Shown one piece after another: positions 1 to 64,000 of a stretch of DNA of 64,000 bases (within the stretch, counting starts at the first letter, position 1; every line of letters starts with the position of its first letter). The stretch lies in the NCBI RefSeq assembly GCF_004322395.1, contig NZ_SCTW01000015.1, positions 1-64,000 on the forward strand, in the 5' to 3' direction. The position numbers were made by a program, and so were the translations under genes. The notes under the pieces are model-generated. The model saw only the letters and a program-made list of their open reading frames with translations, searched no databases and was not told the DNA's origin. This DNA comes from Methylobacter sp. Its GTDB lineage: Bacteria; Pseudomonadota; Gammaproteobacteria; Methylococcales; Methylomonadaceae.

Positions 1-37
1 GGCTAGGGATTGGATACCGCCTATGTTTTAAGGTTCG

Positions 38-1198
38 TTAAGCAGCAATCCGCTTATTATTACTCAAGTTCGCTAAGGTTGATTTCCTTGGTCGGCCTCT
101 TTTCTCAGCTTCTGCTTGTTCTATTTTTTTAGTTAATATTTCACATTTTCCAAATGATCGCCCATTTTGGGGCACGATTGCATTAGCGTAGTAGTCAGTC
201 TTCGTCAGATAGCTCGCTACCCTCTGAAGGTTTTCGATTTTTTCAAGCTGATGGTGACTAATCATACCAATCCCCAGAAACTTATAGTCCGCTTTTTTGG
301 CATTACAGTTGAAATAAAGACCTTTCCCATCGGTAATATCATTCACCCAAAATTCCCCAAGCATTTCGATTCGGTCAATATCCTGTTTATCCATAGAGCC
401 GTCAAAAAAGAGCAGCATATGATAGTGAAACCCAGTCAAATGAGTATATTCCAGTTTCCAAACATAGCCGACCATCCCTTCAAACAAATCATTCCTTGAC
501 CAATTATGAAAAAAATCTTTGCGATCTTTTTTTACCTGAACATACATTTCTAATATATCGTCCTTGGTTAGCATGGCCCCGCCCATGATGTCTTTTTTAT
601 ACCTACAGTCAAGGCGACCCACTAAAAGCCTCGGATGTAAAAAGAAAAGATAAGCGATATAATTAATCAGGCTTTTGGTGTTTTTATTTACAAGGCGTTT
701 ATGTTTATAAATGGCGTTTTTAAACTCCTTACCATTCACCTCATTTCTGATTTTATCTACAAACACATTGAGTATGTTTGCTAACTCTTCCAGATCATAT
801 GATTCAGAAAACCAGCATAGATTATTCCCAATCTTACCCATATTCAAAGGTCCCACTTTCTCCCTTAGTTCATTCTCGAGTTTAATGTACAGACCTGTGT
901 AAGGATTCAGAGTATGAATAGGAAAGGTTTCTGTTATCAAATCAGTACAGCCAGAATTAATGTAATACATTAACAGTGTCAGAATGCTGTTATTTTTGCA
1001 TTCAATATAAGGTCCATTACCACGGCACACTTTTGCATCAAAAAGCTCACCTGTTGAATTGCTTATGATTTTAACCAGTTTTTCAAGTTTGATAATATCT
1101 CCCGCTCTATCATATTCATCAGTGCGCAGGAAATAGTCACCATAATACCCATAAGTATTTTCTTTGAAAGCATCAATAATCTTTTCTTCATCAATCAT
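38..1198 (-). CDS. Satellite/inovirus Gp2-like (YagK/YfjJ-type) HUH replication protein
   Basis: A 386-residue protein that resembles the inovirus Gp2 / YagK-YfjJ family found in filamentous-phage and phage-satellite elements. Around residues 255-265 it has a histidine-x-histidine motif (HYHMLLF), and near residue 330 a conserved YLTKTDYY-type segment. These correspond to the metal-binding and tyrosine parts of HUH rolling-circle initiators. The C-terminus is basic (KRGRPRK), as expected for DNA binding. It starts at an ATG preceded by GAGG. It lies on the same strand as the AlpA-like regulator and integrase of the tRNA-Leu element and probably serves its replication. The family call is from motif recognition only. 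Confidence 0.7.
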   Translation of the reverse strand: MIDEEKIIDAFKENTYGYYGDYFLRTDEYDRAGDIIKLEKLVKIISNSTGELFDAKVCRGNGPYIECKNNSILTLLMYYINSGCTDLITETFPIHTLNPYTGLYIKLENELREKVGPLNMGKIGNNLCWFSESYDLEELANILNVFVDKIRNEVNGKEFKNAIYKHKRLVNKNTKSLINYIAYLFFLHPRLLVGRLDCRYKKDIMGGAMLTKDDILEMYVQVKKDRKDFFHNWSRNDLFEGMVGYVWKLEYTHLTGFHYHMLLFFDGSMDKQDIDRIEMLGEFWVNDITDGKGLYFNCNAKKADYKFLGIGMISHHQLEKIENLQRVASYLTKTDYYANAIVPQNGRSFGKCEILTKKIEQAEAEKRGRPRKSTLANLSNNKRIAA

Positions 1199-2267
1199 GG
1201 TAATACAGCCTCAATATGTGAACCCAGGGGGCTCTTAATACAGGAGTCAGTCAATATGCAGAGACTTGACTGAGTTAATTTGTTTTTCATTGGCATCAAC
1301 ATCTATTCACTATTAATTATTAATTATTAATAACATAAAAGCCAAAATAAGCATCCACTTAATATGCCGGATATGTAACAAATATTTGTCTGGGCTACTC
1401 TTAAAATCAGCAATATTTTTAATTAACTTCATAATATAGTTAGTGACTTAAATCCAAATCTTTGACGCGATAAAAAGCGTGATATTCACAGTCACGCTTA
1501 GGTTAATTCAAACAGTATTGGCGACACACAGAGTGCTATGCAGTAAGCCAGTCGATGAATAGATTCATCGCGTAAAAGTTAGGTCTTGATGCAAATAGTT
1601 AGGTTTTTTGTATTATATTTCAGTTGCTTGTTTGTATATTCGATTTCTCCACTGTAAAATCTGTTGATCTCGGTTCTTTACACAGTTTCGCCGTTGGGTT
1701 TGCTTATACTAAGCTAAAACCGTGCTGGGCATTTATATGGATTTTTCTTATGCGGAATATTCTCTTGATCTGTTTAACGACAATTTCCTATATAGGCTTC
1801 CTTAAAATGTTATGAATATTTAATTTACATTTAATCTATATATAACTTTCCTTCAGTTTAATAATTTGCCTTCAACTATTAATAGTTATTTTTAATAATC
1901 CCCTATGATTATGACTGAGTATTTGGTTAAAGGAGTTAACCCAAAAATTATGAAATTAATGATACATCCACATCCGATCTATTCGTCGAGTTGAAGTCTT
2001 GTATTAAAATATCGTGAAATTGCGTTTTATATTTATTAATATTTTTTTCATGCAATACTTATTAAATTAGGCTTTTATTGCATTTATTATTAAAATATAT
2101 TTATAAACTGTACATCGACACACTCCGCCAATACATGGGTAACGACTAAAAATTGCTTGTCGACTTTTCTTAATAGCTAGCGAAAGTACTATGTTAATCA
2201 AGGTATGCGCACGAAAAGCCAAATGATGAATTTTTGATTGATTAAGTAGAGCATTTAGTTTGTACTT
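1199..2267. other. AT-rich gene-free stretch inside the tRNA-Leu element
   Basis: About 1.07 kb between the Gp2-like gene and alpA. It is strongly AT-rich, with short tandem TTAATTA-type units near 1313-1332. I see no convincing coding frame: the open frames are short and lack ribosome sites. It could hold the promoter and replication origin of the element, but no iterons or nick site can be defined by eye. Confidence 0.5.
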
Positions 2268-2492
2268 TCATGCAGCCTCGCTCATGGAAGTAATTAGATT
2301 ACGAATGTCCTCAATACGCCAGGCGGTTGTACGCGGCCCTAGCTTGACGGGCTTAGGGAATCGACCATCTTTAACACCCTGCCACCAAGTTGATTTACTC
2401 ACAGGGATAAGCGCAGGTATAGGCGGTTGTGCATTGGGATTGCCGATTATTGTTGACAGGCGTATATAGCCCGTTTGAGGTAGTTGGTGCAT
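2268..2492 (-). CDS. AlpA-family phage transcriptional regulator
   Basis: A 74-residue helix-turn-helix protein of the AlpA (MerR-like excisionase) type. The core reads as a DNA-binding helix (VSKSTWW) followed by the characteristic GRFPKPVKLGPR and AWRIEDI segments. AlpA proteins switch on integrase/excisionase genes of P4-like satellites and prophages. A GGGAG ribosome site precedes the ATG. It lies upstream of the HUH gene on the same strand, which fits a replication/excision control role for this element. Confidence 0.85.
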   Translation of the reverse strand: MHQLPQTGYIRLSTIIGNPNAQPPIPALIPVSKSTWWQGVKDGRFPKPVKLGPRTTAWRIEDIRNLITSMSEAA

Positions 2493-2565
2493 TTTGTATT
2501 ACTCCCGGTGGTTAATGTCTAATGTCCGGGACAGTTTATTACTATCCGAAATACCTAGAAATACG

Positions 2566-3351
2566 AGTCCGGCGGTGACCGTTCATCGTCAGACCGCACA
2601 ATGTACAGTCTCCGAACGGAGACTGTGTAATGGGTCAGGAATGTGATTTTCTTGTATCCTATTGGTTATGACCTATTACAAAGAAATGACATGCACAGCT
2701 TATGGCTGTAATCCCATTATGAAGGCCGTCCCCAGTGCAGCGCATACACAGCGTTACCTTTGTAAATATCCGGATTGTGAACCTAAAACTTTCATGTTGG
2801 CTTACCGCTTGTGAATACGGCATTAAAGAGTAAGTTTTCGACATCTCAAGAAAAATACCGTAATTAGCACTTTCTTTGTATGCAGAGGGGATTTTGGGGG
2901 AGAGATTGGAATTGGCTTGTAAAGAAGCTGAAATGGATATGCAATGGTCCTTTGTCGGCAACCAGTCCAATCAACGTTGGCTCTGGTATGCCGTTGATCA
3001 TGCCACGAACACGGTATTGGCTTATGTGTTTGGCAAACGCAAGGATGAGGTATTCAAAAAGCTGAAAGCATTGCTCGAACTCTTTGGCATTAGCCGTCAT
3101 GACATCGATGAGTGGGGCGTTTATGAGCGCCATTTTGAAAGCGATATGCACGAGGTCTGTAAACGTAATACCCAAAAGATGAACGCAAGAGTCTGAATCT
3201 CAGGACTTGGATTAAGCGGCTTATACAAAAAGCAATGGATTTTTTCGAACTTGGAGATTATGCATATACGGCCATCGGGTTGCTGATCAACAAATTCGAA
3301 TTTGGTTTGGATATTCAGCCAAATTGCACATTTAACCCACTACCGGAGTCT
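2566..3351 (+). mobile_element. Decayed IS1-family insertion sequence
   Basis: About 785 bp, the size of an IS1 element, holding broken insA- and insB-like frames. Candidate imperfect terminal inverted repeats: the left end reads AGTCCGGCGGTG near 2566 and the right end, on the complement, reads ACTCCGGTAGTG near 3350. A perfect 9-bp-arm palindrome (CAGTCTCCG/CGGAGACTG) sits at about 2605-2624, ahead of insA. Exact ends and target duplication are uncertain. Confidence 0.6.
2668..3322 (+). pseudogene. IS1-type transposase remnant (InsA + InsB, several frameshifts)
   Basis: The 5' part (2668-2814) encodes an InsA-like zinc-finger start with CTAYGC and CKYPDC cysteine pairs, then hits a premature stop. 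The second part (2876-3196) matches the InsB DDE domain (DMQWSFVG, QRWLWYA, VLAYVFG, CKRNTQ). The final part continues in another frame (LNLRTWIKRL, then INKFEFG). At least two frame breaks are visible, so the transposase should be inactive. Confidence 0.75.
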
Positions 3352-3353
3352 GC

Positions 3354-4376
3354 TTACCGAAATCGAATTCCTTTTTCATTTGCGGCTTTTCTAATCCATC
3401 CTGAAACTGTTCGAGGTTCATACTCCATACTTTTTTGTTTCAGCCAATCAGAAAAATGAAGTCCAGCTTTTTCCGCGCTGGGGTGTTTATTAGTATCTTT
3501 GAGCCATTCATTAATTACTAAGGCTTTTGCTTCATGATCTTTCTTGTGGCGTTGCCGATTTAATTCGGCCGACCGCTCTTTTTTCCTCTTACGATCTTCT
3601 TCTTCCTGTTTGATTTTCTCGTTCTGATATTCATCATGTGTTTTAGTAAGTTCAAGTCTATGAACTAAAATAATTCGTTCAACCTCGTGTAAATGTTCAG
3701 CATAGCAAGCCGCATCCATCGCTTTCAAAGCTTCGCATCCGGCCATAGAAAGGTTAATATTTGATCCGATAGTCTTGAAGCCCATCTCTCGAATCATTTC
3801 GTCCAGATTAGCAAATACTTGTGAAACATCTTCATTTATAGAATCAGGATTTATAAGGTTGATTGCGTCTGATAATAGCCATAGAGCTAGCACAGCAAAA
3901 AGCTCAAACGGTTTGCAATCGTCTGTGACCACTTCTGTTGCTTCACTAAGCTCGTCCAAAAAGCTGACACACTCTTTTAATGTATCTATTTCACTGGTGT
4001 TTCCTGCTGTGGGAATATCCAAATCAACTTCTCGATCTGGGTTAAAAACCCATTTACAACCGTCACCATTATCAACAGAGTCAAAGAAATACAGTGCATA
4101 TTGATATTCGTCCTCTTCATCTCGACTTTTACATTTCCCTAGTTCAGACTGAGTTAATATGGCAAATAATCGATTGATTTCATTTTCTTTCACAGATTGA
4201 AAATATATATTAAATAGTCCATCAATGTATTCAGCAATCGATATGCATTGTTCTACAGTCCGATTTTTCAGTAATGTTCGTGCACGCCATGCAATATCGG
4301 GTAAATGAGAAATCGGATAAATTGGAACATCGCCAGATAAAGGATTGAATTTTTCAAATTGATTCCAGAATTCCAT
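3354..4376 (-). CDS. Hypothetical protein with charged coiled-coil region
   Basis: A 340-residue protein I do not recognise. The start at 4376 (MEFWNQFEKF) is preferred over the longer frame because AGAGGT lies seven bases upstream. The N-terminal half is mixed helical. Residues about 245-290 are very rich in Glu/Lys/Arg and should form a coiled coil. The C-terminal 50 residues (SDWLKQKSM, RTVSGWIRKA) look like a small basic domain that could bind DNA. It sits between the IS1 remnant and the hsd remnant in the tRNA-Leu element, so it is probably cargo. Function unknown. Confidence 0.6.
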   Translation of the reverse strand: MEFWNQFEKFNPLSGDVPIYPISHLPDIAWRARTLLKNRTVEQCISIAEYIDGLFNIYFQSVKENEINRLFAILTQSELGKCKSRDEEDEYQYALYFFDSVDNGDGCKWVFNPDREVDLDIPTAGNTSEIDTLKECVSFLDELSEATEVVTDDCKPFELFAVLALWLLSDAINLINPDSINEDVSQVFANLDEMIREMGFKTIGSNINLSMAGCEALKAMDAACYAEHLHEVERIILVHRLELTKTHDEYQNEKIKQEEEDRKRKKERSAELNRQRHKKDHEAKALVINEWLKDTNKHPSAEKAGLHFSDWLKQKSMEYEPRTVSGWIRKAANEKGIRFR

Positions 4377-4491
4377 TTTGCGACCTCTTGTGCTTGCCCT
4401 TGATATATTTTCACGCCAGCCGGACAAGGATTTCCAGTTTTCGGGGGATCAGCCTAGACACGACAAAATTAATCAATCGTCACATTGACGA

Positions 4492-4580
4492 CTAAATTGT
4501 TTGATACTTCTTAAAATTCTCCGCCTGCTCAAAAATTTCCTTATAAACCTCATCCCGGTCTACCGGCGGATAACGCACCA
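4492..4580 (-). pseudogene. hsdR: Terminal fragment of type I restriction subunit HsdR
   Basis: The frame ending at 4492 encodes RYPPVDRDEVYKEIFEQ and a few further residues, the usual C-terminus of HsdR proteins. It is fused by deletion to the truncated hsdM. About 30 codons of hsdR remain. Confidence 0.7.
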
Positions 4581-5578
4581 TTCGCCAAAATAAAACCCGC
4601 CACACCATTTTCCGAAAGTTTGGAAACCATGTGCAGAATCCAGCCATAGTTAGCGTTGCTGGTGGGTGGCGTTTCGTAGCCATTCCAGCGGGGATCATCG
4701 GTCAATTCATTGGATGCTCGCCAGTCTTTTTGATTAAACGGTGGATTAGCCATAATAAAATCGGCTTTTAAATCGGGGTGCTGGTCTTTAGCAAAGGTAT
4801 CACGCGAGGCCGCACCCATATTGGCGGCAATGCCACGAATGGCGAGGTTCATTTTCGCCAGCTTGTAGGTGGTGGTTTGCTCCTGCCCATAAATGGAAAT
4901 GTCTTTGCGGTTGCCTTTATGACTATCGACAAATTTCATCGATTGCACAAACATACCACCAGAGCCGCAACAAGGGTCATAGATTTTGCCTTTGTAGGGT
5001 TCAATCATTTCCGCAATCAGATTGACGATACTTTTGGGCGTATAGAATTCGCCCTTGCCTTTGCCTTCCGCCAATGCAAATTTACCCAGAAAGTATTCAT
5101 ATACTCGCCCCACCACATCTTCATGCTGGCTGCTGATGGTCTGAATGTTGTTGATTTCATCCAGCAGGGCAGCCAGTTTGCTGACTTCCAAATCCAGCCG
5201 TGAAAAATAGTTGTCCGGCAACGCTCCAGCCAGCACTTTATTTTTCTTTTCGATGTCATGCAGGGCGGTATCAATTTTTACCGCTATATCATCCTGCTTG
5301 GCGTTTTTCTTGATGTAACTCCAGCGCGATTCTTCGGGCAGATAAAACGCGTTTTTCATGGTGTAAAAATCGACCATATCCACATACTGATCGCCATGCT
5401 CGGCAATGATTTCCTGTTTTCGCGCTTCAAAGGTATCACTGACGAATTTCAGGAAAATAAGACTTAAAACAACGTGTTTGTATTCTGATGGTTCAACACT
5501 TCCGCGCAACTTATTGGCCGAGTCCCAGAGTGATTCTTCAAAACTTTTTTGTTTCGTTGCGGCTGATTTTTTTGCCAT
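4550..5578 (-). pseudogene. hsdM: Type I modification methylase HsdM, C-terminally truncated
   Basis: 342 residues of a type I restriction-modification N6-adenine methyltransferase. The N-terminal HsdM domain (LRGSVEPSEYKHVVL) is followed by methyltransferase motif I (DPCCGSGGM) and catalytic motif IV (NPPF). Normal HsdM is about 500 residues. Here the frame ends after LANGALSAGRPG and then overlaps, in another frame, the C-terminal tail of an HsdR restriction subunit. The specificity gene hsdS and nearly all of hsdR are missing, so no working type I system is expected. Confidence 0.85.
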
Positions 5579-5625
5579 GTCATTCCTTGAATGAATTTTA
5601 GATAAAGATTCTAAGTTGGTCGTTG

Positions 5626-6879
5626 TTAAGCAGTTTGCTTAAAAGGTAGCACATCCGCACCTTTTTTCAGGTTATCAAGATAATCGGCCCAGGATTGCAT
5701 CATGCGCCGTCTTTCATCCAGATATTGCGCCCGATTATAGGCAGCTCTGACTTGATCTCGTGGCGTATGTGCTAATTGCCTTTCTATCGCATCCGGACTC
5801 CATCCTTGCTCATTGAGCAGGGTGGATGCGGTGGTTCTGAATCCGTGAGCTGTCATAACGTCCGAATCGTATCCTAGCGATTTAAGCGCCGTGCGAATGG
5901 TGCCGTCCGACATGGGTCGCCCATCACCACGGATTGACGGAAACACATATTGCCCTTCGCCGGTAAGGGGTTGGATTGATTCCAGGATTGCTACAGCTTG
6001 AGTGCTTAACGGTACAATGTGATGAAAATCGGTTTTAGAAATATAAGGTCGCCATTCCCGTGCTGTCAAATCAACATCATCCCAAAGCATTTGCCGGATT
6101 TCGCCCGGTCTTTGAAATAGTAACGGCGATAACCTAAAAGCCGATTGCACAACAAAAGTGCCTTGATAATTCGATATATCCCGCAAGAGTAGGGCGACTT
6201 GCTTGGGGTCAATAATCGCGGCCCGGTGCTTCACCTTTTGCGCCGGTATCTGCTTAGCTACGGGTTGCGCCGGATCGTAGTCGGTGTAATTGTGAACAAT
6301 CGCATAGGCAAATGCCGAACTGATTTCCGCGTGCAATCGGTGCGCCGTTTCAAGTTGCTGTTTATCGATCATCGGCTTTAAGACTGCCAGCACATCGGCG
6401 GATTTAATTTCCTTGATAGGTTTATCACCTAATAACGGAAAAGCTAATCGTTCAATTCGACTTGTTTTCTTTTGATGTGTTGTTGCGCTTGTCAGGTGGG
6501 CGATTGAATCCAGCCATTTTCGGGTTACATCAGCGAAACTGTCCAGAATTGGCAAGCCTTCGTTTATTCGATCTTCATTTAATTTGGAAATCCGTTTGAC
6601 TGCCTTAACTTGCTTTCTGAGTTGGCCGGGATCAATGCCATTTGCAATTTGTGCGCGGGCTTCTTCGGCTTTGCGCCTTGCATTTTCTAAACTGGTATCA
6701 GGATAGGCCCCAAAAGCGATTTTCTTACGCTTCCCTTCAAACTGATAGACGAACCGCCACAATTTAGAACCACCAGCTCCGACGAAAAGAAACAGGCCAC
6801 CGCCATCATTGATGGTGTAATCCTTTTCTTTGGGTTTTGCTGCTTTGTAAACCACGTCTTTATTGAGATTAACCGCCAT
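5626..6879 (-). CDS. P4-type tyrosine integrase of the tRNA-Leu element
   Basis: A 417-residue phage integrase with an N-terminal DUF4102 arm-binding domain (KDYTINDGGGLFLFV, AFGAYPDTSLENAR) and a C-terminal catalytic domain. Visible catalytic residues are Arg in RPGEIRQ, HGFR (His-x-x-Arg), LAH, and the Tyr nucleophile in AAYNRAQY. The longer open frame to 7152 reads through the tRNA gene. The real start is the ATG at 6879, preceded by GAGGTGG. It lies just downstream of tRNA-Leu, the usual place for an integrase that uses a tRNA 3' end as attachment site. It appears intact. Confidence 0.93.
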   Translation of the reverse strand: MAVNLNKDVVYKAAKPKEKDYTINDGGGLFLFVGAGGSKLWRFVYQFEGKRKKIAFGAYPDTSLENARRKAEEARAQIANGIDPGQLRKQVKAVKRISKLNEDRINEGLPILDSFADVTRKWLDSIAHLTSATTHQKKTSRIERLAFPLLGDKPIKEIKSADVLAVLKPMIDKQQLETAHRLHAEISSAFAYAIVHNYTDYDPAQPVAKQIPAQKVKHRAAIIDPKQVALLLRDISNYQGTFVVQSAFRLSPLLFQRPGEIRQMLWDDVDLTAREWRPYISKTDFHHIVPLSTQAVAILESIQPLTGEGQYVFPSIRGDGRPMSDGTIRTALKSLGYDSDVMTAHGFRTTASTLLNEQGWSPDAIERQLAHTPRDQVRAAYNRAQYLDERRRMMQSWADYLDNLKKGADVLPFKQTA

Positions 6880-6990
6880 TTGCCACCTCTCATTTGTTAC
6901 CTTTTTAATGAGCATTATAGGCAAGGTAACAAAAAAGGTAACACTTTTTATCGGATACCCCTGTGTTTCACTGGATTTCTTCGGACAATA

Positions 6991-7023
6991 AAAAACCCGC
7001 CAAGCCTTACGGCTTGCGGGTTT
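6991..7023 (-). terminator. Rho-independent terminator after tRNA-Leu
   Basis: On the minus strand the hairpin CCCGCAAGCC/GGCTTGGCGGG with a four-base loop is followed by a run of T. It lies just past the tRNA-Leu 3' end and before the integrase. Confidence 0.75.
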
Positions 7024-7056
7024 ATGTACGTCTTTGCACGGCTCTGTACTTATGTT

Positions 7057-7143
7057 TGGTACCGAGGGCCGGAATCGAACCGGCACGATGTCACCATCAC
7101 CGGATTTTGAATCCGGCGCGTCTACCAGTTCCGCCACCCCGGC
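7057..7143 (-). tRNA. tRNA-Leu (anticodon CAA)
   Basis: An 87-nt leucine-type tRNA. The acceptor is GCCGGGG paired with CCTCGGT, the anticodon loop is TTCAAAA (anticodon CAA), there is a long variable arm, the T arm is GCCGG/CCGGC, and the 3' CCA is encoded. Its 3' end faces the integrase, so it is the likely attachment site of the element to the left. Confidence 0.95.
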
Positions 7144-7231
7144 AAAGAGCATGTATTATAGGTAACGTTTATCAAAAAGGCTAGTTTTTTTAAAGTGTAT
7201 TTGAAAGCTTAACCTGATAACATCGTCCGCT

Positions 7232-8251
7232 ATGAAAAAAAGTGATTTTAACTACCCGTTACCCGAAGAATTAATCGCGCAAAAACCCTTGGCCGAGCGC
7301 AATGCAAGCCGTCTATTATATGTGGATCGAAATACCGGACGGATAACCGACCGGCAGTTTACCGATTTTATCGATTTAATCGATCAGCGCGATTTACTTG
7401 TTTTTAACGATACCAAAGTGATTCCTGCACGGCTATTTGGCAAAAAACAAAGCGGCGGCAAGGTCGAAATTCTCATCGAGCGCATTCTGGACGATCATCA
7501 CGCTATTGCTCATGTCAGATCGAGCAAATCATCGAAACCCGGCACTTTGATTGAATTGGAATGCGGCTATTGCTGCGAAGTGTCGGGTAGGATGGATGAC
7601 CTGTTTCGATTGGAGTTTAAAGGCGATAAAAGTTTGCTCGCACTATTGGAGCAAATCGGCCATATTCCATTGCCGCCTTATATTACTCGTGAAGACGATG
7701 AGTCCGACCTGACTCGCTACCAGACTGTCTTTGCCAGAGAAGCAGGCGCCGTTGCGGCGCCCACCGCAGGCCTGCATTTTGATCAAGCGCTGATGGAAAA
7801 GCTTAAAGTCAAAGGCGTGCAAACCGCTTTTGTGACTTTGCACGTCGGCAGCGGCACTTTTCAGCCGGTCAGAGTGGAAGATTTATCCGAACATTTAATG
7901 CATAAAGAATACTTTGCTGTGCTGCCGGAAACCGTAACCGCTGTTCAACAAGCCAGAGCAATTGGAGGGCGGGTTATTGCGATAGGCACGACGGCGGTCA
8001 GGGCGTTGGAATCAGCATCCCAAAGCGGCCGGCTAGAGACCGGTTTTGGTGATACGGATTTATTCATTACCCCCGGCTATCAATTCAAGTCGGTTGATGC
8101 GATGCTGACCAACTTTCACCTGCCCGAGTCTACTTTATTGATGTTGGTTTCAGCGTTTGCCGGTTACGAACACATTATGAACGCATACAGCCATGCAATC
8201 GATCATTCTTACCGATTTTTCAGCTATGGTGATGCGATGTTTTTGGGGTAG
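7232..8251 (+). CDS. queA: S-adenosylmethionine:tRNA ribosyltransferase-isomerase QueA
   Basis: A 339-residue protein, full length for QueA, which moves the ribosyl part of S-adenosylmethionine onto 7-aminomethyl-7-deazaguanine in tRNA to make epoxyqueuosine. Recognisable segments are [10 protein letters not shown] at the N-terminus, [31 protein letters not shown], and [16 protein letters not shown] near the C-terminus. In many gammaproteobacteria queA is followed by tgt. Here it is followed by decayed sequence and the CoM island, so the usual neighbourhood is interrupted. queC and queE of the same pathway lie at 46-47.5 kb. Confidence 0.97.
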
Positions 8252-9228
8252 ATATTCGATGGAAACTGTAGGATGGTTTCACTTTAATATACACAGTTTC
8301 AAGTTGTTTCGATATGGCTATTCCGATTCACTATCGTTTGACTAGTGCGCCTAAATTTACCCCTGAATTTTTGATTAAACTCCCCTACTCCACAAGGCGA
8401 ACCATCGGCTTGTGCAGAACTCAAAACACCTTTAATCGCTGAAACACTCTATATACAGTTTCTATTTGTGCCCTCTCAATAAGAAAGGCCAAAGCTACTC
8501 TGTTTGTTTCGATTATTCGGTAGACACTAATATTCCGGTAGTGTTGCTTTTGCATAATTCCAGAGCACCTAGTGCTTCAAGAAAGCAAGCCGCGCCATCA
8601 CCCTTAATCTTTCCGACGCTATTTTCGTGCTATCTGTTCGTCGACCGCCAATACCTCGGGAAAAAGGAACCTCTTGCTTATCGTAAATGTGGCATAGAAA
8701 AGCCAGATCACGTCCCATGCGGTCACGTATATGGCTTGAAGAAAAACTGCCAAAGGCCCAACCTGAACTGTGTCGCTATGGAACACCTGTAACGAAACGA
8801 CACAGTTTGACAATCCCGAATTCATCAAAAAAACACAAAAATCTCTTGCCTTATCAAATGGTCAATTCTGTCATAGTGAGGCTTATAGCGGCGAAGAGGC
8901 ATTATTTAAGCATTTGGCACAGATCATGCTTTATACTTTGACAATCAGCTTTGAGGCAATGGCAGCACTGTAGACATGACGGCTTAAATTTGAGGGTTGG
9001 ATTATTGCTCTGCATGTAAGCCAGATGTCGGGGTTTAATTCTTGGGACTTATCTAAAGCAGCGTCTCTGATATAGGTATAACTACTATGTTTCACCTAAT
9101 CGAGTTTGAGCGTAAGATGATGAAAAAGAAAAAACGCCATTGTAAGTAATTGTTAAACCTGCCCAAAAAGGTAAACAGGTGCAGCAAAAATTACGCTATC
9201 TGATCAAAATTAAAAATTAGGAAGCAGC
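8252..9228. other. Gene-free or decayed junction between queA and the CoM island
   Basis: About 1 kb with only broken short frames on both strands and no recognisable product. The last frame before the regulator (about 9157-9222, ending KLRYLIKIKN) looks like the tail of a lost gene. An ACCTG...CAGGT inverted pair lies at about 9158-9181. This is probably the left boundary of the acquired region. I found no copy of the tRNA-Lys attachment sequence here. Confidence 0.5.
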
Positions 9229-11139
9229 ATGTTGACCAAATCGACCGACACTACTTTACGTAAAGCGCGTCATCTACTGGTTGAACGAGGGGAGTTACCG
9301 CCCTCCGAATTAGTAGGAGCCACGGTTTTGCAATCTTGGAGCCGCTGTCTTAATGCGGGTCTTGTGCCCATTGGCGGCCCGTCGGATGCGCCTTGTCTTG
9401 AAGGCTTCGAGTTTGCCCGCGCCGCCGACCGGCAGCACCTACTGATCGCACATGCTCGGCCAGTTATGGAGTACTTGTACTCACAGATACATGATTCCGG
9501 TAGCATGGTTATTCTTGCCGATGATTGTGGGGTACTGCTCGAGACCCTGGGCAACTCCGATTTTTTGGATCGTGCCGAACGGGTCGCCCTAAGGCAAGGT
9601 GCTTCGTGGCTCGAACAACATCGGGGCACCAATGGCATCGGTACGGCTCTGATGGAGAACAGCCCGGTGGTCGTTCATGGTTTCGAGCACTTTCTCGAAC
9701 GGCACAGCTTTCTTTCTTGCGCCGCCGTGCCCGTAGCGTCACCGAGTGGACGCGTTCTGGGTGTGCTTAACATATCCGGCGATAACCGAACCCGCCATCC
9801 TCATCCCCATACCTTCGGGTTTGTGCGAGCGGCAGCGCAGATGATCGAGAACCGCTTGTTCTACGCACTTCATGGCGACGCGTTACGGTTACGCTTTCAT
9901 CCGCTTGCCGAAGGTATCGGCACTATTGCCGAGGGTAAGGTCGCCCTGTCGGATGACGGCTGGATAGTTGGCGCCAACCAGTCCGCATTAGCCCTGCTGG
10001 GGCTGTGTCCTTCCGACCTTGGGACAACGCCGGTTGCCCATGTGCTGCAGGTATACCTAAAGGATCTGGTCCATTGGGGACTGCGACGCGGCAGAGAACC
10101 GATGCGAGTCATGCGGCACACCGGCGAATGCTTGTTTGTCCGTGTCGAATTGGGTCATAAGACTTTCCAAACCTTCATTCCTCGTGAACCCGAAGCCAAG
10201 GAAGATGCGCTGTCGGCGCTCGATACCGGCGACATGCAGATGAAAACCGCCATCCATAAGGCGCGCCGGCTAGTCGGAAAGTCCATAGCGCTGCTGCTGC
10301 GGGGAGAGTCGGGGGTCGGCAAGGAGCTTTTCGCTAATGCTTTCCACAATGCCGGGCTGCGGCGGGGGAAACCTTTCGTTGCCGTTAATTGCGCAACGCT
10401 GCCGGAAAGCCTGATCGAGACGGAGTTGTTCGGCTACGATCCAGGTACTTTCACTGGCGCTCGTAAGGAAGGCTCTCCCGGCCGCATACGTTCGGCGGAC
10501 GGCGGCACTCTGTTCCTCGACGAGATTGGCGATATGCCGCTGGCTCAACAAGCGCGGCTGCTACGGGTGTTACAGGAGCGCGAGGTGGTGCCGGTGGGAG
10601 GCATCAAGCCTATGCCAGTCGACTTCGACTTGGTCTGCGCCACGCACCGCGACTTAAGGGCCGAAATGGAAGCCGGCCGCTTCCGTGACGATCTCTACTA
10701 CCGCATCAATGGCTTCAATCTTAAATTACCGGCCTTGCGCGAGCGTAGCGATTTCGATGTGTTGGCAGCGCGCATGTTGCAGGAAATGGCCCCGGACCGG
10801 AACGTGATGCTCGATGACAGTATCGCAGCGGCCTTCGCCGCTTACGCCTGGCCCGGTAACCTGCGCCAATTGGTTAATGTCCTGCGAACCGCTACCGCCC
10901 TGCTCGACGAAGGAGAGAAAATCATCGGCTGGCAGCATCTGCCCGACGACCTCGCCGAAGAACTGCTGCTGGACCGGCATACGGCTGCATCTCCTGATGA
11001 GGCAATTGCAGCAGAAAACCTGAAAGAATTGTCGGAAGCCGCTGTAGCGCGTGTGATCGCCGCAAGCCGCGGCAACATGTCCGAAGCCGCGCGGCGCTTA
11101 GGCATTAGTAGAAACGCTCTATATCGCAGAGTGAAATAG
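9229..11139 (+). CDS. AcoR-type sigma54-dependent transcriptional activator
   Basis: A 636-residue bacterial enhancer-binding protein. Residues about 70-210 form a GAF-type sensory domain of the AcoR class (HRGTNGIGTAL). Residues about 335-570 are the AAA+ sigma54-interaction domain with Walker A GESGVGK (359-365) and Walker B LFLDEIGD. The C-terminal 35 residues are a Fis-type helix-turn-helix (MSEAARRLGISRNALYRR). The sigma54-contacting loop reads GTFTGA rather than the consensus GAFTGA. AGGA precedes the ATG. The gene is visibly richer in G+C than its neighbours. It lies directly upstream and codirectional with the CoM operon, so it is the likely activator; the inducer is unknown. Confidence 0.92.
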   Translation: MLTKSTDTTLRKARHLLVERGELPPSELVGATVLQSWSRCLNAGLVPIGGPSDAPCLEGFEFARAADRQHLLIAHARPVMEYLYSQIHDSGSMVILADDCGVLLETLGNSDFLDRAERVALRQGASWLEQHRGTNGIGTALMENSPVVVHGFEHFLERHSFLSCAAVPVASPSGRVLGVLNISGDNRTRHPHPHTFGFVRAAAQMIENRLFYALHGDALRLRFHPLAEGIGTIAEGKVALSDDGWIVGANQSALALLGLCPSDLGTTPVAHVLQVYLKDLVHWGLRRGREPMRVMRHTGECLFVRVELGHKTFQTFIPREPEAKEDALSALDTGDMQMKTAIHKARRLVGKSIALLLRGESGVGKELFANAFHNAGLRRGKPFVAVNCATLPESLIETELFGYDPGTFTGARKEGSPGRIRSADGGTLFLDEIGDMPLAQQARLLRVLQEREVVPVGGIKPMPVDFDLVCATHRDLRAEMEAGRFRDDLYYRINGFNLKLPALRERSDFDVLAARMLQEMAPDRNVMLDDSIAAAFAAYAWPGNLRQLVNVLRTATALLDEGEKIIGWQHLPDDLAEELLLDRHTAASPDEAIAAENLKELSEAAVARVIAASRGNMSEAARRLGISRNALYRRVK

Positions 11140-11153
11140 GGCCAACACAATCG

Positions 11154-11190
11154 CCAACTGCAAAAAGATGCAGGTTGGCTTATGAGATTC
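11154..11190 (+). promoter_or_regulatory. Hairpin and weak sigma54-like promoter upstream of the CoM operon
   Basis: CCAACTGCA (11154-11162) pairs with TGCAGGTTGG (11169-11178) with one bulge and a six-base loop. The right arm runs into TTGGCTTATGAGATTC, which has a good -24 GG but TC in place of the -12 GC at the correct ten-base spacing. It sits between the sigma54 activator and the first structural gene. The promoter match is poor and the assignment tentative. Confidence 0.25.
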
Positions 11191-11219
11191 ATCATACACA
11201 ACGTGGATAAATATATTTT

Positions 11220-12632
11220 ATGAGTACAGATACAAAAACCGAACTAGATGAAATCGCTATTTATGTTCAAAAAGCGCGTAGTGCCCAAAAAGAAATTGCG
11301 GATTACACTCAAGATCAAGTTGATGAGCTGGTAACAGCAGTATGCTGGGCTATCGTCCGTCAGGATCGCGCAGAAGAATTAGCGAAACTGGCTGTTGATG
11401 AAGGCGGTTTCGGCAATTACAACGATAAAGTGAGTAAGATCCGTAACCGATGCATGGGAACCCTGCGCGATATGCAGACAGTGAAAACGGTCGGAGTTGT
11501 GGAAGAAATCCCCGAAAAAGGCTTAGTTAAAATCGCCAAACCGGTCGGCGTGATTGCTGCGCTTATTCCTACGACAGGCCCTGACGCGACACCGCCTTTA
11601 AAAACGCTGCTGGCCTTGAAAGGCCGAAATGCCATCATAGTAGCCGCTCATCCCCGGACGCAAAAAACCACCGAACTCACCGTAAAGTATATGCGCGAAG
11701 CCTGCGAACAGGTAGGAGCTCCGGCGGATTTGGTTCAGGTTATTGAAAAACCCTCACTTCCGAAAACCCAAAAATTGATGCAGCAAGCGGACTTGATTGT
11801 AGCAACCGGCGGCGCCGCAATGGTAAAAGCGGCATACAGTTCCGGAACGCCCGCTTATGGCGTTGGAGTTGGTAATTCAGTTCATGTGATCGATGAAACG
11901 GCCGATCTGGATGATGCCGCCAATACCATTGTGACGGCCAAGAAATTCGATTATGCGACCAGTTGTCTGGCTGATAATTCGGTTGTAGCTCATGAGTCGA
12001 TTTATGACGACTTAAGCGGACGTCTGAAAGAACTGGGCGCTTATCTTTGTAGTGCGGATGAAAAAGACAAATTACGACGACTGATGTGGCCGACGCCTGA
12101 AAACCATATTCCTGACGTTAGCGTAATCGCAAAATCGCCGGCCTTTATCGCAAAGTTGGCCGGCTTCAATGTGCCGGAAGATTGCAGTTGTTTAGTCGTG
12201 GAAGAAAACGGCGTGGGCCCTGAGCATCCTTTTTCAGGGGAAAAACTGTCGCCGGTACTAGCGCTATACCAATACGTTGGCGACATTAACAATGCGATAA
12301 ACCAGGTTAACGCTATTACGGACTATCAGGGGCATGGCCACACCTGCGGCATCCATACGGTCAACGACGACCATGCGCTGGCCTTGGCAATGCAAACCAA
12401 GACTGGCAGGGTGATGGTCAACCAGAGTTTGAATGAAGGCGCGGGCAGCCCGCGAAACGGTCTGCCTTATACGCTCAGCCTAAGTTGCGGTACCTGGGGT
12501 GGGAATATAACGACGGAAAATGTCAATGCCCGGCACATGATTAATCTCACCTGGGTTTCCAGGCCGATTCAGCCAAGACCGATTGATGAAAAGAGTCTTT
12601 TTGAAATGCATTGGCAAAAGCACAGTCGTTAA
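11220..12632 (+). CDS. CoA-acylating aldehyde dehydrogenase (EutE/SauS-like)
   Basis: A 470-residue NAD(P)-dependent acylating aldehyde dehydrogenase, related to acetaldehyde dehydrogenase and sulfoacetaldehyde dehydrogenase (SauS). It oxidises an aldehyde to an acyl-CoA. Visible features are the cofactor segment PVGVIAALIPTTGP, LIVATGGAAMV, and the catalytic Cys249 in YATSCLADN. The C-terminal GHTCGIH, MVNQSLNEGAG and SCGTWGGN segments are typical of this subfamily. It is the first gene of the operon. In context the likely substrate is the aldehyde made from hydroxyalkyl-CoM (2-oxoethyl-CoM); acetaldehyde or sulfoacetaldehyde are alternatives. The ribosome site is weak. Confidence 0.88.
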   Translation: MSTDTKTELDEIAIYVQKARSAQKEIADYTQDQVDELVTAVCWAIVRQDRAEELAKLAVDEGGFGNYNDKVSKIRNRCMGTLRDMQTVKTVGVVEEIPEKGLVKIAKPVGVIAALIPTTGPDATPPLKTLLALKGRNAIIVAAHPRTQKTTELTVKYMREACEQVGAPADLVQVIEKPSLPKTQKLMQQADLIVATGGAAMVKAAYSSGTPAYGVGVGNSVHVIDETADLDDAANTIVTAKKFDYATSCLADNSVVAHESIYDDLSGRLKELGAYLCSADEKDKLRRLMWPTPENHIPDVSVIAKSPAFIAKLAGFNVPEDCSCLVVEENGVGPEHPFSGEKLSPVLALYQYVGDINNAINQVNAITDYQGHGHTCGIHTVNDDHALALAMQTKTGRVMVNQSLNEGAGSPRNGLPYTLSLSCGTWGGNITTENVNARHMINLTWVSRPIQPRPIDEKSLFEMHWQKHSR

Positions 12633-12696
12633 GTTGTTAAAAACTTGTTTTAAGTTACAGCGTTTTCAAATTCAGTTAGTTACTAAAGGCGTGACG

Positions 12697-12740
12697 GGAG
12701 TGCAAGCTTTGCTTGCCAGCGCAGGCGAAGCCTGCACTCC
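12697..12740. repeat. Long imperfect palindrome between the first two operon genes
   Basis: GGAGTGCAAGCTTTGCTTGC is followed by a near-complementary arm ending GCCTGCACTCC, about 20-bp arms with mismatches that can form G-U pairs. There is no T run. It resembles an interspersed palindromic unit, or an RNA hairpin that stabilises or attenuates the message between the dehydrogenase gene and the rest of the operon. Confidence 0.6.
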
Positions 12741-12844
12741 AGCGACAGTGACGACGACATAGCCATTTAACTGTGTAATTAATTTAAATTGAAATCACTA
12801 TAAGTGACTTGTAATAGAAATATCTAAATAGAGGTCTTGAGCAA

Positions 12845-13069
12845 ATGCCGGTTTATCTAATCAGATGCGATAAATGCGATCATCAATTTAAAAGCTTGGT
12901 TTTGGCTAATACTCAAGAGCCCAAAGAATGGGTGTGTTCCCAATGCGGCAGCCATGAAGCAAAACCGACTCATGTCTATGACGATCCGCATCCACTGGAA
13001 AACGACCATGGCGCAGGCTGTCCGTGTTGCAGCGGGATAAGCGGAATATTTAAAACACAAGTCAATTAA
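12845..13069 (+). CDS. FmdB-type small zinc-ribbon protein
   Basis: A 74-residue protein with an N-terminal zinc ribbon of the FmdB/CxxC_CxxC_SSSS type: CDKC at residues 8-11 and CSQC near residue 31. A second cysteine cluster CPCC lies near residue 60. AGAGGT precedes the ATG. Such proteins are found beside amide, sulfonate and C1 genes with unclear roles. Here it directly precedes the zinc-dependent epoxide:CoM transferase, so help with metal supply or regulation is possible but unproven. Confidence 0.8.
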   Translation: MPVYLIRCDKCDHQFKSLVLANTQEPKEWVCSQCGSHEAKPTHVYDDPHPLENDHGAGCPCCSGISGIFKTQVN

Positions 13070-13070
13070 T

Positions 13071-13132
13071 TATAAGGAGGTGTTCTTGATAACTTTGATT
13101 CATGGGTTGATTAAATCAACTGATCATTATTA
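13071..13132 (+). promoter_or_regulatory. Strong ribosome site, possible 15-codon leader peptide and palindrome ahead of xecA
   Basis: AAGGAGGT at about 13075-13082 is followed five bases later by TTG, opening a 15-codon frame that ends TAA at about 13131. Within it, TTGATT-A-AATCAA (13107-13119) is a perfect palindrome. The strong ribosome site serves no other gene, because xecA has its own AGGAGG at about 13161. This could be a leader peptide with an operator, or chance. Confidence 0.3.
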
Positions 13133-13172
13133 AAAAACCGAAAACAAAAAACTATAAATTAGGAGGTGCAGC

Positions 13173-14276
13173 ATGAATAAGGTACTGATTCCAACAAGTA
13201 TGGTAGGCAATTATCCCAATCCAAGATGGTGGGATGCAAAATTTGCAAGACATTTCAAGGGTGACCGGCAGCCGCCGGATGCTATGTGGCGGGAAGCGCT
13301 GGAAGACGCTATGGCGGCCATCGTGACCGATCAAGTCAATGCCGGCCTGGATATTATCGCGGACGGACGGTTACACGGCGATAACTATGCCGACGCTGCA
13401 CTTTATTATTATTTTAATCGCTTAGGTTATGACCTTTCCGGTAGCCATCTCGGTTTTCCGATCTACAGCCGATTGCATTCCGCCACGGTTACGCAGGAAA
13501 TCAAACGCCGCGGACAAATCATGGTCGAACAAGCCCGCGCTCTCAAACGGGCGACTGATAAACCGGTCAAAGTTCAATACACCGGTATTCAGGTGCTGGC
13601 GCAATGCACCAATGACCTACATTATTCTAACAGCCGCGATCGCGCGATGGCCCTTGCCGCTGCTATTAATGAAGATATTTTGGCGGTTGACGAATTGGGT
13701 GTTGAGTATATCCAGCTTGACGAATTTACCTGGCCTTATTTTTACGAAGATTGGGCAATCGAAGCGTTCAACCGCGCCGTTGCAGGCGTTAAAAACGCCA
13801 AGATCGTTTGCCATATCTGTTGGGGAAATTGGGGCGGCACGCCGGCTTATTATCCCGATGATAGCGTAGGCGCCGGTGAGGTTTTCGATTTAACAAAACG
13901 CGCCCAAGACGCTAAAAGCCCGAATCCGACAGCATCGGTGGTGCCTAAGTCTTATGAGGCAAAAATCGATGTCTTTAACATTGAAGGCATCGGCCGCATG
14001 TCGTTTGACGAATCGGGACTTGAACTGCTCAAGACTCATCCAATACCCAAAAATATGATGTTCTGGGCGGGCGTTATCGATGTCAAAAGCACAGTCACCG
14101 AAACGGCAGAGCAAGTTGCGGACAAAATCCGCAGTTTATTAACTGTGGTTCCCGCCGATCAGCTCGGTGTCACTACGGATTGCGGATTGATACTGTTACA
14201 GCGTTATATCGCCCAGGATAAGCTTCACGCCATGGTTGAAGGCGCAAAAATCGTCCGTAAAGAATTAGGTCAATAA
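13173..14276 (+). CDS. xecA: Epoxyalkane:coenzyme M transferase (XecA/EtnE type)
   Basis: A 367-residue protein of the cobalamin-independent methionine synthase (MetE C-terminal) fold; XecA of Xanthobacter is about 377 residues. It opens epoxides with the thiolate of CoM to give 2-hydroxyalkyl-CoM. The zinc ligands are present: His214 and Cys216 in CHICWGNWGG, and Cys337 in TTDCGL. The tryptophan-rich N-terminus (NPRWWDAKF) also fits. AGGAGGTG precedes the ATG. A MetE role is unlikely: the N-terminal half is absent and every neighbour belongs to CoM biochemistry. It should be the entry enzyme for epoxides. Confidence 0.92.
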   Translation: MNKVLIPTSMVGNYPNPRWWDAKFARHFKGDRQPPDAMWREALEDAMAAIVTDQVNAGLDIIADGRLHGDNYADAALYYYFNRLGYDLSGSHLGFPIYSRLHSATVTQEIKRRGQIMVEQARALKRATDKPVKVQYTGIQVLAQCTNDLHYSNSRDRAMALAAAINEDILAVDELGVEYIQLDEFTWPYFYEDWAIEAFNRAVAGVKNAKIVCHICWGNWGGTPAYYPDDSVGAGEVFDLTKRAQDAKSPNPTASVVPKSYEAKIDVFNIEGIGRMSFDESGLELLKTHPIPKNMMFWAGVIDVKSTVTETAEQVADKIRSLLTVVPADQLGVTTDCGLILLQRYIAQDKLHAMVEGAKIVRKELGQ

Positions 14277-14294
14277 ATTAACTAAAGGTGTGTT

Positions 14295-15062
14295 ATGTCG
14301 GGAAAATTACAAAATAAAACGGCTGTTATTACTGGAGCAGCCAAAGGGATCGGTTTTGAGACTGCGCGATTATTCGGAAAAGAAGGCGCGAAAGTCACCA
14401 TTATGGATATTGACGAACAAAGCGCGATTGAAGCCGCAAAAAAACTATGCGATGAAGGCATTGAAGCCTATGCCTTTCAATTGGATGTGACGAACGCGGA
14501 AAGCGTAGAAAAAACCTTCCAAAAAGCGATAGCGAATTATTCAGGCGTGTTGAACATTTTGGTCAATAACGCAGGCATCGCGGATTTCGGTACTGTAGAA
14601 AATACCTCTTTGGATGTTTGGAACCGCATTATGGCGGTCAATTTAAACGGTACGTTTTTTTGTTCCAAGGCTGCGATACCGAGCATGAAAGAGCATGGCG
14701 GCTCGATTGTCAATTTCGGTTCGGTTGCCGGAGTGGTCGGCATTCCGGGGATGGCGGCCTATTGTGCAGCAAAAGCCGCGGTTGTCGGCCTGACTAAACA
14801 AATGGCAGCGGATTATTCTGCGCAAGGTATCCGAACCAACTGCGTCTGTCCCGGCACTATAGCCAGTACTGCGCTCGGGCAACAACTGCTCGGTAGCGAT
14901 ACCTCTGAAGAAACCCAGAAAAAACGTTTAGCGAAATATCCTATAGGGCGTTTCGGTGAGCCGGTCGAGATTGCAGAAGCCGTATTGTTTTTAGCCTCCG
15001 ACCAAGCCAGTTTTGTCAGCGGCGCGGCTTTCAACGTCGATGGCGGCATGACGGCGATTTAA
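14295..15062 (+). CDS. 2-hydroxyalkyl-CoM dehydrogenase, SDR family (XecE-like)
   Basis: A 255-residue short-chain dehydrogenase with the glycine-rich GAAKGIG motif, NNAG, and catalytic Ser143, Tyr156 and Lys160. Family knowledge: the S-specific hydroxypropyl-CoM dehydrogenase of Xanthobacter binds the CoM sulfonate through Arg211 and Lys214. Here residues 211 and 214 are Arg and Lys (KKRLAKYP). The residue three before the catalytic Tyr, Arg152 in the R-specific enzyme, is Met. So this copy looks XecE-like. It oxidises hydroxyalkyl-CoM to the oxo compound with NAD+. It lies 18 bp after xecA. Confidence 0.85.
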   Translation: MSGKLQNKTAVITGAAKGIGFETARLFGKEGAKVTIMDIDEQSAIEAAKKLCDEGIEAYAFQLDVTNAESVEKTFQKAIANYSGVLNILVNNAGIADFGTVENTSLDVWNRIMAVNLNGTFFCSKAAIPSMKEHGGSIVNFGSVAGVVGIPGMAAYCAAKAAVVGLTKQMAADYSAQGIRTNCVCPGTIASTALGQQLLGSDTSEETQKKRLAKYPIGRFGEPVEIAEAVLFLASDQASFVSGAAFNVDGGMTAI

Positions 15063-15090
15063 AGGTCAATCCAAATAGCAATAACACTAA

Positions 15091-16656
15091 ATGGCAACTG
15101 CAATGGATATTTGGGGAGACTACTTTACTATCGCAAAGTGGCAAGACTTTGTGGCCGGGGCGCTGGAATCCGGCAGTAGTTATCCTGTTTTCAACATAAA
15201 CCCAAACGACGCCCGCGAATTTGACGCTATTTATCTGGGCGGCGGAGCCGCCGGACGCTTTGGTGCGGCTTATTTGCGGGCGCTTGGCGGGCGCGTGCTG
15301 ATTATCGATCGCTGGCCATTCCTGGGCGGCTCCTGCCCTCATCAAGCCTGCGTGCCTCACCATCTGTTTTCGGATTGCGCGGCGCAACTGATGCTGGAGC
15401 GCACTTTTTCCGGCAAGCTCTGGTTTCAAGATCTCAACGACAAAATGGTTTCTATCAAGGCCATCGTTGAACTGTTTCGCAGCGGCAGGACAGGCCCCCA
15501 TGCGATGATGAACTATCAAAGCAAAGAACAGCTCGGCCTGGAATTTGTATTGAATGCAGAAGCCAAGATCATCGATGCCCACACGATACAAGTCAATGAC
15601 AGCCAATTCCATGCCAAAAACCTGGTGCTGGCACTGGGAGCGAAACCGGTAGTGCCGGATGTTCCGGGCATTCAGTTAAAAGGCGTATTCAATTCCCAGA
15701 GTCTGGTTGAAAAATTGGACTATGAGCCGGGCAACACCGCTGTAGTTATCGGTGGCGGGAAAACGGCAATCGAATACGGCTGCTTTTTTAATGCCACGGG
15801 GCGACGCACTATTGTTGTTGCCAGACATCAAGCGATGCCGATGCTTAAAGATGCCGAATCCCGCGCTTACGCGATCAAAATGATGGAAGAACAGGGTATG
15901 GAGTTTCTGGAAAACGCGGAATTATCGGTTATTCACGGGGATGCGCAAGGCAAGGTGAAGACGGTCTCTATAAAAACTTCCGATGGCATCATCGATATCG
16001 ATACCGATTTTATTTTTATCGCGATTGGCGAGCAGGCCAATTCGGAGCAGGCCGCCCAAACATTGGGGCTGGAATTGGACGATAAAAGCGCCATCAAAGT
16101 AAATCGACGTATGCAAACCTCACTAGCCAATGTTTATGCAGTCGGCGATGTGACCGGGCCGCCGATGGAAATGTTTAAAGCCAGGAAGGAAGGCGTATGC
16201 GCCGCTAAAAATATCATGGGCCAAGTGAGCGAATATAAAGCGGCCGATTACCCTGATTTTATGCATACGCATTACGAGATCTGTTGGCTGGGGCTAAGCG
16301 AAGCACAAGCGCGTGAGCGCTATGCCAATGTAAAAATCATGAAATTACCGCCCGATAATCCCAACGGTCTCGATGTCGGCTTGCCGGCAGGCGACCGGAT
16401 GATGCTGTACTTGATGGCGAAGCCGCGGATGTCGGGCTTTCAAAAGCTGATTATCGATGGCGACACACGAAAAATAGTCGGCGCTATCCATATCGGTTAT
16501 GGCGCTAAGGACGGTTTTCAATACCTCAACTATCTGGTTAAAAATGGGGTAACGATAGATGACTTAGCCGATATGGACGAATTGTTTATCAGTCCCAGTT
16601 ATTTCATTCAATTGTGCCGCTTACGTGCCGGCGATATTCATTTTAATGACATGTAG
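15091..16656 (+). CDS. xecC: 2-ketopropyl-CoM oxidoreductase/carboxylase homologue (XecC type), His506-to-Tyr variant
   Basis: A 521-residue disulfide oxidoreductase flavoprotein; Xanthobacter XecC is 523. The redox pair is Cys82/Cys87 in CPHQAC, with His84 between them as in XecC and unlike lipoamide dehydrogenase. The CoM-binding arginines Arg56 and Arg365 fall at the same numbers, and Met140 is also kept. Near the C-terminus the XecC-type Phe is kept (DELF, residue 499), but the position of catalytic His506 is Tyr504 (SPSYF). The enzyme should cleave the thioether of an oxoalkyl-CoM by NADPH-driven reduction. The His loss suggests changed handling of the enolate, perhaps protonation rather than carboxylation. 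Confidence 0.9.
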   Translation: MATAMDIWGDYFTIAKWQDFVAGALESGSSYPVFNINPNDAREFDAIYLGGGAAGRFGAAYLRALGGRVLIIDRWPFLGGSCPHQACVPHHLFSDCAAQLMLERTFSGKLWFQDLNDKMVSIKAIVELFRSGRTGPHAMMNYQSKEQLGLEFVLNAEAKIIDAHTIQVNDSQFHAKNLVLALGAKPVVPDVPGIQLKGVFNSQSLVEKLDYEPGNTAVVIGGGKTAIEYGCFFNATGRRTIVVARHQAMPMLKDAESRAYAIKMMEEQGMEFLENAELSVIHGDAQGKVKTVSIKTSDGIIDIDTDFIFIAIGEQANSEQAAQTLGLELDDKSAIKVNRRMQTSLANVYAVGDVTGPPMEMFKARKEGVCAAKNIMGQVSEYKAADYPDFMHTHYEICWLGLSEAQARERYANVKIMKLPPDNPNGLDVGLPAGDRMMLYLMAKPRMSGFQKLIIDGDTRKIVGAIHIGYGAKDGFQYLNYLVKNGVTIDDLADMDELFISPSYFIQLCRLRAGDIHFNDM

Positions 16657-16666
16657 AGCCCCAATA

Positions 16667-17434
16667 ATGATGAATCGATTTCAAGGAAAACAGGCCGTTA
16701 TAACCGGCGGCGCTACCGGCATGGGTTATGACATAGCCAGACGTCTTGGCATGGAAGGGGCTTCGCTTGCGATATTGGACATTAACGAGGCCGCATTATC
16801 GGATGCAACCCAAGCTCTTCGTGCCAATGGCATCGTTGTCAAAGCTTATCAAGTTGACGTCTCCGACCCTCGCGAAGTGGCTGAAACCTTCTCTGGACTG
16901 ATTGCAGACTGTTCCGGCACGCTCGATATTTTGATTAACAATGCCGGTATTGTCGATTTCGGTACCGTTGAAACCACTGAATTCGATTCTTGGAATAAGG
17001 TCATGGCAGTCAATTTGAACGGCACGTATCTGTGTTCGAAGTTCGCATTGCCGGCAATGAAACAACAAGGCGGAACCATCGTTAACTTCGCCTCGGTGAC
17101 GGGGATGGTAGGTATTCCCAATATGGCCGCTTATTGCACGTCCAAAGCCGCGGTCATAGGTTTGACCAAACAAATGGCGGTTGACTATTCAAAGCTGGGC
17201 ATACGTGTCAACTGCATTTGCCCAGGCATGATTGCCGATACCCCCATGGGACGGCGAATTCTCGGAACTGACGAATCCGAGCAGTTGATGAAGTTACGAC
17301 TCAGTAAATATCCGATCGGGCGATTCGGTAAATCCGAAGAAATCGTCGCGGCGGTGTTGTTTTTGGCTTCCGACGAAGCCAGTTTTGTCTGCGGCTCCGC
17401 ATTTACTGTAGACGGCGCGATGACAGCTATTTAA
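16667..17434 (+). CDS. Second 2-hydroxyalkyl-CoM dehydrogenase, SDR family
   Basis: A 255-residue short-chain dehydrogenase, clearly paralogous to the one at 14295. Start taken at the ATG at 16667 (or the adjacent 16670), which aligns its numbering with the first copy; the longer frame overlaps xecC and has no ribosome site. It has GGATGMG, NNAG, and Ser143, Tyr156 and Lys160, and it also carries Arg211 and Lys214 (KLRLSKYP). Both SDRs are therefore of the S-enzyme-like type. The second copy may act on a different chain length or enantiomer, or may be redundant. Confidence 0.85.
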   Translation: MMNRFQGKQAVITGGATGMGYDIARRLGMEGASLAILDINEAALSDATQALRANGIVVKAYQVDVSDPREVAETFSGLIADCSGTLDILINNAGIVDFGTVETTEFDSWNKVMAVNLNGTYLCSKFALPAMKQQGGTIVNFASVTGMVGIPNMAAYCTSKAAVIGLTKQMAVDYSKLGIRVNCICPGMIADTPMGRRILGTDESEQLMKLRLSKYPIGRFGKSEEIVAAVLFLASDEASFVCGSAFTVDGAMTAI

Positions 17435-17445
17435 GGTTAAAACTT

Positions 17446-18366
17446 ATGTATACACAAAACGATAAACGATGTTCATTAACTGAACTCGTTGCACACATAC
17501 AAAACGGCGATTGTTTGGCTATTGGCGGTGGCTTATCCTGGCGCGAACCGATGGCGGCTTTGCGGGAACTGATCCGGCAAAACATTAAAGACCTTAAACT
17601 GGTCGGTTCGGCACACGGCATCGATGTCGATTTGTTGTGCGGTGCCGGAAGCGTTGCCGTCAGTGCCGAATCCTATGTCGGCTTTGAGCAAGATTTCGGC
17701 ATGGCGCTGAACTACCGTCGAGCCTGCGAAACGGGTGCCGTGAAAGTGGAAGATAACTGCTGTTACTCCTTAGTTCAGCAACTTCGGGCAGCGATTCAAG
17801 GCTTGCCTTTTATGCCGATCCGCTCGGTGCAAGGGACGGATTTTCTTAAGCTGCACCCTGAATTTAAAACGATGACCTGTCCTTTTACCGGCGAACAACT
17901 GGTTTTAGTGCCTGCGCTCAAACCCGATGTCGCGCTTATTCATGCCCACTATGCCGACGAGCATGGCAATTTGCATATTGAAGGGCCGCCGGTGGCCGAC
18001 GTTCTTTTTGCCAAGGCATCCAAAAAAGTCATCGCTACGGTTGAAGCTTTAATCCCTCATGATGAATTGGCAAAAAAAGGCGTAACGATTCCGTATTTTT
18101 ATGTCACCGCCATTTGCGAAGTTCCCTACGGCGCTCACCCGACTTCCTGCTACCCGAATTATGCTTATGACCGGGAACATACGGCCTCTTATTACCAAGC
18201 CGCCAAACACGGCGCGGACAGTTTTAATCAAAACTACCTGACGCCTTTTGTTCACGACTGCAAAGATCATGACGCTTATCTCTTAGCCGTCGGCGGCAAA
18301 GCCAGACTGGCTTGTTTGGAGCAGTGGGATCAGAGCATGGAAAAATGGATGCAACTTTATGAATAA
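17446..18366 (+). CDS. CoA-transferase family protein, alpha subunit (GctA-like)
   Basis: A 306-residue class I CoA-transferase alpha subunit, closest in appearance to glutaconate CoA-transferase A. Features are the N-terminal GDCLAIGGGLSWREP, SYVGFEQDFG, and PDVALIHAHYADEHGN segments. The next gene, overlapping by 8 bp, is the beta subunit, so the pair forms one enzyme. Possible jobs are moving CoA to or from an acid formed in the pathway, or, if the active-site glutamate is truly lost (see the beta subunit), hydrolytic chemistry as in IpdAB. Confidence 0.82.
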   Translation: MYTQNDKRCSLTELVAHIQNGDCLAIGGGLSWREPMAALRELIRQNIKDLKLVGSAHGIDVDLLCGAGSVAVSAESYVGFEQDFGMALNYRRACETGAVKVEDNCCYSLVQQLRAAIQGLPFMPIRSVQGTDFLKLHPEFKTMTCPFTGEQLVLVPALKPDVALIHAHYADEHGNLHIEGPPVADVLFAKASKKVIATVEALIPHDELAKKGVTIPYFYVTAICEVPYGAHPTSCYPNYAYDREHTASYYQAAKHGADSFNQNYLTPFVHDCKDHDAYLLAVGGKARLACLEQWDQSMEKWMQLYE

Positions 18367-19222
18367 TCAAAATAAGATTCAAACGTGTACACTCGGCGAA
18401 TTGATGATTTACCAGATCGCACTGTCGATAGAAGACGGGATTTTAGCGTTTCACGGTTTCGGGTCGCCTCTGGTGCAGTTAGCGTTGCATCTGGCAAAAC
18501 GCAATCATGCGCCCAATTTGGTGTTGGTCGCAGGTGCGACGTATGGCATCAATCCGACCCCGGCATTTTTAACGCCAACGACCAACGACTTCGCGATGAA
18601 CCGCGATGCCGAGTGTCATTTAACGATTGAAGAACTTTTTGACCTTGCTGCGAGCGGACGATTAGGCCGGATGTTTTTGTCGGGTTTGCAAATTGACCGT
18701 TGGGGCAATATGAATGTCACCCGCTTGGGAAACGATGAGCGGATATCGTTAAAACTGCCCGGCGGAGGCGGGGGCTGTAATTTATCCGCCGATGCCGATC
18801 ATGTAACTATCTGGACGGCGGCGCATCGCACCCATGCCGACGAACATGGCCGCCGCCGTTATCGCTTGGCTAATCGTTGCGATTTTATCACCAGTGTAGG
18901 ACATCGCACCGCGGAAGGCTTGCCGCGTGCCGGTATGCCTTATCGCGGAAGCGGGCCGGATTGCATAGTGACTGATTTAGGGGTATTCGGTTTTAATCAG
19001 GAAGGTCATGTGCAATTACGCGCCCTTTACCCGGATACCAGTGTCGAAATGATTGCTGAAAGCACGGAATTCGATTTGCCTGTTGCCGCTGATCTGTCGA
19101 CAGCCGCTTTGCCCGAGCCCGAAATGATCGAGTTTATCCGCCGTCTGGACCCGCTAAAAATCCATCAGCGGGAACTCAGTTCAGCCGATCGTGGACGCTT
19201 TTTTCAATTGAAAGAGGCATGA
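18359..19222 (+). CDS. CoA-transferase family protein, beta subunit (GctB-like)
   Basis: A 287-residue partner of the alpha subunit. It has the glycine-rich LPGGGGGCNLSADADHV segment and the C-terminal TDLGVFGFN typical of GctB-like subunits. In glutaconate CoA-transferase the catalytic Glu sits in a FEAG motif. The matching place here reads LVAGATYG, which puts Val57 where Glu is expected. My alignment is by eye. If correct, this is not a standard CoA-transferase. Translationally coupled to the alpha gene. Confidence 0.8.
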   Translation: MNNQNKIQTCTLGELMIYQIALSIEDGILAFHGFGSPLVQLALHLAKRNHAPNLVLVAGATYGINPTPAFLTPTTNDFAMNRDAECHLTIEELFDLAASGRLGRMFLSGLQIDRWGNMNVTRLGNDERISLKLPGGGGGCNLSADADHVTIWTAAHRTHADEHGRRRYRLANRCDFITSVGHRTAEGLPRAGMPYRGSGPDCIVTDLGVFGFNQEGHVQLRALYPDTSVEMIAESTEFDLPVAADLSTAALPEPEMIEFIRRLDPLKIHQRELSSADRGRFFQLKEA

Positions 19223-19225
19223 CCG

Positions 19226-20140
19226 ATGAATGGCGAAATTCTACAGGTCGGGACTTTAAAGCAGCAGATTAACTTCGTACCTTTGCCGTACCGTTGCGTG
19301 AGCTTCCAACCTTATGAAGGCGAAATGGATGCCGCCGTGATAACGCAGTATCTGCTGGACCGGGAAGTCTATCGGCGCACCGACATTATCATTTTGCATA
19401 ATTCCCGTCAGGAATATGCCGTTGCCGCCGTGCAACGCACAAGCTCCGAAACCTTATTTTGTCCTTTAGAAAAGGTAGAAGTGCTGGCGTTGCCGGATGA
19501 TTGCGTTTTTATTGAAAATCCCGATACAGACCCGGCCAATCGCTCTGCACTGGCTAAACTAGCGGTTGATCGAGGCGTTACCTCCGAACAAACCGCAATT
19601 GTGCAGGGTAGCTTTGACCACATCAATATTATCCATCGGCCTAAGCCTTTTGTTTTGCGTGTTGTTGAGGTCGTGCCGCCGTCTCCGCCCAAACTGTTTC
19701 ATTTAGTGGAACACGTACTCAGTTACGCTGATTTACCGCCGGTAATTGTAGAACTGGTCGCTATTGATTTACGCGATCTTGCTAAGGAAGCAACGCCGGA
19801 GGCTTTTCTGGTGCCCTGCCGGTCAGGTGGGCTGGATAAGCTGTCCGCACCGGTTTATTTCCTGGATGAAAGGCCGAAACAACGCGAGAACTGGACCCTG
19901 ATCGGTTGTGAACGCAGCCTTCAATTTCATCAGCATTACTATGGCGACGTTCCACCGCGCATAGAAATGTGTCCCCGCCAACTCGTTAAAGATGACGGAA
20001 AGACAACCCTTTTAAAATGCTGTCTTCTTGAATTCGATATAGAGCAAAACGGTCATTTAATGACGGTGCCTTGGGGTTCCGACTTGGCAATGATAGAAAA
20101 GGCATTACAGCAATTATTAAGGGATAAAACTTATGAGTGA
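19226..20140 (+). CDS. Unknown protein in the CoM biosynthesis block (position of xcbA)
   Basis: A 304-residue soluble protein I do not recognise. It starts 4 bp after the CoA-transferase beta gene and overlaps the ComA-like gene by 8 bp. Conserved-looking segments include IIILHNSRQEYAVAAVQR, VVEVVPPSPPKLFHLVEH, VPCRSGGLD, and LIGCERSLQFHQHYYG. There is no signal peptide or membrane segment. It immediately precedes homologues of xcbB, C, D and E in order, so it occupies the place xcbA1 would hold. It may supply a missing step (decarboxylation, thiolation or reduction) or a substrate-handling role. Confidence 0.7.
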   Translation: MNGEILQVGTLKQQINFVPLPYRCVSFQPYEGEMDAAVITQYLLDREVYRRTDIIILHNSRQEYAVAAVQRTSSETLFCPLEKVEVLALPDDCVFIENPDTDPANRSALAKLAVDRGVTSEQTAIVQGSFDHINIIHRPKPFVLRVVEVVPPSPPKLFHLVEHVLSYADLPPVIVELVAIDLRDLAKEATPEAFLVPCRSGGLDKLSAPVYFLDERPKQRENWTLIGCERSLQFHQHYYGDVPPRIEMCPRQLVKDDGKTTLLKCCLLEFDIEQNGHLMTVPWGSDLAMIEKALQQLLRDKTYE

Positions 20141-21008
20141 ATTGGCATGGGAAAATATTATCACCGGCATTCGCAATTCCAGGGAAGTCAAACCGCGTAA
20201 AACCGGAACCACGATGGTTATGGATGTCGGCAAAGGCATCAGTGAAACGCTGAGTATTTTGCAAACGACCTCAAACTATATCGATTTGTGGAAATTTGGT
20301 TTCGGCACCTCGGTTTTTCTGGAAAAAACCTTATTACAGGAAAAACTGAAATTACTGGAAAGCTACGATGTGCTGACTTTTCCGGGAGGAACCTTATTAG
20401 AGGTGGCTTTATTGCAGCATCATTGCCGCGTTTTTATGACGCATGCGAAATCCTTAGGCTTCACTGCGGTGGAAATTTCCGACGGCACCATACCTCTGCC
20501 CGCATTCAGACGAAAAAAAGTCATTGAGTGCGCTTTGAATGCAGGGCTGATTCCGATTACCGAAGTGGGTAAAAAAGACCCGAAACGGCAGCCTACCACC
20601 GAACAAATTGCCGAAGAAGCACTGCAGGACCTGGAGTGGGGAGCGGCATGGGTCATCATTGAAGGCAGGGAAAGCGGACAGGGAGTCGGTATTTTCGACG
20701 AAGCCGGAAAAGTCGAAGAATCTTATATCGACCGTATTGTTGAAATTATGGGCTCCCAAGTCAATGCGTTGATTTGGGAAGCGCCGCTAAAAAATCAACA
20801 AGCCTACCTGATAGAAAAGTTCGGAGGAAACGCCGGATTAGGCAATATTTGCCCGGATCAGGTATTGGCCGTGGAAGCTTTGCGGAATGGATTGCGCTTC
20901 GATACCTTGGACCGAGTCAGTTCGCAGTTGATGCGCAGAGGGGATTGGGACCCCAACCAAACTGAGCAGGACTGTAACGCGGCCGTCCAATTAACAGGGA
21001 AAAGCTAA
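20133..21008 (+). CDS. xcbB: Phosphosulfolactate synthase (ComA/XcbB1)
   Basis: A 291-residue homologue of archaeal ComA and Xanthobacter XcbB1, which add sulfite to phosphoenolpyruvate to make phosphosulfolactate, the first step of CoM synthesis. Typical segments are YIDLWKFGFGTS, VEISDGTIPLP, WVIIEGRESGQGVGIFDE, and LIWEAPLKNQQ. The length fits the family's TIM-barrel enzyme. Its start overlaps the unknown gene before it by 8 bp, and its stop overlaps the next start (TAATG). This is the clearest single marker that the operon makes CoM. Confidence 0.93.
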   Translation: MSELAWENIITGIRNSREVKPRKTGTTMVMDVGKGISETLSILQTTSNYIDLWKFGFGTSVFLEKTLLQEKLKLLESYDVLTFPGGTLLEVALLQHHCRVFMTHAKSLGFTAVEISDGTIPLPAFRRKKVIECALNAGLIPITEVGKKDPKRQPTTEQIAEEALQDLEWGAAWVIIEGRESGQGVGIFDEAGKVEESYIDRIVEIMGSQVNALIWEAPLKNQQAYLIEKFGGNAGLGNICPDQVLAVEALRNGLRFDTLDRVSSQLMRRGDWDPNQTEQDCNAAVQLTGKS

Positions 21009-22519
21009 TGTCGGAAGAAGTCGCGGGAGCAATTCAGAAACAAGTGTTGGAAATAGGCACTCGATTAACATCGTCTCCTTCGGAGTGTTTGATCGAATCC
21101 GCTTTCGCCTGGGAGCTGAGTCATCAACAACACTTGTTTGAAGCTGTTGGCTTAGTGGATCTGGCTCACACCATCAGTACGATGGAACTGGGAACCATTC
21201 CCCGGCAACAAGGCATTGAATTACTGCGTTTCTTACTGGCTCTGCAAGATAAACCCGATTCTTTCAAGGCAATACCCGCAGGCGGCGATATCTATACCAA
21301 TCGTGAAGCCTGGCTGGCGGAAAGAACCGGTGCCGTAAAATGGCTAGGTGCCGGACGCGCCCGGCGTGAAGCTATTACCTCGGCCTTCGTTTTAGATGTC
21401 AGGCAAAGGCTACTGACGCTGTCGGAAACCCTGATAATGCTGGCTGAAACGTTCATTAACCGGGCGGAGAACGATAAAAATACGCTGATGCCGGATTATA
21501 CCTATCTGCAAGCCGCGCAGCCGACGACATTCGGGCACTACTTATTGGGCTTTACCTATCCTTTACTAAGAGATTTGGCACGGCTTGATTGCCTGCTGGA
21601 AAAAGTGAATCGCAGTCCAATGGGCTGCGGCAGCACAAACGGTTCGCGTTTGCCGCAAGGGCGCGAGCAATTAGCTGAATTATTAGGCTTTGCCGATATT
21701 ATTCCGCATGCGCGGGATGCGATGTGGCAAGCCGACTTAAGCATAGAAAATAGCGCCCTATTGACGGCTTGTATCGTTAACCTCAGCCGTTTAGCGGAAG
21801 ACCTGCAAATTTTCAGCACCCAGGAGTTTGCGTTGGTTGAATTGGACGATCAACATGCTCGGGCCAGCAAAATCATGCCGCAGAAAAAAAATCCGTTTGC
21901 TTTAACCCACATACGAGCCATCGCCAATAAGATGATCGGCCTGACGGCTTCGGTTTGCGCGTCGGCTAGAACGCCCTCCGGCCAACCGGATAACCGTTTG
22001 ATGATTTACGGGGAATTGCCGGAGGGTATGCAACTGGTTGAGCAGGCGGCGGCGCTGATGTCCGAAACGCTGCAACGGCTTAGTTTCAAGTCGGATAGAG
22101 CGTATGCCCTGATTGGCTCAGGATGGGCTTTAGCGACGGATTTGGCCGAGGCGCTGGTGCAGTATTGCGACCTTGATTTTCGCAGTGCGCATCAGTTAGT
22201 GGCGAGTCTGGTCAGGGAATATCCGGCCCATAGTGATTTGAAAATGGATGCCGACGCGGTCATGCGCATGAGCGAAAAAGTGCTGGGTAAAACGATTAGC
22301 CTGACCGATGCACAACTTAAGTCGGCATTAACGCCCGAGGAAGCGATTCAGCAGCGAAAAGAAGCCGGAGGCACGGCAAGCGCCAGCCTGGATGCCATGT
22401 TGGCCGATTGCCGTCAGCAACTGAATATGTTTCGGGAAAAAAACCAAGCCAATAAAACTTTTTTTGAAAATAAACGCCACAGTTTATTGCAGCGCTCAGA
22501 GAGCTACATAAGAACATGA
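21008..22519 (+). CDS. xcbC: Aspartase/fumarase-family lyase, XcbC1-like phosphosulfolactate lyase
   Basis: A 503-residue member of the aspartase/fumarase superfamily resembling argininosuccinate lyase. The signature loop near residues 287-297 reads ASKIMPQKKNP, where normal members have GSSxMPxKxNP, so one signature serine is Lys. Published work on Xanthobacter XcbC1 shows a superfamily member that eliminates phosphate from phosphosulfolactate to give sulfoacrylate. Gene order directly after comA supports this role here. Assignment as argH is rejected because of the context and the altered loop. Which lyase (this or the next) is C and which is D rests on gene order. Confidence 0.82.
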   Translation: MSEEVAGAIQKQVLEIGTRLTSSPSECLIESAFAWELSHQQHLFEAVGLVDLAHTISTMELGTIPRQQGIELLRFLLALQDKPDSFKAIPAGGDIYTNREAWLAERTGAVKWLGAGRARREAITSAFVLDVRQRLLTLSETLIMLAETFINRAENDKNTLMPDYTYLQAAQPTTFGHYLLGFTYPLLRDLARLDCLLEKVNRSPMGCGSTNGSRLPQGREQLAELLGFADIIPHARDAMWQADLSIENSALLTACIVNLSRLAEDLQIFSTQEFALVELDDQHARASKIMPQKKNPFALTHIRAIANKMIGLTASVCASARTPSGQPDNRLMIYGELPEGMQLVEQAAALMSETLQRLSFKSDRAYALIGSGWALATDLAEALVQYCDLDFRSAHQLVASLVREYPAHSDLKMDADAVMRMSEKVLGKTISLTDAQLKSALTPEEAIQQRKEAGGTASASLDAMLADCRQQLNMFREKNQANKTFFENKRHSLLQRSESYIRT

Positions 22520-23883
22520 GTGATTCAGTCCATATCAGTGATTCTGAAATTTACGGCGTATCCTGGACAACACCGGAGCTTCGCGGTCTTTTCTCAGAGC
22601 AAAACCGGATTAAAGGCTGGCTGGAAGTCATGACCGTGCTTGCCGGCGTACAGGCCGATTTCGGTTTAATTCCAAAACAGGCCGCCCTCGAAATTGAAAC
22701 CTTTTATAACCATCTTTCAATCGATGAGACTTTTTTAAAAGATATTGGCGAAGATTTTATCAAGACCAATCACTCTCTGTTGGGGCTCATCAATGCCGTA
22801 AAACAAAGGTGCGGCCCGCTGGGCGGAGAATGGCTTTGTTATGGCGCAACCGTACAAGACATAACGGATACGCATATTGTCCGTGTGCTGATGTCAGTCA
22901 GGCAATTATTTGCCGAGCAACTTACCGAATTGGAAAAAGTCCTTAAAACGCTGGCTATTGAGCACCGTTTGACGCCCATGTGCGGCCGCACGCACGGACA
23001 GCCCGGATTGCCTATTACCTTTGGATTTAAAGCGGCCGGTTGGCTGGATGAATTCGATCGGCACCGGTTGAGACTGAATGAATTAAAAACTCGCCTGGGA
23101 GTCGGGCAATTATGCGGAGGAGTCGGTAGCTTATCGTCGCTAGGTTCTAATCCCCTGGAATTACAGGCGGCGTTCATGCAACGGCTGGGGCTGGAAGCGC
23201 CGGCGATTTCCTGGACCAGTAGCCGGGACCGCTTGGCCGAATGGTTAAATGTTCTGGCAATGATAACCGCAACGGGTGATCGCATAGGGCAGGAAGTATT
23301 CAATTTGCAGCGTCCTGAAATAGCCGAGTTAAGTGAGGGTTTTATCCCCGGAGCCGTCGGCAGTATTACCATGCCGCATAAACGAAACCCTGAAATATCG
23401 GAACATCTAGGCACTTTGTCCAGAGTCGTCAGGCATCATGCCGCCCATATGGCTGAAAGTTTGGTGCATAGCCATGAACGCGACGGCCGAGCCTGGAAAA
23501 GCGAGTGGGCCATTATCCCCGATGCAACCTTAGCCGCTGGAAAGTCGCTGATGCTGCTTAAATCACTGATCGAAGGATTACAAATTAATGCTGAGCGAAT
23601 GCTGCAAAATATTGAGGCAATGAAAGGCTTTATTCATGCTGAAAAAGTGATGTTGGCTTTGGCAGAGAAAATCGGCAAGCAAAGTGCCCATAAGCTGGTT
23701 TATGACATTGCCATGCAGAGTCAAGAACAGAATATGCCACTGAAGCAGGCCTTGATGCAGAACAGCCAAATTGCTTCGCTACTGAGCGAAGATGAAATTA
23801 ACAGCTTATTCGATCTGGATAAAAGCGTCGGATGCTGTGCGGAAATGATTGATCAAGTAATTGCCCGGATTAATTTGCCATGA
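22516..23883 (+). CDS. xcbD: Aspartase/fumarase-family lyase, XcbD1-like
   Basis: A 455-residue superfamily member of the adenylosuccinate lyase / carboxymuconate cycloisomerase type. It has the signature GSITMPHKRNPE near residue 281, a CGRTHGQPG histidine motif, and the N-terminal segment YGVSWTTPELRGLFSEQNR. It overlaps the previous stop by 4 bp (ATGA) and the next start by 4 bp. In Xanthobacter the CoM operon also has two such lyases in tandem. Its step follows phosphate elimination; the exact reaction cannot be told from the sequence. A purB role is unlikely in this context. Confidence 0.82.
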   Translation: MSDSVHISDSEIYGVSWTTPELRGLFSEQNRIKGWLEVMTVLAGVQADFGLIPKQAALEIETFYNHLSIDETFLKDIGEDFIKTNHSLLGLINAVKQRCGPLGGEWLCYGATVQDITDTHIVRVLMSVRQLFAEQLTELEKVLKTLAIEHRLTPMCGRTHGQPGLPITFGFKAAGWLDEFDRHRLRLNELKTRLGVGQLCGGVGSLSSLGSNPLELQAAFMQRLGLEAPAISWTSSRDRLAEWLNVLAMITATGDRIGQEVFNLQRPEIAELSEGFIPGAVGSITMPHKRNPEISEHLGTLSRVVRHHAAHMAESLVHSHERDGRAWKSEWAIIPDATLAAGKSLMLLKSLIEGLQINAERMLQNIEAMKGFIHAEKVMLALAEKIGKQSAHKLVYDIAMQSQEQNMPLKQALMQNSQIASLLSEDEINSLFDLDKSVGCCAEMIDQVIARINLP

Positions 23884-24935
23884 ACAACAAATCACTAGAG
23901 CTTCAACGAAAAAATACCATTGAGACAATAAGCGCTCAAATACCCAGGCACAGTCTTGCTCAATATCCGACTCCGCTAAGACCCGCCAAACAGCTTTCCG
24001 AATATTTGTCCGGACCGGAACTTTGGTTTAAACGGGACGATTTAATCAGTTTTGGTTTTGGAGGCAATAAAATCAGGGGCCTGGAAGTCATGCTGGCGGA
24101 TGCGTTGGCACAGGGGGCCGATACACTGATTACCGGCGCCGGAGTGCAATCCAATCATGTCCGGGCCACGGCCGCCACGGCAGCTTATGCCGGACTGCGT
24201 TGCATTGCGGTCTATTGGGGCAATCAACCCGCTCAAGTGGACGGCAATTACAGGCTGACCAAATTATTAAATGCGGAATTCCGTTTTACACAAAGCGATG
24301 ACAGAGACTCTGTTGATGCGATGATCAATGCTGTCGCGGAAGTACAGCGATGGAATGATGTCAAACCTTACGCAATACCGCGTGGCGGAGCTTGTGCTAT
24401 GGGGGTTTTGGGTCATGTCTTGGCTGTTTTCGAGCTTTATCAACAATGCCTGAGTCAAGGTGTAGAACCCGATGCGATCGTACTGGCAGTAGGTTCCGGC
24501 GGAACCTATGCGGGTTGGCTGCTGGGCATCAGGCTGTTGAATCTGCCCTGGAAAATGCTCTGCTACACCGTCAGCCGGGAGCCGGAACAGGTCAGTCAGC
24601 AAGTTGCCGATTTGGCTACCCAAGCCGCAGCCTTATTGAAACTGGATTGGACTTTTTGCGCCGAAGATACGCCCGTCTTTGGCGGCTTTATCGGACAAGG
24701 TTATGGCATCCCAAGCCCGGAAGCAGCCGAAGCGATCAAGCAAATCGGCCGTAGCGAAGGCATTTTGCTTGATCCTGTCTATACCGGTAAAGCAATGGCC
24801 GGATTCCTGCACGGGCTGCGAAACAAACAGTTTGAACAACACAAAAAAATAATTTTTGTGCATACCGGCGGCGAACCGGCATTTTTTGCCGGAAACGGCG
24901 ATTGGTTGAATTCCAGTCCAACCGCTGAACAATAA
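23880..24935 (+). CDS. xcbE: PLP enzyme of the D-cysteine desulfhydrase/ACC deaminase family, XcbE1-like
   Basis: A 351-residue fold-type II pyridoxal-phosphate enzyme. The cofactor lysine is Lys64 in GFGGNKIRGLE, followed by GAGVQSNHVRATAA and the phosphate-binding VGSGGTYAGWL. XcbE1 of Xanthobacter is a D-cysteine desulfhydrase homologue in the CoM operon, where a PLP enzyme is implicated in putting the thiol on the C2 sulfonate. The start overlaps the previous stop by 4 bp. The alternative, simple D-cysteine breakdown, fits the neighbourhood less well. Confidence 0.85.
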   Translation: MNNKSLELQRKNTIETISAQIPRHSLAQYPTPLRPAKQLSEYLSGPELWFKRDDLISFGFGGNKIRGLEVMLADALAQGADTLITGAGVQSNHVRATAATAAYAGLRCIAVYWGNQPAQVDGNYRLTKLLNAEFRFTQSDDRDSVDAMINAVAEVQRWNDVKPYAIPRGGACAMGVLGHVLAVFELYQQCLSQGVEPDAIVLAVGSGGTYAGWLLGIRLLNLPWKMLCYTVSREPEQVSQQVADLATQAAALLKLDWTFCAEDTPVFGGFIGQGYGIPSPEAAEAIKQIGRSEGILLDPVYTGKAMAGFLHGLRNKQFEQHKKIIFVHTGGEPAFFAGNGDWLNSSPTAEQ

Positions 24936-24951
24936 CGAATTAGGGGAATAT

Positions 24952-26319
24952 ATGAGAATCATCGTCATAGGCGGTGTCGCAGCGGGCACAAAAGCAGCGG
25001 CAAAAGCGCATCGGGTTGATCCGAATAATGAAATCATCCTTTACCAGGATGAATCCGAAGTGTCCTACTCCGCTTGCGGATTGCCTTATGTTATTAGCGG
25101 TGTAATCGCCGATGAACGAAAAGTCATCATCAGGCAGCCTGAAGATTTTGCCAAGGACGGTATCCAGGTTTTTATACGGCACCGCGTGCTTGGCATCGAT
25201 ACTGGCAAACAGCAACTCACCGTAAGGAATCTGCAAAACAATACGGATTTTATCGTTAGCTATGATCGATTGATTATTGCAACCGGCGCTCGTCCAATAG
25301 TGCCGAATATTGAAGGAATAACATTGGAAGGCGTTTTGACCTTGCGCAATATCGCTGATCTGGCACGATTCAAAACATTGTTAAGCACAGTGCAGCCGCA
25401 AAAGGCCGTCATTATAGGCGCCGGGTATATCGGCTTGGAACTGGCCGAGACTTTCCATGAGCTAAATATAACAACCACCATCATCGAAAAGGCCCCCCGT
25501 ATTTTGCCGAAATCCGATCCGGAAATGGCTCAACTCGTACATGACCATTTGCTGGAAAACCAGGTTGAAATAATACTTGGCGACGGTTTAGCCAAACTTG
25601 ACGGCAACAATGGCCGAGTGACTTCCGTGGAGACGGAATGCGGAAAAATAATACCTGCCGATCTCGTTGTGATCGCCATTGGTGCAAAACCTAATGTGGA
25701 ACTGGCAAAAGAGGCCGACATTGAACTCGGGATCACCGGAGCCATTGCTGTTGATTCAAGAATGGAAACCAACATACCGGGCATTTACGCCGCCGGTGAT
25801 TGTTGTGAAACAGTCAACCGGATAACAGGTGCAACAACATGGATGCCTTTGGGCGATATCGCCAATTTACAAGGCCGTGTTGCAGGGGAAAACGTTGCGG
25901 GGGGCGACGCCCATTTCCCCGGCGTTTTTGGAACGGCAATATTCAAGACCTTTAAATTGACAGTCGCAATGACCGGTTTATCTGAGCAATCCGCGCTGGA
26001 ATCGGGGCTTGATCCCATTTCGATTAAAACGGAAGGAAGCGACCGAGCTCGGTATTATCCCGGTAAACAAGATTTTTCCTTAAAACTCATCGCCGATCGG
26101 AAAGATGGCAGACTATTGGGCGCTCAAGCGATTGGTCTTGGGAGTGTCGATAAAATGATCGATATCGCAGCTACCGCATTACTGGGTAAGCTGACTTGCT
26201 CTGATCTTGAAAACGCAGACCTCGCTTACTCGCCACCCTTCAGTCCGGTGCTATCGCCAATCATCGTAGCGGCCGGTGTCTTACACAGTAAATTGAGCAA
26301 ATTAAGTTTAACCGGCTAA
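24952..26319 (+). CDS. CoA-disulfide reductase/NADH oxidase-type flavoprotein
   Basis: A 455-residue pyridine-nucleotide disulfide oxidoreductase of the single-cysteine type. It has an FAD site at the N-terminus (IGGVAAGTKAAAKA), redox Cys42 in YSACGLPY, an NAD site IGAGYIGLELAE, and the second FAD motif YAAGDC. Relatives reduce CoA disulfide, persulfides, or oxygen. It lies 17 bp after the xcbE-like gene and closes the operon. A thiol-reducing role, either the last reduction in CoM synthesis or keeping CoM reduced, is a reasonable inference. Confidence 0.85.
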   Translation: MRIIVIGGVAAGTKAAAKAHRVDPNNEIILYQDESEVSYSACGLPYVISGVIADERKVIIRQPEDFAKDGIQVFIRHRVLGIDTGKQQLTVRNLQNNTDFIVSYDRLIIATGARPIVPNIEGITLEGVLTLRNIADLARFKTLLSTVQPQKAVIIGAGYIGLELAETFHELNITTTIIEKAPRILPKSDPEMAQLVHDHLLENQVEIILGDGLAKLDGNNGRVTSVETECGKIIPADLVVIAIGAKPNVELAKEADIELGITGAIAVDSRMETNIPGIYAAGDCCETVNRITGATTWMPLGDIANLQGRVAGENVAGGDAHFPGVFGTAIFKTFKLTVAMTGLSEQSALESGLDPISIKTEGSDRARYYPGKQDFSLKLIADRKDGRLLGAQAIGLGSVDKMIDIAATALLGKLTCSDLENADLAYSPPFSPVLSPIIVAAGVLHSKLSKLSLTG

Positions 26320-26566
26320 GCATTTAATTAATTTTCGAGTGTTAATCACTATACAAAACCTACCAGATAACTACAGAAATCAACATTGAAAACTTCCCAT
26401 GCACCAGGAATGCTACCTATGAAATCAATATCTTACAGCATATTAAGTTGGTAAAGTCAGTGTTGATAACTGGAAAATATTGGGCGCTGATTGACTTATT
26501 TTCAGCCTTTAACAGCATAAAGATTGATTTAGAATGATATTTTAAAATTGAAAAACCGAGTAAAGT
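26320..26566. other. Intergenic, right edge of the CoM operon
   Basis: No gene seen and no clear terminator after the operon. It contains one end of the dispersed repeat family at about 26461-26495 (complement reads GTCAATCAGCGCCCAATATT and continues to TTCCAGTTATC). Confidence 0.5.
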
Positions 26567-26694
26567 CGTTTGTTGCCGGTAACTGCGGCGCGGCTGGTGT
26601 GACTCTTGAAGACCGTGAGGACTTGTTGGGTCATCATGCTGGACACATCACTACGCATTACAGCAAGGTGGAAATCACCCGACTGATTGAATGA
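26567..26694 (+). pseudogene. C-terminal remnant of a tyrosine recombinase
   Basis: About 42 codons ending LEDREDLLGHHAGHITTHYS plus a short tail, the terminal part of a phage-type integrase with the Tyr nucleophile. The N-terminal part, including the catalytic Arg, is gone. It lies 140 bp before the first tRNA-Lys attachment copy, as in the two copies to the right, but its sequence differs, so it came from a separate element. Confidence 0.75.
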
Positions 26695-26833
26695 ATTGCT
26701 TTGCGATGGTAAACATCGACCAGAATTGTGACGCTGATTAAATATGCTTAATCGTCAAAAAATCGGAAATAGAAATGACAGGCATAAAAAAAGTTGCCTT
26801 TGAAGACTAACAGATTGATTAGTAATAACTTTG

Positions 26834-26879
26834 TGGTGGGCCGTGCGCGATTCGAACGCGCGACCATCGCATTAAAAGT
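26834..26879. repeat. tRNA-Lys 3'-end attachment copy 1
   Basis: 46 bp matching the 3' half of tRNA-Lys (T arm, variable loop and part of the anticodon arm, CCA included) with one change in the acceptor. It diverges right after ATTAAAAGT, within the anticodon stem. It marks an old integration junction. Confidence 0.85.
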
Positions 26880-27048
26880 TCGATTCTAATCTATATCAAA
26901 CAACTGCATACTACTTATAAATCCATATAATTAGAAGCTTATCAGCAATTAGACATCATGTAAAGTCGTTAAAAGTAGCAAGAAGTAGTACAAACCACTG
27001 TAGTTTTGTAAACTGTATTTAATGTGTCGATAACTATCCCAAGATGAA

Positions 27049-27660
27049 ATGAATGACATTAGCTTTGAGAATATTAAAATACGGCCTGACATTTTTCCGT
27101 CAAAATGGCATTACAAAAACCTTAATCCAGAAGATGTTGAATGGATAACAGGAGGAATTAATCGAGCCAGCCAACTCACGACAAATTCTAGGCTTAATAG
27201 CTCTTACTGGAAGAAAATCTCCTTAGACAAGTTGGTTGAATCATATGGCGATGCGTGGAATTATAATGACCAGATGATTATTTGCGTTTGGGACGCTCAT
27301 CAAAAAGAAAGTGAACCGCCTATCGGTTTCATTTCGTTTGATGTTTCTTGGCACGAAACCACAACTAAAAAAATAAATGACCTCTTTCTTACCATTAACC
27401 TTATTTGGGTTCGTCCTAATAAACGTGGATTAGGAGGAATAAGCGCAAGGCATATTACATCTCACCTGATCTTATATTTTGAAAGCTGCAAACTTTATCA
27501 CCCGTTTGTTGCATTGAAAGGCTTAACCGTTTTTTATTATGCGGATTTTGACTCATTAGGTGGAGAAAAAATTTCCTATATCATCCAGAAAAATCTGGAA
27601 AACATGAAATACAACAATACTTGGAAAATCAGAGAACTAAACTTTGATGTCGGCTTTTAA
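27049..27660 (+). CDS. Hypothetical protein, possible GNAT-like acetyltransferase
   Basis: 203 residues, AT-rich codons. A central segment (INLIWVRPNKRGLGGISARH) resembles the acetyl-CoA-binding motif A of GNAT acetyltransferases, with flanking strands rich in aromatic residues. It is otherwise unrecognised. It lies in the short element between attachment copies 1 and 2, so it is probably cargo. Confidence 0.55.
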   Translation: MNDISFENIKIRPDIFPSKWHYKNLNPEDVEWITGGINRASQLTTNSRLNSSYWKKISLDKLVESYGDAWNYNDQMIICVWDAHQKESEPPIGFISFDVSWHETTTKKINDLFLTINLIWVRPNKRGLGGISARHITSHLILYFESCKLYHPFVALKGLTVFYYADFDSLGGEKISYIIQKNLENMKYNNTWKIRELNFDVGF

Positions 27661-27677
27661 CGACTATGCCACACTGC

Positions 27678-28079
27678 TTAATTTTGTGGTGAAGTAGCAA
27701 ACTTCACAATATCCTCATTACAATTTATATCAGCCATAACAATCCCTTCTTTTTCAATTTGCTCTTTAATGTCATTGAACGCATCGAATAGATTGCTTTG
27801 GCTGTCATCAGGCGCATCGTAGGCAAATAAAATCTCATCTGGACGGATAAAACGATACTTTTCCAATTGCTGAACTTTTGCAAGCCAAGAAAGACCGTGG
27901 TCAATCAACTGACTAGGCTTATCTTGCTTAAAGTGAATCGGTTTGATAACTGATTGCTTAGTATTTTTGCAAACGAAGGGAAATTTAACCTCATACTTAT
28001 CCGCCTCACCAATCGCGCCTTCCTTGTATTTTTCGCCAAGATTGCAATGGTTAAGCAAGTCTCGCACCTGCTTTCTCAT
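27678..28079 (-). CDS. Hypothetical protein, probably 5'-truncated
   Basis: 133 residues from the first ATG, but the same frame stays open and protein-like upstream to about 28194 (DKLFEHYIHRSFIYEPG) before a stop, with no good start there. This suggests that the 5' end was removed, next to the half repeat copy at 28215. No domain recognised. Charged and soluble, with the motif IRPDEILFAYDAPDD. Confidence 0.55.
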   Translation of the reverse strand: MRKQVRDLLNHCNLGEKYKEGAIGEADKYEVKFPFVCKNTKQSVIKPIHFKQDKPSQLIDHGLSWLAKVQQLEKYRFIRPDEILFAYDAPDDSQSNLFDAFNDIKEQIEKEGIVMADINCNEDIVKFATSPQN

Positions 28080-28214
28080 TTTCTCTTCATGCCCAGGCTC
28101 ATAGATAAAACTACGATGAATATAATGTTCAAACAGCTTATCGACAGTAGCAACTGGATTTGTGCAGAATAAAGCCCGGCTATTGCTGAAACGAACAATA
28201 TCTTCACGACAACG

Positions 28215-28300
28215 GTGTTAATCGGCGTGCAAATTTTGCCAGTTCCTTTTAAAAAACAGCATCCTTATTTACCAGCTAAAATTTTTATCTTGTTGTTTTT
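28215..28300 (+). repeat. Half copy of the MITE-like repeat
   Basis: About 86 bp nearly identical to the complement of the right 90 bp of the repeat at 30472-30613, starting GTTAATCGGCGTGCAAATTT. It stops abruptly at about 28300, so it is a truncated copy. Confidence 0.8.
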
Positions 28301-28419
28301 ATGATTTTCCGGGGAGTCGCTATTTTTGCGAAAGCTTTTATGGGCATCCCTGCCCAACAAGCGGCAAAAACTACGCGACCGCTAATGCCTGCGGCGGCCC
28401 CAGCCGTCCTGCTTCTTTC

Positions 28420-28447
28420 GTTGGATACCCAACAAGGGGTATCCAAC
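28420..28447. repeat. Perfect hairpin in a gene-free 290-bp stretch
   Basis: GTTGGATACC and GGTATCCAAC flank an eight-base spacer. The surrounding 28301-28590 has open frames on both strands but none looks like a protein. It is probably an interspersed repeat inserted in the 5' part of the integrase pseudogene. Confidence 0.5.
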
Positions 28448-28589
28448 ATCATTCTCGCAATGACTCGACGCGATGTCGGGAAAGCCTGCATTTTCACTAC
28501 GCAAAAAGACGCTTCGTGAAAACACATGCGCTATCGCTTCTGGGGACTACTCGACTCCTGTCTCGCAGCGATCGCCGGGAGCAAGGAAT

Positions 28590-29312
28590 TAAAAGCGCAA
28601 CCGTTGTCAGAGAGCTTGCAGTAGTGAGGCGCCTTCTGACATTGGCTTCCAGGGTTTGGCGTGATCTGGATAATCAACCGTGGTTAATGGTGGCGCCATT
28701 ACTACGGATGCCAAACTGGAAAGATGCGGCGCAGCCCTATCCGCTTTCAATTGATGAGCAAAGGCGATTTTTTAAAGAATTGCCCGTGCATTTGGCAGAA
28801 ATGGCGCTTTTTGCGATCTATACCAGCGCTCGTGAGAATGTGGTGGCTGAATAGCGCTGGGCTTGGGAAATCAAGGTGTCTGAAATCGGGTCATCGGTAT
28901 TTCTAGTACCTGGCGAGTTCACCAAAAACGAAACCACGTGCCTGATTGTGCTAAATAGTGTGGCTCAAAAGATTGTCGAATGTCGACGAGGAATACAGGA
29001 AACTCACGTATTTGGCTATCGAGGTAAACCTGTTGATCGGATGCATAATTCAGCGTGGAAAAAAGCCTGGTTAAGAGCAGAGCTGCCAGTAGGTGCTAAC
29101 ACGTATTGTCGGGGCCACACAACTTGCGACACACCTTTGCAAGGCGTCTACGATTAGCTGGGGTGCCTTTAGAAACAAGAAAAGCCTTGATGCACCACAT
29201 AGACGGTGACATTACGGTTCACTATTCGCCAGCAGAGGTTGGAGAACTACTGAGCGCGGTCGAGAAATTGACCCAGGTAGAAGGGGTGACCATGCTGCGA
29301 TTAGCCTCATGA
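28590..29312 (+). pseudogene. Tyrosine recombinase, degenerate (stop and frameshift)
   Basis: Reads as a phage integrase from VVRELAVVRRLLTLA through the Arg-containing YTSARENVV to the C-terminal HIDGDITVHYSPAE with the Tyr nucleophile. A TAG at 28852-28854 interrupts it, a frameshift near 29107 breaks the LSGPHNLRHTFARR segment, and the N-terminal domain is missing. It ends about 90 bp before attachment copy 2. Confidence 0.85.
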
Positions 29313-29398
29313 TTTACCCAGTGGGTAATTTTAAAAACAGCAGGCATAAAAAACCAGCTGATAACGACATCTAACTGGTTGATTTTCTTGTACTTTGG

Positions 29399-29446
29399 TG
29401 GTGGATCGTGCGCGATTCGAACGCGCGACCATCGCATTAAAAGTGC
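29399..29446. repeat. tRNA-Lys 3'-end attachment copy 2
   Basis: 48 bp matching the 3' part of the intact tRNA-Lys at 46037-46085 apart from one base in the acceptor, diverging after AAAAGTGC. It is the right end of a longer direct repeat that starts in the integrase at about 29095 and recurs at 45735-46085. Confidence 0.88.
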
Positions 29447-29608
29447 ACCCATCAGAACAATATCAATTATAAATCAATGACATAGGATACGGTCATTGCG
29501 TGACTTTGCACGACAGTGCATAACGAATCACAACCGAAACACGCAAAATTCACGCAATATCAGGTAACGGTTTTGACAATATTCGGCTACGAAGTACTCT
29601 AATTGTCG

Positions 29609-29911
29609 TTAGAAATTTCGGTCATAATCCATGCGCTCATGAAGTATACGAGATACCAAGATCGCATTAGGGACTATTCGATAGATAATGATGTGTTTCC
29701 CAGCTGGAAAGCAGCGATGCTCCGAAGAAATCTTTTTCTTCCGATGACCAATCTCAGGGTTCTGCTGAATGGTCCTCAAAGCTTTGTCTAAGACGGTCCG
29801 ATAAATATAAACTTGATTCTCACCCCAGGATTCCAAGGTGTATTGCAGGATGTCAGCAAAGTCATCTTCGGCCTGAGGCGATAGGATTAACGATAATTCA
29901 CCCCCTGACAT
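29609..29911 (-). CDS. parE: RelE/ParE-family toxin
   Basis: 100 residues from the ATG at 29911, which overlaps the antitoxin gene by 14 bp; the longer frame lacks support. ParE-like pattern: LSPQAEDDFADILQYT at the N-terminus, IGHRKKKISSEHRCF in the centre, and HIIIYRI then ILHERMD at the C-terminus. ParE proteins inhibit DNA gyrase, whereas RelE relatives cut mRNA; which applies is not visible. Second gene of the pair with the ParD-like protein. Confidence 0.85.
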   Translation of the reverse strand: MSGGELSLILSPQAEDDFADILQYTLESWGENQVYIYRTVLDKALRTIQQNPEIGHRKKKISSEHRCFPAGKHIIIYRIVPNAILVSRILHERMDYDRNF

Positions 29912-30179
29912 CTGAACTGATTTTTTTGCCGTTACGAGAATTCTCAAATGCTTTTTCAGTGATGTCTTCCAGCCGTTTGACAGAATAAGGGAGACCTTCA
30001 CCACGGGTTAACTGATCATCGCCGATCTTCACAGCAGCCCTGAGTTTTTCTAATTTTTCGTCTTCTTCCCACATGCGACGGATGGCATCCCGTACAACTT
30101 CCGAAGCATTGCTATAAAAACCAGTCCCGACTTTGGCTTGTAGATATTGTTCGATTTCAGGGGATAAATTGATATGCAT
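29898..30179 (-). CDS. parD: ParD-like ribbon-helix-helix antitoxin
   Basis: 93 residues. The N-terminal ribbon-helix-helix (MHINLSPEIEQYLQAKV, SNASEVVRDAIRRMWE) is typical of the ParD/CopG antitoxin family; the charged C-terminal tail would bind the toxin. It precedes and overlaps the toxin gene, giving an autoregulated operon. It lies just inside attachment copy 2, where it can stabilise the 16.6-kb segment. Confidence 0.88.
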   Translation of the reverse strand: MHINLSPEIEQYLQAKVGTGFYSNASEVVRDAIRRMWEEDEKLEKLRAAVKIGDDQLTRGEGLPYSVKRLEDITEKAFENSRNGKKISSDVRG

Positions 30180-30471
30180 GGTCTACCTCGATTAAGTATA
30201 CATAATACTTACATATAACATACATAAATAAACTTTTTTCCGCAATGTATGTTAATCAACTTATAAAAATCGCCAGTTTTTTAGCGTTCTTATCAACGTA
30301 GTAAATGAACAGACCGAAGGATAAAGATTGAAATTATTTTCTTTGGATATCGTAATACTCTTGGGAAGCTAAACCTTATCAATGGGTTGGTCAGATTCAA
30401 ATCGAAAATCTGTTGGTGAATATACCAATGAAGAAATCGAGGGTTTACTTCGTTTCAATCAGCGCTTATCT

Positions 30472-30613
30472 GTTAATCAGCGCCCAATTTTTTCCAGTTT
30501 CAGCATCGGTTATGCTCGTCATTAAAATCATAAAACCACAAGATAAAACTTTTAGCTGGTAAATAAGGATGCTGCTTTTAAAAGAAACTGGCAAAATTTG
30601 CACGCCGATTAAC
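30472..30613. repeat. MITE-like element with 29-bp inverted ends
   Basis: 142 bp whose ends, GTTAATCAGCGCCCAATTTT and GTTAATCGGCGTGCAAATTT (complement), each continue to CCAGTTT, giving imperfect inverted repeats around an 85-bp centre with no gene. It appears inserted in an RCC1-repeat pseudogene, since the protein frame (WGNNYYG) runs straight into its right end. Confidence 0.75.
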
Positions 30614-30815
30614 AGACCATAGTAATTATTTCCCCACGCCACAACTATACCGTCATGTTTCAATGCCGGAGTGGTAGTCTCCTGCTGCTATAGCCTTAAC
30701 GTTATTTAATTGAGGAGGAATAGTAGCCTCACCGTTCCTGTTATATCCCCAGCCCGCTACCGTACCATCGGCTTTAAGTGCAAGAGAATGAGAGCATCCT
30801 TGCTCTCAATTATCT
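30614..30815 (-). pseudogene. RCC1/BNR-repeat protein remnant
   Basis: The minus strand encodes two RCC1-type repeats (SLALKADGTVAGWGYNRNG, then LKHDGIVVAWGNNYYG) with a frameshift between them and no start or end. It is cut on the left by the MITE-like element. A relic of a larger surface or adhesin-like protein. Confidence 0.65.
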
Positions 30816-30824
30816 AAGTAGAGG

Positions 30825-33308
30825 TTACTGCCAGCATTGATCTAAACTACAGACAAAACCAATCGGATGATGGGTAAAGTGCATTACTGACATACGTTCA
30901 CCGCCATGCGCATAAGCACGCTCTTTAGTTATCCATTCCCCGCGTAGTCTAAGGGCCGTTCCCGTTTGAATGCTTGGGACGGGTCTGGCTAGCCCAAGCC
31001 GGTCACCAAAGCGGATCGATAGAAAAACCTGCTCCTGATCGGCAATCACTCGCTGAAGATCGGCATTGACATCTTGGTCACCTTCAATTGACTCGGTTAC
31101 TGTGAGGATGACATGTTGATGGCGATCCCCCCCATTATTTTCGATACCAAGATATTCCGCGACTATGGTCTCGATTTCGACGACATCCCGTTGGCGCCGC
31201 TCACGCATTTTCTTGCGGCGCGCTTCTAGTCCCAACGGGGCCTCTTCCGGTTGTACTTCAATTGTTTGGGACTGTGTATAAGCCGTAAGAAACGACTCGA
31301 AACTGTCAAATTGCCCAAATCCCTTTGTACGAATACTCGATCTGCGCGGATGTTGAATATCCATCAAGCTTCTTAAAGGACGGTCTGTTGTGTCCCCTTG
31401 CATAACATCAGCTGCTAAAACATTCGCGCCGAATGCGATGCCGGTGAGTTGCTCGAGGCGGGCAATGGAGACTTGAAAATTATTGAAAGTACCGACCGGT
31501 AGGCGTTCGAAAGTGATATTCCGAGCGTATTGTTTTTGACTGACCACATAGGCACTGGAGTAAAGCTTGCCTGTAGCGTCGATAACCACAACCACTTTCC
31601 AGAAAGCCTGCGGAATCTTCACGCCACGGTGGAGCTCGTCGTCGCCCCGAAACAGAGGGCCCGTAAAAACCGTGGCCCGCAGGTCATCCTGGTCCGTATT
31701 CGTCAAGATAAAGTTTTCGAGCCCTTGCCAGAGCGATTCCCCCTGATTGAATTCCCAGTATTGGGGAGAACAGTTGGTCCAATGGAAAGTATCTTCGTTT
31801 GCGCGGGCTAAAGTTGCGGCATCACCCCAAACCGGGTCAAGCCGGCGCACCAGATGTCCCCGGTCAAAATAATTGCCATTGGGCTCGTTGCCGTAAAGTT
31901 CATCACCGACTTGGAGTTCTTCAGGCAGGCGAGGGTCGTAGAACCAGGCATCATTTCCCCGGTCGAGGCTGACCGACTGAGTGCCATCGATATTTACAGC
32001 CGTAAAAAATGCAAGTCGACGATCGGTGTTGAAAACGATGGAGAAATGCTCATAGCGCAATTCCCCGTCAGCATTACCCTGAATCGAGGCTACTTGGCCG
32101 AAGCGTAGTGCCCGGTCGGTCAGCGTGGGGAGCGGCACTTCCTGGCCAAGAAAATTCGCATCATAGCCGACCCGGCCGGCATAGTAATTTATAGGATGGG
32201 TCCGACGACGAACTCGGCGTTCAGCTTCCGCGACTTCAGGCGAAGCCGGTGCTGGTAAGGCAGGGCTTACAATGCTGATTTTCTCGTTACGACCTGCGAG
32301 CGGGCGAATGCCATCAATGTCGTCGAGTAAGGCTTTCACCAGGAGCGGAGGATTTGGCGCATTTTTCTGTTGCGCACGGATATTGCTGAGGATCGAACTG
32401 ACGCGGATGCCCTCATTCGCTTCCCAACGCAAGAGATCTTCAGGCAAATGGCTGGCCACTTCTTCTGAGACCCACTCGCCCGTAGTCCGTTGGTACTGGA
32501 TAGCCCCGTTCTTTGTTCGGGCCACTGGTACGCCGCTATGATGGACGGCTACGACCTGCCAATTGTCGTTGAAGGTGGGAGAGCCGGATGAGCCAGGTGC
32601 TGTGTCCGAGGCATACCAAAGAAAGTCCTGCCGAAATTCAGCATGGCCATCACCGATCTGGATCACTTTATTTTCCCGAATGGCGATAAACTTTTCGTCC
32701 CCATTGGGGTGTTGAATCACGGTCACAAATTCGCCTTCCTGAACTTTATGGATCCCTGGCTCCAGGCGTAGAAAGCCGAATTCATCAAGGGTCGCCATGC
32801 CGTCGACCGAGCGCTCCATCACGGCCACCACCGTAAAATCGAGGCTGTCCCTGGGGACGGTAATGAAGGTACTGTCGGGGTCAAGACGAAAGCGTCGGCT
32901 GGTCTTGAATTGACCGTTCGCATCGCGTTCGTATCCAAATTCGATGATGGCCCGTCGCGCCTCGTCAATGGAGCCGATGACATGGTTATTGGTGATCATC
33001 AATCTCGGTGTAATCAGGAATCCGGTTCCCCAACTGCCGCTTCCCCCAAAGTCTTCGGGGACATCGACGCGTCCAACGGCAGCAGAAGCCAATTGACCTC
33101 GGGCGAGATAGTTAACGGGTAAAAGATCATTGCGGCCAATAAATCGCTCAAAGTCTCGGCCTGTAAAGCCCCCGCCACTGCGGGCCAAATGGGTGAGGCG
33201 AGCTCCCAAAACCGCATCACTGGGTTTTGGTGCTGGGCGTTTCTTCAATGTTCGTATCAGACCGATAAATTCTGGCGAGTATTCTTTTTTAATATCAAAG
33301 TAGGCCAT
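30825..33308 (-). CDS. Trypsin-like protease fused to a DNA/RNA non-specific endonuclease
   Basis: 827 residues without a signal peptide. Residues about 75-260 are a trypsin-fold protease with the triad His109 (TNNHVI), Asp157 (DSLDF) and Ser241 (GSSGSP). Residues about 395-640 are an NucA-type endonuclease with DRGH (His485) and the Asn of TNCSPQ. The last 100 residues end with RLRGEWI and HFTHHPIG, similar to a small OB-like domain (DUF3465-like). Fusion of two degradative enzymes in one cytoplasmic protein suggests an effector, perhaps in defence or conflict. It is followed in the operon by an SGNH hydrolase. Confidence 0.85.
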   Translation of the reverse strand: MAYFDIKKEYSPEFIGLIRTLKKRPAPKPSDAVLGARLTHLARSGGGFTGRDFERFIGRNDLLPVNYLARGQLASAAVGRVDVPEDFGGSGSWGTGFLITPRLMITNNHVIGSIDEARRAIIEFGYERDANGQFKTSRRFRLDPDSTFITVPRDSLDFTVVAVMERSVDGMATLDEFGFLRLEPGIHKVQEGEFVTVIQHPNGDEKFIAIRENKVIQIGDGHAEFRQDFLWYASDTAPGSSGSPTFNDNWQVVAVHHSGVPVARTKNGAIQYQRTTGEWVSEEVASHLPEDLLRWEANEGIRVSSILSNIRAQQKNAPNPPLLVKALLDDIDGIRPLAGRNEKISIVSPALPAPASPEVAEAERRVRRRTHPINYYAGRVGYDANFLGQEVPLPTLTDRALRFGQVASIQGNADGELRYEHFSIVFNTDRRLAFFTAVNIDGTQSVSLDRGNDAWFYDPRLPEELQVGDELYGNEPNGNYFDRGHLVRRLDPVWGDAATLARANEDTFHWTNCSPQYWEFNQGESLWQGLENFILTNTDQDDLRATVFTGPLFRGDDELHRGVKIPQAFWKVVVVIDATGKLYSSAYVVSQKQYARNITFERLPVGTFNNFQVSIARLEQLTGIAFGANVLAADVMQGDTTDRPLRSLMDIQHPRRSSIRTKGFGQFDSFESFLTAYTQSQTIEVQPEEAPLGLEARRKKMRERRQRDVVEIETIVAEYLGIENNGGDRHQHVILTVTESIEGDQDVNADLQRVIADQEQVFLSIRFGDRLGLARPVPSIQTGTALRLRGEWITKERAYAHGGERMSVMHFTHHPIGFVCSLDQCWQ

Positions 33309-33344
33309 GACTGATTCCTGTTGTGACTAAAAAATTTTTAGGTG

Positions 33345-34232
33345 TTAAGGATTATTGAACAAGGGTGCCATAGTTTCATGAAGACGTTGCGCCGCACGAG
33401 CGAAGGCACTGTTGATTGGATGGAGTTCGTTGGCCCAGTCGGCATAGGGATCGAGGATGGGACGAAGATCGACATAATGAAAATTTGGATAGTGGGTATC
33501 CAAACTGGTAAGCATGTCGTTATATAAGTCAATGATCTTAAAGACGATATTTTGCTGTTCGATTTCGTCGAGAATCGCTTTCTGCGCCAGTGCGGGACGG
33601 AGCCAAGGACCAGCAAATGTAAAGAATACGAAATTGACGCCTTTTCCAGTCGGAATGGTATGGCCATAACCGTGCGTTACGATATGCGTATCAGGTGAGC
33701 GTTGAGCAACAGCGGTAATCAGATCTTCGAAATAGCGCCGAAAAACGTTGTTGATCATCTGTGAGGCGAACTCAAAGCGGAAAGAGTCCAGCCCGCTGAG
33801 TTTATGATTCAAGTAAGACTCAAATTCATCGCCGGCAACATCATTACCGCCGCCTGAAAAAAGAAAGACTTTCGGCTTGATTTGTTCTATGCGTCGCAAA
33901 ATCGTATGAATCTGGGGAATTTCACGCTGGAATTGACGATTGATATCCGTGCCATAGATCATGTTTTCCAGCGTATCACCGGCTTTCGCAAATTTCTCGA
34001 TATCGTAGTCAAAGAGATTTCTCAGGCAGTCAATCAGATCAGAACCCGGCAGATAATCGAACCAGGAATCGCCTTCGGCGATAATTCTGCTACGGCGCTT
34101 TGCTGACGCGGCTTCAAAAACAAACGGCTGAGCATGCTGACTCTCTACCGCTTTGAGTCGAGAAGCTTCTTTAAAATTAGCCAGTTCCTCAGGCGTGAAT
34201 TTATCTAAATAGCTAAAATCTTCACTCATCAC
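33345..34232 (-). CDS. SGNH/GDSL-family hydrolase
   Basis: 295 residues with block I GDSW (Ser56), block III GGGND (Asp131 region), and a C-terminal NELHP carrying the catalytic His. There is no signal peptide. The family includes esterases, lipases and acetylhydrolases; the substrate is unknown. The gene precedes the protease-nuclease gene by 36 bp on the same strand, so the two are probably co-transcribed and may work together. Confidence 0.85.
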   Translation of the reverse strand: MMSEDFSYLDKFTPEELANFKEASRLKAVESQHAQPFVFEAASAKRRSRIIAEGDSWFDYLPGSDLIDCLRNLFDYDIEKFAKAGDTLENMIYGTDINRQFQREIPQIHTILRRIEQIKPKVFLFSGGGNDVAGDEFESYLNHKLSGLDSFRFEFASQMINNVFRRYFEDLITAVAQRSPDTHIVTHGYGHTIPTGKGVNFVFFTFAGPWLRPALAQKAILDEIEQQNIVFKIIDLYNDMLTSLDTHYPNFHYVDLRPILDPYADWANELHPINSAFARAAQRLHETMAPLFNNP

Positions 34233-34372
34233 GGTTCTCCTATTAGAGCTAGTTTATAAAATAAGTTGTCTTCAGGGGCAGACAAGCTACGTCAGCCTTC
34301 ATGGGGGGCTTCTACCCCTTAAAAAATATATGACCCCAATTAGACCCAATCTCAAACTCAAGTTGATAGTTG

Positions 34373-36181
34373 TTAATATAGGGTGTCCACCCGCTGATTA
34401 GGTCGATCCAACGTCCGTTGTCCGAGAAATTGACGGTCACTCCCTGTGTAGTTAGCGAAATTGAGAACCACCATGAACTGATGGAACTCCCTATTGGGCG
34501 AATGGTCGTATCTCTTAAAAATCATAAGACTGCGATGAGAATCGATGCCAAAGCCAGCAGGATTAAATTGAGTCTGCCATTCTTCCCAATAATCCGGGTA
34601 GAAGTTCCCGGTCCGTAGGACTTCGTAAGTTTTGCGAACTTCGCAAAGCTTGGAATACAGATTAAACAGAGAGAGGCCAATCTTATCCTCTACATATGGC
34701 CAGTGTAACGGTCGTGGTTGTACTCTTCGGCCGCTCCCGTGGTCGTCTTCGGGAATCCAATGATCTTCGCCGAACTCTTGCCCATTTTGGATCATGGGTG
34801 TTCCGCTAGAGGTCATCATCGCTATCATGTAGGGCTGAGTGCGATAAGCCTGCAATGCACCCTCATTAGAGTGTGCCCCTGCCTGCCAATTGACGTGAGA
34901 ATGGTCATGATTACTTAAATAGACGGTTGGCCTCTTCATAGCATCTTCGAGGTACCGACTGGTGTTGAGCGCATTGAGCAGCTTGGACGGAATCGTATTA
35001 TTCCATAGGCCGTCAAATGTACCTGCGTAAAGTGCATTGTCCCAATAACTGGTGGCTTTAGTGTGATTAGTAACATTTGCCGCATTCAATTGAAGATGTT
35101 CAAGAGTGAGGGAAAAGTGTTGTTCTCCGAGATCTTTAAGATGGGAGTCTATATCATGAAGAAGTTGGGGTAGCCCATTCAGGGTTTCATCATTGTAGAA
35201 ATTGACCGTATTATCAAACCGAATGCCATCAATCTTAAAGGTATCAATCCAGTAGAAGCAGACGTCTCGAATAAACTGGCGAGTGCATTCTTGATTAAAA
35301 TCCAGATCTTGCAGCCCTTCAAAGTCTCCATAAAATTTACCCGTATACGGGCAGTCGGTATCATAAGTCTGATAAAAACTCTTATAAGGAAAACCTGGAT
35401 AAACATGGTTAAAGACTCCATCCATGATCACGTGAATGCCTTCCTGATGGCATAAGTCAATCAGTTTCTTGAGCCAGGAAAGCTTTTCTTCCGGCTGAAA
35501 CAGATTATTAGCATAGCGATAGCCGACCGAAAAATACAGGGAAGGCGTATAGCCCCAATTAAATTTTGAGTCATTCCATGCCGTCCAGGGCATGAAAAGA
35601 ATGGCGTTAATGCCGAGCTTTTTGAAGTGCCCGACCATGTTTTCGGGTTTGATTTTATCTCGGACCGCATCAAGAGGCGCGCGAGCTCCCCGATATTCGT
35701 CCGTAAAATCATCAATCATCATCTCATAGATGATCAGATCCCGAAGGGGAAGCCTACCGCCCGCGATGGGAGAAATCACATTATCATCAGGCTGGCTTCC
35801 CCCAATCACGAAGCCAGCATTCATGTTTTCACGCCCCCCGTATCGAGTGCACGGGTCACTCACCCAGCGGGGTGGTTCGGACGCGTCGTTGAATGTGACG
35901 TAGTATTTGTATTCATAGAATCCAGCCTTTAGATCGACAGGCGTTTCATAACTCCATATTTCACCCTCAGGATGGGGGGCTTTAGTTAAAGCCGGTGCAT
36001 TCATAAAGTCCCACGCAGTTTGTCCTAACTGAGCTTGAAAATCGCCGGTAACCTGAATTAATTTGATATTGTGTCGAATCTCGCCGTTAACACTAGGAAA
36101 GAACACCTTAAACCTGACTTTGTCAGCGGATTGACTGTTTCCGACTTGCCATGAGCCGAGTTTCTCTTTCATATAGTCCAT
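34373..36181 (-). CDS. GH13 alpha-amylase-family protein with N-terminal CBM48-like domain
   Basis: 602 residues. An N-terminal beta-sandwich (about 20-130, FYEYKYYVTF) resembles CBM48. The TIM barrel carries the GH13 regions: DGVFNHV, GIRFDNTVN (nucleophile Asp), LTLEHLQ (acid Glu) and YLSNHDHSH (third Asp). All three catalytic acids are present. No signal peptide is seen, so it probably acts on intracellular glycogen or maltodextrin. It lies upstream of the SGNH and protease-nuclease genes on the same strand with a 140-bp gap. Confidence 0.88.
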   Translation of the reverse strand: MDYMKEKLGSWQVGNSQSADKVRFKVFFPSVNGEIRHNIKLIQVTGDFQAQLGQTAWDFMNAPALTKAPHPEGEIWSYETPVDLKAGFYEYKYYVTFNDASEPPRWVSDPCTRYGGRENMNAGFVIGGSQPDDNVISPIAGGRLPLRDLIIYEMMIDDFTDEYRGARAPLDAVRDKIKPENMVGHFKKLGINAILFMPWTAWNDSKFNWGYTPSLYFSVGYRYANNLFQPEEKLSWLKKLIDLCHQEGIHVIMDGVFNHVYPGFPYKSFYQTYDTDCPYTGKFYGDFEGLQDLDFNQECTRQFIRDVCFYWIDTFKIDGIRFDNTVNFYNDETLNGLPQLLHDIDSHLKDLGEQHFSLTLEHLQLNAANVTNHTKATSYWDNALYAGTFDGLWNNTIPSKLLNALNTSRYLEDAMKRPTVYLSNHDHSHVNWQAGAHSNEGALQAYRTQPYMIAMMTSSGTPMIQNGQEFGEDHWIPEDDHGSGRRVQPRPLHWPYVEDKIGLSLFNLYSKLCEVRKTYEVLRTGNFYPDYWEEWQTQFNPAGFGIDSHRSLMIFKRYDHSPNREFHQFMVVLNFANYTGSDRQFLGQRTLDRPNQRVDTLY

Positions 36182-36755
36182 AACTCTTTCTCCTGATGAT
36201 GTAAATATCCAATGAATTCATCATTACAACGATCTGAATGAGCAAAGCTGGAAGTACAAAGAAATCCCAACTTTTTGTTATATCATTAAAAAATCGGTAT
36301 GTGGATCGCGCAAAAAGTAAGTGAACAAAATTTCAAAGGGGAATCGCTGTTTTGACGCTTATTCCGGTAGAAACCAAGATTGGTTTCATTTAGCGGCTTA
36401 AATAAGCGGCCCATGCTAAATAAGGTGAATTAATCGCTAAAGGCAATCCATGGAACTTTGTTGGCCATGATGCGCGTGGATTTCTCCTTTAATCTTTGAA
36501 TTCTATAAATATTAAAAACAGCTAACCTATTAACTAGATGATGCGCTTTGGATTTTTCGCTGTCAAATTTTAGTTAATGACTACTATCTGAATAAAGGGT
36601 TTATACAGATCAAAAAGAAGACTCAATCTTCATGTTGATAGGCATTTTAGTCACTGTATTAAAGTTATTGGATGATTGCATCCCTGTATAGATTCGATTT
36701 CACGATCAAGATCATGTTAAAATATTTATTTTTAAATATCTATTATCCTAGCCCC
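36182..36755. other. Intergenic between divergent amylase and toxin-antitoxin genes
   Basis: About 570 bp, AT-rich, must hold the divergent promoters. I see no gene, repeat or clear operator. Confidence 0.4.
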
Positions 36756-37016
36756 ATGCAACTCACTGCCTCACAACTTCAGTCAAAGCATAAAGCACTC
36801 ATCGACGCTCTGAAACGTGGAGAAACGGTCGAGATTACTTATCACGGTCAAACGCTCGGTATAGTCCATCCAGCAGCACCAACTGTTAATTCAAAACAGC
36901 AAGAAGCCGCCATGAATGACTTTTTCGGCATGCACCGAGATTTAGGGGTTACCAGCGTGGAAGACGAATTACGCACGATCCGCAAGGGACGCCGGAGTAC
37001 ATTGAGTGATCTTTGA
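36756..37016 (+). CDS. PHD/YefM-type antitoxin
   Basis: 86 residues from the ATG at 36756 (MQLTASQLQSKHKALID); the longer frame has an unlikely hydrophobic lead. The pattern of an N-terminal helix, then RGETVEITYHGQTLGIV, matches the PHD antitoxin fold. It overlaps the PIN toxin gene by 11 bp. Confidence 0.8.
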   Translation: MQLTASQLQSKHKALIDALKRGETVEITYHGQTLGIVHPAAPTVNSKQQEAAMNDFFGMHRDLGVTSVEDELRTIRKGRRSTLSDL

Positions 37017-37392
37017 TACCAACATTTTGATTTACGCTGACAGAGGCGTGGCATCGGCCAAAGAATTAATCTTAAGCACACAGAATCGATCAATTTCTGC
37101 CGTCACCTATATGGAATACGTGCCGTTTTGCCGAAATAAAAAAGAACTGGCAACATTCGAGAAAATGCTCAATGTGCTTCAATTCACTATTCATGAAATT
37201 GACCACGCTATTTCCTATCATGCTCGACAATTAGTGAAACAGTTTGCTCTCGGCCATAACATGGAAATGGGTGATGCCTTAATTGCTGCTACCGCTATGG
37301 CCCATAACGAACTACTATGCACGGGCAACATCAAGCACTTTGCTCAAGTTAACGGCTTGATGCTTGACCATTATCAGCCAAATGAGAACTGA
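37006..37392 (+). CDS. vapC: VapC-type PIN-domain toxin
   Basis: 128 residues with PIN-domain acidic residues: Asp4 in MIFDTNIL, Glu in YMEYV, and Asp in MGDALIAATA. VapC toxins cut tRNA or rRNA. Translationally coupled to the preceding PHD-like antitoxin. This is the second toxin-antitoxin pair in the tRNA-Lys element. Confidence 0.88.
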   Translation: MIFDTNILIYADRGVASAKELILSTQNRSISAVTYMEYVPFCRNKKELATFEKMLNVLQFTIHEIDHAISYHARQLVKQFALGHNMEMGDALIAATAMAHNELLCTGNIKHFAQVNGLMLDHYQPNEN

Positions 37393-37680
37393 TTTGATAT
37401 GTCAGAAAATTCTGTATTTGTCTAAATTAGTCTAAAAATTGTCCAGCCTTAGCGAACTTAATGTCTTTATACCGGTTATCTCATGTGGCTGATTTATTCA
37501 GTGATGTTTTAAGAACATATGCCAAAAATGTGTATTCGTTCAACTCTGACTGGCAGATACTTCTAAAGAAGTAATAATTGTCCACGATTAGGTTTAAACC
37601 ACTACCGCAAAAATAGGACGGATCCATTTTTAGCTGTCGCGAAAAAATTTTGGCGCCTTATACCTCAGGACATCGTCGAA

Positions 37681-37881
37681 TTAGTATTCAGCAAATCCTC
37701 CAATCATGACACCGACGTAATCCATTCCCCCCATCCCTTCAACTGTAACAATTTCACCATTCTGAGGATGACGCCAATGGTTAACGACTAATCCGGCTAT
37801 CCTTTCAGTTTTTATAACTTCAGATTCATCAAGGAGGATTGCCAGATCATTTTCTGCCATTGGATTGATAATTACACTCAT
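37681..37881 (-). CDS. Small hypothetical protein
   Basis: 66 residues, acidic, preceded by AAAGG eight bases from the ATG. The sequence contains VVNHWRHPQNGEIVTVEG. No family recognised. Likely real because of its ribosome site and balanced composition. Confidence 0.45.
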   Translation of the reverse strand: MSVIINPMAENDLAILLDESEVIKTERIAGLVVNHWRHPQNGEIVTVEGMGGMDYVGVMIGGFAEY

Positions 37882-38406
37882 TAAAGTACCTTTACATTAA
37901 TTAACAAATAAAAAGCGTTCAATGTTATCAGCAAATCAGTGTATAAAAAACAAACTGTTATTAATCGGCGTTAAGTTTTTTCCAGTGATCAGCAGAGTGA
38001 TAATTTTAAAAAATCATTTTAGAACAATTATTTGATCTATTAACTGAAAAAATTAGACGCCCATTATGTTCAAAAACTTGCAAATTTTCGAAGCCGGTTA
38101 ACACTCTGAAGCTTTTGAACTTAAAAAAATTTTTTCGAAGGTTGCCTGTTAATTCGCATCCAATATTTTCCCCCATATATAACTGGAAATTATCTATTCA
38201 TAATTGTTTTTAACCACTGTAGTTTTTAATGTAGTTTTTGGGTACACGCTGCCCTGCCCTAAACCAAATTATATTAGGGTTTCGTGACTCGAATGGCTGT
38301 TGCTGACATCATTAAAATTCTTTAAAACCCGAAAAAATGCATTTCAAAATATCCATTTAGCTCGGGAGTTGTTGCTGTGTGAACTGACGCCACCCGCTTT
38401 CAAGTT
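37882..38406. other. Intergenic with one solo end of the dispersed repeat
   Basis: About 525 bp without a gene. At 37970-37993 it holds ATTAATCGGCGTTAAGTT followed by TTTTCCAG, a single end of the MITE-like family. Confidence 0.5.
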
Positions 38407-39615
38407 TTAGCTCTCCATTTTAGGCGCCAATAGCTCGACCCAATGTACCACTGGCACACTTGCCTTTTCCTGCAAGTGCATCCAACAGCCAATGTTGGCG
38501 GTAGCAATTACATCGGGTTGTTCAGCCTGAAGCGCCTGGATTTTAGCCTTTTGTAAACGCCCGGCTAGTTCGGGTTGCAGGATGGAATACGTGCCTGCCG
38601 ATCCGCAGCACAAATGCGAATCGGCGACAGCCGTTAAAGTAAATCCTAATTCAGTGAGTAGGTTTTCCACCACACCGTTCAGTCGTTGTCCGTGTTGTAA
38701 TGTACAGGGCGAATGGAACGCAACCTTACGTGACAACGGTTGCAGGCTCAATATGTCCTCGACTTGCAATATCTCACTGATGTCTTTGGTCAGTGCGGCA
38801 ATTCGTGCGGCTCTGTCAGCATAGAGCGGATCATCCTTTAATAACATGCCATAATCCTTGGTAGTGACGCCGCAACCACTGGCCGTCGTGATAATGGCTT
38901 CAATCCCATTTTCCACATGCGGCCAGCAGGCATCAATGACCCGGCGCATCATGTCGAAACTGGAGGTTTGATCGTTCAGATGATAACTCAGCGCGCCGCA
39001 GCAATGATCAATAGGCACTACATCGATACCGAGGCGATCAAGCACTCTTGCCGCGGCTGCGTTGATACGCGGCGCCAATGTCGGCTGCACGCAACCTTGC
39101 AGAATCAACATTCGCCGATCATGGCGTGCGGCAGGCCAGCTATCAGCGGTTTGCTTAGACGGTAATTTGGCCTTCAGGCGCTTCGGCAACACTGGCCGTA
39201 ACCAAGCGCCAATCCCGGCCAGCATCTTAAAACGGCGCGGATACGGCAAACTCCACAACAGCAATCGCCGCAACAATCGTTGTGGCCATGGCCGGGAAAC
39301 ACGCTCTTCTATAATCTCACGACCAATATCCAGCAGGCGGTTGTACTTGACTCCAGACGGACAAGTGGTTTCGCAAGACCGGCAGGTTAAACAGCGATCC
39401 AGATGTTGTTGTGTCTCCTCTGTCGCGGCTTCACCTTCCAACAAGTGCTTAATCAGGTAAATACGGCCGCGCGGTCCATCAAGTTCGTCGCCGAGCAGTT
39501 GATAAGTCGGACAAGTCGCGTTACAAAATCCGCAATGCACACAGCTGCGTAGTATAGCTTCGGCTTCTCTGCCCGTATCGGTGTTGTTAATGAAATCGGC
39601 GAGTTGGGTTTGCAT
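38407..39615 (-). CDS. glcF: Glycolate oxidase iron-sulfur subunit GlcF
   Basis: 402 residues. Two [4Fe-4S] ferredoxin motifs lie at the N-terminus (CVHCGFCNATCP near residue 25, CLTCRSCETTCPSG near 75), followed by two CCG-type cysteine-rich domains (HCCGALS, LCCGSAGTY). It passes electrons from GlcDE to the quinone pool. Last gene of glcDEF, 16 bp after glcE. Confidence 0.93.
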   Translation of the reverse strand: MQTQLADFINNTDTGREAEAILRSCVHCGFCNATCPTYQLLGDELDGPRGRIYLIKHLLEGEAATEETQQHLDRCLTCRSCETTCPSGVKYNRLLDIGREIIEERVSRPWPQRLLRRLLLWSLPYPRRFKMLAGIGAWLRPVLPKRLKAKLPSKQTADSWPAARHDRRMLILQGCVQPTLAPRINAAAARVLDRLGIDVVPIDHCCGALSYHLNDQTSSFDMMRRVIDACWPHVENGIEAIITTASGCGVTTKDYGMLLKDDPLYADRAARIAALTKDISEILQVEDILSLQPLSRKVAFHSPCTLQHGQRLNGVVENLLTELGFTLTAVADSHLCCGSAGTYSILQPELAGRLQKAKIQALQAEQPDVIATANIGCWMHLQEKASVPVVHWVELLAPKMES

Positions 39616-39631
39616 AGAGATCGATAAGGTT

Positions 39632-40687
39632 TCAGCGGTGCAAGCGACCGGGGTTGAATAGTTTTAAAGGATCGAAAGCTGCGCGAATTTTCTGCTGTAA
39701 AGCCATCAACGCCGGATCAAGTCTGATCCAATCGGTCTTGTTGTTGCCGCGAAAGCAAACGGCATAGCCGCCAACTTTGGCAGTAGCAGCATGAATGGCC
39801 TCCGCCGGCTCTTCGGTTTTCAACCACCGCAGCGCTCCGCCCCAATCCAGAAACCAATCGCCGGATAATGACAGGGATGCCGAGGCAGGCGCCACGCTGA
39901 TCCGCCATAAATTGCCGGGCTGCTGAAAATACGTGAGTCGCTGCTCTCGCAAATCCTGCCAGAAACACTCACCTTGAACATCGGTGTCACCGCCAAGTTG
40001 ACGGGCAGCGGCCTGCACGGCCGCTTGCGCGCCGGATAATCGCACTCTCAACTGCTCGCCATCGTAGGCCGACGCCGATAGTGGCCAGGGTCTAACCGAT
40101 AATGCGTTCATCTTGGTCACTGCTTCACCGGCAGAAAGCGTATAAGCCAAGGTCAATTCCGACTTGGGAATTGGGAGCACTCTGAGCGAAACTTCCAACA
40201 GCACACCCAGACTTCCCAGTGCACCAACCATCAAGCGAGACACATCGAATCCAGCCACGTTTTTCATCACCCGACCGCCAAAGTTCAGCACTTCGCCACC
40301 ACCGTTGATGATCTTACAACCCAGCATAAAATCGCGAGCACTGCCGACAAAAGGCCGCCGTGACCCGGAAAATCCGCAAGCCAAGGTGCCACCCAACGTT
40401 GCATATTCACCAAAACCGGGCGGCTCGAAAGCCAGCATTTGCCTGTGTTGTGCCAATAGGCTTGTAATGTTGTTGAGCGAGGTGCCGGACCTGGCGGTAA
40501 TCACCAGTTCACTGGGTTCGTAGTCGATAATACCGCGATGGCCAGCCATTGGTAATGGTGTTGTCGCTTGACAGGCTCCGCCGTAGAACGCTTTGCTGTC
40601 ACTGCCAACGATGCGCAGTGCGGTGCCGGTTGCAGCGGCTTGTTGAACTTGTTTCTGGAGGTCTTCGCTTAGATCCTGTTCACGCAT
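39632..40687 (-). CDS. glcE: Glycolate oxidase FAD-binding subunit GlcE
   Basis: 351 residues with a single FAD_binding_4 domain (IIDYEPSELVITARSGTSL, GFGEYATLGGTLACGFSG) and a shortened C-terminal part typical of GlcE. Its start coincides with the stop of glcD, so the two are coupled. Part of the membrane-associated glycolate dehydrogenase that makes glyoxylate. Confidence 0.92.
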   Translation of the reverse strand: MREQDLSEDLQKQVQQAAATGTALRIVGSDSKAFYGGACQATTPLPMAGHRGIIDYEPSELVITARSGTSLNNITSLLAQHRQMLAFEPPGFGEYATLGGTLACGFSGSRRPFVGSARDFMLGCKIINGGGEVLNFGGRVMKNVAGFDVSRLMVGALGSLGVLLEVSLRVLPIPKSELTLAYTLSAGEAVTKMNALSVRPWPLSASAYDGEQLRVRLSGAQAAVQAAARQLGGDTDVQGECFWQDLREQRLTYFQQPGNLWRISVAPASASLSLSGDWFLDWGGALRWLKTEEPAEAIHAATAKVGGYAVCFRGNNKTDWIRLDPALMALQQKIRAAFDPLKLFNPGRLHR

Positions 40688-42144
40688 TAAAACCGCTCCA
40701 ATTCTGGATGAGGCAATTGGCCGTGATGAACATGCATATGCCCAAGTTCCGCACAGCGGTGCAAAGTTGGAATGGCTTTGCCGGGGTTAAGCAGACCGCG
40801 CGGATCGAAAGCGTGTTTTAGCCTGTGGAATTGTTGCAGTTCGGCAGCCTGAAACTGTACGCACATCTGGCCGATTTTTTCGGTGCCGACACCGTGTTCG
40901 CCTGTAATCGTGCCGCCCATGGCAACACAAAGTTCTAAAATTTTGCCACCCATGGTTTCGGCCTTGGCAAAATCATCCGGCCGGTTGGCGTCGTACAAAA
41001 TGAGTGGATGCAGATTGCCGTCGCCCGCATGAAACACATTGACCACGCCAAGTTGATATTGATCGGCCAACTCGGTGATTTGCTTTAACACGGCGGCCAG
41101 GTGTTTGCGCGGGATGGTGCCGTCCATGCAATAGTAGTCGCTGGCGATACGCCCCACCGCCGGGAAGGCCGCCTTGCGTCCGGCCCAAAAGCGTTTACGC
41201 TGATTGTCATCACTGGCTTTGCGAATTTCGATGGCGCCGTTGCCTTGTAAAATGGACTCCGCGCGAGCACTGTCGGCAGTAACCTGTTCGGGCATTCCAT
41301 CCAGTTCGCATAGCAGAATTGCGGCAGCATTGATTGGATAACCCGCGTTAACAAACGCCTCGGTCGCACGGATAGCGGCGTTATCCATCAATTCCAGGCC
41401 CGCCGGCAAGAGGCCGTCGGCAATAATGGCCGCTACCGCGGCACCGGCCTGTTCGACACTGGCGAATGCAGCGAGTAATACCTGGGTCTGAGGTTGTAAT
41501 GGCAACAGGCGCACGGTGACTTCCACTACTATGCCAAGCAAACCCTCCGAACCAATTGCCAACGCCAGCAAGTCATAACCCGGCATATCGAGGCCACTAC
41601 CACCCAAGGTCAATAACTCGCCATCGATCGTCACGAGCTTAACTTGATGTACGTTATGCACGGTCAATCCGTACTTTAAACAATGAACGCCACCGGCGTT
41701 TTCGGCGATGTTGCCCCCGATGCTACAGGCAATTTGTGAGGATGGATCAGGCGCGTAGTAAAGGCCATGCGCTTTAGCTGCTTCGGAAATGGCCAGATTG
41801 CGCACACCGGGCTGTAATGTCGCGGTACGATTGACTGGGTCAATCGCCAAAATCCGGTTCATTTTGCTCAGCCCCAACACAATACCGCGTTCGACCGGTA
41901 AAGCCCCACCAGCCAACCCTGTGCCGGCCCCTCTCGCCACAACTGGAATCTGATGTGTCGAGCATAGTCTCAACACAGCCTGCACCTGCTCCACCGTTTC
42001 CGGCAAAACCACCAGTGCCGGCAAATGACGATACGCAGACAAGGCGTCACATTCATACACCCGCAAGCGCGCCTGATCAGCAATCACACTGTTAACGCCA
42101 ACCAAAGCTTGGCACTGTTGGATAAAGTGGTCAGACAAGATCAC
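40687..42144 (-). CDS. glcD: Glycolate oxidase subunit GlcD
   Basis: 485 residues. FAD-linked oxidase with FAD_binding_4 (PVVARGAGTGLAGGALP, SIGGNIAENAGGVHC) and a C-terminal FAD-oxidase domain ending in GEHGVGTEKIGQM and RGLLNPGKA. It oxidises glycolate (or D-lactate in relatives). First gene of the glcDEF operon. Its presence in the accessory array, rather than at a fixed core site, is notable. Confidence 0.93.
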   Translation of the reverse strand: MILSDHFIQQCQALVGVNSVIADQARLRVYECDALSAYRHLPALVVLPETVEQVQAVLRLCSTHQIPVVARGAGTGLAGGALPVERGIVLGLSKMNRILAIDPVNRTATLQPGVRNLAISEAAKAHGLYYAPDPSSQIACSIGGNIAENAGGVHCLKYGLTVHNVHQVKLVTIDGELLTLGGSGLDMPGYDLLALAIGSEGLLGIVVEVTVRLLPLQPQTQVLLAAFASVEQAGAAVAAIIADGLLPAGLELMDNAAIRATEAFVNAGYPINAAAILLCELDGMPEQVTADSARAESILQGNGAIEIRKASDDNQRKRFWAGRKAAFPAVGRIASDYYCMDGTIPRKHLAAVLKQITELADQYQLGVVNVFHAGDGNLHPLILYDANRPDDFAKAETMGGKILELCVAMGGTITGEHGVGTEKIGQMCVQFQAAELQQFHRLKHAFDPRGLLNPGKAIPTLHRCAELGHMHVHHGQLPHPELERF

Positions 42145-42663
42145 AATGAATTCAAATAACTGTCGATGAAAGTAAACATTAGTTCAGACCTTAGTTTACC
42201 CATTAAAACTGGCTAGCCGTAAAAATTTGGATTGATCTATGGATACAAAGGCCGTGAAGCCGCTCAACTGATTCGGATTTAGAGATTGTCCGGTCGATCA
42301 CATCATTTGAAAACGGCGTCTAAATTTTGCCAATTTTACAGCACAAGAGCGTTTAAATTGGCCAATAGCTATCCACTATCATGTTGATAGTATTACACAT
42401 GCAAATTTTTTATGTGGAAAATTCAACGCTGATTACTGGCAAATATTGGAAGCCGTTTTCCAGTACAGTATCTAATTAAATTGTGGAAGTTATGTAAGCG
42501 GTCTGTTTAAATTATGACAGTCCGTTAATCAGTTATCGTTCATCCAATCATCCGTAGCTGGCTTTCTAGTAACTCCCTTCTATTGTGCTATAGTTCAATG
42601 GCTTTAACAGCGAATCATTTATTTGCTGCGGTTTTGTTGACAAATAATCAGGTTAATCATTCA
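42145..42663. other. Intergenic with two solo repeat ends
   Basis: About 520 bp upstream of glcDEF, presumably with its promoter. Repeat-family ends are recognisable at 42309-42340 (AACGGCGTCTAAATTTTGCC) and, inverted, at about 42411-42445. No gene. Confidence 0.5.
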
Positions 42664-42954
42664 TGATCGAACCCGTTGCATTACAAGATTTTTTTATCAC
42701 TTTTTTCTCATCTGCTTTAATCATATTGGCAGGTGCAAGTTATGCATTACTGTTCGCCTGGTCTAAAGTTAATCCAAATTTCCGCATATGTTTCTTATTT
42801 CGCGTTGATTCTCTCCGTAGCTGAATTAACGCGGGCCGCTCACTTTCAAGGCTACTGGCTGATTATTTCCTTTGTGATGGTAATCGGCTATTTTTTTGCA
42901 CCGATAGGCATTTGGCATTTGTGCGTTAAAACACATGCTAAGCCTGTCCCCTGA
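42664..42954 (+). pseudogene. Small two-helix membrane protein, frameshifted
   Basis: The first frame begins MIEPVALQDFFITFFSSAL, a transmembrane segment, and breaks near 42770. The continuing frame (ISAYVSYFALILSVAEL, then WLIISFVMVIGYFF) supplies a second and third hydrophobic stretch to a stop at 42954. One base change would restore about 97 residues. Product unknown. Confidence 0.5.
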
Positions 42955-42984
42955 TCTAATAACAATAACAACAGAGGATAAGCT

Positions 42985-43095
42985 ATGAACGAAACACCCT
43001 TGTGGGCTTCGGAATCATTCTGGAAGAAAACGGCAATCTGGGTAACGGCGGGATCATTTTTGATTTTAGTTGTGTTGACCATGGATTCATTATGA
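42985..43095 (+). CDS. Truncated small membrane protein next to the IS3 element
   Basis: 36 codons (MNETPLWASESFWKKTAIW, then a transmembrane stretch) ending two bases before the inverted repeat of the IS3 element. AGAGGATAAGCT precedes the ATG. Probably the 5' end of a longer gene cut by the IS. Its missing rest is not on the far side of the IS, so a rearrangement followed. Confidence 0.45.
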   Translation: MNETPLWASESFWKKTAIWVTAGSFLILVVLTMDSL

Positions 43096-43122
43096 TGTGT
43101 CAACACTTTTCCGGACACACGG

Positions 43123-43316
43123 TTAAGCAGCTTTGTGTTGCAATTCATAGTCTACAGGCGATAAATAGCCATTTGCGGAATGGAGGCGTTCGCGGTTGTA
43201 AAAGACTTCAATATACTCAAACACAGCCTGTCTAGCGTCGGCACGGGTTTGATAGGTTTGATGATGTATCAGCTCGGTTTTCAGGGTATGGAAGAAGCTT
43301 TCTGAAACCGCGTTGA
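43123..43316 (-). pseudogene. IS3 OrfB transposase, 3' fragment
   Basis: Encodes [12 protein letters not shown] through the usual IS3 C-terminus ([19 protein letters not shown], then SPVDYEL) to a stop at 43123. It is separated from the 5' fragment by the IS110 insertion. Confidence 0.85.
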
Positions 43317-43326
43317 CGCTCCTATG

Positions 43327-44385
43327 TCAAGGACAACTCGCTTCTTTTAAGTCGGCCAATATGAGCGGATAAAGTTCACGGACAAGGTAACGTTTTAAGC
43401 ACCGCTGAATTTCTTTGGTTGATTTTCCTTCTGCTGTCCTGCGGGCAACGTAGGCTCGCGTACGCGGATCACTGCGCATCCTGACTAATACAATGGTCCA
43501 TAATGCATTATTTGCGGATCGGCTGCCTCCCCGGTTAAGTCGGTGACGCACGGTTTTCCCCGATGAGGCCGGTAGCGGGTTCGTGCCGCATAAAGCCGCT
43601 AGGGCTGCTTCGTTCCGTAAGCGCTCTGGGTTATCGCCAGCAATGGTTATTAGTGTAGCGGCTGTTTGCGGGCCGACGCCAAATTGATCACGTAGCCGTT
43701 TAGCCCCCTGTTTAGTAAGCGAATCTAACGTCGCATCGAGCTTCTTAAGTTCCTCTGTTAAATATAACCATCGCTCTGCCAATAGGCGAAGCGAGATCGT
43801 TAGTGTTTTAAGTAATACGGTATCGCCTAATGCTTCAAGTTGCTCACAGCCTTTTACACATTGATCGGGTTTTGATTTCCAGAGCCGGTTGCGAATGTCA
43901 TCCGGGGCGCTGACCAGTAATGCACGAAGTTGGTTTATGGTTTGCGTCCTGGCTTTGACGGCACTTCGTCTTGCGACGGAGATCATTCGCATAGCTTCAG
44001 CAACCCCACTTTGGAGCTTAGGTATAGCTTGAGCTTTGCCGGATAAAACCATTCGCGCAGCATTCTCGGCGTCAGTGGGGTCTGATTTCCCTTGAAAACG
44101 GCGCTGTGACCGGTCAGGCCGATTAATTTCAAAAATTTCAACCGTCTTGGTTCGCAAAAATTGCGTTAGGCCGGCACCATAAGTTCCGGTACCTTCAATC
44201 CCGGCACTGCGCAATTGGCCAAAAGACTGAGCCCACCGCCACAATTCCTGGTATCCCGTTAAATTTGCGGGAATCGATAACTCACCAAACCATTTTCCTC
44301 GAGCATCGATGACCACGCCAACGTGGGTATCCAAATGCGTATCCACACCCAAAATTACTTCATAGGGTAAAAATGCTTCGGTCAT
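43327..44385 (-). CDS. IS110-family transposase
   Basis: 352 residues. The N-terminal DEDD (RuvC-like) domain has Asp in GVDTHLDTH, Glu in EGTGTYG, and two Asp in KSDPTDAENAA. The C-terminal Transposase_20 domain includes FGVGPQTAATL and the serine in ASSGKTV. Full length and without visible damage, so the element may be active. IS110 transposases act with an element-encoded bridge RNA. Confidence 0.93.
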   Translation of the reverse strand: MTEAFLPYEVILGVDTHLDTHVGVVIDARGKWFGELSIPANLTGYQELWRWAQSFGQLRSAGIEGTGTYGAGLTQFLRTKTVEIFEINRPDRSQRRFQGKSDPTDAENAARMVLSGKAQAIPKLQSGVAEAMRMISVARRSAVKARTQTINQLRALLVSAPDDIRNRLWKSKPDQCVKGCEQLEALGDTVLLKTLTISLRLLAERWLYLTEELKKLDATLDSLTKQGAKRLRDQFGVGPQTAATLITIAGDNPERLRNEAALAALCGTNPLPASSGKTVRHRLNRGGSRSANNALWTIVLVRMRSDPRTRAYVARRTAEGKSTKEIQRCLKRYLVRELYPLILADLKEASCP

Positions 44386-44396
44386 GGCCTAAAGTC

Positions 44397-44597
44397 TCCT
44401 GAAGATGCTAATAAAATCACCTCACTAACACCCGGACAAGACACTCAAGTTGCAAGACAAAGCTCCTATTAGGTCACAAGTAATAGTTCCGGTGAATATC
44501 GGAGAACGCCGGTACCCAACCGACAGGTCAACACAAAGACAATGAGGTCAATCCCAGCACGGGTCAGATTGGGCCGAACGTTCAAGAGCATTTTATT
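44397..44597 (-). ncRNA. Candidate bridge RNA region of the IS110 element
   Basis: The only long non-coding stretch of the element, directly upstream of the transposase gene. In IS621-like members this left end is transcribed as a structured RNA with loops that pair to target and donor DNA. I infer its presence by position; the fold and guide loops were not determined. Confidence 0.4.
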
Positions 44598-45335
44598 CTG
44601 AGTATCCCAACAGTTGCCTTTACGGCTCATGCTCTGCCGGATGCCGTGCTGTTTTAATAGCGCCCGATGACTTTCCGAAGCATATTGACTGCTTCGGTCA
44701 CTGTGCCACAACAAGTCTTCCCCAGGTTTTCGTTTCCAAATGGCCATTAATAGTGCGTCGTTCACCAGTTTAGTCCGCATATGCTCGGCCATTGACCAGC
44801 CTACGACTTGGCGGGAATACAGATCAATCACGACTGCTAAATACAACCAGCCTTCTTGAGTAGGGATAGTGGTGATGTCGCCGGCATAAGCCTGATTGGG
44901 CTGGTTCACTGTGAATTGACGATCCAGATGATTAGGTGCAATCGGCTGGTCATGCTTGGAATTCGTTGTAGCCTTGAATTTACGTTTCGTTTTACAAACC
45001 AAATCGGCTTCCCGCATCAACCGCCCTATGCGTCGACGACTGACTGCCCGATCTCGGTTTAATAACGATTTTTGGAGTCGCCGAGTTCCATAGGTAGCGC
45101 GGCTCTTCTTGAACAATCCTTGGATAATAGCCGTCAATTCAATATCATCCGTTTCAATCGTGGTTTGGGCGCGATGCAGCCACACATAGTAGGCACTTCG
45201 GGAAACCTGCATCAATCGACACATCGAATCAATTGGAAACTTGGTATCATGCTGTTTGATCCAGGCGTACTTCTCGGCAACTGCTCCTGCGTCGCCTAAA
45301 GCGCCTACTGTTGGTGCTCTACCTCCTGCATCCAT
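44598..45335 (-). pseudogene. IS3 OrfB transposase, 5' fragment
   Basis: Carries the HTH_21 part ([16 protein letters not shown]) and the rve integrase core with Asp in [11 protein letters not shown] and Asp in [11 protein letters not shown], ending at MSRKGNCWD where IS110 enters. The catalytic Glu would lie in the 3' fragment. Extra sequence with stops also separates it from orfA, so the transposase is dead. Confidence 0.85.
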
Positions 45336-45379
45336 GCAGTCGACCGTTGCTCCTTGGCAAAGTACGCTGCTGCCTTTTT

Positions 45380-45637
45380 TTACAGATCGCGCTCCTCTGT
45401 CAGTCGGGCATTTTCTTTCTTTAGACGCTTTAATTCTTCATAAAGATGATCGTCAGTCCGAGCCGTTTTATCGCTCTCTTTCGGGCGGCTATATTTTGCT
45501 ATCCAGGTATGCAGGGTATTCACATTAATACCGAGATCTTTGGCGACCTGGATAATGGGCTTATCGGATTCATTCGCCAGCTTAACCGCTGAGGCTCTAA
45601 ATTCGGCTGTATAGGTTTTTAGTTTTTCTCGGTTCAT
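45380..45637 (-). CDS. IS3-family OrfA (helix-turn-helix)
   Basis: 85 residues: [33 protein letters not shown], and a C-terminal coiled coil [17 protein letters not shown] with a run of A residues just downstream for programmed frameshifting into orfB. Intact, but orfB is broken. Confidence 0.9.
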
Positions 45638-45694
45638 TTCGGATCACACTCTTTTCGGGATATTTTAAATTGTGTGTCCGGTTTAGTGTAGCCA

Positions 45695-45949
45695 CATCAA
45701 AAAGCGTGGGTAAGAGCAGGGTTGCCAGTCGGCTCCAATGTATTGTCGGGGCCACACAATCTGCGACATACCTTTGCTAGGCGTCTGCGGTCGGCTGGGG
45801 TACCTTTAGAAACCCGTAAGGCATTGATGCACCATATCGATGGTGACATAACTGTCCACTATTCGCCAGCAGAAATTGAGGAACTGTTGATTGCGGTCGA
45901 GAAATTAAAAACGGTAGAAGGAGTGACTATGTTGCGATTAGCATCATGA
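45695..45949 (+). pseudogene. C-terminal remnant of tyrosine recombinase, cut by the IS3 element
   Basis: 84 codons starting directly at the IS3 inverted repeat: AWVRAGLPVGSNVLSG, HNLRHTFARR (His-x-x-Arg), and HIDGDITVHYSPAE with the Tyr nucleophile. Nearly identical to the pseudogene at 28590-29312 but without its frameshift. It ends about 90 bp before tRNA-Lys. Confidence 0.85.
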
Positions 45950-46085
45950 TTTACCCACTGGGTAATTTGAGAAATAGCAGGCATAAAAAAACCAGCTGAT
46001 GATAACATCTAACTGGTTGATTTACTTGTACTTTGGTGGTGGGTCGTGCGCGATTCGAACGCGCGACCATCGCATTAAAAGTGCG
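45735..46085. repeat. Direct repeat of 29095-29446 (integrase 3' end plus tRNA-Lys 3' end)
   Basis: About 350 bp highly similar to 29095-29446: the integrase C-terminus, the following intergenic stretch (GGCATAAAAAAACCAGCTGA) and the tRNA 3' half. The pair brackets 16.6 kb and could recombine to delete it. Confidence 0.85.
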
Positions 46086-46112
46086 GTGCTCTACCGGCTG
46101 AGCTAACGACCC
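46037..46112 (-). tRNA. tRNA-Lys (anticodon TTT)
   Basis: 76 nt, GGGTCGT acceptor, D arm GCTCAGCCGGTAGAGC, anticodon loop CTTTTAA, T arm GCGCG/CGCGC, CCA encoded. This is the intact copy. Its 3' end points left toward the array of integrated elements. Confidence 0.96.
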
Positions 46113-46161
46113 AACAAAGACCGCCTATTATACTGATAAATCTAATTTTGGCAACATCTTT

Positions 46162-46836
46162 TTAATTTTTGTACCTTGTTGGATCTTGTATTCCTGCTTC
46201 AGCAAATCCAATTTTTCTTAGCCGACAGGCATCACAAACTTGACAAGCACGACCTTGCTCATCGGCGGAATAACAGGAAACGGTGCTTTGATAATCCACA
46301 CCTAACTCAACACCCTGCTTAATAATTTCCGCCTTACTGAGCGCAATCAGCGGGGTATGTATGGTGAAATGTTCACCTTCTACGCCCGCCTTAGTGGCAA
46401 GGTTCGCTAATTGCTGAAATGCTGCGATAAATTCAGGCCTGCAATCAGGATAGCCGGAATAATCTACGGCATTAACACCAATAAAAATATCAGTAAGATT
46501 TAAAACTTCCGCCCAACCCAAGGCAAATGACAGGAATATGGTATTCCTTGCCGGCACATAGGTTACCGGTATACCTTCTTGTGCAGTGTGAGGCACGGCA
46601 ATATGCTCATCGGTCAGTGCTGAGCCGCCGATCGAGCTTAAGCCCAGTTTAATGATTTTATGATCTTCGACTTGATAATCTGCGGCTATCCGCGTAGCGG
46701 CAGCTAGCTCGGCATTATGTCGCTGGCCGTAATCAAAGCTTAAGGCGTAACATTTGAATCCCTGCTTTTTTGCAAGAGCAAGAACGGTAATTGAATCTAA
46801 TCCTCCCGACAGAAGGATAATGGCTTTTTTTTGCAT
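46162..46836 (-). CDS. queC: 7-cyano-7-deazaguanine synthase QueC
   Basis: 224 residues. ATP-dependent synthase converting carboxy-deazaguanine to preQ0. PP-loop [10 protein letters not shown] at the N-terminus and the C-terminal zinc site [17 protein letters not shown]. Full length. It lies 32 bp downstream of queE on the same strand, so the two form a queuosine unit. Confidence 0.96.
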
Positions 46837-46868
46837 ACTTGTACTGAGCGTAGTAGATGTATCGGGGC

Positions 46869-47510
46869 TTACTTACCTTGGGCATCATCCCAGAGTAATT
46901 TATGGAGTTGAAGTTGAAAACGGACAGGTAATCTGTCTTTTAGAATTTTTTCGGCAAGTTCGGTTGGATTTTGCTGCCCCATCACCGGTGAAAATAATAT
47001 CTCACAGCGATTAGGCAAATCATATTCAATTAAAACGGATTTTGACCAATCATAGTCCTTATCATTACCGATAACAAACTTAACTTGGTCTTTTGCAGTT
47101 AGATATTCGATATTTTGATAAAAGTTTCTGCTTAATTCACCTGAGCTGGGTGTTTTAAGGTCCATAACTTTAACAATACGCGGATCGACTTTCGACACAT
47201 CAAGCGCACCGCTGGTTTCAAGCGAGACAACATAACCTTTGTCGGCCAACTTGGTCATTAACTCAAGACAACCCGGCTGTGCCAAAGGCTCGCCGCCCGT
47301 TACTGTAATATAGCGGGCTCCGTATTGTTCAACTTCCGCAATAACCGCATCTATTTCTATTTTTTTACCGCCTGTAAAAGCGTAGGCTGTATCGCAATAG
47401 ACGCATCTTAATGGACAACCGGTGAGTCGAACAAATACGGTGGGTAGGCCTACCGTATTCGACTCGCCCTGTATCGAATAAAAAATTTCAGTGATTCGTA
47501 ACAAACTCAC
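46869..47510 (-). CDS. queE: 7-carboxy-7-deazaguanine synthase QueE
   Basis: 213 residues, radical SAM enzyme. The cluster motif C-x3-C-x2-C is in [15 protein letters not shown], preceded by FYSIQGES and followed by [11 protein letters not shown]. Step before QueC in preQ0 synthesis. It directly follows cpoB (2-bp gap). Confidence 0.96.
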
Positions 47511-47512
47511 AA

Positions 47513-48391
47513 CTACTGTTTAACATCTTCAAGCAGAAGTAATTTCTTGGTCGCCAGACGCGCCGCTGTCGAGCCGGGAAAATCCGTAGTGACTCGCGTT
47601 AAATATTCACGAGCCTTAACCGGATTTTTTTGCTCAACCTCGATAGTGCCTAATTTTAACAAAGCATCAGGCACTTTAGAGCTGCCCGGATAATTTTCAA
47701 TTACGCTATTGAAGGCTTTGCGCGCCGAATCAATATCCTGATTGACTCTATAGGCTTCACCTAGCCAATATTGGGCATTATTTGCATACTCGCCTTTCGG
47801 ATTTTTACCCAGCAATGCATTGAATTCAGCAATTGCCTGAGCGTTATGTCCGTTTCTAAGCGCTTCATAGGCTTGTTGATATTGCTGCTTATCGTCGCCT
47901 ACAGGAGGTAGGCGAGGGGCGTTAGCAGGAGCGGAAGCTTCACCTGAAACTTGCACAGTATCCGTTTTTTGTACTGGAGTCTGCTTAACCTCCGGCACTG
48001 CAGGAGCCGCAACTGGAGTTTCAGCCGCCTTTGCTTCAGATGCAACCGCCTCCCCCTGCGTTTGGGGACTTTCAACGGTCGCCGGTTTAACACCTTCAGC
48101 TTTTTTCTCAAGACCTTGCATCCGCTCATCAAAATCAGAATACATCGTGCTTTGAGATTTTTTCATCTCGGCAATAAGATTTGCCTGCTCTTCTACTTTG
48201 CCTGTGAGTTGCTGCATTTCAGCTTGCAGTTGCTCCAGTCGCCCCATCATTTCATACAGCGCATTGGTTGATGAAGGCTTTACAGTATTGGCCTCACTCG
48301 CTGGGTACATGGAATTATCAACGACTGGCGGTAAAGGATCCGCATTAACAGCGCTACAAACACACAGCAGCATGATAAGACGAGCTTTCAT
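47513..48391 (-). CDS. cpoB: Cell-division coordinator CpoB (YbgF)
   Basis: 292 residues. Signal peptide (MKARLIMLLCVCSAVNA), an N-terminal trimerising coiled coil (LEQLQAEMQQLTGKVEEQ), a Pro/Ala/Lys-rich linker, and C-terminal TPR repeats (AQYWLGEAYRVNQDID, LLKLGTIEVEQKN). Periplasmic; coordinates peptidoglycan synthesis with Tol-Pal constriction. Follows pal in the usual order. Confidence 0.93.
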   Translation of the reverse strand: MKARLIMLLCVCSAVNADPLPPVVDNSMYPASEANTVKPSSTNALYEMMGRLEQLQAEMQQLTGKVEEQANLIAEMKKSQSTMYSDFDERMQGLEKKAEGVKPATVESPQTQGEAVASEAKAAETPVAAPAVPEVKQTPVQKTDTVQVSGEASAPANAPRLPPVGDDKQQYQQAYEALRNGHNAQAIAEFNALLGKNPKGEYANNAQYWLGEAYRVNQDIDSARKAFNSVIENYPGSSKVPDALLKLGTIEVEQKNPVKAREYLTRVTTDFPGSTAARLATKKLLLLEDVKQ

Positions 48392-48393
48392 TT

Positions 48394-48969
48394 TTATTTA
48401 CCTTGGTAAACTATCTCAACGCGACGATTAAGCTCCCAGGATGCTTCGTCGTGTCCTAATGATGCGGGCTTTTCTTCGCCGTAACTAACGGTATCTAGTT
48501 GGCTTTGCGAAACACCTTGAACTTTCATCATACTGACTATGGATTTTGCGCGTTGCTCACCTAATGCAATGTTGTACTCGCGCGAACCTCGTTCATCACC
48601 ATGACCTTCCATAACAACGCGTTGGTCAGGATGTGCCATCAAATATTGTGCATGCGCTGCAATTACCGGAACAAAATCATCCTGAACCTGGCTGCTATCC
48701 AACATAAAATAAATAGTGCTTTTTGACAACGGGTTGTTCGGATCGCTAAATTCAGGGCCTATGCCTGCATTAGGATACATTCCCGAAGCATTCATTTCTG
48801 ACCCGGACAATCCTGATCCATTATTTAAGCCTCTGGTTGACGCATCGTTAATACCACTCGCAGCATTTTGACTGCCGTCGGTAAGACTCGCATCTTTTTC
48901 ATCTTCACTGCAACCGGATAGAATTACCGCGCTTATAGCCAATGCCAATACTGTTTTATTCAATTTCAT
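48394..48969 (-). CDS. pal: Peptidoglycan-associated lipoprotein Pal
   Basis: 191 residues from the ATG at 48969 (MKLNKTVLALAIS); the longer frame adds a non-signal lead. The lipobox LSGC gives a lipidated Cys. The OmpA-like peptidoglycan-binding domain has EGHGDERGSREYNIALGEQR and ELNRRVEIVY. Outer-membrane anchor of the Tol-Pal complex. Confidence 0.95.
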   Translation of the reverse strand: MKLNKTVLALAISAVILSGCSEDEKDASLTDGSQNAASGINDASTRGLNNGSGLSGSEMNASGMYPNAGIGPEFSDPNNPLSKSTIYFMLDSSQVQDDFVPVIAAHAQYLMAHPDQRVVMEGHGDERGSREYNIALGEQRAKSIVSMMKVQGVSQSQLDTVSYGEEKPASLGHDEASWELNRRVEIVYQGK

Positions 48970-49026
48970 TTTTAATTCCAAAAAATAGTTATTAATTTTA
49001 TAAAAAATCTGTCGCACTCAATCGAA

Positions 49027-50310
49027 CTAGGGTGACCATGCCGGTTCACGAATTTCATTGCTATCAAATACCAGCTTCTGTTGCATTTTACCATCCAATG
49101 ATACAGCCGATAAGTAGCCAGCATTACCTTTTCGGGAAGCGTATAAAATCATACTGCCGTTCGGGGCAAAACTTGGTGATTCATCTGATCGGCCATCAGT
49201 GATTACATTAACTGACTTAGTTGCCATATCCATAACGGCAATACGAAAATCACTGCCATTCCCGTGTACCATGGCTATGTTTCTGCCATCCGGTGAAAAA
49301 CTGGCCCTTGCATTATAAGCACCTGAAAAAGTCAGCCTTTTTTCATCTCCACCTTGGCTTGACATAATATATAACTGTGGTTTCCCGCCCCGGTCCGAGG
49401 TAAAAACAATACTACTGCCATCAGGAGACCAAGTTGGCTCGGTATCAATCGCAAAACTTTTAGTTAATTTAGTTAAAGTACGCGTTACCAGATTTAAGAC
49501 AAAAATATCGGGATTGCCATCTTTAGATAAAGTCAGAGCCAATTTCCCCCCATCGGGCGACCATGAAGGTGCGCCATTGATGCCCGGAAATTCGGCAACT
49601 CTGACTCTTTCGCCGGTAGCCAAGGTCTGAATATAAATTGCGGCTGATTTTTTCTCAAACGACACGTAGGCTATTTTTCTGCCATCAGGCGACCACGCAG
49701 GAGACATCAACGGTTCCACGGATGAAGCTATAGTTTGCGCGTTAAATCCGTCTGCATCTGAAACTTGAAGCTTATGGGTACTTTGTCTGCCTTGTCTGCT
49801 GCTGGTAATGTACGCAATCCGGCCACTGAAAACACCTTTTTTACCGGTTAATTTCTCAAAGATCAGGTCGCTGATATGATGAGCCGTTCTACGCAAATCG
49901 CCCGCCGATGATGTCATTCGGTAACCCATCAGTTGTTCGCCCTTATAGACATCAAATAACTGAAACTGGACATTGTACTGACCATGGTCTTCTATCACTT
50001 GACCGATAACCAGGTAATTCTGACCTATAGCCTGCCAGTCTTTGAATTGAATAGCTTCCGCAGTGCCGGGTTTAGCCGGCATACTTTGCTTGTCCAGCGT
50101 TTTAAAATAACCACTACGCCCTAAGTCTGCATCAACAACAAAACTAACATCAACCGGAACGCCCGATGCCCCTTGCATGGCAAAAGGAACCACTGAAATA
50201 GGCAATGCACTCTCAATGCCCTCGGTAATTTCAATCGTCATCTCTGCATAGCTACTTGGCACATAGAAACTAATCAGACCAATCAACAAAACTTTTCTAA
50301 AAAAACTCAC
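49027..50310 (-). CDS. tolB: Tol-Pal system protein TolB
   Basis: 427 residues, signal peptide, an N-terminal alpha/beta domain (IEITEGIESALPISVVPFA), then a beta-propeller with repeated WSPDG units (AWSPDGRKIAYVS, SWSPDGGKLALT, TWSPDGSSIVFTSD). Periplasmic; shuttles between Pal and TolA. Confidence 0.96.
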   Translation of the reverse strand: MSFFRKVLLIGLISFYVPSSYAEMTIEITEGIESALPISVVPFAMQGASGVPVDVSFVVDADLGRSGYFKTLDKQSMPAKPGTAEAIQFKDWQAIGQNYLVIGQVIEDHGQYNVQFQLFDVYKGEQLMGYRMTSSAGDLRRTAHHISDLIFEKLTGKKGVFSGRIAYITSSRQGRQSTHKLQVSDADGFNAQTIASSVEPLMSPAWSPDGRKIAYVSFEKKSAAIYIQTLATGERVRVAEFPGINGAPSWSPDGGKLALTLSKDGNPDIFVLNLVTRTLTKLTKSFAIDTEPTWSPDGSSIVFTSDRGGKPQLYIMSSQGGDEKRLTFSGAYNARASFSPDGRNIAMVHGNGSDFRIAVMDMATKSVNVITDGRSDESPSFAPNGSMILYASRKGNAGYLSAVSLDGKMQQKLVFDSNEIREPAWSP

Positions 50311-50392
50311 TTGTTCACCTCAGTAACTTAACTGAAAAAAGGCCATTAAATGATTGATATCATCTTTATTGATAATCATACCGTGTTTCGGA

Positions 50393-51679
50393 TTATCTGG
50401 AACGGTCCGGATCAAACAAAAACTTAAATGACTTAAATTCTCTAGCAGATAGTTCTTTATCTTTAGGTACCGGAAGTGGCGATGCTTTGTGTACAGCATT
50501 TTCCGCTGACCGATCAAAAACTTCATCACCGCTAGAAGTAACAACAACGGCATCAATCACTGTACCATCTGACATCAATCTGACCTGAATTGTACACTTT
50601 AAACCTTCTGAAGCGGAAACCGGTCGAATCCAGCTTCGGGCTACTTTTTGTCGAATGGCAGCAGCTGCTGTTTTTATCGCCAACTGATCTTGTTCGGCAT
50701 CCATTCTCGCTTGCTCTGCCTCCATTCTTGCAGCTTCGGCTTGTTCCGCCTCGGCTTTGGCTCTGGCGGCTTCAGCTCGCTCCGCTTCAATTTTGGCTTG
50801 TGCAGCCGCTTCAGCTTTTGCTTTTTCTGCTGCCGCTTTCGCTTTGGCGGCCTCCGCCCGCTCCGCTTCGGCCTTGGCCTGTGCAGCAGCCTCTGCTTTT
50901 GCTTTTTCTGCTGCCGCTTTCGCTTTAGCGGCTTCCGCCCGCTCCGCTTCGGCCTTGGCCTTTGCAGCGGCCTCTGCTTTTGCTTTTTCTGCCGCCACTT
51001 TCGCTTTAGCAGCCTCAGCTTTGGCTTGTTCGGCGGCTTCTGCCTTCGTTTTTGCAACTTCGGCTTGTTTTGCTTCGGCCTTAGCTTGCTCAGCGGCTTC
51101 GGCTTTCGCTTTGGCTATTTCGGCCTGCTTTGCTTCAGACTTGGCTTTCTCGGCGGCCTCTGCCTTCGCTTTTGCGGCCTCGGCTTGCTTTGCTTCTGCT
51201 TTGGCCTGTGCGGCGGCGTCGGCTTTTGCTTTGGCTATTTCGGCCTGCTTTGCTTCAGCCTTGGCTTTCTCGGCGGCCTCTGCCTTCGCTTTTGCAGCCT
51301 CGGCTTGCTTTGCTTCTGCCTTGGCCTGTGCAGCAGCTTCGGCTTTCGCCTTAGCTATTTCGGCTTGTTTTGCTTCGGTTTTGGCTTTTTCTTCTTCAGC
51401 TTGCTGTACTGCCTGTTCGGCTTCCTGATTAGTTTCTGTTTCCGGTTTTAGTTTCTCTTCAACCGGAGTTTCATTCTGCTTTTTTGGTTCTGCTGTGATA
51501 TCAGCCGGATTCTTAACTTTAGTTTCATCGACAATTTCAGCATGAATAATTTCAGGCGCGGACTCCGATTCCGTTTTATCGGGTTTCAATAGAGCACTTA
51601 AGGCAAACAGGCCTAATATCGTAAGATGCAAAGCCAAAGCCAGAATGATTGGCCAGGAAAATTTCTTTTTACTATCCAT
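50393..51679 (-). CDS. tolA: Tol-Pal system protein TolA
   Basis: 428 residues. One N-terminal membrane segment (IILALALHLTILGLFALSA), a long Ala/Lys/Glu helical domain II (about 85-330), and C-terminal domain III (SWIRPVSASEGLKCTIQVRL, ENAVHKASPLPVP). Domain II consists of tandem KAEAxxxAKAEAKQAE-like blocks, giving strongly repetitive DNA. Links the inner-membrane TolQR motor to TolB-Pal. Confidence 0.94.
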   Translation of the reverse strand: MDSKKKFSWPIILALALHLTILGLFALSALLKPDKTESESAPEIIHAEIVDETKVKNPADITAEPKKQNETPVEEKLKPETETNQEAEQAVQQAEEEKAKTEAKQAEIAKAKAEAAAQAKAEAKQAEAAKAKAEAAEKAKAEAKQAEIAKAKADAAAQAKAEAKQAEAAKAKAEAAEKAKSEAKQAEIAKAKAEAAEQAKAEAKQAEVAKTKAEAAEQAKAEAAKAKVAAEKAKAEAAAKAKAEAERAEAAKAKAAAEKAKAEAAAQAKAEAERAEAAKAKAAAEKAKAEAAAQAKIEAERAEAARAKAEAEQAEAARMEAEQARMDAEQDQLAIKTAAAAIRQKVARSWIRPVSASEGLKCTIQVRLMSDGTVIDAVVVTSSGDEVFDRSAENAVHKASPLPVPKDKELSAREFKSFKFLFDPDRSR

Positions 51680-51688
51680 CGAAATTTA

Positions 51689-52129
51689 TTATTCGCTCGA
51701 CTTGGTCATTAAACCCACACTGGACACACCGGCATTTTTTAATCCCGCCATCAACGTAACGACAACACCGTAATCAATACCTTTGTAAGCTCCGATTAGA
51801 ACCTGCGTTTTCGGTTTGTTGGCTAATACTGCCATTACCCGGCCTTCTACCTCTTCTGGCTGTACCTGCTCCGGTTCTTTATCATCAATTGTAATAAAAT
51901 ATTGACTCTGTTCATTAATCGACACAATAACAGGTAAATTATCGCCTTCCGATTCTACCGTTGCAGATTCAGCTTGAGGAAGCTCGACCTGCACACCTGT
52001 CTGCAACATCGGCGTGGTGATCATGAAAATAATCAGTAACACCAAAGTCACGTCAATGTAAGGAACTACATTGATTTCCGCCATGGGCTTTCTGCGCCCA
52101 TTTTTTCTGCTTATTTCCGGTCCGCTCAT
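51689..52129 (-). CDS. tolR: Tol-Pal system protein TolR
   Basis: 146 residues, ExbD/TolR family. One membrane segment with the motor Asp in NVVPYIDVTLVLLIIFMI, and a periplasmic domain ending in LMAGLKNAGVSSVGLM. Its start overlaps the tolQ stop. Confidence 0.95.
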   Translation of the reverse strand: MSGPEISRKNGRRKPMAEINVVPYIDVTLVLLIIFMITTPMLQTGVQVELPQAESATVESEGDNLPVIVSINEQSQYFITIDDKEPEQVQPEEVEGRVMAVLANKPKTQVLIGAYKGIDYGVVVTLMAGLKNAGVSSVGLMTKSSE

Positions 52130-52803
52130 TTTTGATGCGCCTGCCTTTGTAACAACACGACGAACTCTTCAACAAACAGTTCATAACGGCCGGTCAATCT
52201 GTCCAGTCGAGTGGAAAAGCGGTTATAGGAAATAACCGCGGGGATCGCGGCAAACAGGCCGATAGCTGTTGCAATCAACGCTTCGGCAATCCCCGGTGCG
52301 ACTTGCGCCAAAGTTGCCTGCTTGACATTACCTAGCGACATGAATGAATTCATGATGCCCCACACCGTGCCGAACAAACCGATGTAAGGACTGATCGATC
52401 CGACCGTAGCAAGAAATGCCAAATGCTCATCAAGCCGTTCCAATTCTCTCGACAATTCGATGCGCATGACTCGTTGCGCACTTTCCACCTGTACTCCGGG
52501 CTCTACATTACCGGCTTGCCTCATTCGGGAAAATTCTTTATATCCCGCCAGGAATATTTTCTCTATACCTTCCGGCTCAAAATCCTTGGCTGCCAATTTT
52601 CTATAAAGGTCGGCCAATACCACGCCTGACCAAAACTGCTCTTCAAATTCATCGGTGATTTCAACCGCTCGATTAAGCTCTTTGCGTTTAGTAAAAATGA
52701 ATGTCCATGATGACATTGATGCAGTTAGCAATATCAGCATGACGAATTGAACAACAAAACTGGCTTCTTTAACTAAATGGAAAATCGATAAATCAGTATT
52801 CAT
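52126..52803 (-). CDS. tolQ: Tol-Pal system protein TolQ
   Basis: 225 residues, MotA/TolQ/ExbB proton channel. Three membrane segments; conserved FLATVGSISPYIGLFGTVWG and GIAEALIATAIGLFAAIPAV. Overlaps ybgC upstream by 11 bp and tolR by 4 bp. Confidence 0.96.
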   Translation of the reverse strand: MNTDLSIFHLVKEASFVVQFVMLILLTASMSSWTFIFTKRKELNRAVEITDEFEEQFWSGVVLADLYRKLAAKDFEPEGIEKIFLAGYKEFSRMRQAGNVEPGVQVESAQRVMRIELSRELERLDEHLAFLATVGSISPYIGLFGTVWGIMNSFMSLGNVKQATLAQVAPGIAEALIATAIGLFAAIPAVISYNRFSTRLDRLTGRYELFVEEFVVLLQRQAHQK

Positions 52804-53209
52804 TTACTATTTGCTCTAAAATTACTATAAATAAGGTTTCAGGAATCGCTTTAGGACGCATGGTTTGTGCATCCAAACAGGCAATTCGAACACTGCCCTT
52901 GCATAAAACATCGTCGTCTCGTGTAATGATTTGCTCGAATGTAAGGCTGGCTTTTTTAGCTAAAATCACCCTCGCGCTAACTTGCAGTTGTTCATTAAAT
53001 CGTGCGGGACTCAAATAATCGACCTGAACCGAACGCACCACAAAAATAATGCCTTCATTAGCGATCAGTTTATCCTGCTCATAACCCATCGCCCTGAGCA
53101 TCTCGGTTCTGGCCCGTTCGAAAAATTTCAGGTAGTTGGCATAAAACACCACTCCTCCTGCATCGGTGTCTTCGTAATAAACCCGTACCGGCCAGAAAAA
53201 ATTTTTCAT
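52793..53209 (-). CDS. ybgC: Acyl-CoA thioesterase YbgC (tol-pal associated)
   Basis: 138 residues, hot-dog fold 4HBT. Active-site segment VYYEDTDAGGVVFYANYLKF contains the catalytic Asp. Heads the ybgC-tolQRAB-pal-cpoB operon, 9 bp after ruvB. Confidence 0.95.
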   Translation of the reverse strand: MKNFFWPVRVYYEDTDAGGVVFYANYLKFFERARTEMLRAMGYEQDKLIANEGIIFVVRSVQVDYLSPARFNEQLQVSARVILAKKASLTFEQIITRDDDVLCKGSVRIACLDAQTMRPKAIPETLFIVILEQIVNEY

Positions 53210-53218
53210 ATGGTTTAA

Positions 53219-54253
53219 TTATTCAAACAAATCCTCTGACAGGCCCAAATGCTTTGGAGGCGTCAAGCCAAAGTGCAAATAAGCATTTTGGGTAACCACT
53301 CGACCTCGAGGCGTACGCATAATAAAACCCTGTTGCAATAAATACGGTTCCACAACATCTTCAATCGTGCCCCGTTCTTCGCTGATCGCGGCGGCCAACG
53401 TATCCAATCCTACCGGCCCGCCGGCAAAACCCTCAATCATAGCCATAAGCAGCTTGCGATCTAATGAGTCAAATCCGTTACTATCTACTTTCAACATTTC
53501 TAGAGCCTGAAAGGACAGTTCCCCGGTAATCGTGCCATTGCCTTTGACTTCCGCATAGTCGCGTACCCGCCGCAACAATCTATTGGCAATCCGGGGCGTA
53601 CCGCGAGAACGGCGGGCTATTTCGTAAGCGCCTTGCTGTTCCATTGCAATGCCCAGCACATGGGCTGAACGCGTCACAATATTCGCCAGCTCATCAACTG
53701 TGTAGAACTCCAACCGCTGAACAATACCAAACCGATCACGCAACGGGGACGTCAGCAAACCGGCGCGGGTAGTTGCGCCTATTAGGGTAAAGGGCGGCAA
53801 ATCCAGCTTGATGGAACGTGCGGCAGGGCCTTCGCCTATCATAAGGTCAAGCTGATAATCTTCCATAGCCGGATATAAGATCTCTTCAACAGCCGGACTT
53901 AAGCGATGTATCTCATCTATAAACAACACATCGTGAGCTTCAAGATTAGTCAGCAACGCCGCAAGGTCGCCTGCTTTATCAAGTACAGGCCCTGATGTTT
54001 GACGAATTTTAACACACATTTCGGCGGCTATGATATTTGCCAATGTGGTTTTACCTAAACCGGGAGGGCCGAAAATTAACACATGATCCAGCGCTTCTTG
54101 CCGCGCCGTGGCCGCTTGGATAAAAATCTCCATTTGCTCGCGCAATTCTTTCTGACCGATATAATCGGCCAGACGCTTGGGCCGAATAGCTCGATCCTGG
54201 CGCTCTTCATCCGAATGACTGTGGGCGGTTACCATTCGATCACTATCAATCAT
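53219..54253 (-). CDS. ruvB: Holliday junction branch-migration ATPase RuvB
   Basis: 344 residues. Walker [12 protein letters not shown], Walker B LFIDEIHR, sensor GATTRAG, and a C-terminal winged helix ([13 protein letters not shown]). Overlaps ruvA by 4 bp. Works with RuvA on Holliday junctions. Confidence 0.97.
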
Positions 54254-54852
54254 CTTACTGTACCTTGAAGCGCCAGCCTGATAATGTCTTCACAACTTTT
54301 ATCTTCAACACTGATATTTTGCACCATTTTACTGGCATCCAACGGCTTGTAACCCAGAGAACACAAGGCGCTAATGGCTTCCTGCTTTGGGTTACCGGCT
54401 AGTTGAGCATTACCGACACTCGCCACTGATAAACCGACTGAATCACCCAAGTCGGGCAATCTGTCTCTCATTTCAATAACCAGGCGCTCAGCCGTCTTTT
54501 TGCCAACTCCAGGCAAGCGCACCAATGCCTGAGTGTCATTATTGTAAATACAGCGATGGAATTCTTCGGCGCTTTGTCCTGACAAGATCGTCAAAGCCAA
54601 CTTCGGTCCGACGCCATTGACCTTGATCAAGGTTCTGAACATCGAACGATCCGCTTCGGTTGAAAACCCGAATAGAATATGCGCATCTTCCCGAACGACC
54701 AGATGGGTATGCAATATTATCTCTGAACCGATGGCAGGCAGATTATAGAAAGTCGTCATCGGCGCTTCGACTTCATAACCTACTCCGCCCACATCCAGCA
54801 TCAACAGAGGCGGCGCCTTAAGCACCAGTTTGCCGCGCAGAAAACCAATCAT
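54250..54852 (-). CDS. ruvA: Holliday junction DNA-binding protein RuvA
   Basis: 200 residues from the ATG at 54852 ([10 protein letters not shown]), which overlaps the ruvC stop; the longer frame is an artefact. OB-fold N-terminus, helix-hairpin-helix motifs ([26 protein letters not shown]), and a C-terminal RuvB-binding domain. Confidence 0.96.
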
Positions 54853-55346
54853 CGCAACAGCCCCCGCTGCAAACGTTGCGCAGTCTGCTGATAATGGGCA
54901 TGACAAATGCTGATACCCAACGCATCGCCGGCATCGACTTGTAAATCACCTTGAATATTTAACAGAATTTTCACCATGTGCTGAACCTGAGTTTTTTCGG
55001 CACTGCCCTTGCCCACCACAGCTTGTTTGACTTGCCGGGCCGCATATTCAAACACCGGCAAACCGGCGGTTTGAACCGCGCAAATCGCCGCTCCTCTGGC
55101 TTGACCGAGTTTAAGCGCAGAGTCGGCATTTTTATGCATAAAAACCTGCTCTATGGCCATTTGTTCTGGTTGATAGCGCTCGACAACTTCCAGCATACCA
55201 TCAAATATCTGTTTGAGCCGATCGGGAAAGTAATCGGCATTAATCCGAATACTGCCGCTGGCTATGTACTTATAACCGTGCAATGAGCTTTCTATAATTC
55301 CGTAGCCGGTTATTCTTGAGCCGGGATCTATCCCTAAAATTCTCAT
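54849..55346 (-). CDS. ruvC: Crossover junction endodeoxyribonuclease RuvC
   Basis: 165 residues with catalytic acids in LGIDPGSRITGYG, AIEQVFM, and DAGDALGISICHAH. Overlaps ruvA. Resolves Holliday junctions. Confidence 0.96.
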   Translation of the reverse strand: MRILGIDPGSRITGYGIIESSLHGYKYIASGSIRINADYFPDRLKQIFDGMLEVVERYQPEQMAIEQVFMHKNADSALKLGQARGAAICAVQTAGLPVFEYAARQVKQAVVGKGSAEKTQVQHMVKILLNIQGDLQVDAGDALGISICHAHYQQTAQRLQRGLLR

Positions 55347-55362
55347 CAGCTACAGTAAACTA

Positions 55363-56109
55363 TCAATCCAACCCTTCCATAATTTCATCGCTAATATCCG
55401 CATTGGAATAAACATTCTGTACGTCGTCCAAATCTTCCAACCTGTCTATCAAACGCATCATTTTTTCCGCGCACTCGGCATCCAGCTCGGCCATTGTTGC
55501 CGCCTGCATCGTGATCTCGGCATTATCCGGTTCAAAACCTGAGGCAACTAAAGCCTCCTTTACTTCCAGATAATTTTCCGGCGTAGTCATCACATCAACG
55601 GAACCGTCATCATGGGTAATAACATCTTCCACTCCGGCTTCCAGTGCCGCTTCCATCAGAGAATCTTCATCAACAGAAGGCGCATAACTGAGTATTCCTA
55701 CTTTACTGAACATATAGGCCACAGAACCATCTGTACCCAAGTTGCCGCCTGCTTTAGAAAAAGCATGACGGACTTCACCGACAGTACGATTGCGATTGTC
55801 GGTCAGGCAGTCGACCATAACTGCGGTACCGCCGGGTCCGTAGCCTTCATATCGAACAACTTCGTAATTAACGCCTTCTAAGGCGCCGGATGCTTTTTTA
55901 ATCGCGGTATCAATAGTATCCCGGCGCATATTCGCACCTAAAGCTTTATCTACCGCAGTGCGCAAGGCAGGATTACTTGCTGCGTCCGGTCCGCTGGTTT
56001 TTACCGCTACCATTATTTCACGCAGTATCTTAGTAAAAATTTTTCCGCGCTTAGCATCCTGTCCCGCCTTACGGTGCTTGATATTAGCCCATTTACTATG
56101 CCCTGCCAT
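55363..56109 (-). CDS. yebC: YebC/PmpR-family protein (TACO1-like)
   Basis: 248 residues, [23 protein letters not shown] at the start is nearly invariant in the family; [12 protein letters not shown] and [14 protein letters not shown] follow. Reported roles in the family are transcription regulation and relief of ribosome stalling. Precedes ruvC, as in many proteobacteria. Confidence 0.95.
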
Positions 56110-56171
56110 TGTCTCTCTCTTAAAGTACAGTTAAATATGTGCTCGTAATTACTCAGCAGTTAGGAAAAATA

Positions 56172-56265
56172 GAACGCTGATGACGCTGATTATTATGATC
56201 AGATAAGATTTTTCAATATTTGCAACTATCTGTGCATATCATATTTATCTGCGTCATCTGCGTTC
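56172..56265. repeat. Palindromic interspersed repeat between serB and yebC
   Basis: GAACGCTGATGACGCTGAT and, 94 bp later on the complement, GAACGCAGATGACGCAGAT: 19-bp arms with two mismatches. No gene in the 190-bp gap. It looks like a MITE-like or REP-like unit. Confidence 0.7.
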
Positions 56266-56300
56266 CATTGTATTTTTATGGGACTGAGTAGCTACAAAGC

Positions 56301-56942
56301 TTATAAAATATGCGCCAATATAGAAACCAAGCTTGATTCAGCGCTGTAAAGATCGGCCTGATCACGAACAATCTGTCTGTCAACCACACCGCCAAAGCCG
56401 ATCACAACCGCTCCGGCCTGTTTGGCTTCCATGTCGGTCTTGCCATCACCTATCATGACCAGCGAACCTTGCGTCTTAAGTAGCCGTCTGCAAATCTCGG
56501 CTTTTCCGCCCGATCTGGCCAGTGGCGAATTTTGGTCATAATTAAGATAACTACCGTCTTCATTGAAGTAAATATCGACAGCATGAACCTGAGTTTCAGA
56601 TAGGCCTAAATACCTTGCAAGCGGCAAAATAGCCTGCCGAATTCCGCCACTGATAATATGCAACTCCTTGTCCGGTGAGGTTAAAGCATCAAACACTTCT
56701 TTAACGCCATCGACTATCTGCTCAATATACAAATCCGCAAGCCAGCCGATACTGTCCCGGTCCGGCCTGATCAACGACAAACGCCGCTCATAAACCGCTT
56801 CCAGCGGCACCTCGCCATTCATCGCCGCATCGGTCAATCTGGACATTTCCGCGCCTAGACCGACACGTTCGGCAAGTTCGTCTATACCTTCTATTTTGCT
56901 TAACGTGCTGTCGCAATCGAAACAGATGACATCAAAACTCAT
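56301..56942 (-). CDS. serB: Phosphoserine phosphatase, HAD family
   Basis: 213 residues. HAD motif I FDCDSTLS with the nucleophile Asp, motif II SGGIRQA, motif III Lys region, and motif IV GDGKTDMEA. Its start overlaps the serA stop by 4 bp, tying it to serine synthesis. Confidence 0.9.
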   Translation of the reverse strand: MSFDVICFDCDSTLSKIEGIDELAERVGLGAEMSRLTDAAMNGEVPLEAVYERRLSLIRPDRDSIGWLADLYIEQIVDGVKEVFDALTSPDKELHIISGGIRQAILPLARYLGLSETQVHAVDIYFNEDGSYLNYDQNSPLARSGGKAEICRRLLKTQGSLVMIGDGKTDMEAKQAGAVVIGFGGVVDRQIVRDQADLYSAESSLVSILAHIL

Positions 56943-58522
56943 AGGTTAATCTGGATAGCCTTGTGTACGGCAGGTATATGACATAATTGCTGCAACAAAT
57001 CGCCTGTTAAAGGCTCGGTAACGCTGATAACTGCCATCGCCCGCTGCTGCACATCCGCCGTTCCAACCTGCATTCTGGTGATATTGATATCCGCATTGCC
57101 CAGCACGCTGCTGATTGCCGATATAACGCCCGGTTTGTCATCGTGCTGGGTTACTAATAAAGTTCCTTCGGGCACCACTTCAATGTCAAACTGGTCTATA
57201 CAAACCAGACGGGGATGACTGCCGCCCAGCAAGGTCCCAGCCAGCGTAATGGCTCGATCTGAACAATGTCCGGTAACCCGGATCAACGACAAATAATCTT
57301 GAGTTTCTTCGGTTTTCGATTCAACCAGAGCAATGCCCTGGCGTTTGGCGATGTTTTCGGCATTAACCCGATTGACCGGTGTAGAAAATTGTCCGCTTAA
57401 CACGCCGATCAATGCAGCAACTGAAACCGGACGCGCCTCGACTTCTGCCGCTCGACCCATCAATGCAACTTCTATCTTTTCTATCGGCTTGGTCGCCAGA
57501 CCAACTAGCACCTTGCCGAGAATATTGGCCAACGTCATAAATTCGTGCGATTTTTTCAACTCTTCCGCAGAAACCCGGGGCAAGTTTAAAGCATTAACCG
57601 CTTCCCCGGTTTTTAAAAACGTGACCGCTTGCCGGGCAATCTCGACGCTCACAGCCACTTGCGCTTCACTGGTCGATGCGCCCAAATGCGGGGTAAAAAC
57701 GATATTATCCAACTCCAACAGCGGCGAATTGGCAGGCGGTTCATTTTCGTATACATCAAGCGCCGCACCGGCTATTCGACCGTTTTTCAACGCGTCATAC
57801 AGTGCAACTTCATCAATCAAGCCACCTCTGGCGCAGTTGATAATCATCGCTTCTTTTTTCATGACCGCCAGTTGAGCACTGCCGATAACGTTGCGGGTTT
57901 TTTCGATCAAAGGGCAGTGTAAAGTTAAATAGTCCGCCCGGGTCACCAATTCATCCAGACCCACCGATTCAACGCCCAGGTCTTCGAATATTTCAGGCGC
58001 AACAAACGGGTCATAAGCAATCACCTGCATTTTCAAGCCCAAACCGCGCTGCGAGACAATCCGCCCGATGGTGCCGAAACCGAGTATTGCCAGCGTTTTA
58101 TGAGCAATCTCCGATCCCATCAATTTAGAGCGCTCCCATTTTCCGGCGCGAACCGAGCGGTCTGCGGTCGGCAAATGCCGGCTCAGCGACATCATGTGTG
58201 CAATCGCCAATTCGGCAGTCGTGGTCGCATTGGCGTCCGGGGTATTCATGACAATAATCCCCAGCTCTGTCGCTACAGGTATATCGACATTATCGACACC
58301 GATGCCGGCGCGACCTATCAGCTTAAGGTTTTTTGCCACCTGCAACACTTTGTTGGTCACCTGAGTGTCGCTACGAATCAGTAGCGCATCGTAATCCCCA
58401 ATGATGTTACAAAGCTGGTCTTCATTAAGCCCGGTCTCAATATGTATTTGTATGCCGGACTGGTCATTTAAATAATTAATGCCAGCTTCTGCTAATTTGT
58501 CGGAAATAAGTATTTTTTTCAA
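56939..58522 (-). CDS. serA: D-3-phosphoglycerate dehydrogenase SerA
   Basis: 527 residues, the long form: substrate domain, Rossmann domain (LGFGTIGRIVSQRGL), catalytic RAGIGVDNVD, EDxx and HLGAST motifs, an intervening ASB domain (about 320-450) and a C-terminal ACT domain (VTQHDDKPGVISAI). First step of serine synthesis, in an operon with serB. Confidence 0.95.
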   Translation of the reverse strand: MKKILISDKLAEAGINYLNDQSGIQIHIETGLNEDQLCNIIGDYDALLIRSDTQVTNKVLQVAKNLKLIGRAGIGVDNVDIPVATELGIIVMNTPDANATTTAELAIAHMMSLSRHLPTADRSVRAGKWERSKLMGSEIAHKTLAILGFGTIGRIVSQRGLGLKMQVIAYDPFVAPEIFEDLGVESVGLDELVTRADYLTLHCPLIEKTRNVIGSAQLAVMKKEAMIINCARGGLIDEVALYDALKNGRIAGAALDVYENEPPANSPLLELDNIVFTPHLGASTSEAQVAVSVEIARQAVTFLKTGEAVNALNLPRVSAEELKKSHEFMTLANILGKVLVGLATKPIEKIEVALMGRAAEVEARPVSVAALIGVLSGQFSTPVNRVNAENIAKRQGIALVESKTEETQDYLSLIRVTGHCSDRAITLAGTLLGGSHPRLVCIDQFDIEVVPEGTLLVTQHDDKPGVISAISSVLGNADINITRMQVGTADVQQRAMAVISVTEPLTGDLLQQLCHIPAVHKAIQINL

Positions 58523-58625
58523 AGGAATACACCGGAAAAGGACTATGCGTCAAAAAATATAGTTTAACAGATTTATTCGCAGGGCTGTTGACCCTGCATT
58601 TATAAAGGATTTTACAATCTCTGTC

Positions 58626-59693
58626 TTAGTTACCGTGATAATAACCATCCGGAGAAGGCTTGCGCACCGGCTTTAACGCTGATGGACTTGCTGGTGCCGG
58701 AGCTTGCGCCGGCATAGACTCTGCCACTTCTTCCAAAGGAGGTAAGCGTTCATAAATTGCCACTGGATCTCCGCTTTGTTCCTTAAGCGCTTTATTTAAA
58801 GCCGCTTGATCAAAATCAGGCAGTTCCTGATTATTATTGGCCTTTTGAATCAACCTTAGCGCTACGGCAAAACGTTGATCCAGCGTTGTTTCTTCACCTT
58901 CCAGATCAGGATGCGCTTCTACATAAAGAACATTGTCCAACCACCCAATTTTGATCGGCTGTTTAACAATATATACCGGCGTTCCGACCGAAACCATATC
59001 ATATAATTCCTCAACATCTTCGGGATACATCCGAACGCAACCATGCGTTATCTGCATGCCTATGCCATTAATTTTATCAATATCGGTACCATGTATACGA
59101 TATTCTCCCGGCAGGGCCAGATGCAGAGCTCGTGAACCTAGCGGATTATGTGGCCCTGGAGGAACTATAGCCGGCAAAGGATCGCCATTCGCGGCGTGCT
59201 CTCGTCTTATAGACTCTGGCGGATGCCATGCAGGATTCATGATTTTTCGCGCAATTTTGGTTTTACCCAACGGCGTCTTCCAATCTTGCCTGCCAACACC
59301 GTGTGCGTAAGACATAACCTGCCGAGGTGTCTCACCTTTCTTAGCCGGCGGGTAATAATACATGCGGTATTCGGAAATATTTAAAGTAATCCCGTTATGA
59401 GGCGAATCCGGCAAAATACGTCTATTGGATAAACGAACAATCTCACCTTTTCTAACCAGCCAGCGATCGACATCCTGATTCAATCTGACTATTTCAGTTT
59501 GCCCCAAAAGAAAGCGGCGCGCTACGTCCAGTAAAGTTTCATCCTGTTCCGCGCGAGTTATAGGCATATGATCAGGATATTGAGTAATAACGCTATCATT
59601 ACTGTTTTCCGGCATTGTGTAGGTCGTAGCATTAGCCCGACTGCCAATGGCTAGCAGTAAGATAGTAAAAGCAAGTAGTGCGCGAATATTCAT
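58626..59693 (-). CDS. L,D-transpeptidase (ErfK/YbiS/YnhG family)
   Basis: 355 residues from the ATG at 59693 (MNIRALLAFTILLLAIGSRANA signal peptide), chosen because the longer frame hides the signal. A LysM-like segment (DETLLDVARRFLLGQTEIV) precedes the YkuD domain with catalytic HGCVRMYPEDV. The C-terminus is Pro/Ala-rich. Periplasmic; makes 3-3 crosslinks or attaches lipoprotein to peptidoglycan. Confidence 0.9.
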   Translation of the reverse strand: MNIRALLAFTILLLAIGSRANATTYTMPENSNDSVITQYPDHMPITRAEQDETLLDVARRFLLGQTEIVRLNQDVDRWLVRKGEIVRLSNRRILPDSPHNGITLNISEYRMYYYPPAKKGETPRQVMSYAHGVGRQDWKTPLGKTKIARKIMNPAWHPPESIRREHAANGDPLPAIVPPGPHNPLGSRALHLALPGEYRIHGTDIDKINGIGMQITHGCVRMYPEDVEELYDMVSVGTPVYIVKQPIKIGWLDNVLYVEAHPDLEGEETTLDQRFAVALRLIQKANNNQELPDFDQAALNKALKEQSGDPVAIYERLPPLEEVAESMPAQAPAPASPSALKPVRKPSPDGYYHGN

Positions 59694-59962
59694 TGCAATA
59701 AATTTCTCAGAAAATACAATATAAAATAATAAATTTTCTTCAACAACCAGCGTTACTAGTTGTAGTGTGGATAAATCCGCACTGACAGACAATCCCTAGT
59801 CAATCATTCAAGATATGCCAATCTAAATAAACTGCTTATATTATCATGCGAGGCTAATTCGAGCATAATTTTGCTGATTTGATGGACTTGTTTTGGAGAT
59901 TATCGCTATTCACCCTATAATTCAGCCAATTCAACATATTACATCTAATAAGAGACCGTCAA

Positions 59963-61369
59963 ATGTCCATGCAAATTTTTCGCAGTAAACATGTTATTTC
60001 AGATGATGACGCGGGTACCGGCCTCAGGCGTTGCCTGTCAAAATGGGATTTGGCCTTTCTCGGCATCGGCGCGATCATTGGCACCGGTATATTTGTACTA
60101 ACCGGAGTCGCCGCCGCCACCCAATCCGGACCTGCCGTGATGCTATCATTTGTCATAGCCGGACTCGCCTGCGCTTTTGCAGCTTTGTCTTATGCAGAGT
60201 TAGCCGCTTCGGTCGGCGGCTGCGGCAGTGCTTACGGCTACAGCTATGTTGCATTCGGGGAAATATTCGCTTTTATAATCGGCTGGGACTTGCTGCTGGA
60301 ATACAGCCTTGCCGTTGCGACCGTCGCCAATGGCTGGTCGGGCTATTTTAACAACGCACTGACCGCCATCGGCATACCGTTGCCGGAGATGTTGACTAAA
60401 TCACCTAAACTCGGAGGCTTAATCAACCTGCCTGCAACCGCCATCATTTTGATATTGATGCTACTGCTGATCATGGGCGTAAAACACAGCGCCAAAGTCA
60501 ACAATGCAATGGTGTTCGTCAAGCTGCTCACTATTACCGTTTTTATTGCTGTTGCCGTATTCAACATCCATCCGGAGAATTGGCAGCCATTTATGCCGTT
60601 CGGTTGGTTTCAAACCCTGCCTGACGGCAAAACTACCGGCGTCCTGGCCGGCGCATCGCTGGTGTTTTTCGCCTACGTCGGCTTCGATGCGGTATCCACT
60701 GCCGCCGAGGAAGCCAGTAACCCACAACGCGACCTGCCTTTTGGCATCGTCATGTCTCTAGGCTTTTGCACCGTTATCTACATCCTGGTATCAGGCCTGC
60801 TGACTGGCGTCGTTAACTATACCGAACTCAACGTATCGTCACCTGTCGCTCACGCGCTGAACCTGCTTGGTTACAATTGGGCATCGGCGCTAATCTCAAC
60901 TGGGGTTATTGCCGGTCTTACTACCGTGATGCTGGTTTTGTATTACGGCCTGACTCGCATCATTTTCGCAATGTCACGCGACGGCCTGCTCTCGCCATTC
61001 TTTAGCGAAGTGAACCCCAAAACCCAAACGCCGGTACGTGTCATCGTATTATGCGGCATCATCATGGCAATAGCCGCTGGCTTCATACCTCTCGGCGATC
61101 TGGCCGAACTGGTCAACATCGGCACCTTGGCTGCATTCGTACTAGTGTGTTTAGGAGTATTGGTATTGCGCATCAGCAAGCCGAATATGAATCGTCCGTT
61201 CCGCTCACCGTTTAGCCCGCTGTTTCCGGTGCTAGGCATATTATCTTGCTCTGCGCTAATGGCATTTTTACCCGCCCTCACCTGGCTGCGCTTTGTGATC
61301 TGGCTGGTTATTGGATTAATAGTGTATTTTTCTTATTCAGTGCAGCATAGCAAGTTAATCAAAACTTAG
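59963..61369 (+). CDS. APC-family amino acid permease (YfnA/CAT-like)
   Basis: 468 residues, about 12 membrane helices. Family pattern at the first helix (DLAFLGIGAIIGTGIFVLTG) and FFAYVGFDAVSTAAEEASNP in the middle, typical of cationic or broad amino acid transporters. Substrate not determinable. Confidence 0.9.
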   Translation: MSMQIFRSKHVISDDDAGTGLRRCLSKWDLAFLGIGAIIGTGIFVLTGVAAATQSGPAVMLSFVIAGLACAFAALSYAELAASVGGCGSAYGYSYVAFGEIFAFIIGWDLLLEYSLAVATVANGWSGYFNNALTAIGIPLPEMLTKSPKLGGLINLPATAIILILMLLLIMGVKHSAKVNNAMVFVKLLTITVFIAVAVFNIHPENWQPFMPFGWFQTLPDGKTTGVLAGASLVFFAYVGFDAVSTAAEEASNPQRDLPFGIVMSLGFCTVIYILVSGLLTGVVNYTELNVSSPVAHALNLLGYNWASALISTGVIAGLTTVMLVLYYGLTRIIFAMSRDGLLSPFFSEVNPKTQTPVRVIVLCGIIMAIAAGFIPLGDLAELVNIGTLAAFVLVCLGVLVLRISKPNMNRPFRSPFSPLFPVLGILSCSALMAFLPALTWLRFVIWLVIGLIVYFSYSVQHSKLIKT

Positions 61370-62729
61370 GTTCAACTCATCAGTGCAATCGCCACCGACT
61401 GGAAAAGAAAAGTTTAGCTGATATAGTTTCGCGATTTTTTATTCGACCAAAGACGAAAAAGCGTATGAGAAACTATAAAAGCTAAACCAAGCACAAAGAT
61501 ACCAAATTGAGATGCAGAAAAAACCGGAAAGAGACCGCCAAACTACTATGCTTATCAGCGTCAACTCTGTGCCGAGAGCTGAAACGCAATCTAGGCAAAA
61601 GATGCTGGCGCAGATAAAAGCGGATAAGCGCAGTCAAATCAGGAAACGAATGAGTATCGACGAACATCCTGAGGTCGTTGCGCAAAAGAGACCCGCATCG
61701 GCTCTCGGGAAATCGATACAATAGGCAAGAACGATCAACACACTTTTGTAACGATAAGATCGAGTTCCAAGTTCACCCTAATAGACGAACTAACAGCAAT
61801 CCTCCACTACCGCCTCTAAACCGGGCGCAAGCCCCAGCACCTAATCCTGTTGACTTAACCAAAGCCACCGCGTTGGCTGAGCGTAGCCGAAGCCAACGTC
61901 GGCTACGCTCAACCAACTGCTTAAGTCAACGGTATTGGACCCAGCACCGCCCAAAATCACTTCTTCTCGCCTGCGCGATTTTTGCGAAAAAATTTCAGTG
62001 AGATAAATTTTGAATCTGAGATTGGTGCTTAAGCAGCGGAATGACTAAGCGTCAGGCTATTAAAAGCGAGAATTTGAAATGGCGAATTTTGAACTGATTC
62101 GACGATTTATGCGAGGGAGACAATAGAACATACCTTGAAAGCTCCGTTATTAAAGGCATTTTAAAAATCATTAAAACAGCTACCCCCACACGATCAACCC
62201 TACCCCGGCTTTCGACACAATAAAGCCAGTGTCGCCCGGCCTTGATTGTTACGTTATCACATTGGCTTTAAGTCGGTTCATGGGGTTGTTTTGAGAATCT
62301 TTATTTGTGCACACCAACCGTGAACCATACGCGGCGATAAGAGCGCGGTTATCTGCTCATTGAGCTAATAGGTTTTGCCATTAACTGATTCTTTTGCGGT
62401 CAGCATAGCCACTTAAGCCGCTGTACTGCTGGTTCGATGCGGTCATTATCCGTTTCTTTTGATGCTGCGCGCTTATTGTTATTTAAACGGTGATTTAAGT
62501 AATTACACGTATTTATCCGAGCTCGAAAATAAGAGACACTCACCGCGAGCCCTAGAACTCAGCTTATGAATTCTTATGCTTTTTACCAGATTCGCTTTCA
62601 CTAAATTAAGTGATCAACGAGAGGTTCGTTTGCACTTATAGCGCAATTCAAGTTATTAATTTATTAAGCAACAAGAACAAATGAACTTCATGCGACCCAT
62701 TTAAGCTTACTTTTACTGAGAAGAGTGTC
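61370..62729. other. Long gene-free stretch
   Basis: About 1.36 kb. Only short frames with unlikely composition on either strand. Contains the palindrome at 61849-61930. Probably decayed sequence next to the tRNA-Ser site. Confidence 0.5.
61849..61930. repeat. Long nested inverted repeat
   Basis: Inner arms TTGGCTGAGCGTAGCCGA and TCGGCTACGCTCAACCAA around eight bases, and outer arms GTTGACTTAA/TTAAGTCAAC. No T run follows. Resembles the widespread GAGCGnAGnCGAAG-type intergenic palindromes. Confidence 0.75.
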
Positions 62730-62936
62730 ATGAAAAAATTACATGAAAATATTGCTGTAGCAGTTTTTTGTCCAAAATGTGGTGAAAAACATCCAACCGA
62801 ATTAATTGATCAACCCAATATCTCGGTGATATGTCACAACCACAACAGTGATTACATTTATTTCCCTTTCGGTAGATCAATAGATGAAACGGAACCACAA
62901 ACCTTATGCGCTGATAAGTGTCCAGAAACCGCCTAG
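62730..62936 (+). CDS. Small cysteine-containing hypothetical protein
   Basis: 68 residues with a CPKC pair near residue 15 and later Cys/His (ICHNHNSDYI, CADKC), suggesting a zinc-binding fold. A GAAGAG ribosome-like site lies upstream. No family recognised. Confidence 0.5.
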   Translation: MKKLHENIAVAVFCPKCGEKHPTELIDQPNISVICHNHNSDYIYFPFGRSIDETEPQTLCADKCPETA

Positions 62937-63016
62937 GCTAAAATTTTAATTACGCGGCCATAAATGTTTGCGTGTGCTGATGGTCTGGGAATGATAAGCG
63001 TGGAAGAATTACACCC

Positions 63017-63214
63017 CTATCCTCCTCCGATACCGGGGCAAGTGCCAAAAGATAACGACTTTTCCTTACCCCCAAACCGATATTTAAAACGCCACCACTT
63101 ACCCCGGCCATCCGCTTGAGGCTTCAGCAAAAGATACAATCCCTTTTCATCGGTCAGCTTGAAAGGCGTTTTTTCGTGTTTGTGGACGTTCTTACAAGCT
63201 GCATCAGATAGCAT
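63017..63214 (-). pseudogene. N-terminal fragment of a DUF4102-type integrase beside tRNA-Ser
   Basis: 65 codons: KLTDEKGLYLLLKPQADG and WWRFKYRFGGKEKSLSFGT match the arm-binding domain of P4-type integrases, then a stop. The catalytic domain is lost. It lies 155 bp past the tRNA-Ser 3' end, the same layout as the intact integrase at tRNA-Leu. Confidence 0.8.
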
Positions 63215-63302
63215 TGGGGGGTAACTCCATTATAGGATAGCTGTGTTGCCCCCACGATCCCCTGAATGCCAACGAACCCTAATTGCACTTCGCTGGACAA
63301 AA

Positions 63303-63336
63303 AAATACCCGCCAAGCCAGATAACTTGCGGGTTTT
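63303..63336 (-). terminator. Terminator after tRNA-Ser
   Basis: On the minus strand CCCGCAAG...CTTGGCGGG with a short loop, followed by ATTTTTTT. Closely similar to the one after tRNA-Leu. Confidence 0.7.
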
Positions 63337-63368
63337 TGCACTTCTTGGCATCTCACTGGATGCGTAAA

Positions 63369-63456
63369 TGGCGGAGAGAGAGGGGTTCGAACCCTCGATA
63401 CGTTGCCGTATACACACTTTCCAGGCGTGCGCCTTCGACCACTCGGCCATCTCTCC
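63369..63456 (-). tRNA. tRNA-Ser (anticodon GGA)
   Basis: 88 nt, acceptor GGAGAGA/TCTCTCC, long variable arm, anticodon loop CTGGAAA with GGA, T loop TTCGAAC, CCA encoded. Its 3' end faces the integrase remnant. Confidence 0.95.
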
Positions 63457-63525
63457 TATTATTTTGCCTCCTGTGATCACAGGAAGCCGACTAGAATAAT
63501 CGATATTGCATTTTGACGCAATGCC

Positions 63526-64000
63526 CTAACCGCCACTTGCCTCAGTCAGCGCTTCTAACTCATCCCATCGCAGGTAAACTTGCTCCAGTTTTTCATCGAT
63601 CTGTTTTAGTTCATCCAGGGTCTTAGCAACGGCTGTTGAATCTTGTTTATAGAACTCAGGCTCACTGATTTGCCGGTTTAATTCCGCTTGCTTGGTTTCC
63701 AGTTCATCAATCAGCTCCGGCAATTTAGCCAGTTCCTGTTGCTCTTTAAAGCTCAGCTTTTTCTTCATAGTGGGACGCACGGGAGCCGGTGCCGCTGGCT
63801 TTTCCTGCTTAGTTATCTTGACAGCTTCGGCCTGTTTCGCCTGCTTAACATGATTCATCCAATCGGTATAGCCGCCGACAAACTCATCGACTTCGCCTGA
63901 TCTATCGAGAACAAAAACGCTGGTTACCACGTTATCCAGAAAAGCCCGGTCATGACTGACCAGCAGCAACGTGCCGTCAAAGTCGACCAGCTTTTCTTCC
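63526..64000 (-). CDS. uup: ABC-F ATPase, Uup type, 3' part (runs off the window)
   Basis: The C-terminal 158 residues are in the window; the gene starts beyond 64000. The second ATPase domain ends with LLLVSHDRAFLD, then VDEFVGGYTDW, a Lys/Ala/Pro linker, and a C-terminal coiled coil (LPELIDELETKQAELNRQI), the Uup-type DNA/ribosome-binding tail. ABC-F proteins act on ribosomes or branched DNA. Confidence 0.88.
   Translation of the reverse strand, partial: EEKLVDFDGTLLLVSHDRAFLDNVVTSVFVLDRSGEVDEFVGGYTDWMNHVKQAKQAEAVKITKQEKPAAPAPVRPTMKKKLSFKEQQELAKLPELIDELETKQAELNRQISEPEFYKQDSTAVAKTLDELKQIDEKLEQVYLRWDELEALTEASGG

Follow-up and report, generated by a model that had tools for sequence, protein, structure and literature searches.

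A Predicted Coenzyme M and Epoxide Gene Cluster in a Methylobacter Methanotroph and the Altered Active Site of Its XecC Homolog

Gene Content, Regulation, and Host

The window (the whole stretch of 64,000 nucleotides that was analyzed) carries 13 same-strand genes at 11220–26319, comprising an epoxide module (XecA, two SDRs, an XecC-type reductase, an acylating aldehyde dehydrogenase, and a CoA-transferase-fold pair), XcbA–E, and a CoA-disulfide-reductase-like gene (Table 1). The initial annotation had described this codirectional run, which the ORF analysis bears out, as a complete-looking system for coenzyme M (CoM) synthesis and CoM-dependent epoxide use. It named the families correctly, and judging from the sequences the set contains all genes required for CoM synthesis and use. 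Two further genes of the cluster were missed, those of a sigma-54 activator and a zinc-ribbon protein. The gene at 19226–20140, which had been left unnamed, is XcbA, and 17446–19222 codes for two CoA-transferase-fold subunits. With the start of SDR2 taken as 16658, the intergenic gaps from the regulator onward are 80, 540, 18, 28, 1, 11, -8, 3, -8, -1, -4, -4, and 16 bases.

Table 1. Genes of the cluster, with positions in the window and the evidence for each assignment
Feature	Position	Strand	Evidence
GAF / sigma-54 activator / Fis-type HTH regulator	9229..11139	+	Pfam; same neighbor in L009 (92%), L010 (91%)
CoA-acylating aldehyde dehydrogenase, SauS-like; proposed 2-oxoethyl-CoM dehydrogenase	11220..12632	+	NF047625 524.7 bits, under cut-off 600
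74-aa FmdB-type zinc-ribbon protein	12845..13069	+	Pfam Zn_ribbon_8 35.6 bits; sits in 540-base gap
XecA/EtnE, epoxyalkane:CoM transferase (predicted)	13173..14276	+	71% to Py2 enzyme
SDR1, S-HPCDH-type hydroxyalkyl-CoM dehydrogenase (predicted)	14295..15062	+	best PDB match 4gh5/4itu
XecC-type (2-KPCC homolog) disulfide oxidoreductase	15091..16656	+	693 bits to 1mo9; Phe499-Tyr504 for Phe501-His506
SDR2, S-HPCDH-type dehydrogenase (predicted)	16667..17434	+	best PDB match 4gh5/4itu; start codon assumed, ORF opens 16625
Class I CoA-transferase-fold subunit A	17446..18366	+	CoA_trans 92.3 bits; nearest solved 5mzw, 1poi, 6co6
Class I CoA-transferase-fold subunit B (CtB)	18359..19222	+	nearest solved 5n00/5mzw, 1poi; Ala58
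XcbA family (DUF7714), CoM biosynthesis	19226..20140	+	NF052538 494 bits, cut-off 150
ComA/XcbB phosphosulfolactate synthase	20133..21008	+	TIGR03849 305 bits, cut-off 280
XcbC	21008..22519	+	NF052535 733.5 bits, cut-off 575
XcbD	22516..23883	+	NF052536 719.4 bits, cut-off 600
XcbE PLP enzyme	23880..24935	+	NF052537 542.9 bits, cut-off 450
CoA-disulfide-reductase-like flavoprotein; proposed CoM disulfide reductase	24952..26319	+	TIGR03385 431.4 bits, under cut-off 578.8

Because it is the same neighbor at two other loci (L009 and L010), the sigma-54 activator belongs with the cluster and is its probable activator, presumably acting on the operon. A MEDS protein occurs at loci L104, L110, L112, and L114, the third of which adds an adjoining, weaker sigma-54 relative (39%). 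A scan of the window for sigma-54 promoters (TGGCAC-N5-TTGCW, up to two mismatches) gave 29 matches against 39 expected by chance, and the sole site with one mismatch (8915) precedes the regulator gene, not the operon. Scans for sigma-70 promoters and terminators gave fewer sites than in shuffles.

The host is a Methylococcales methanotroph of the same genus as Ca. Methylobacter oryzae, as the XecC of KRF1 (Ca. Methylobacter oryzae) comes from a same-genus genome; a Methylococcales-type host had been thought likely from the outset. Its genome has two pmoA-type genes. A model search for soluble di-iron monooxygenases found no match there, and since the same model has matches in 9/43 other genomes it is able to detect the family.

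CoM Synthesis and Epoxide Conversion

CoM has long been associated with methanogens and a few alkene consumers, and the bacterial pathway leading to it from phosphoenolpyruvate, sulfite, and a further sulfur source is known. All five Xcb proteins exceed their NCBIfam cut-offs, as is expected of this pathway, and XcbB (ComA), C, D, E, and A would together convert these precursors to CoM. The AlphaFold2 model of XcbA has a pLDDT of 93.2; a fold search with it against the PDB gave nothing at E ≤ 0.001 (TM-scores, normalized to query length, of 0.09–0.22 among the 50 matches listed) and therefore provides no functional hint.

For Methylohalobius crimeensis, the available text of PMC11507031 proposes that a SauS-like aldehyde dehydrogenase (ALDH) stands in for XcbA, and sulfoacetaldehyde, itself a sulfonate, resembles CoM chemically. 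Such a role of the ALDH in CoM synthesis is nevertheless very improbable. By its family scores, M. crimeensis does have XcbA, in a 595-aa fusion with ComA (467.9 bits for XcbA_fam, 296.8 bits for ComA), which corrects the pathway assignment in that part of the paper. As XcbA is also present beside the ALDH in the window, the ALDH need not replace it. Both proteins are found in Mycolicibacterium NBB4 (L005) and Nocardioides JS614 (L006), and Xanthobacter Py2 has XcbA–E with no such ALDH within 20 kb.

XecA is 71% identical both to the Py2 enzyme and to the M. crimeensis copy (L104), and His214, Cys216, and Cys337, which we take to be its zinc ligands, are present in 58/58 rows. The close similarity and the putative His-Cys-Cys zinc site point to an epoxyalkane:CoM transferase. 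A homolog of the zinc-ribbon gene adjoins xecA at 35 of the 54 places away from contig ends (37/58 overall), with Cys 8, 11, 31, and 34 invariant (40/40). The protein matches Pfam Zn_ribbon_8 (35.6 bits, cut-off 34.4) and falls under the cut-off for NCBIfam FmdB (28.7 bits against 31.3). This conserved companion of xecA had not been listed before.

The two SDRs, 60% identical to each other, are closer to Xaut_5050, presumably the S-type dehydrogenase, than to Xaut_5049, presumably the R-type: 66% (over 173 aa) against 36% for SDR1, and 57% (over 173 aa) against 38% for SDR2. SDR1 has the Arg211/Lys214 pair, which we assume to bind CoM in S-2-hydroxypropyl-CoM dehydrogenase, and SDR2 has the same R..K motif; both are thus candidates for enzymes of this type. 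The flavoprotein at the end of the cluster scores under the cut-off of the CoA-disulfide reductase model (431.4 against 578.8 bits), and is proposed to be a CoM disulfide reductase.

Methanotrophs curb the release of methane and are themselves poisoned, via epoxyethane, by ethylene in wet soils. We consider it likely that the cluster produces CoM and employs it in the removal of small epoxides, mainly the epoxyethane that particulate methane monooxygenase would produce by co-oxidizing ethylene. XecA would join the epoxide to CoM, giving 2-hydroxyethyl-CoM; one or both S-HPCDH-type SDRs would convert this to 2-oxoethyl-CoM; the SauS-like ALDH would turn this sulfonate-bearing aldehyde into its CoA thioester; the XecC homolog, with NADPH, would cleave the thioether to acetyl-CoA and CoM; and the CoA-disulfide-reductase-like protein would recycle CoM disulfides. 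The gene identities and the synteny are established; every substrate and the order of the steps are our inference. The ethene-type assignment is supported by the closeness of both SDRs to Xaut_5050 and by the acylating ALDH, which is common to the JS614 and NBB4 loci and was not seen in the Py2 xec region out to 20 kb.

The XecC homolog might instead precede the dehydrogenase, cleaving 2-oxoethyl-CoM to acetaldehyde (with CO2, malonate semialdehyde), and the ALDH would then convert the free aldehyde to acetyl-CoA. The ALDH is akin to the EutE and AdhE acetaldehyde dehydrogenases, and 2-oxoethyl-CoM is near 2-ketopropyl-CoM in size, whereas a CoA thioester would be bulky for the 2-KPCC site. 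However, the nearest curated family is SauS, which has a sulfonate substrate: the protein scores 524.7 bits with NF047625, 420.7 with the AdhE-type model, and 371.9 with the EutE-type model, even if a score under the curated SauS cut-off of 600 makes it SauS-like only. Furthermore, five genomes (L109–L113) in which XecC was looked for and not found retain the ALDH with xecA, hence its substrate need not be a product of XecC. We regard this order as unlikely and propose 2-oxoethyl-CoM as the substrate of the ALDH, which retains Cys249 in 31/31 rows and is 70% identical to its JS614 homolog. Six genomes from the order have XecA but gave no XecC match, so XecC is probably not the sole route of CoM release.

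Substitutions at Positions 506 and 419 of XecC

XecC is 57% identical to the Py2 2-KPCC, and the positions of Cys82, Cys87, Arg56, Arg365, His137, and Phe501, presumably the functional residues of 2-KPCC with their known roles, are conserved in 84/84 rows. The Phe501-His506 pair, which we take to be the catalytic dyad, is replaced by Phe499-Tyr504 in the window, where position 419 is Leu; Phe501, said to exclude protons, is unchanged. Protein and family searches uphold the ComA-, XecA-, and XecC-like labels of the initial annotation, with similarities well beyond chance (305 bits for ComA, 71% identity to Py2 for XecA, and for XecC 693 bits against 1mo9, a solved 2-KPCC structure), but with Tyr for His506 a 2-ketopropyl-CoM carboxylase activity of this XecC cannot be assumed.

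Tyr506 always occurs with Leu or Ile419 instead of Met (20/20 Tyr506 rows against 0/64 others, the partial rows L077 and L084, both His506, being omitted here and from the tree). Methanotroph lineages account for 19 of the 20 rows, and all 17 members of the order Methylococcales have Tyr506. This argues against a propene/epoxypropane route as in Xanthobacter, in which XecC would still be a 2-ketopropyl-CoM carboxylase and its acetoacetate would be activated by the CoA-transferase-fold pair. The similarity to the Py2 enzyme and the retained residues fit such a route, and methane monooxygenase also co-oxidizes propene. Yet the cluster lacks an SDR close to Xaut_5049, has the acylating ALDH, and codes for Ala at CtB position 58, presumably the catalytic Glu of class I CoA-transferases. 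There, Ala is found in 24 and Glu in 20 of 44 rows, the latter being those without a proteobacterial title, and phmmer alignments put a gap at the position of Ala58. We judge the propene route to be even less likely than the early action of XecC. In the ethene route that we favor, the CoA-transferase-fold pair has no clear place. The solved structures nearest to subunit A we take to be AibA (5mzw), GctA (1poi), and IpdA (6co6); a single-sequence structure prediction of CtB (pLDDT 31.9) was of no use.

Tree reconstruction used 41 of the 84 rows for full-length XecC and 40 for the C-terminal domain (without L016), selected from the proteobacterial side with a few others. The full-length tree gives four changes to Tyr506 throughout the 5–95% bootstrap range, and a single origin was rejected, as Tyr506 sequences form one clade in 0% of 200 bootstrap trees. 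The C-terminal tree needs three changes (bootstrap 2–4) and its starred branches force two, hence the origins would be at least two and probably three. In this tree L042 groups with Methylocystis, which hints that its XecC may be recombinant.

The residue states and their repeated origin are established; what we infer is the effect of Tyr506. With the Phe-Tyr dyad and Leu419, the enzyme would no longer carboxylate but simply cleave its substrate reductively. It is possible, and we put it forward tentatively, both that His506 to Tyr with Met419 to Leu/Ile repeatedly turned the 2-KPCC homolog of methanotrophs from an alkene-growth carboxylase into a non-carboxylating thioether reductase, recovering only CoM and acetyl-CoA from epoxyethane, and that the zinc-ribbon protein is an unrecognized partner of XecA, as metal donor or regulator. 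The substitutions may also have drifted neutrally in a detoxification gene on which selection is relaxed, with the reaction unchanged. His to Tyr needs a single C-to-T change, most of the origins fall in organisms for which growth on alkenes is not known, and the independent-pairs test (p 0.125) cannot reach 0.05 because there are only four pairs. On the other hand, Tyr is kept in all 16 rows of the main Methylococcales clade, down to about 60% identity with the window, position 419 changed with 506 in 4/4 pairs, and only these two of 523 columns divide the Tyr506 and His506 groups without overlap (L016 left out). Drift seems less likely than not. The repeated double substitution is a natural swap experiment on what makes 2-KPCC select CO2 rather than a proton.

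Tyr506 was rejected as a marker of methanotrophs: Methylocapsa aurea and a USC-alpha MAG keep His506, and CuMMO is found in 16/20 Tyr506 hosts (window included) and 6/24 of the His506 hosts searched. Four Tyr506 hosts gave no CuMMO match: L015, L016, and L039, which are Methylococcales MAGs, and L042, a betaproteobacterial MAG. His506 in Methylocapsa aurea and the USC-alpha MAG, Tyr506 in L042, and the unchanged Phe501 are points against the proposed scheme. Nor does Tyr506 appear to be required for the ethene route, since the presumed ethene users JS614 and NBB4 have His506.

Comparison with Known Clusters

Such genes had been thought undescribed in this group, but the available text of Toppings et al. 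2024 (PMC11507031) reports similar clusters around etnE, which is present in 14/150 methanotroph genomes, and ethylene raising 11/13 cluster proteins in M. crimeensis. The window fits the class defined there, with EtnE more than 65% identical to that of M. crimeensis (71%), adjoining xcb genes, and pmoA-type genes in the host. Strain KoM1, named in its Fig. 2 legend, is taken to be Methyloglobulus morosus KoM1, whose XecC is 86% identical to that of the window. Relative to this 2024 description, the repeated origin of the altered XecC active site seems new.

The M. crimeensis cluster, likewise from a Methylococcales methanotroph, shares with the window XecA/EtnE, an S-type SDR, a Tyr506 XecC homolog (58% identity, gene on the opposite strand), the CoA-transferase-fold pair, XcbA–E, the SauS-like ALDH, and the CoA-disulfide-reductase-like gene. 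It differs by the XcbA-ComA fusion, an acetate-CoA-ligase-like gene, a MEDS regulator, a single SDR, and no zinc-ribbon match, whereas the window gave no ligase match and has two SDRs, the sigma-54 activator, and the zinc-ribbon gene. The ligase was rejected as a general part of the cluster, being found, at the thresholds used, in 1/23 Methylococcales, 0/4 alphaproteobacterial methanotroph, and 24/64 other loci, although these are bounded by contig ends and 10–20 kb flanks, so that misses are weak evidence.

Synteny extends to another Methylococcales genome, wino1 (NZ_CP024202), where all 14 genes recur in identical order together with the zinc-ribbon ORF. Its DNA is 90.7% identical to the window over 9084–26309; the left flank differs, and the right-flank comparison spans 330 bases. 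Among the loci compared, only these two have an SDR gene between xecA and xecC. The strain is called Methylotuvimicrobium in PMC12911358 (Methylomicrobium in the record title), and the available text of this 2025 genome paper on the wino1 group makes no mention of epoxides, ethylene, etnE, or phosphosulfolactate. The cluster passes between genera as a mosaic, and a mobile CoM cassette protecting methanotrophs would be ecologically relevant and have clear gene markers. A GMC oxidoreductase gene, found in 17/92 sequences, all from methanotroph lineages, is with the zinc-ribbon gene one of two candidate additional components.

The Py2 xec/xcb locus (pXAUT01) resembles the window in XecA, XecC, XcbA–E, and a zinc-ribbon ORF adjoining xecA. 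Unlike the window, it has two SDRs of differing type, His506, and Met419, and neither an ALDH nor a CoA-transferase pair was found within 20 kb. The etn-type loci of JS614 (L006) and NBB4 (L005) share the ALDH (68–70%), the CoA-transferase pair, XcbA–E, an XecC homolog, and the CoA-disulfide-reductase-like gene, but have His506 and Glu in CtB. The only complete xecA among these loci, that of NBB4 L007, has no adjoining zinc ribbon. Acetate-CoA-ligase-like genes are present in L005, L006, and L007, and soluble monooxygenase genes adjoin both NBB4 loci.

Gene content of the cluster and its host

The cluster is real and well identified. Fifteen genes lie on one strand across positions 9229-26319: the 13 codirectional genes that the initial annotation had placed at 11220-26319 are all present, and a GAF/sigma-54 activator and a zinc-ribbon ORF extend the set. 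The CoM synthesis set, which had looked complete, is so, with XcbA-E (5/5) above their own NCBIfam cut-offs. XecA is 71% identical to the enzyme of Xanthobacter autotrophicus Py2. The two SDRs, SDR1 and SDR2 (60% identical to each other), both have as best structural match 4gh5/4itu, which we take to be S-2-hydroxypropyl-CoM dehydrogenase, and both contain the Arg..Lys motif of this type, presumably with its role in that enzyme; the other Py2 SDR, Xaut_5049, which we take to be the R-type one, is 36-38% identical to both. For XcbA (AlphaFold2 model, pLDDT 93.2, pTM 0.88), Foldseek gave no match in the PDB at E ≤ 0.001, and Cys198, 228, 249, 265, and 266 are unchanged throughout 40 rows.

The closest solved relatives of the CoA-transferase-fold pair are 5mzw (presumably AibAB, a decarboxylase), 1poi (glutaconate CoA-transferase), and 6co6/6con (which we take to be IpdAB). 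Subunit B carries Ala58 in 24 rows, which are all proteobacterial, and Glu in the other 20, of which none is titled proteobacterial. If this Glu is the catalytic one of CoA-transferases, as we assume from an ambiguous alignment, the proteobacterial pair would be no standard CoA-transferase.

In the genome (4.59 Mb in 157 contigs), the AMO/PmoA family is matched twice and the soluble di-iron hydroxylase family not at all; the model of the latter matches 9 of the 43 other searched genomes. Together with a genome listed in the same genus, G085, whose XecC coincides in coordinates with that of Candidatus Methylobacter oryzae KRF1, this makes the host a methanotroph of the Methylococcales, the order that the initial annotation had thought likely. 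Elsewhere in the window, three neighboring genes form a set resembling the glycolate-oxidase type.

Coordinates of features in the window and in two compared loci
Feature	Sequence	Positions	Strand	Remarks
Type I methylase-like ORF	Window	4550-5578		Beyond the integrase-like ORF
Integrase-like ORF	Window	5626-7152		Identified by eye; begins at tRNA-Leu
tRNA-Leu	Window	7057-7143
GAF/sigma-54 activator	Window			First of the 15 same-strand genes, 9229-26319
Zinc-ribbon ORF	Window	12845-13069		74 aa; gap upstream of xecA
Peptidase/endonuclease protein	Window	30825-33308		One protein with trypsin-like peptidase and DNA/RNA non-specific endonuclease domains
Three neighboring genes	Window	38407-42144	-	Two FAD-binding proteins and an Fe-S/CCG protein
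Transposase	Window	43327-44385		IS110 family
XcbA-ComA/XcbB fusion	L104 (Methylohalobius crimeensis)	9212-10999	-	In frame, 595 aa; XcbA_fam 467.9 bits, ComA 296.8
GMC oxidoreductase	L109 (Methylococcales locus)	15832-17427		Within the CoM/epoxide cluster; one of 17 loci

The XecC active site and the variable part of the cluster

The XecC alignment comprised the window and 83 relatives (84 rows), after two partial rows had been left out. Cys82, Cys87, Arg56, Arg365, His84, His137, and Phe501 are unchanged in all of them, and position 506 (Py2 numbering) holds Tyr in 20 rows, Leu in one, and His in the remaining 63. Position 419 is Leu or Ile in all 20 Tyr506 rows and Met in the remaining 64, and no further column among the 523 separates the Tyr506 rows completely from the others. 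The Phe-His dyad of 2-KPCC favors carboxylation. Because its His is replaced by Tyr506, a carboxylase label for the window XecC is, judging from the alignment, not safe. In the open-licence literature searched, no paper contains both "2-ketopropyl" and "methanotroph".

Tyr506 is present in all 17 XecC proteins found in the order and, outside it, in two Methylocystis and a betaproteobacterial MAG. In a full-length tree (41 rows, columns 419 and 506 removed, 200 bootstraps), four changes at 506 are required and the Tyr rows are united in 0% of bootstrap trees. The sister of M. crimeensis there is a betaproteobacterial MAG with His506, and that of Methylocystis is formed by Methylocapsa and USC-alpha, which likewise have His506. 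With only the C-terminal domain, three changes are required (bootstrap 2-4). The sign test on independent pairs for 419 versus 506 gives 4/4 (p = 0.125), four pairs being too few for significance. Two observations count against a clean link between Tyr506 and methanotrophy: Methylocapsa aurea and a USC-alpha MAG retain His506, and CuMMO, found in 16 of the 20 Tyr506 hosts, is present in 6 of 24 His506 hosts too. One contig labelled Pseudomonadota (L065) has an XecC in an actinobacterial clade, by binning error or transfer.

Among 311 genomes of the order, XecC (E ≤ 1e-100) was found in 17 and XecA (E ≤ 1e-90) in 23; XecC was not found in six XecA genomes, the least complete being G223 (88%) and G284 (91%). 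Five neighborhoods from such genomes (L109-L113) keep the SauS-like aldehyde dehydrogenase (ALDH) and xecA, and four of them also the CoA-transferase-fold pair and XcbA/ComA, neither of which is in the 20 kb fetched for L111. Hence SDR and XecC look like a variable module upon a more constant core. No SDR match lies nearby in L109, L112, and L113; L110 retains one SDR, and L111 has a match of 44% about 2.7 kb past xecA. In Methylomicrobium sp. RS1 (L114, genome G159; L023, judged by its coordinates to be from the same genome), XecC and an SDR are on a separate contig from the xecA-xcb cluster. Both xecA and the GMC gene of L113 are in two pieces, broken or misassembled.

Companion genes and a fusion

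A profile search over six-frame ORFs of the loci gave 40 zinc-ribbon homologs, every one in loci of the CoM/epoxide pathway and with Cys 8, 11, 31, and 34 (40/40). Of these, 37 adjoin xecA and three are on contigs where xecA is cut off; among places clear of contig ends, the ribbon adjoins xecA in 35 of 54. It does so on the Py2 plasmid pXAUT01, where the (incomplete) PLSDB gene table has no gene. The profile search found none beside xecA in M. crimeensis or in L025, which is related to it. The same holds for the nine places of Acidimicrobiia and look-alike MAGs and for 8 of the 12 places from other actinobacteria, so the protein is dispensable in some hosts. "Zinc ribbon" is absent from the open-licence literature on epoxyalkane:CoM transferase, among the matches listed, and zinc or FmdB from the accessible part of PMC11507031.

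Of the 92 sequences compared (the window and 91 loci), 17 contain a GMC oxidoreductase (E ≤ 1e-8), 14 from the Methylococcales and three from alphaproteobacterial methanotroph genera, with no match in the remaining loci within the extent bounded by contig ends and flanks. None was found in the window genome, in a search without its own positive control; a second SDR is present there. Because GMC proteins of other methanotrophs are linked to oxidation of alcohols (2-propanol, acetol; PMC8630023), we infer that GMC could oxidize hydroxyalkyl-CoM. The accessible main text of PMC11507031 does not mention GMC.

The XcbA-ComA fusion of M. crimeensis leaves ALDH free for a different step. PMC11507031 gives as functional analog of XcbA in this species a sulfoacetaldehyde dehydrogenase without similarity to XcbA, an assignment that appears mistaken.

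Probable transfer of the cluster and comparison with known clusters

Over the block 9084-26309, DNA identity to strain wino1 of another genus, Methylomicrobium/Methylotuvimicrobium (NZ_CP024202), is 90.7%, and the left flank matches at 241 of 3997 bases (the right-flank comparison covers 330 bases). QueA, adjoining the cluster, is 76% identical to that genome and 87% to Candidatus Methylobacter oryzae KRF1; XcbA-XcbE are 81-95% and 63-77% identical, respectively. From the regulator through CtB (CoA-transferase-fold subunit B), all genes are 91-97% identical to both except SDR1, which has no counterpart in place in KRF1. The cluster has a GC content of 50.2%, against 45.4% for the remaining window (48.6% for NZ_CP024202; PMC12911358). 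The block match, the flank break, the contrast between QueA and Xcb identities, and the difference in GC indicate that the cluster was probably transferred between genera and its CoM half exchanged as a module of its own. The integrase-like and methylase-like ORFs are an integrated element left of queA, on the opposite side from the operon.

The initial annotation was not aware of such a cluster described in this group. This central claim of novelty falls, because PMC11507031 already describes etnE, surrounded by comparable genes, from 14 of 150 methanotroph genomes, and shows that ethylene induces 11 of the 13 proteins of the M. crimeensis cluster. The cluster is thus largely known in kind, and what is added here is the variant active site of XecC, the zinc-ribbon gene next to xecA, the GMC oxidoreductase, the clusters from genomes in which XecC was not found, and the XcbA-ComA fusion.
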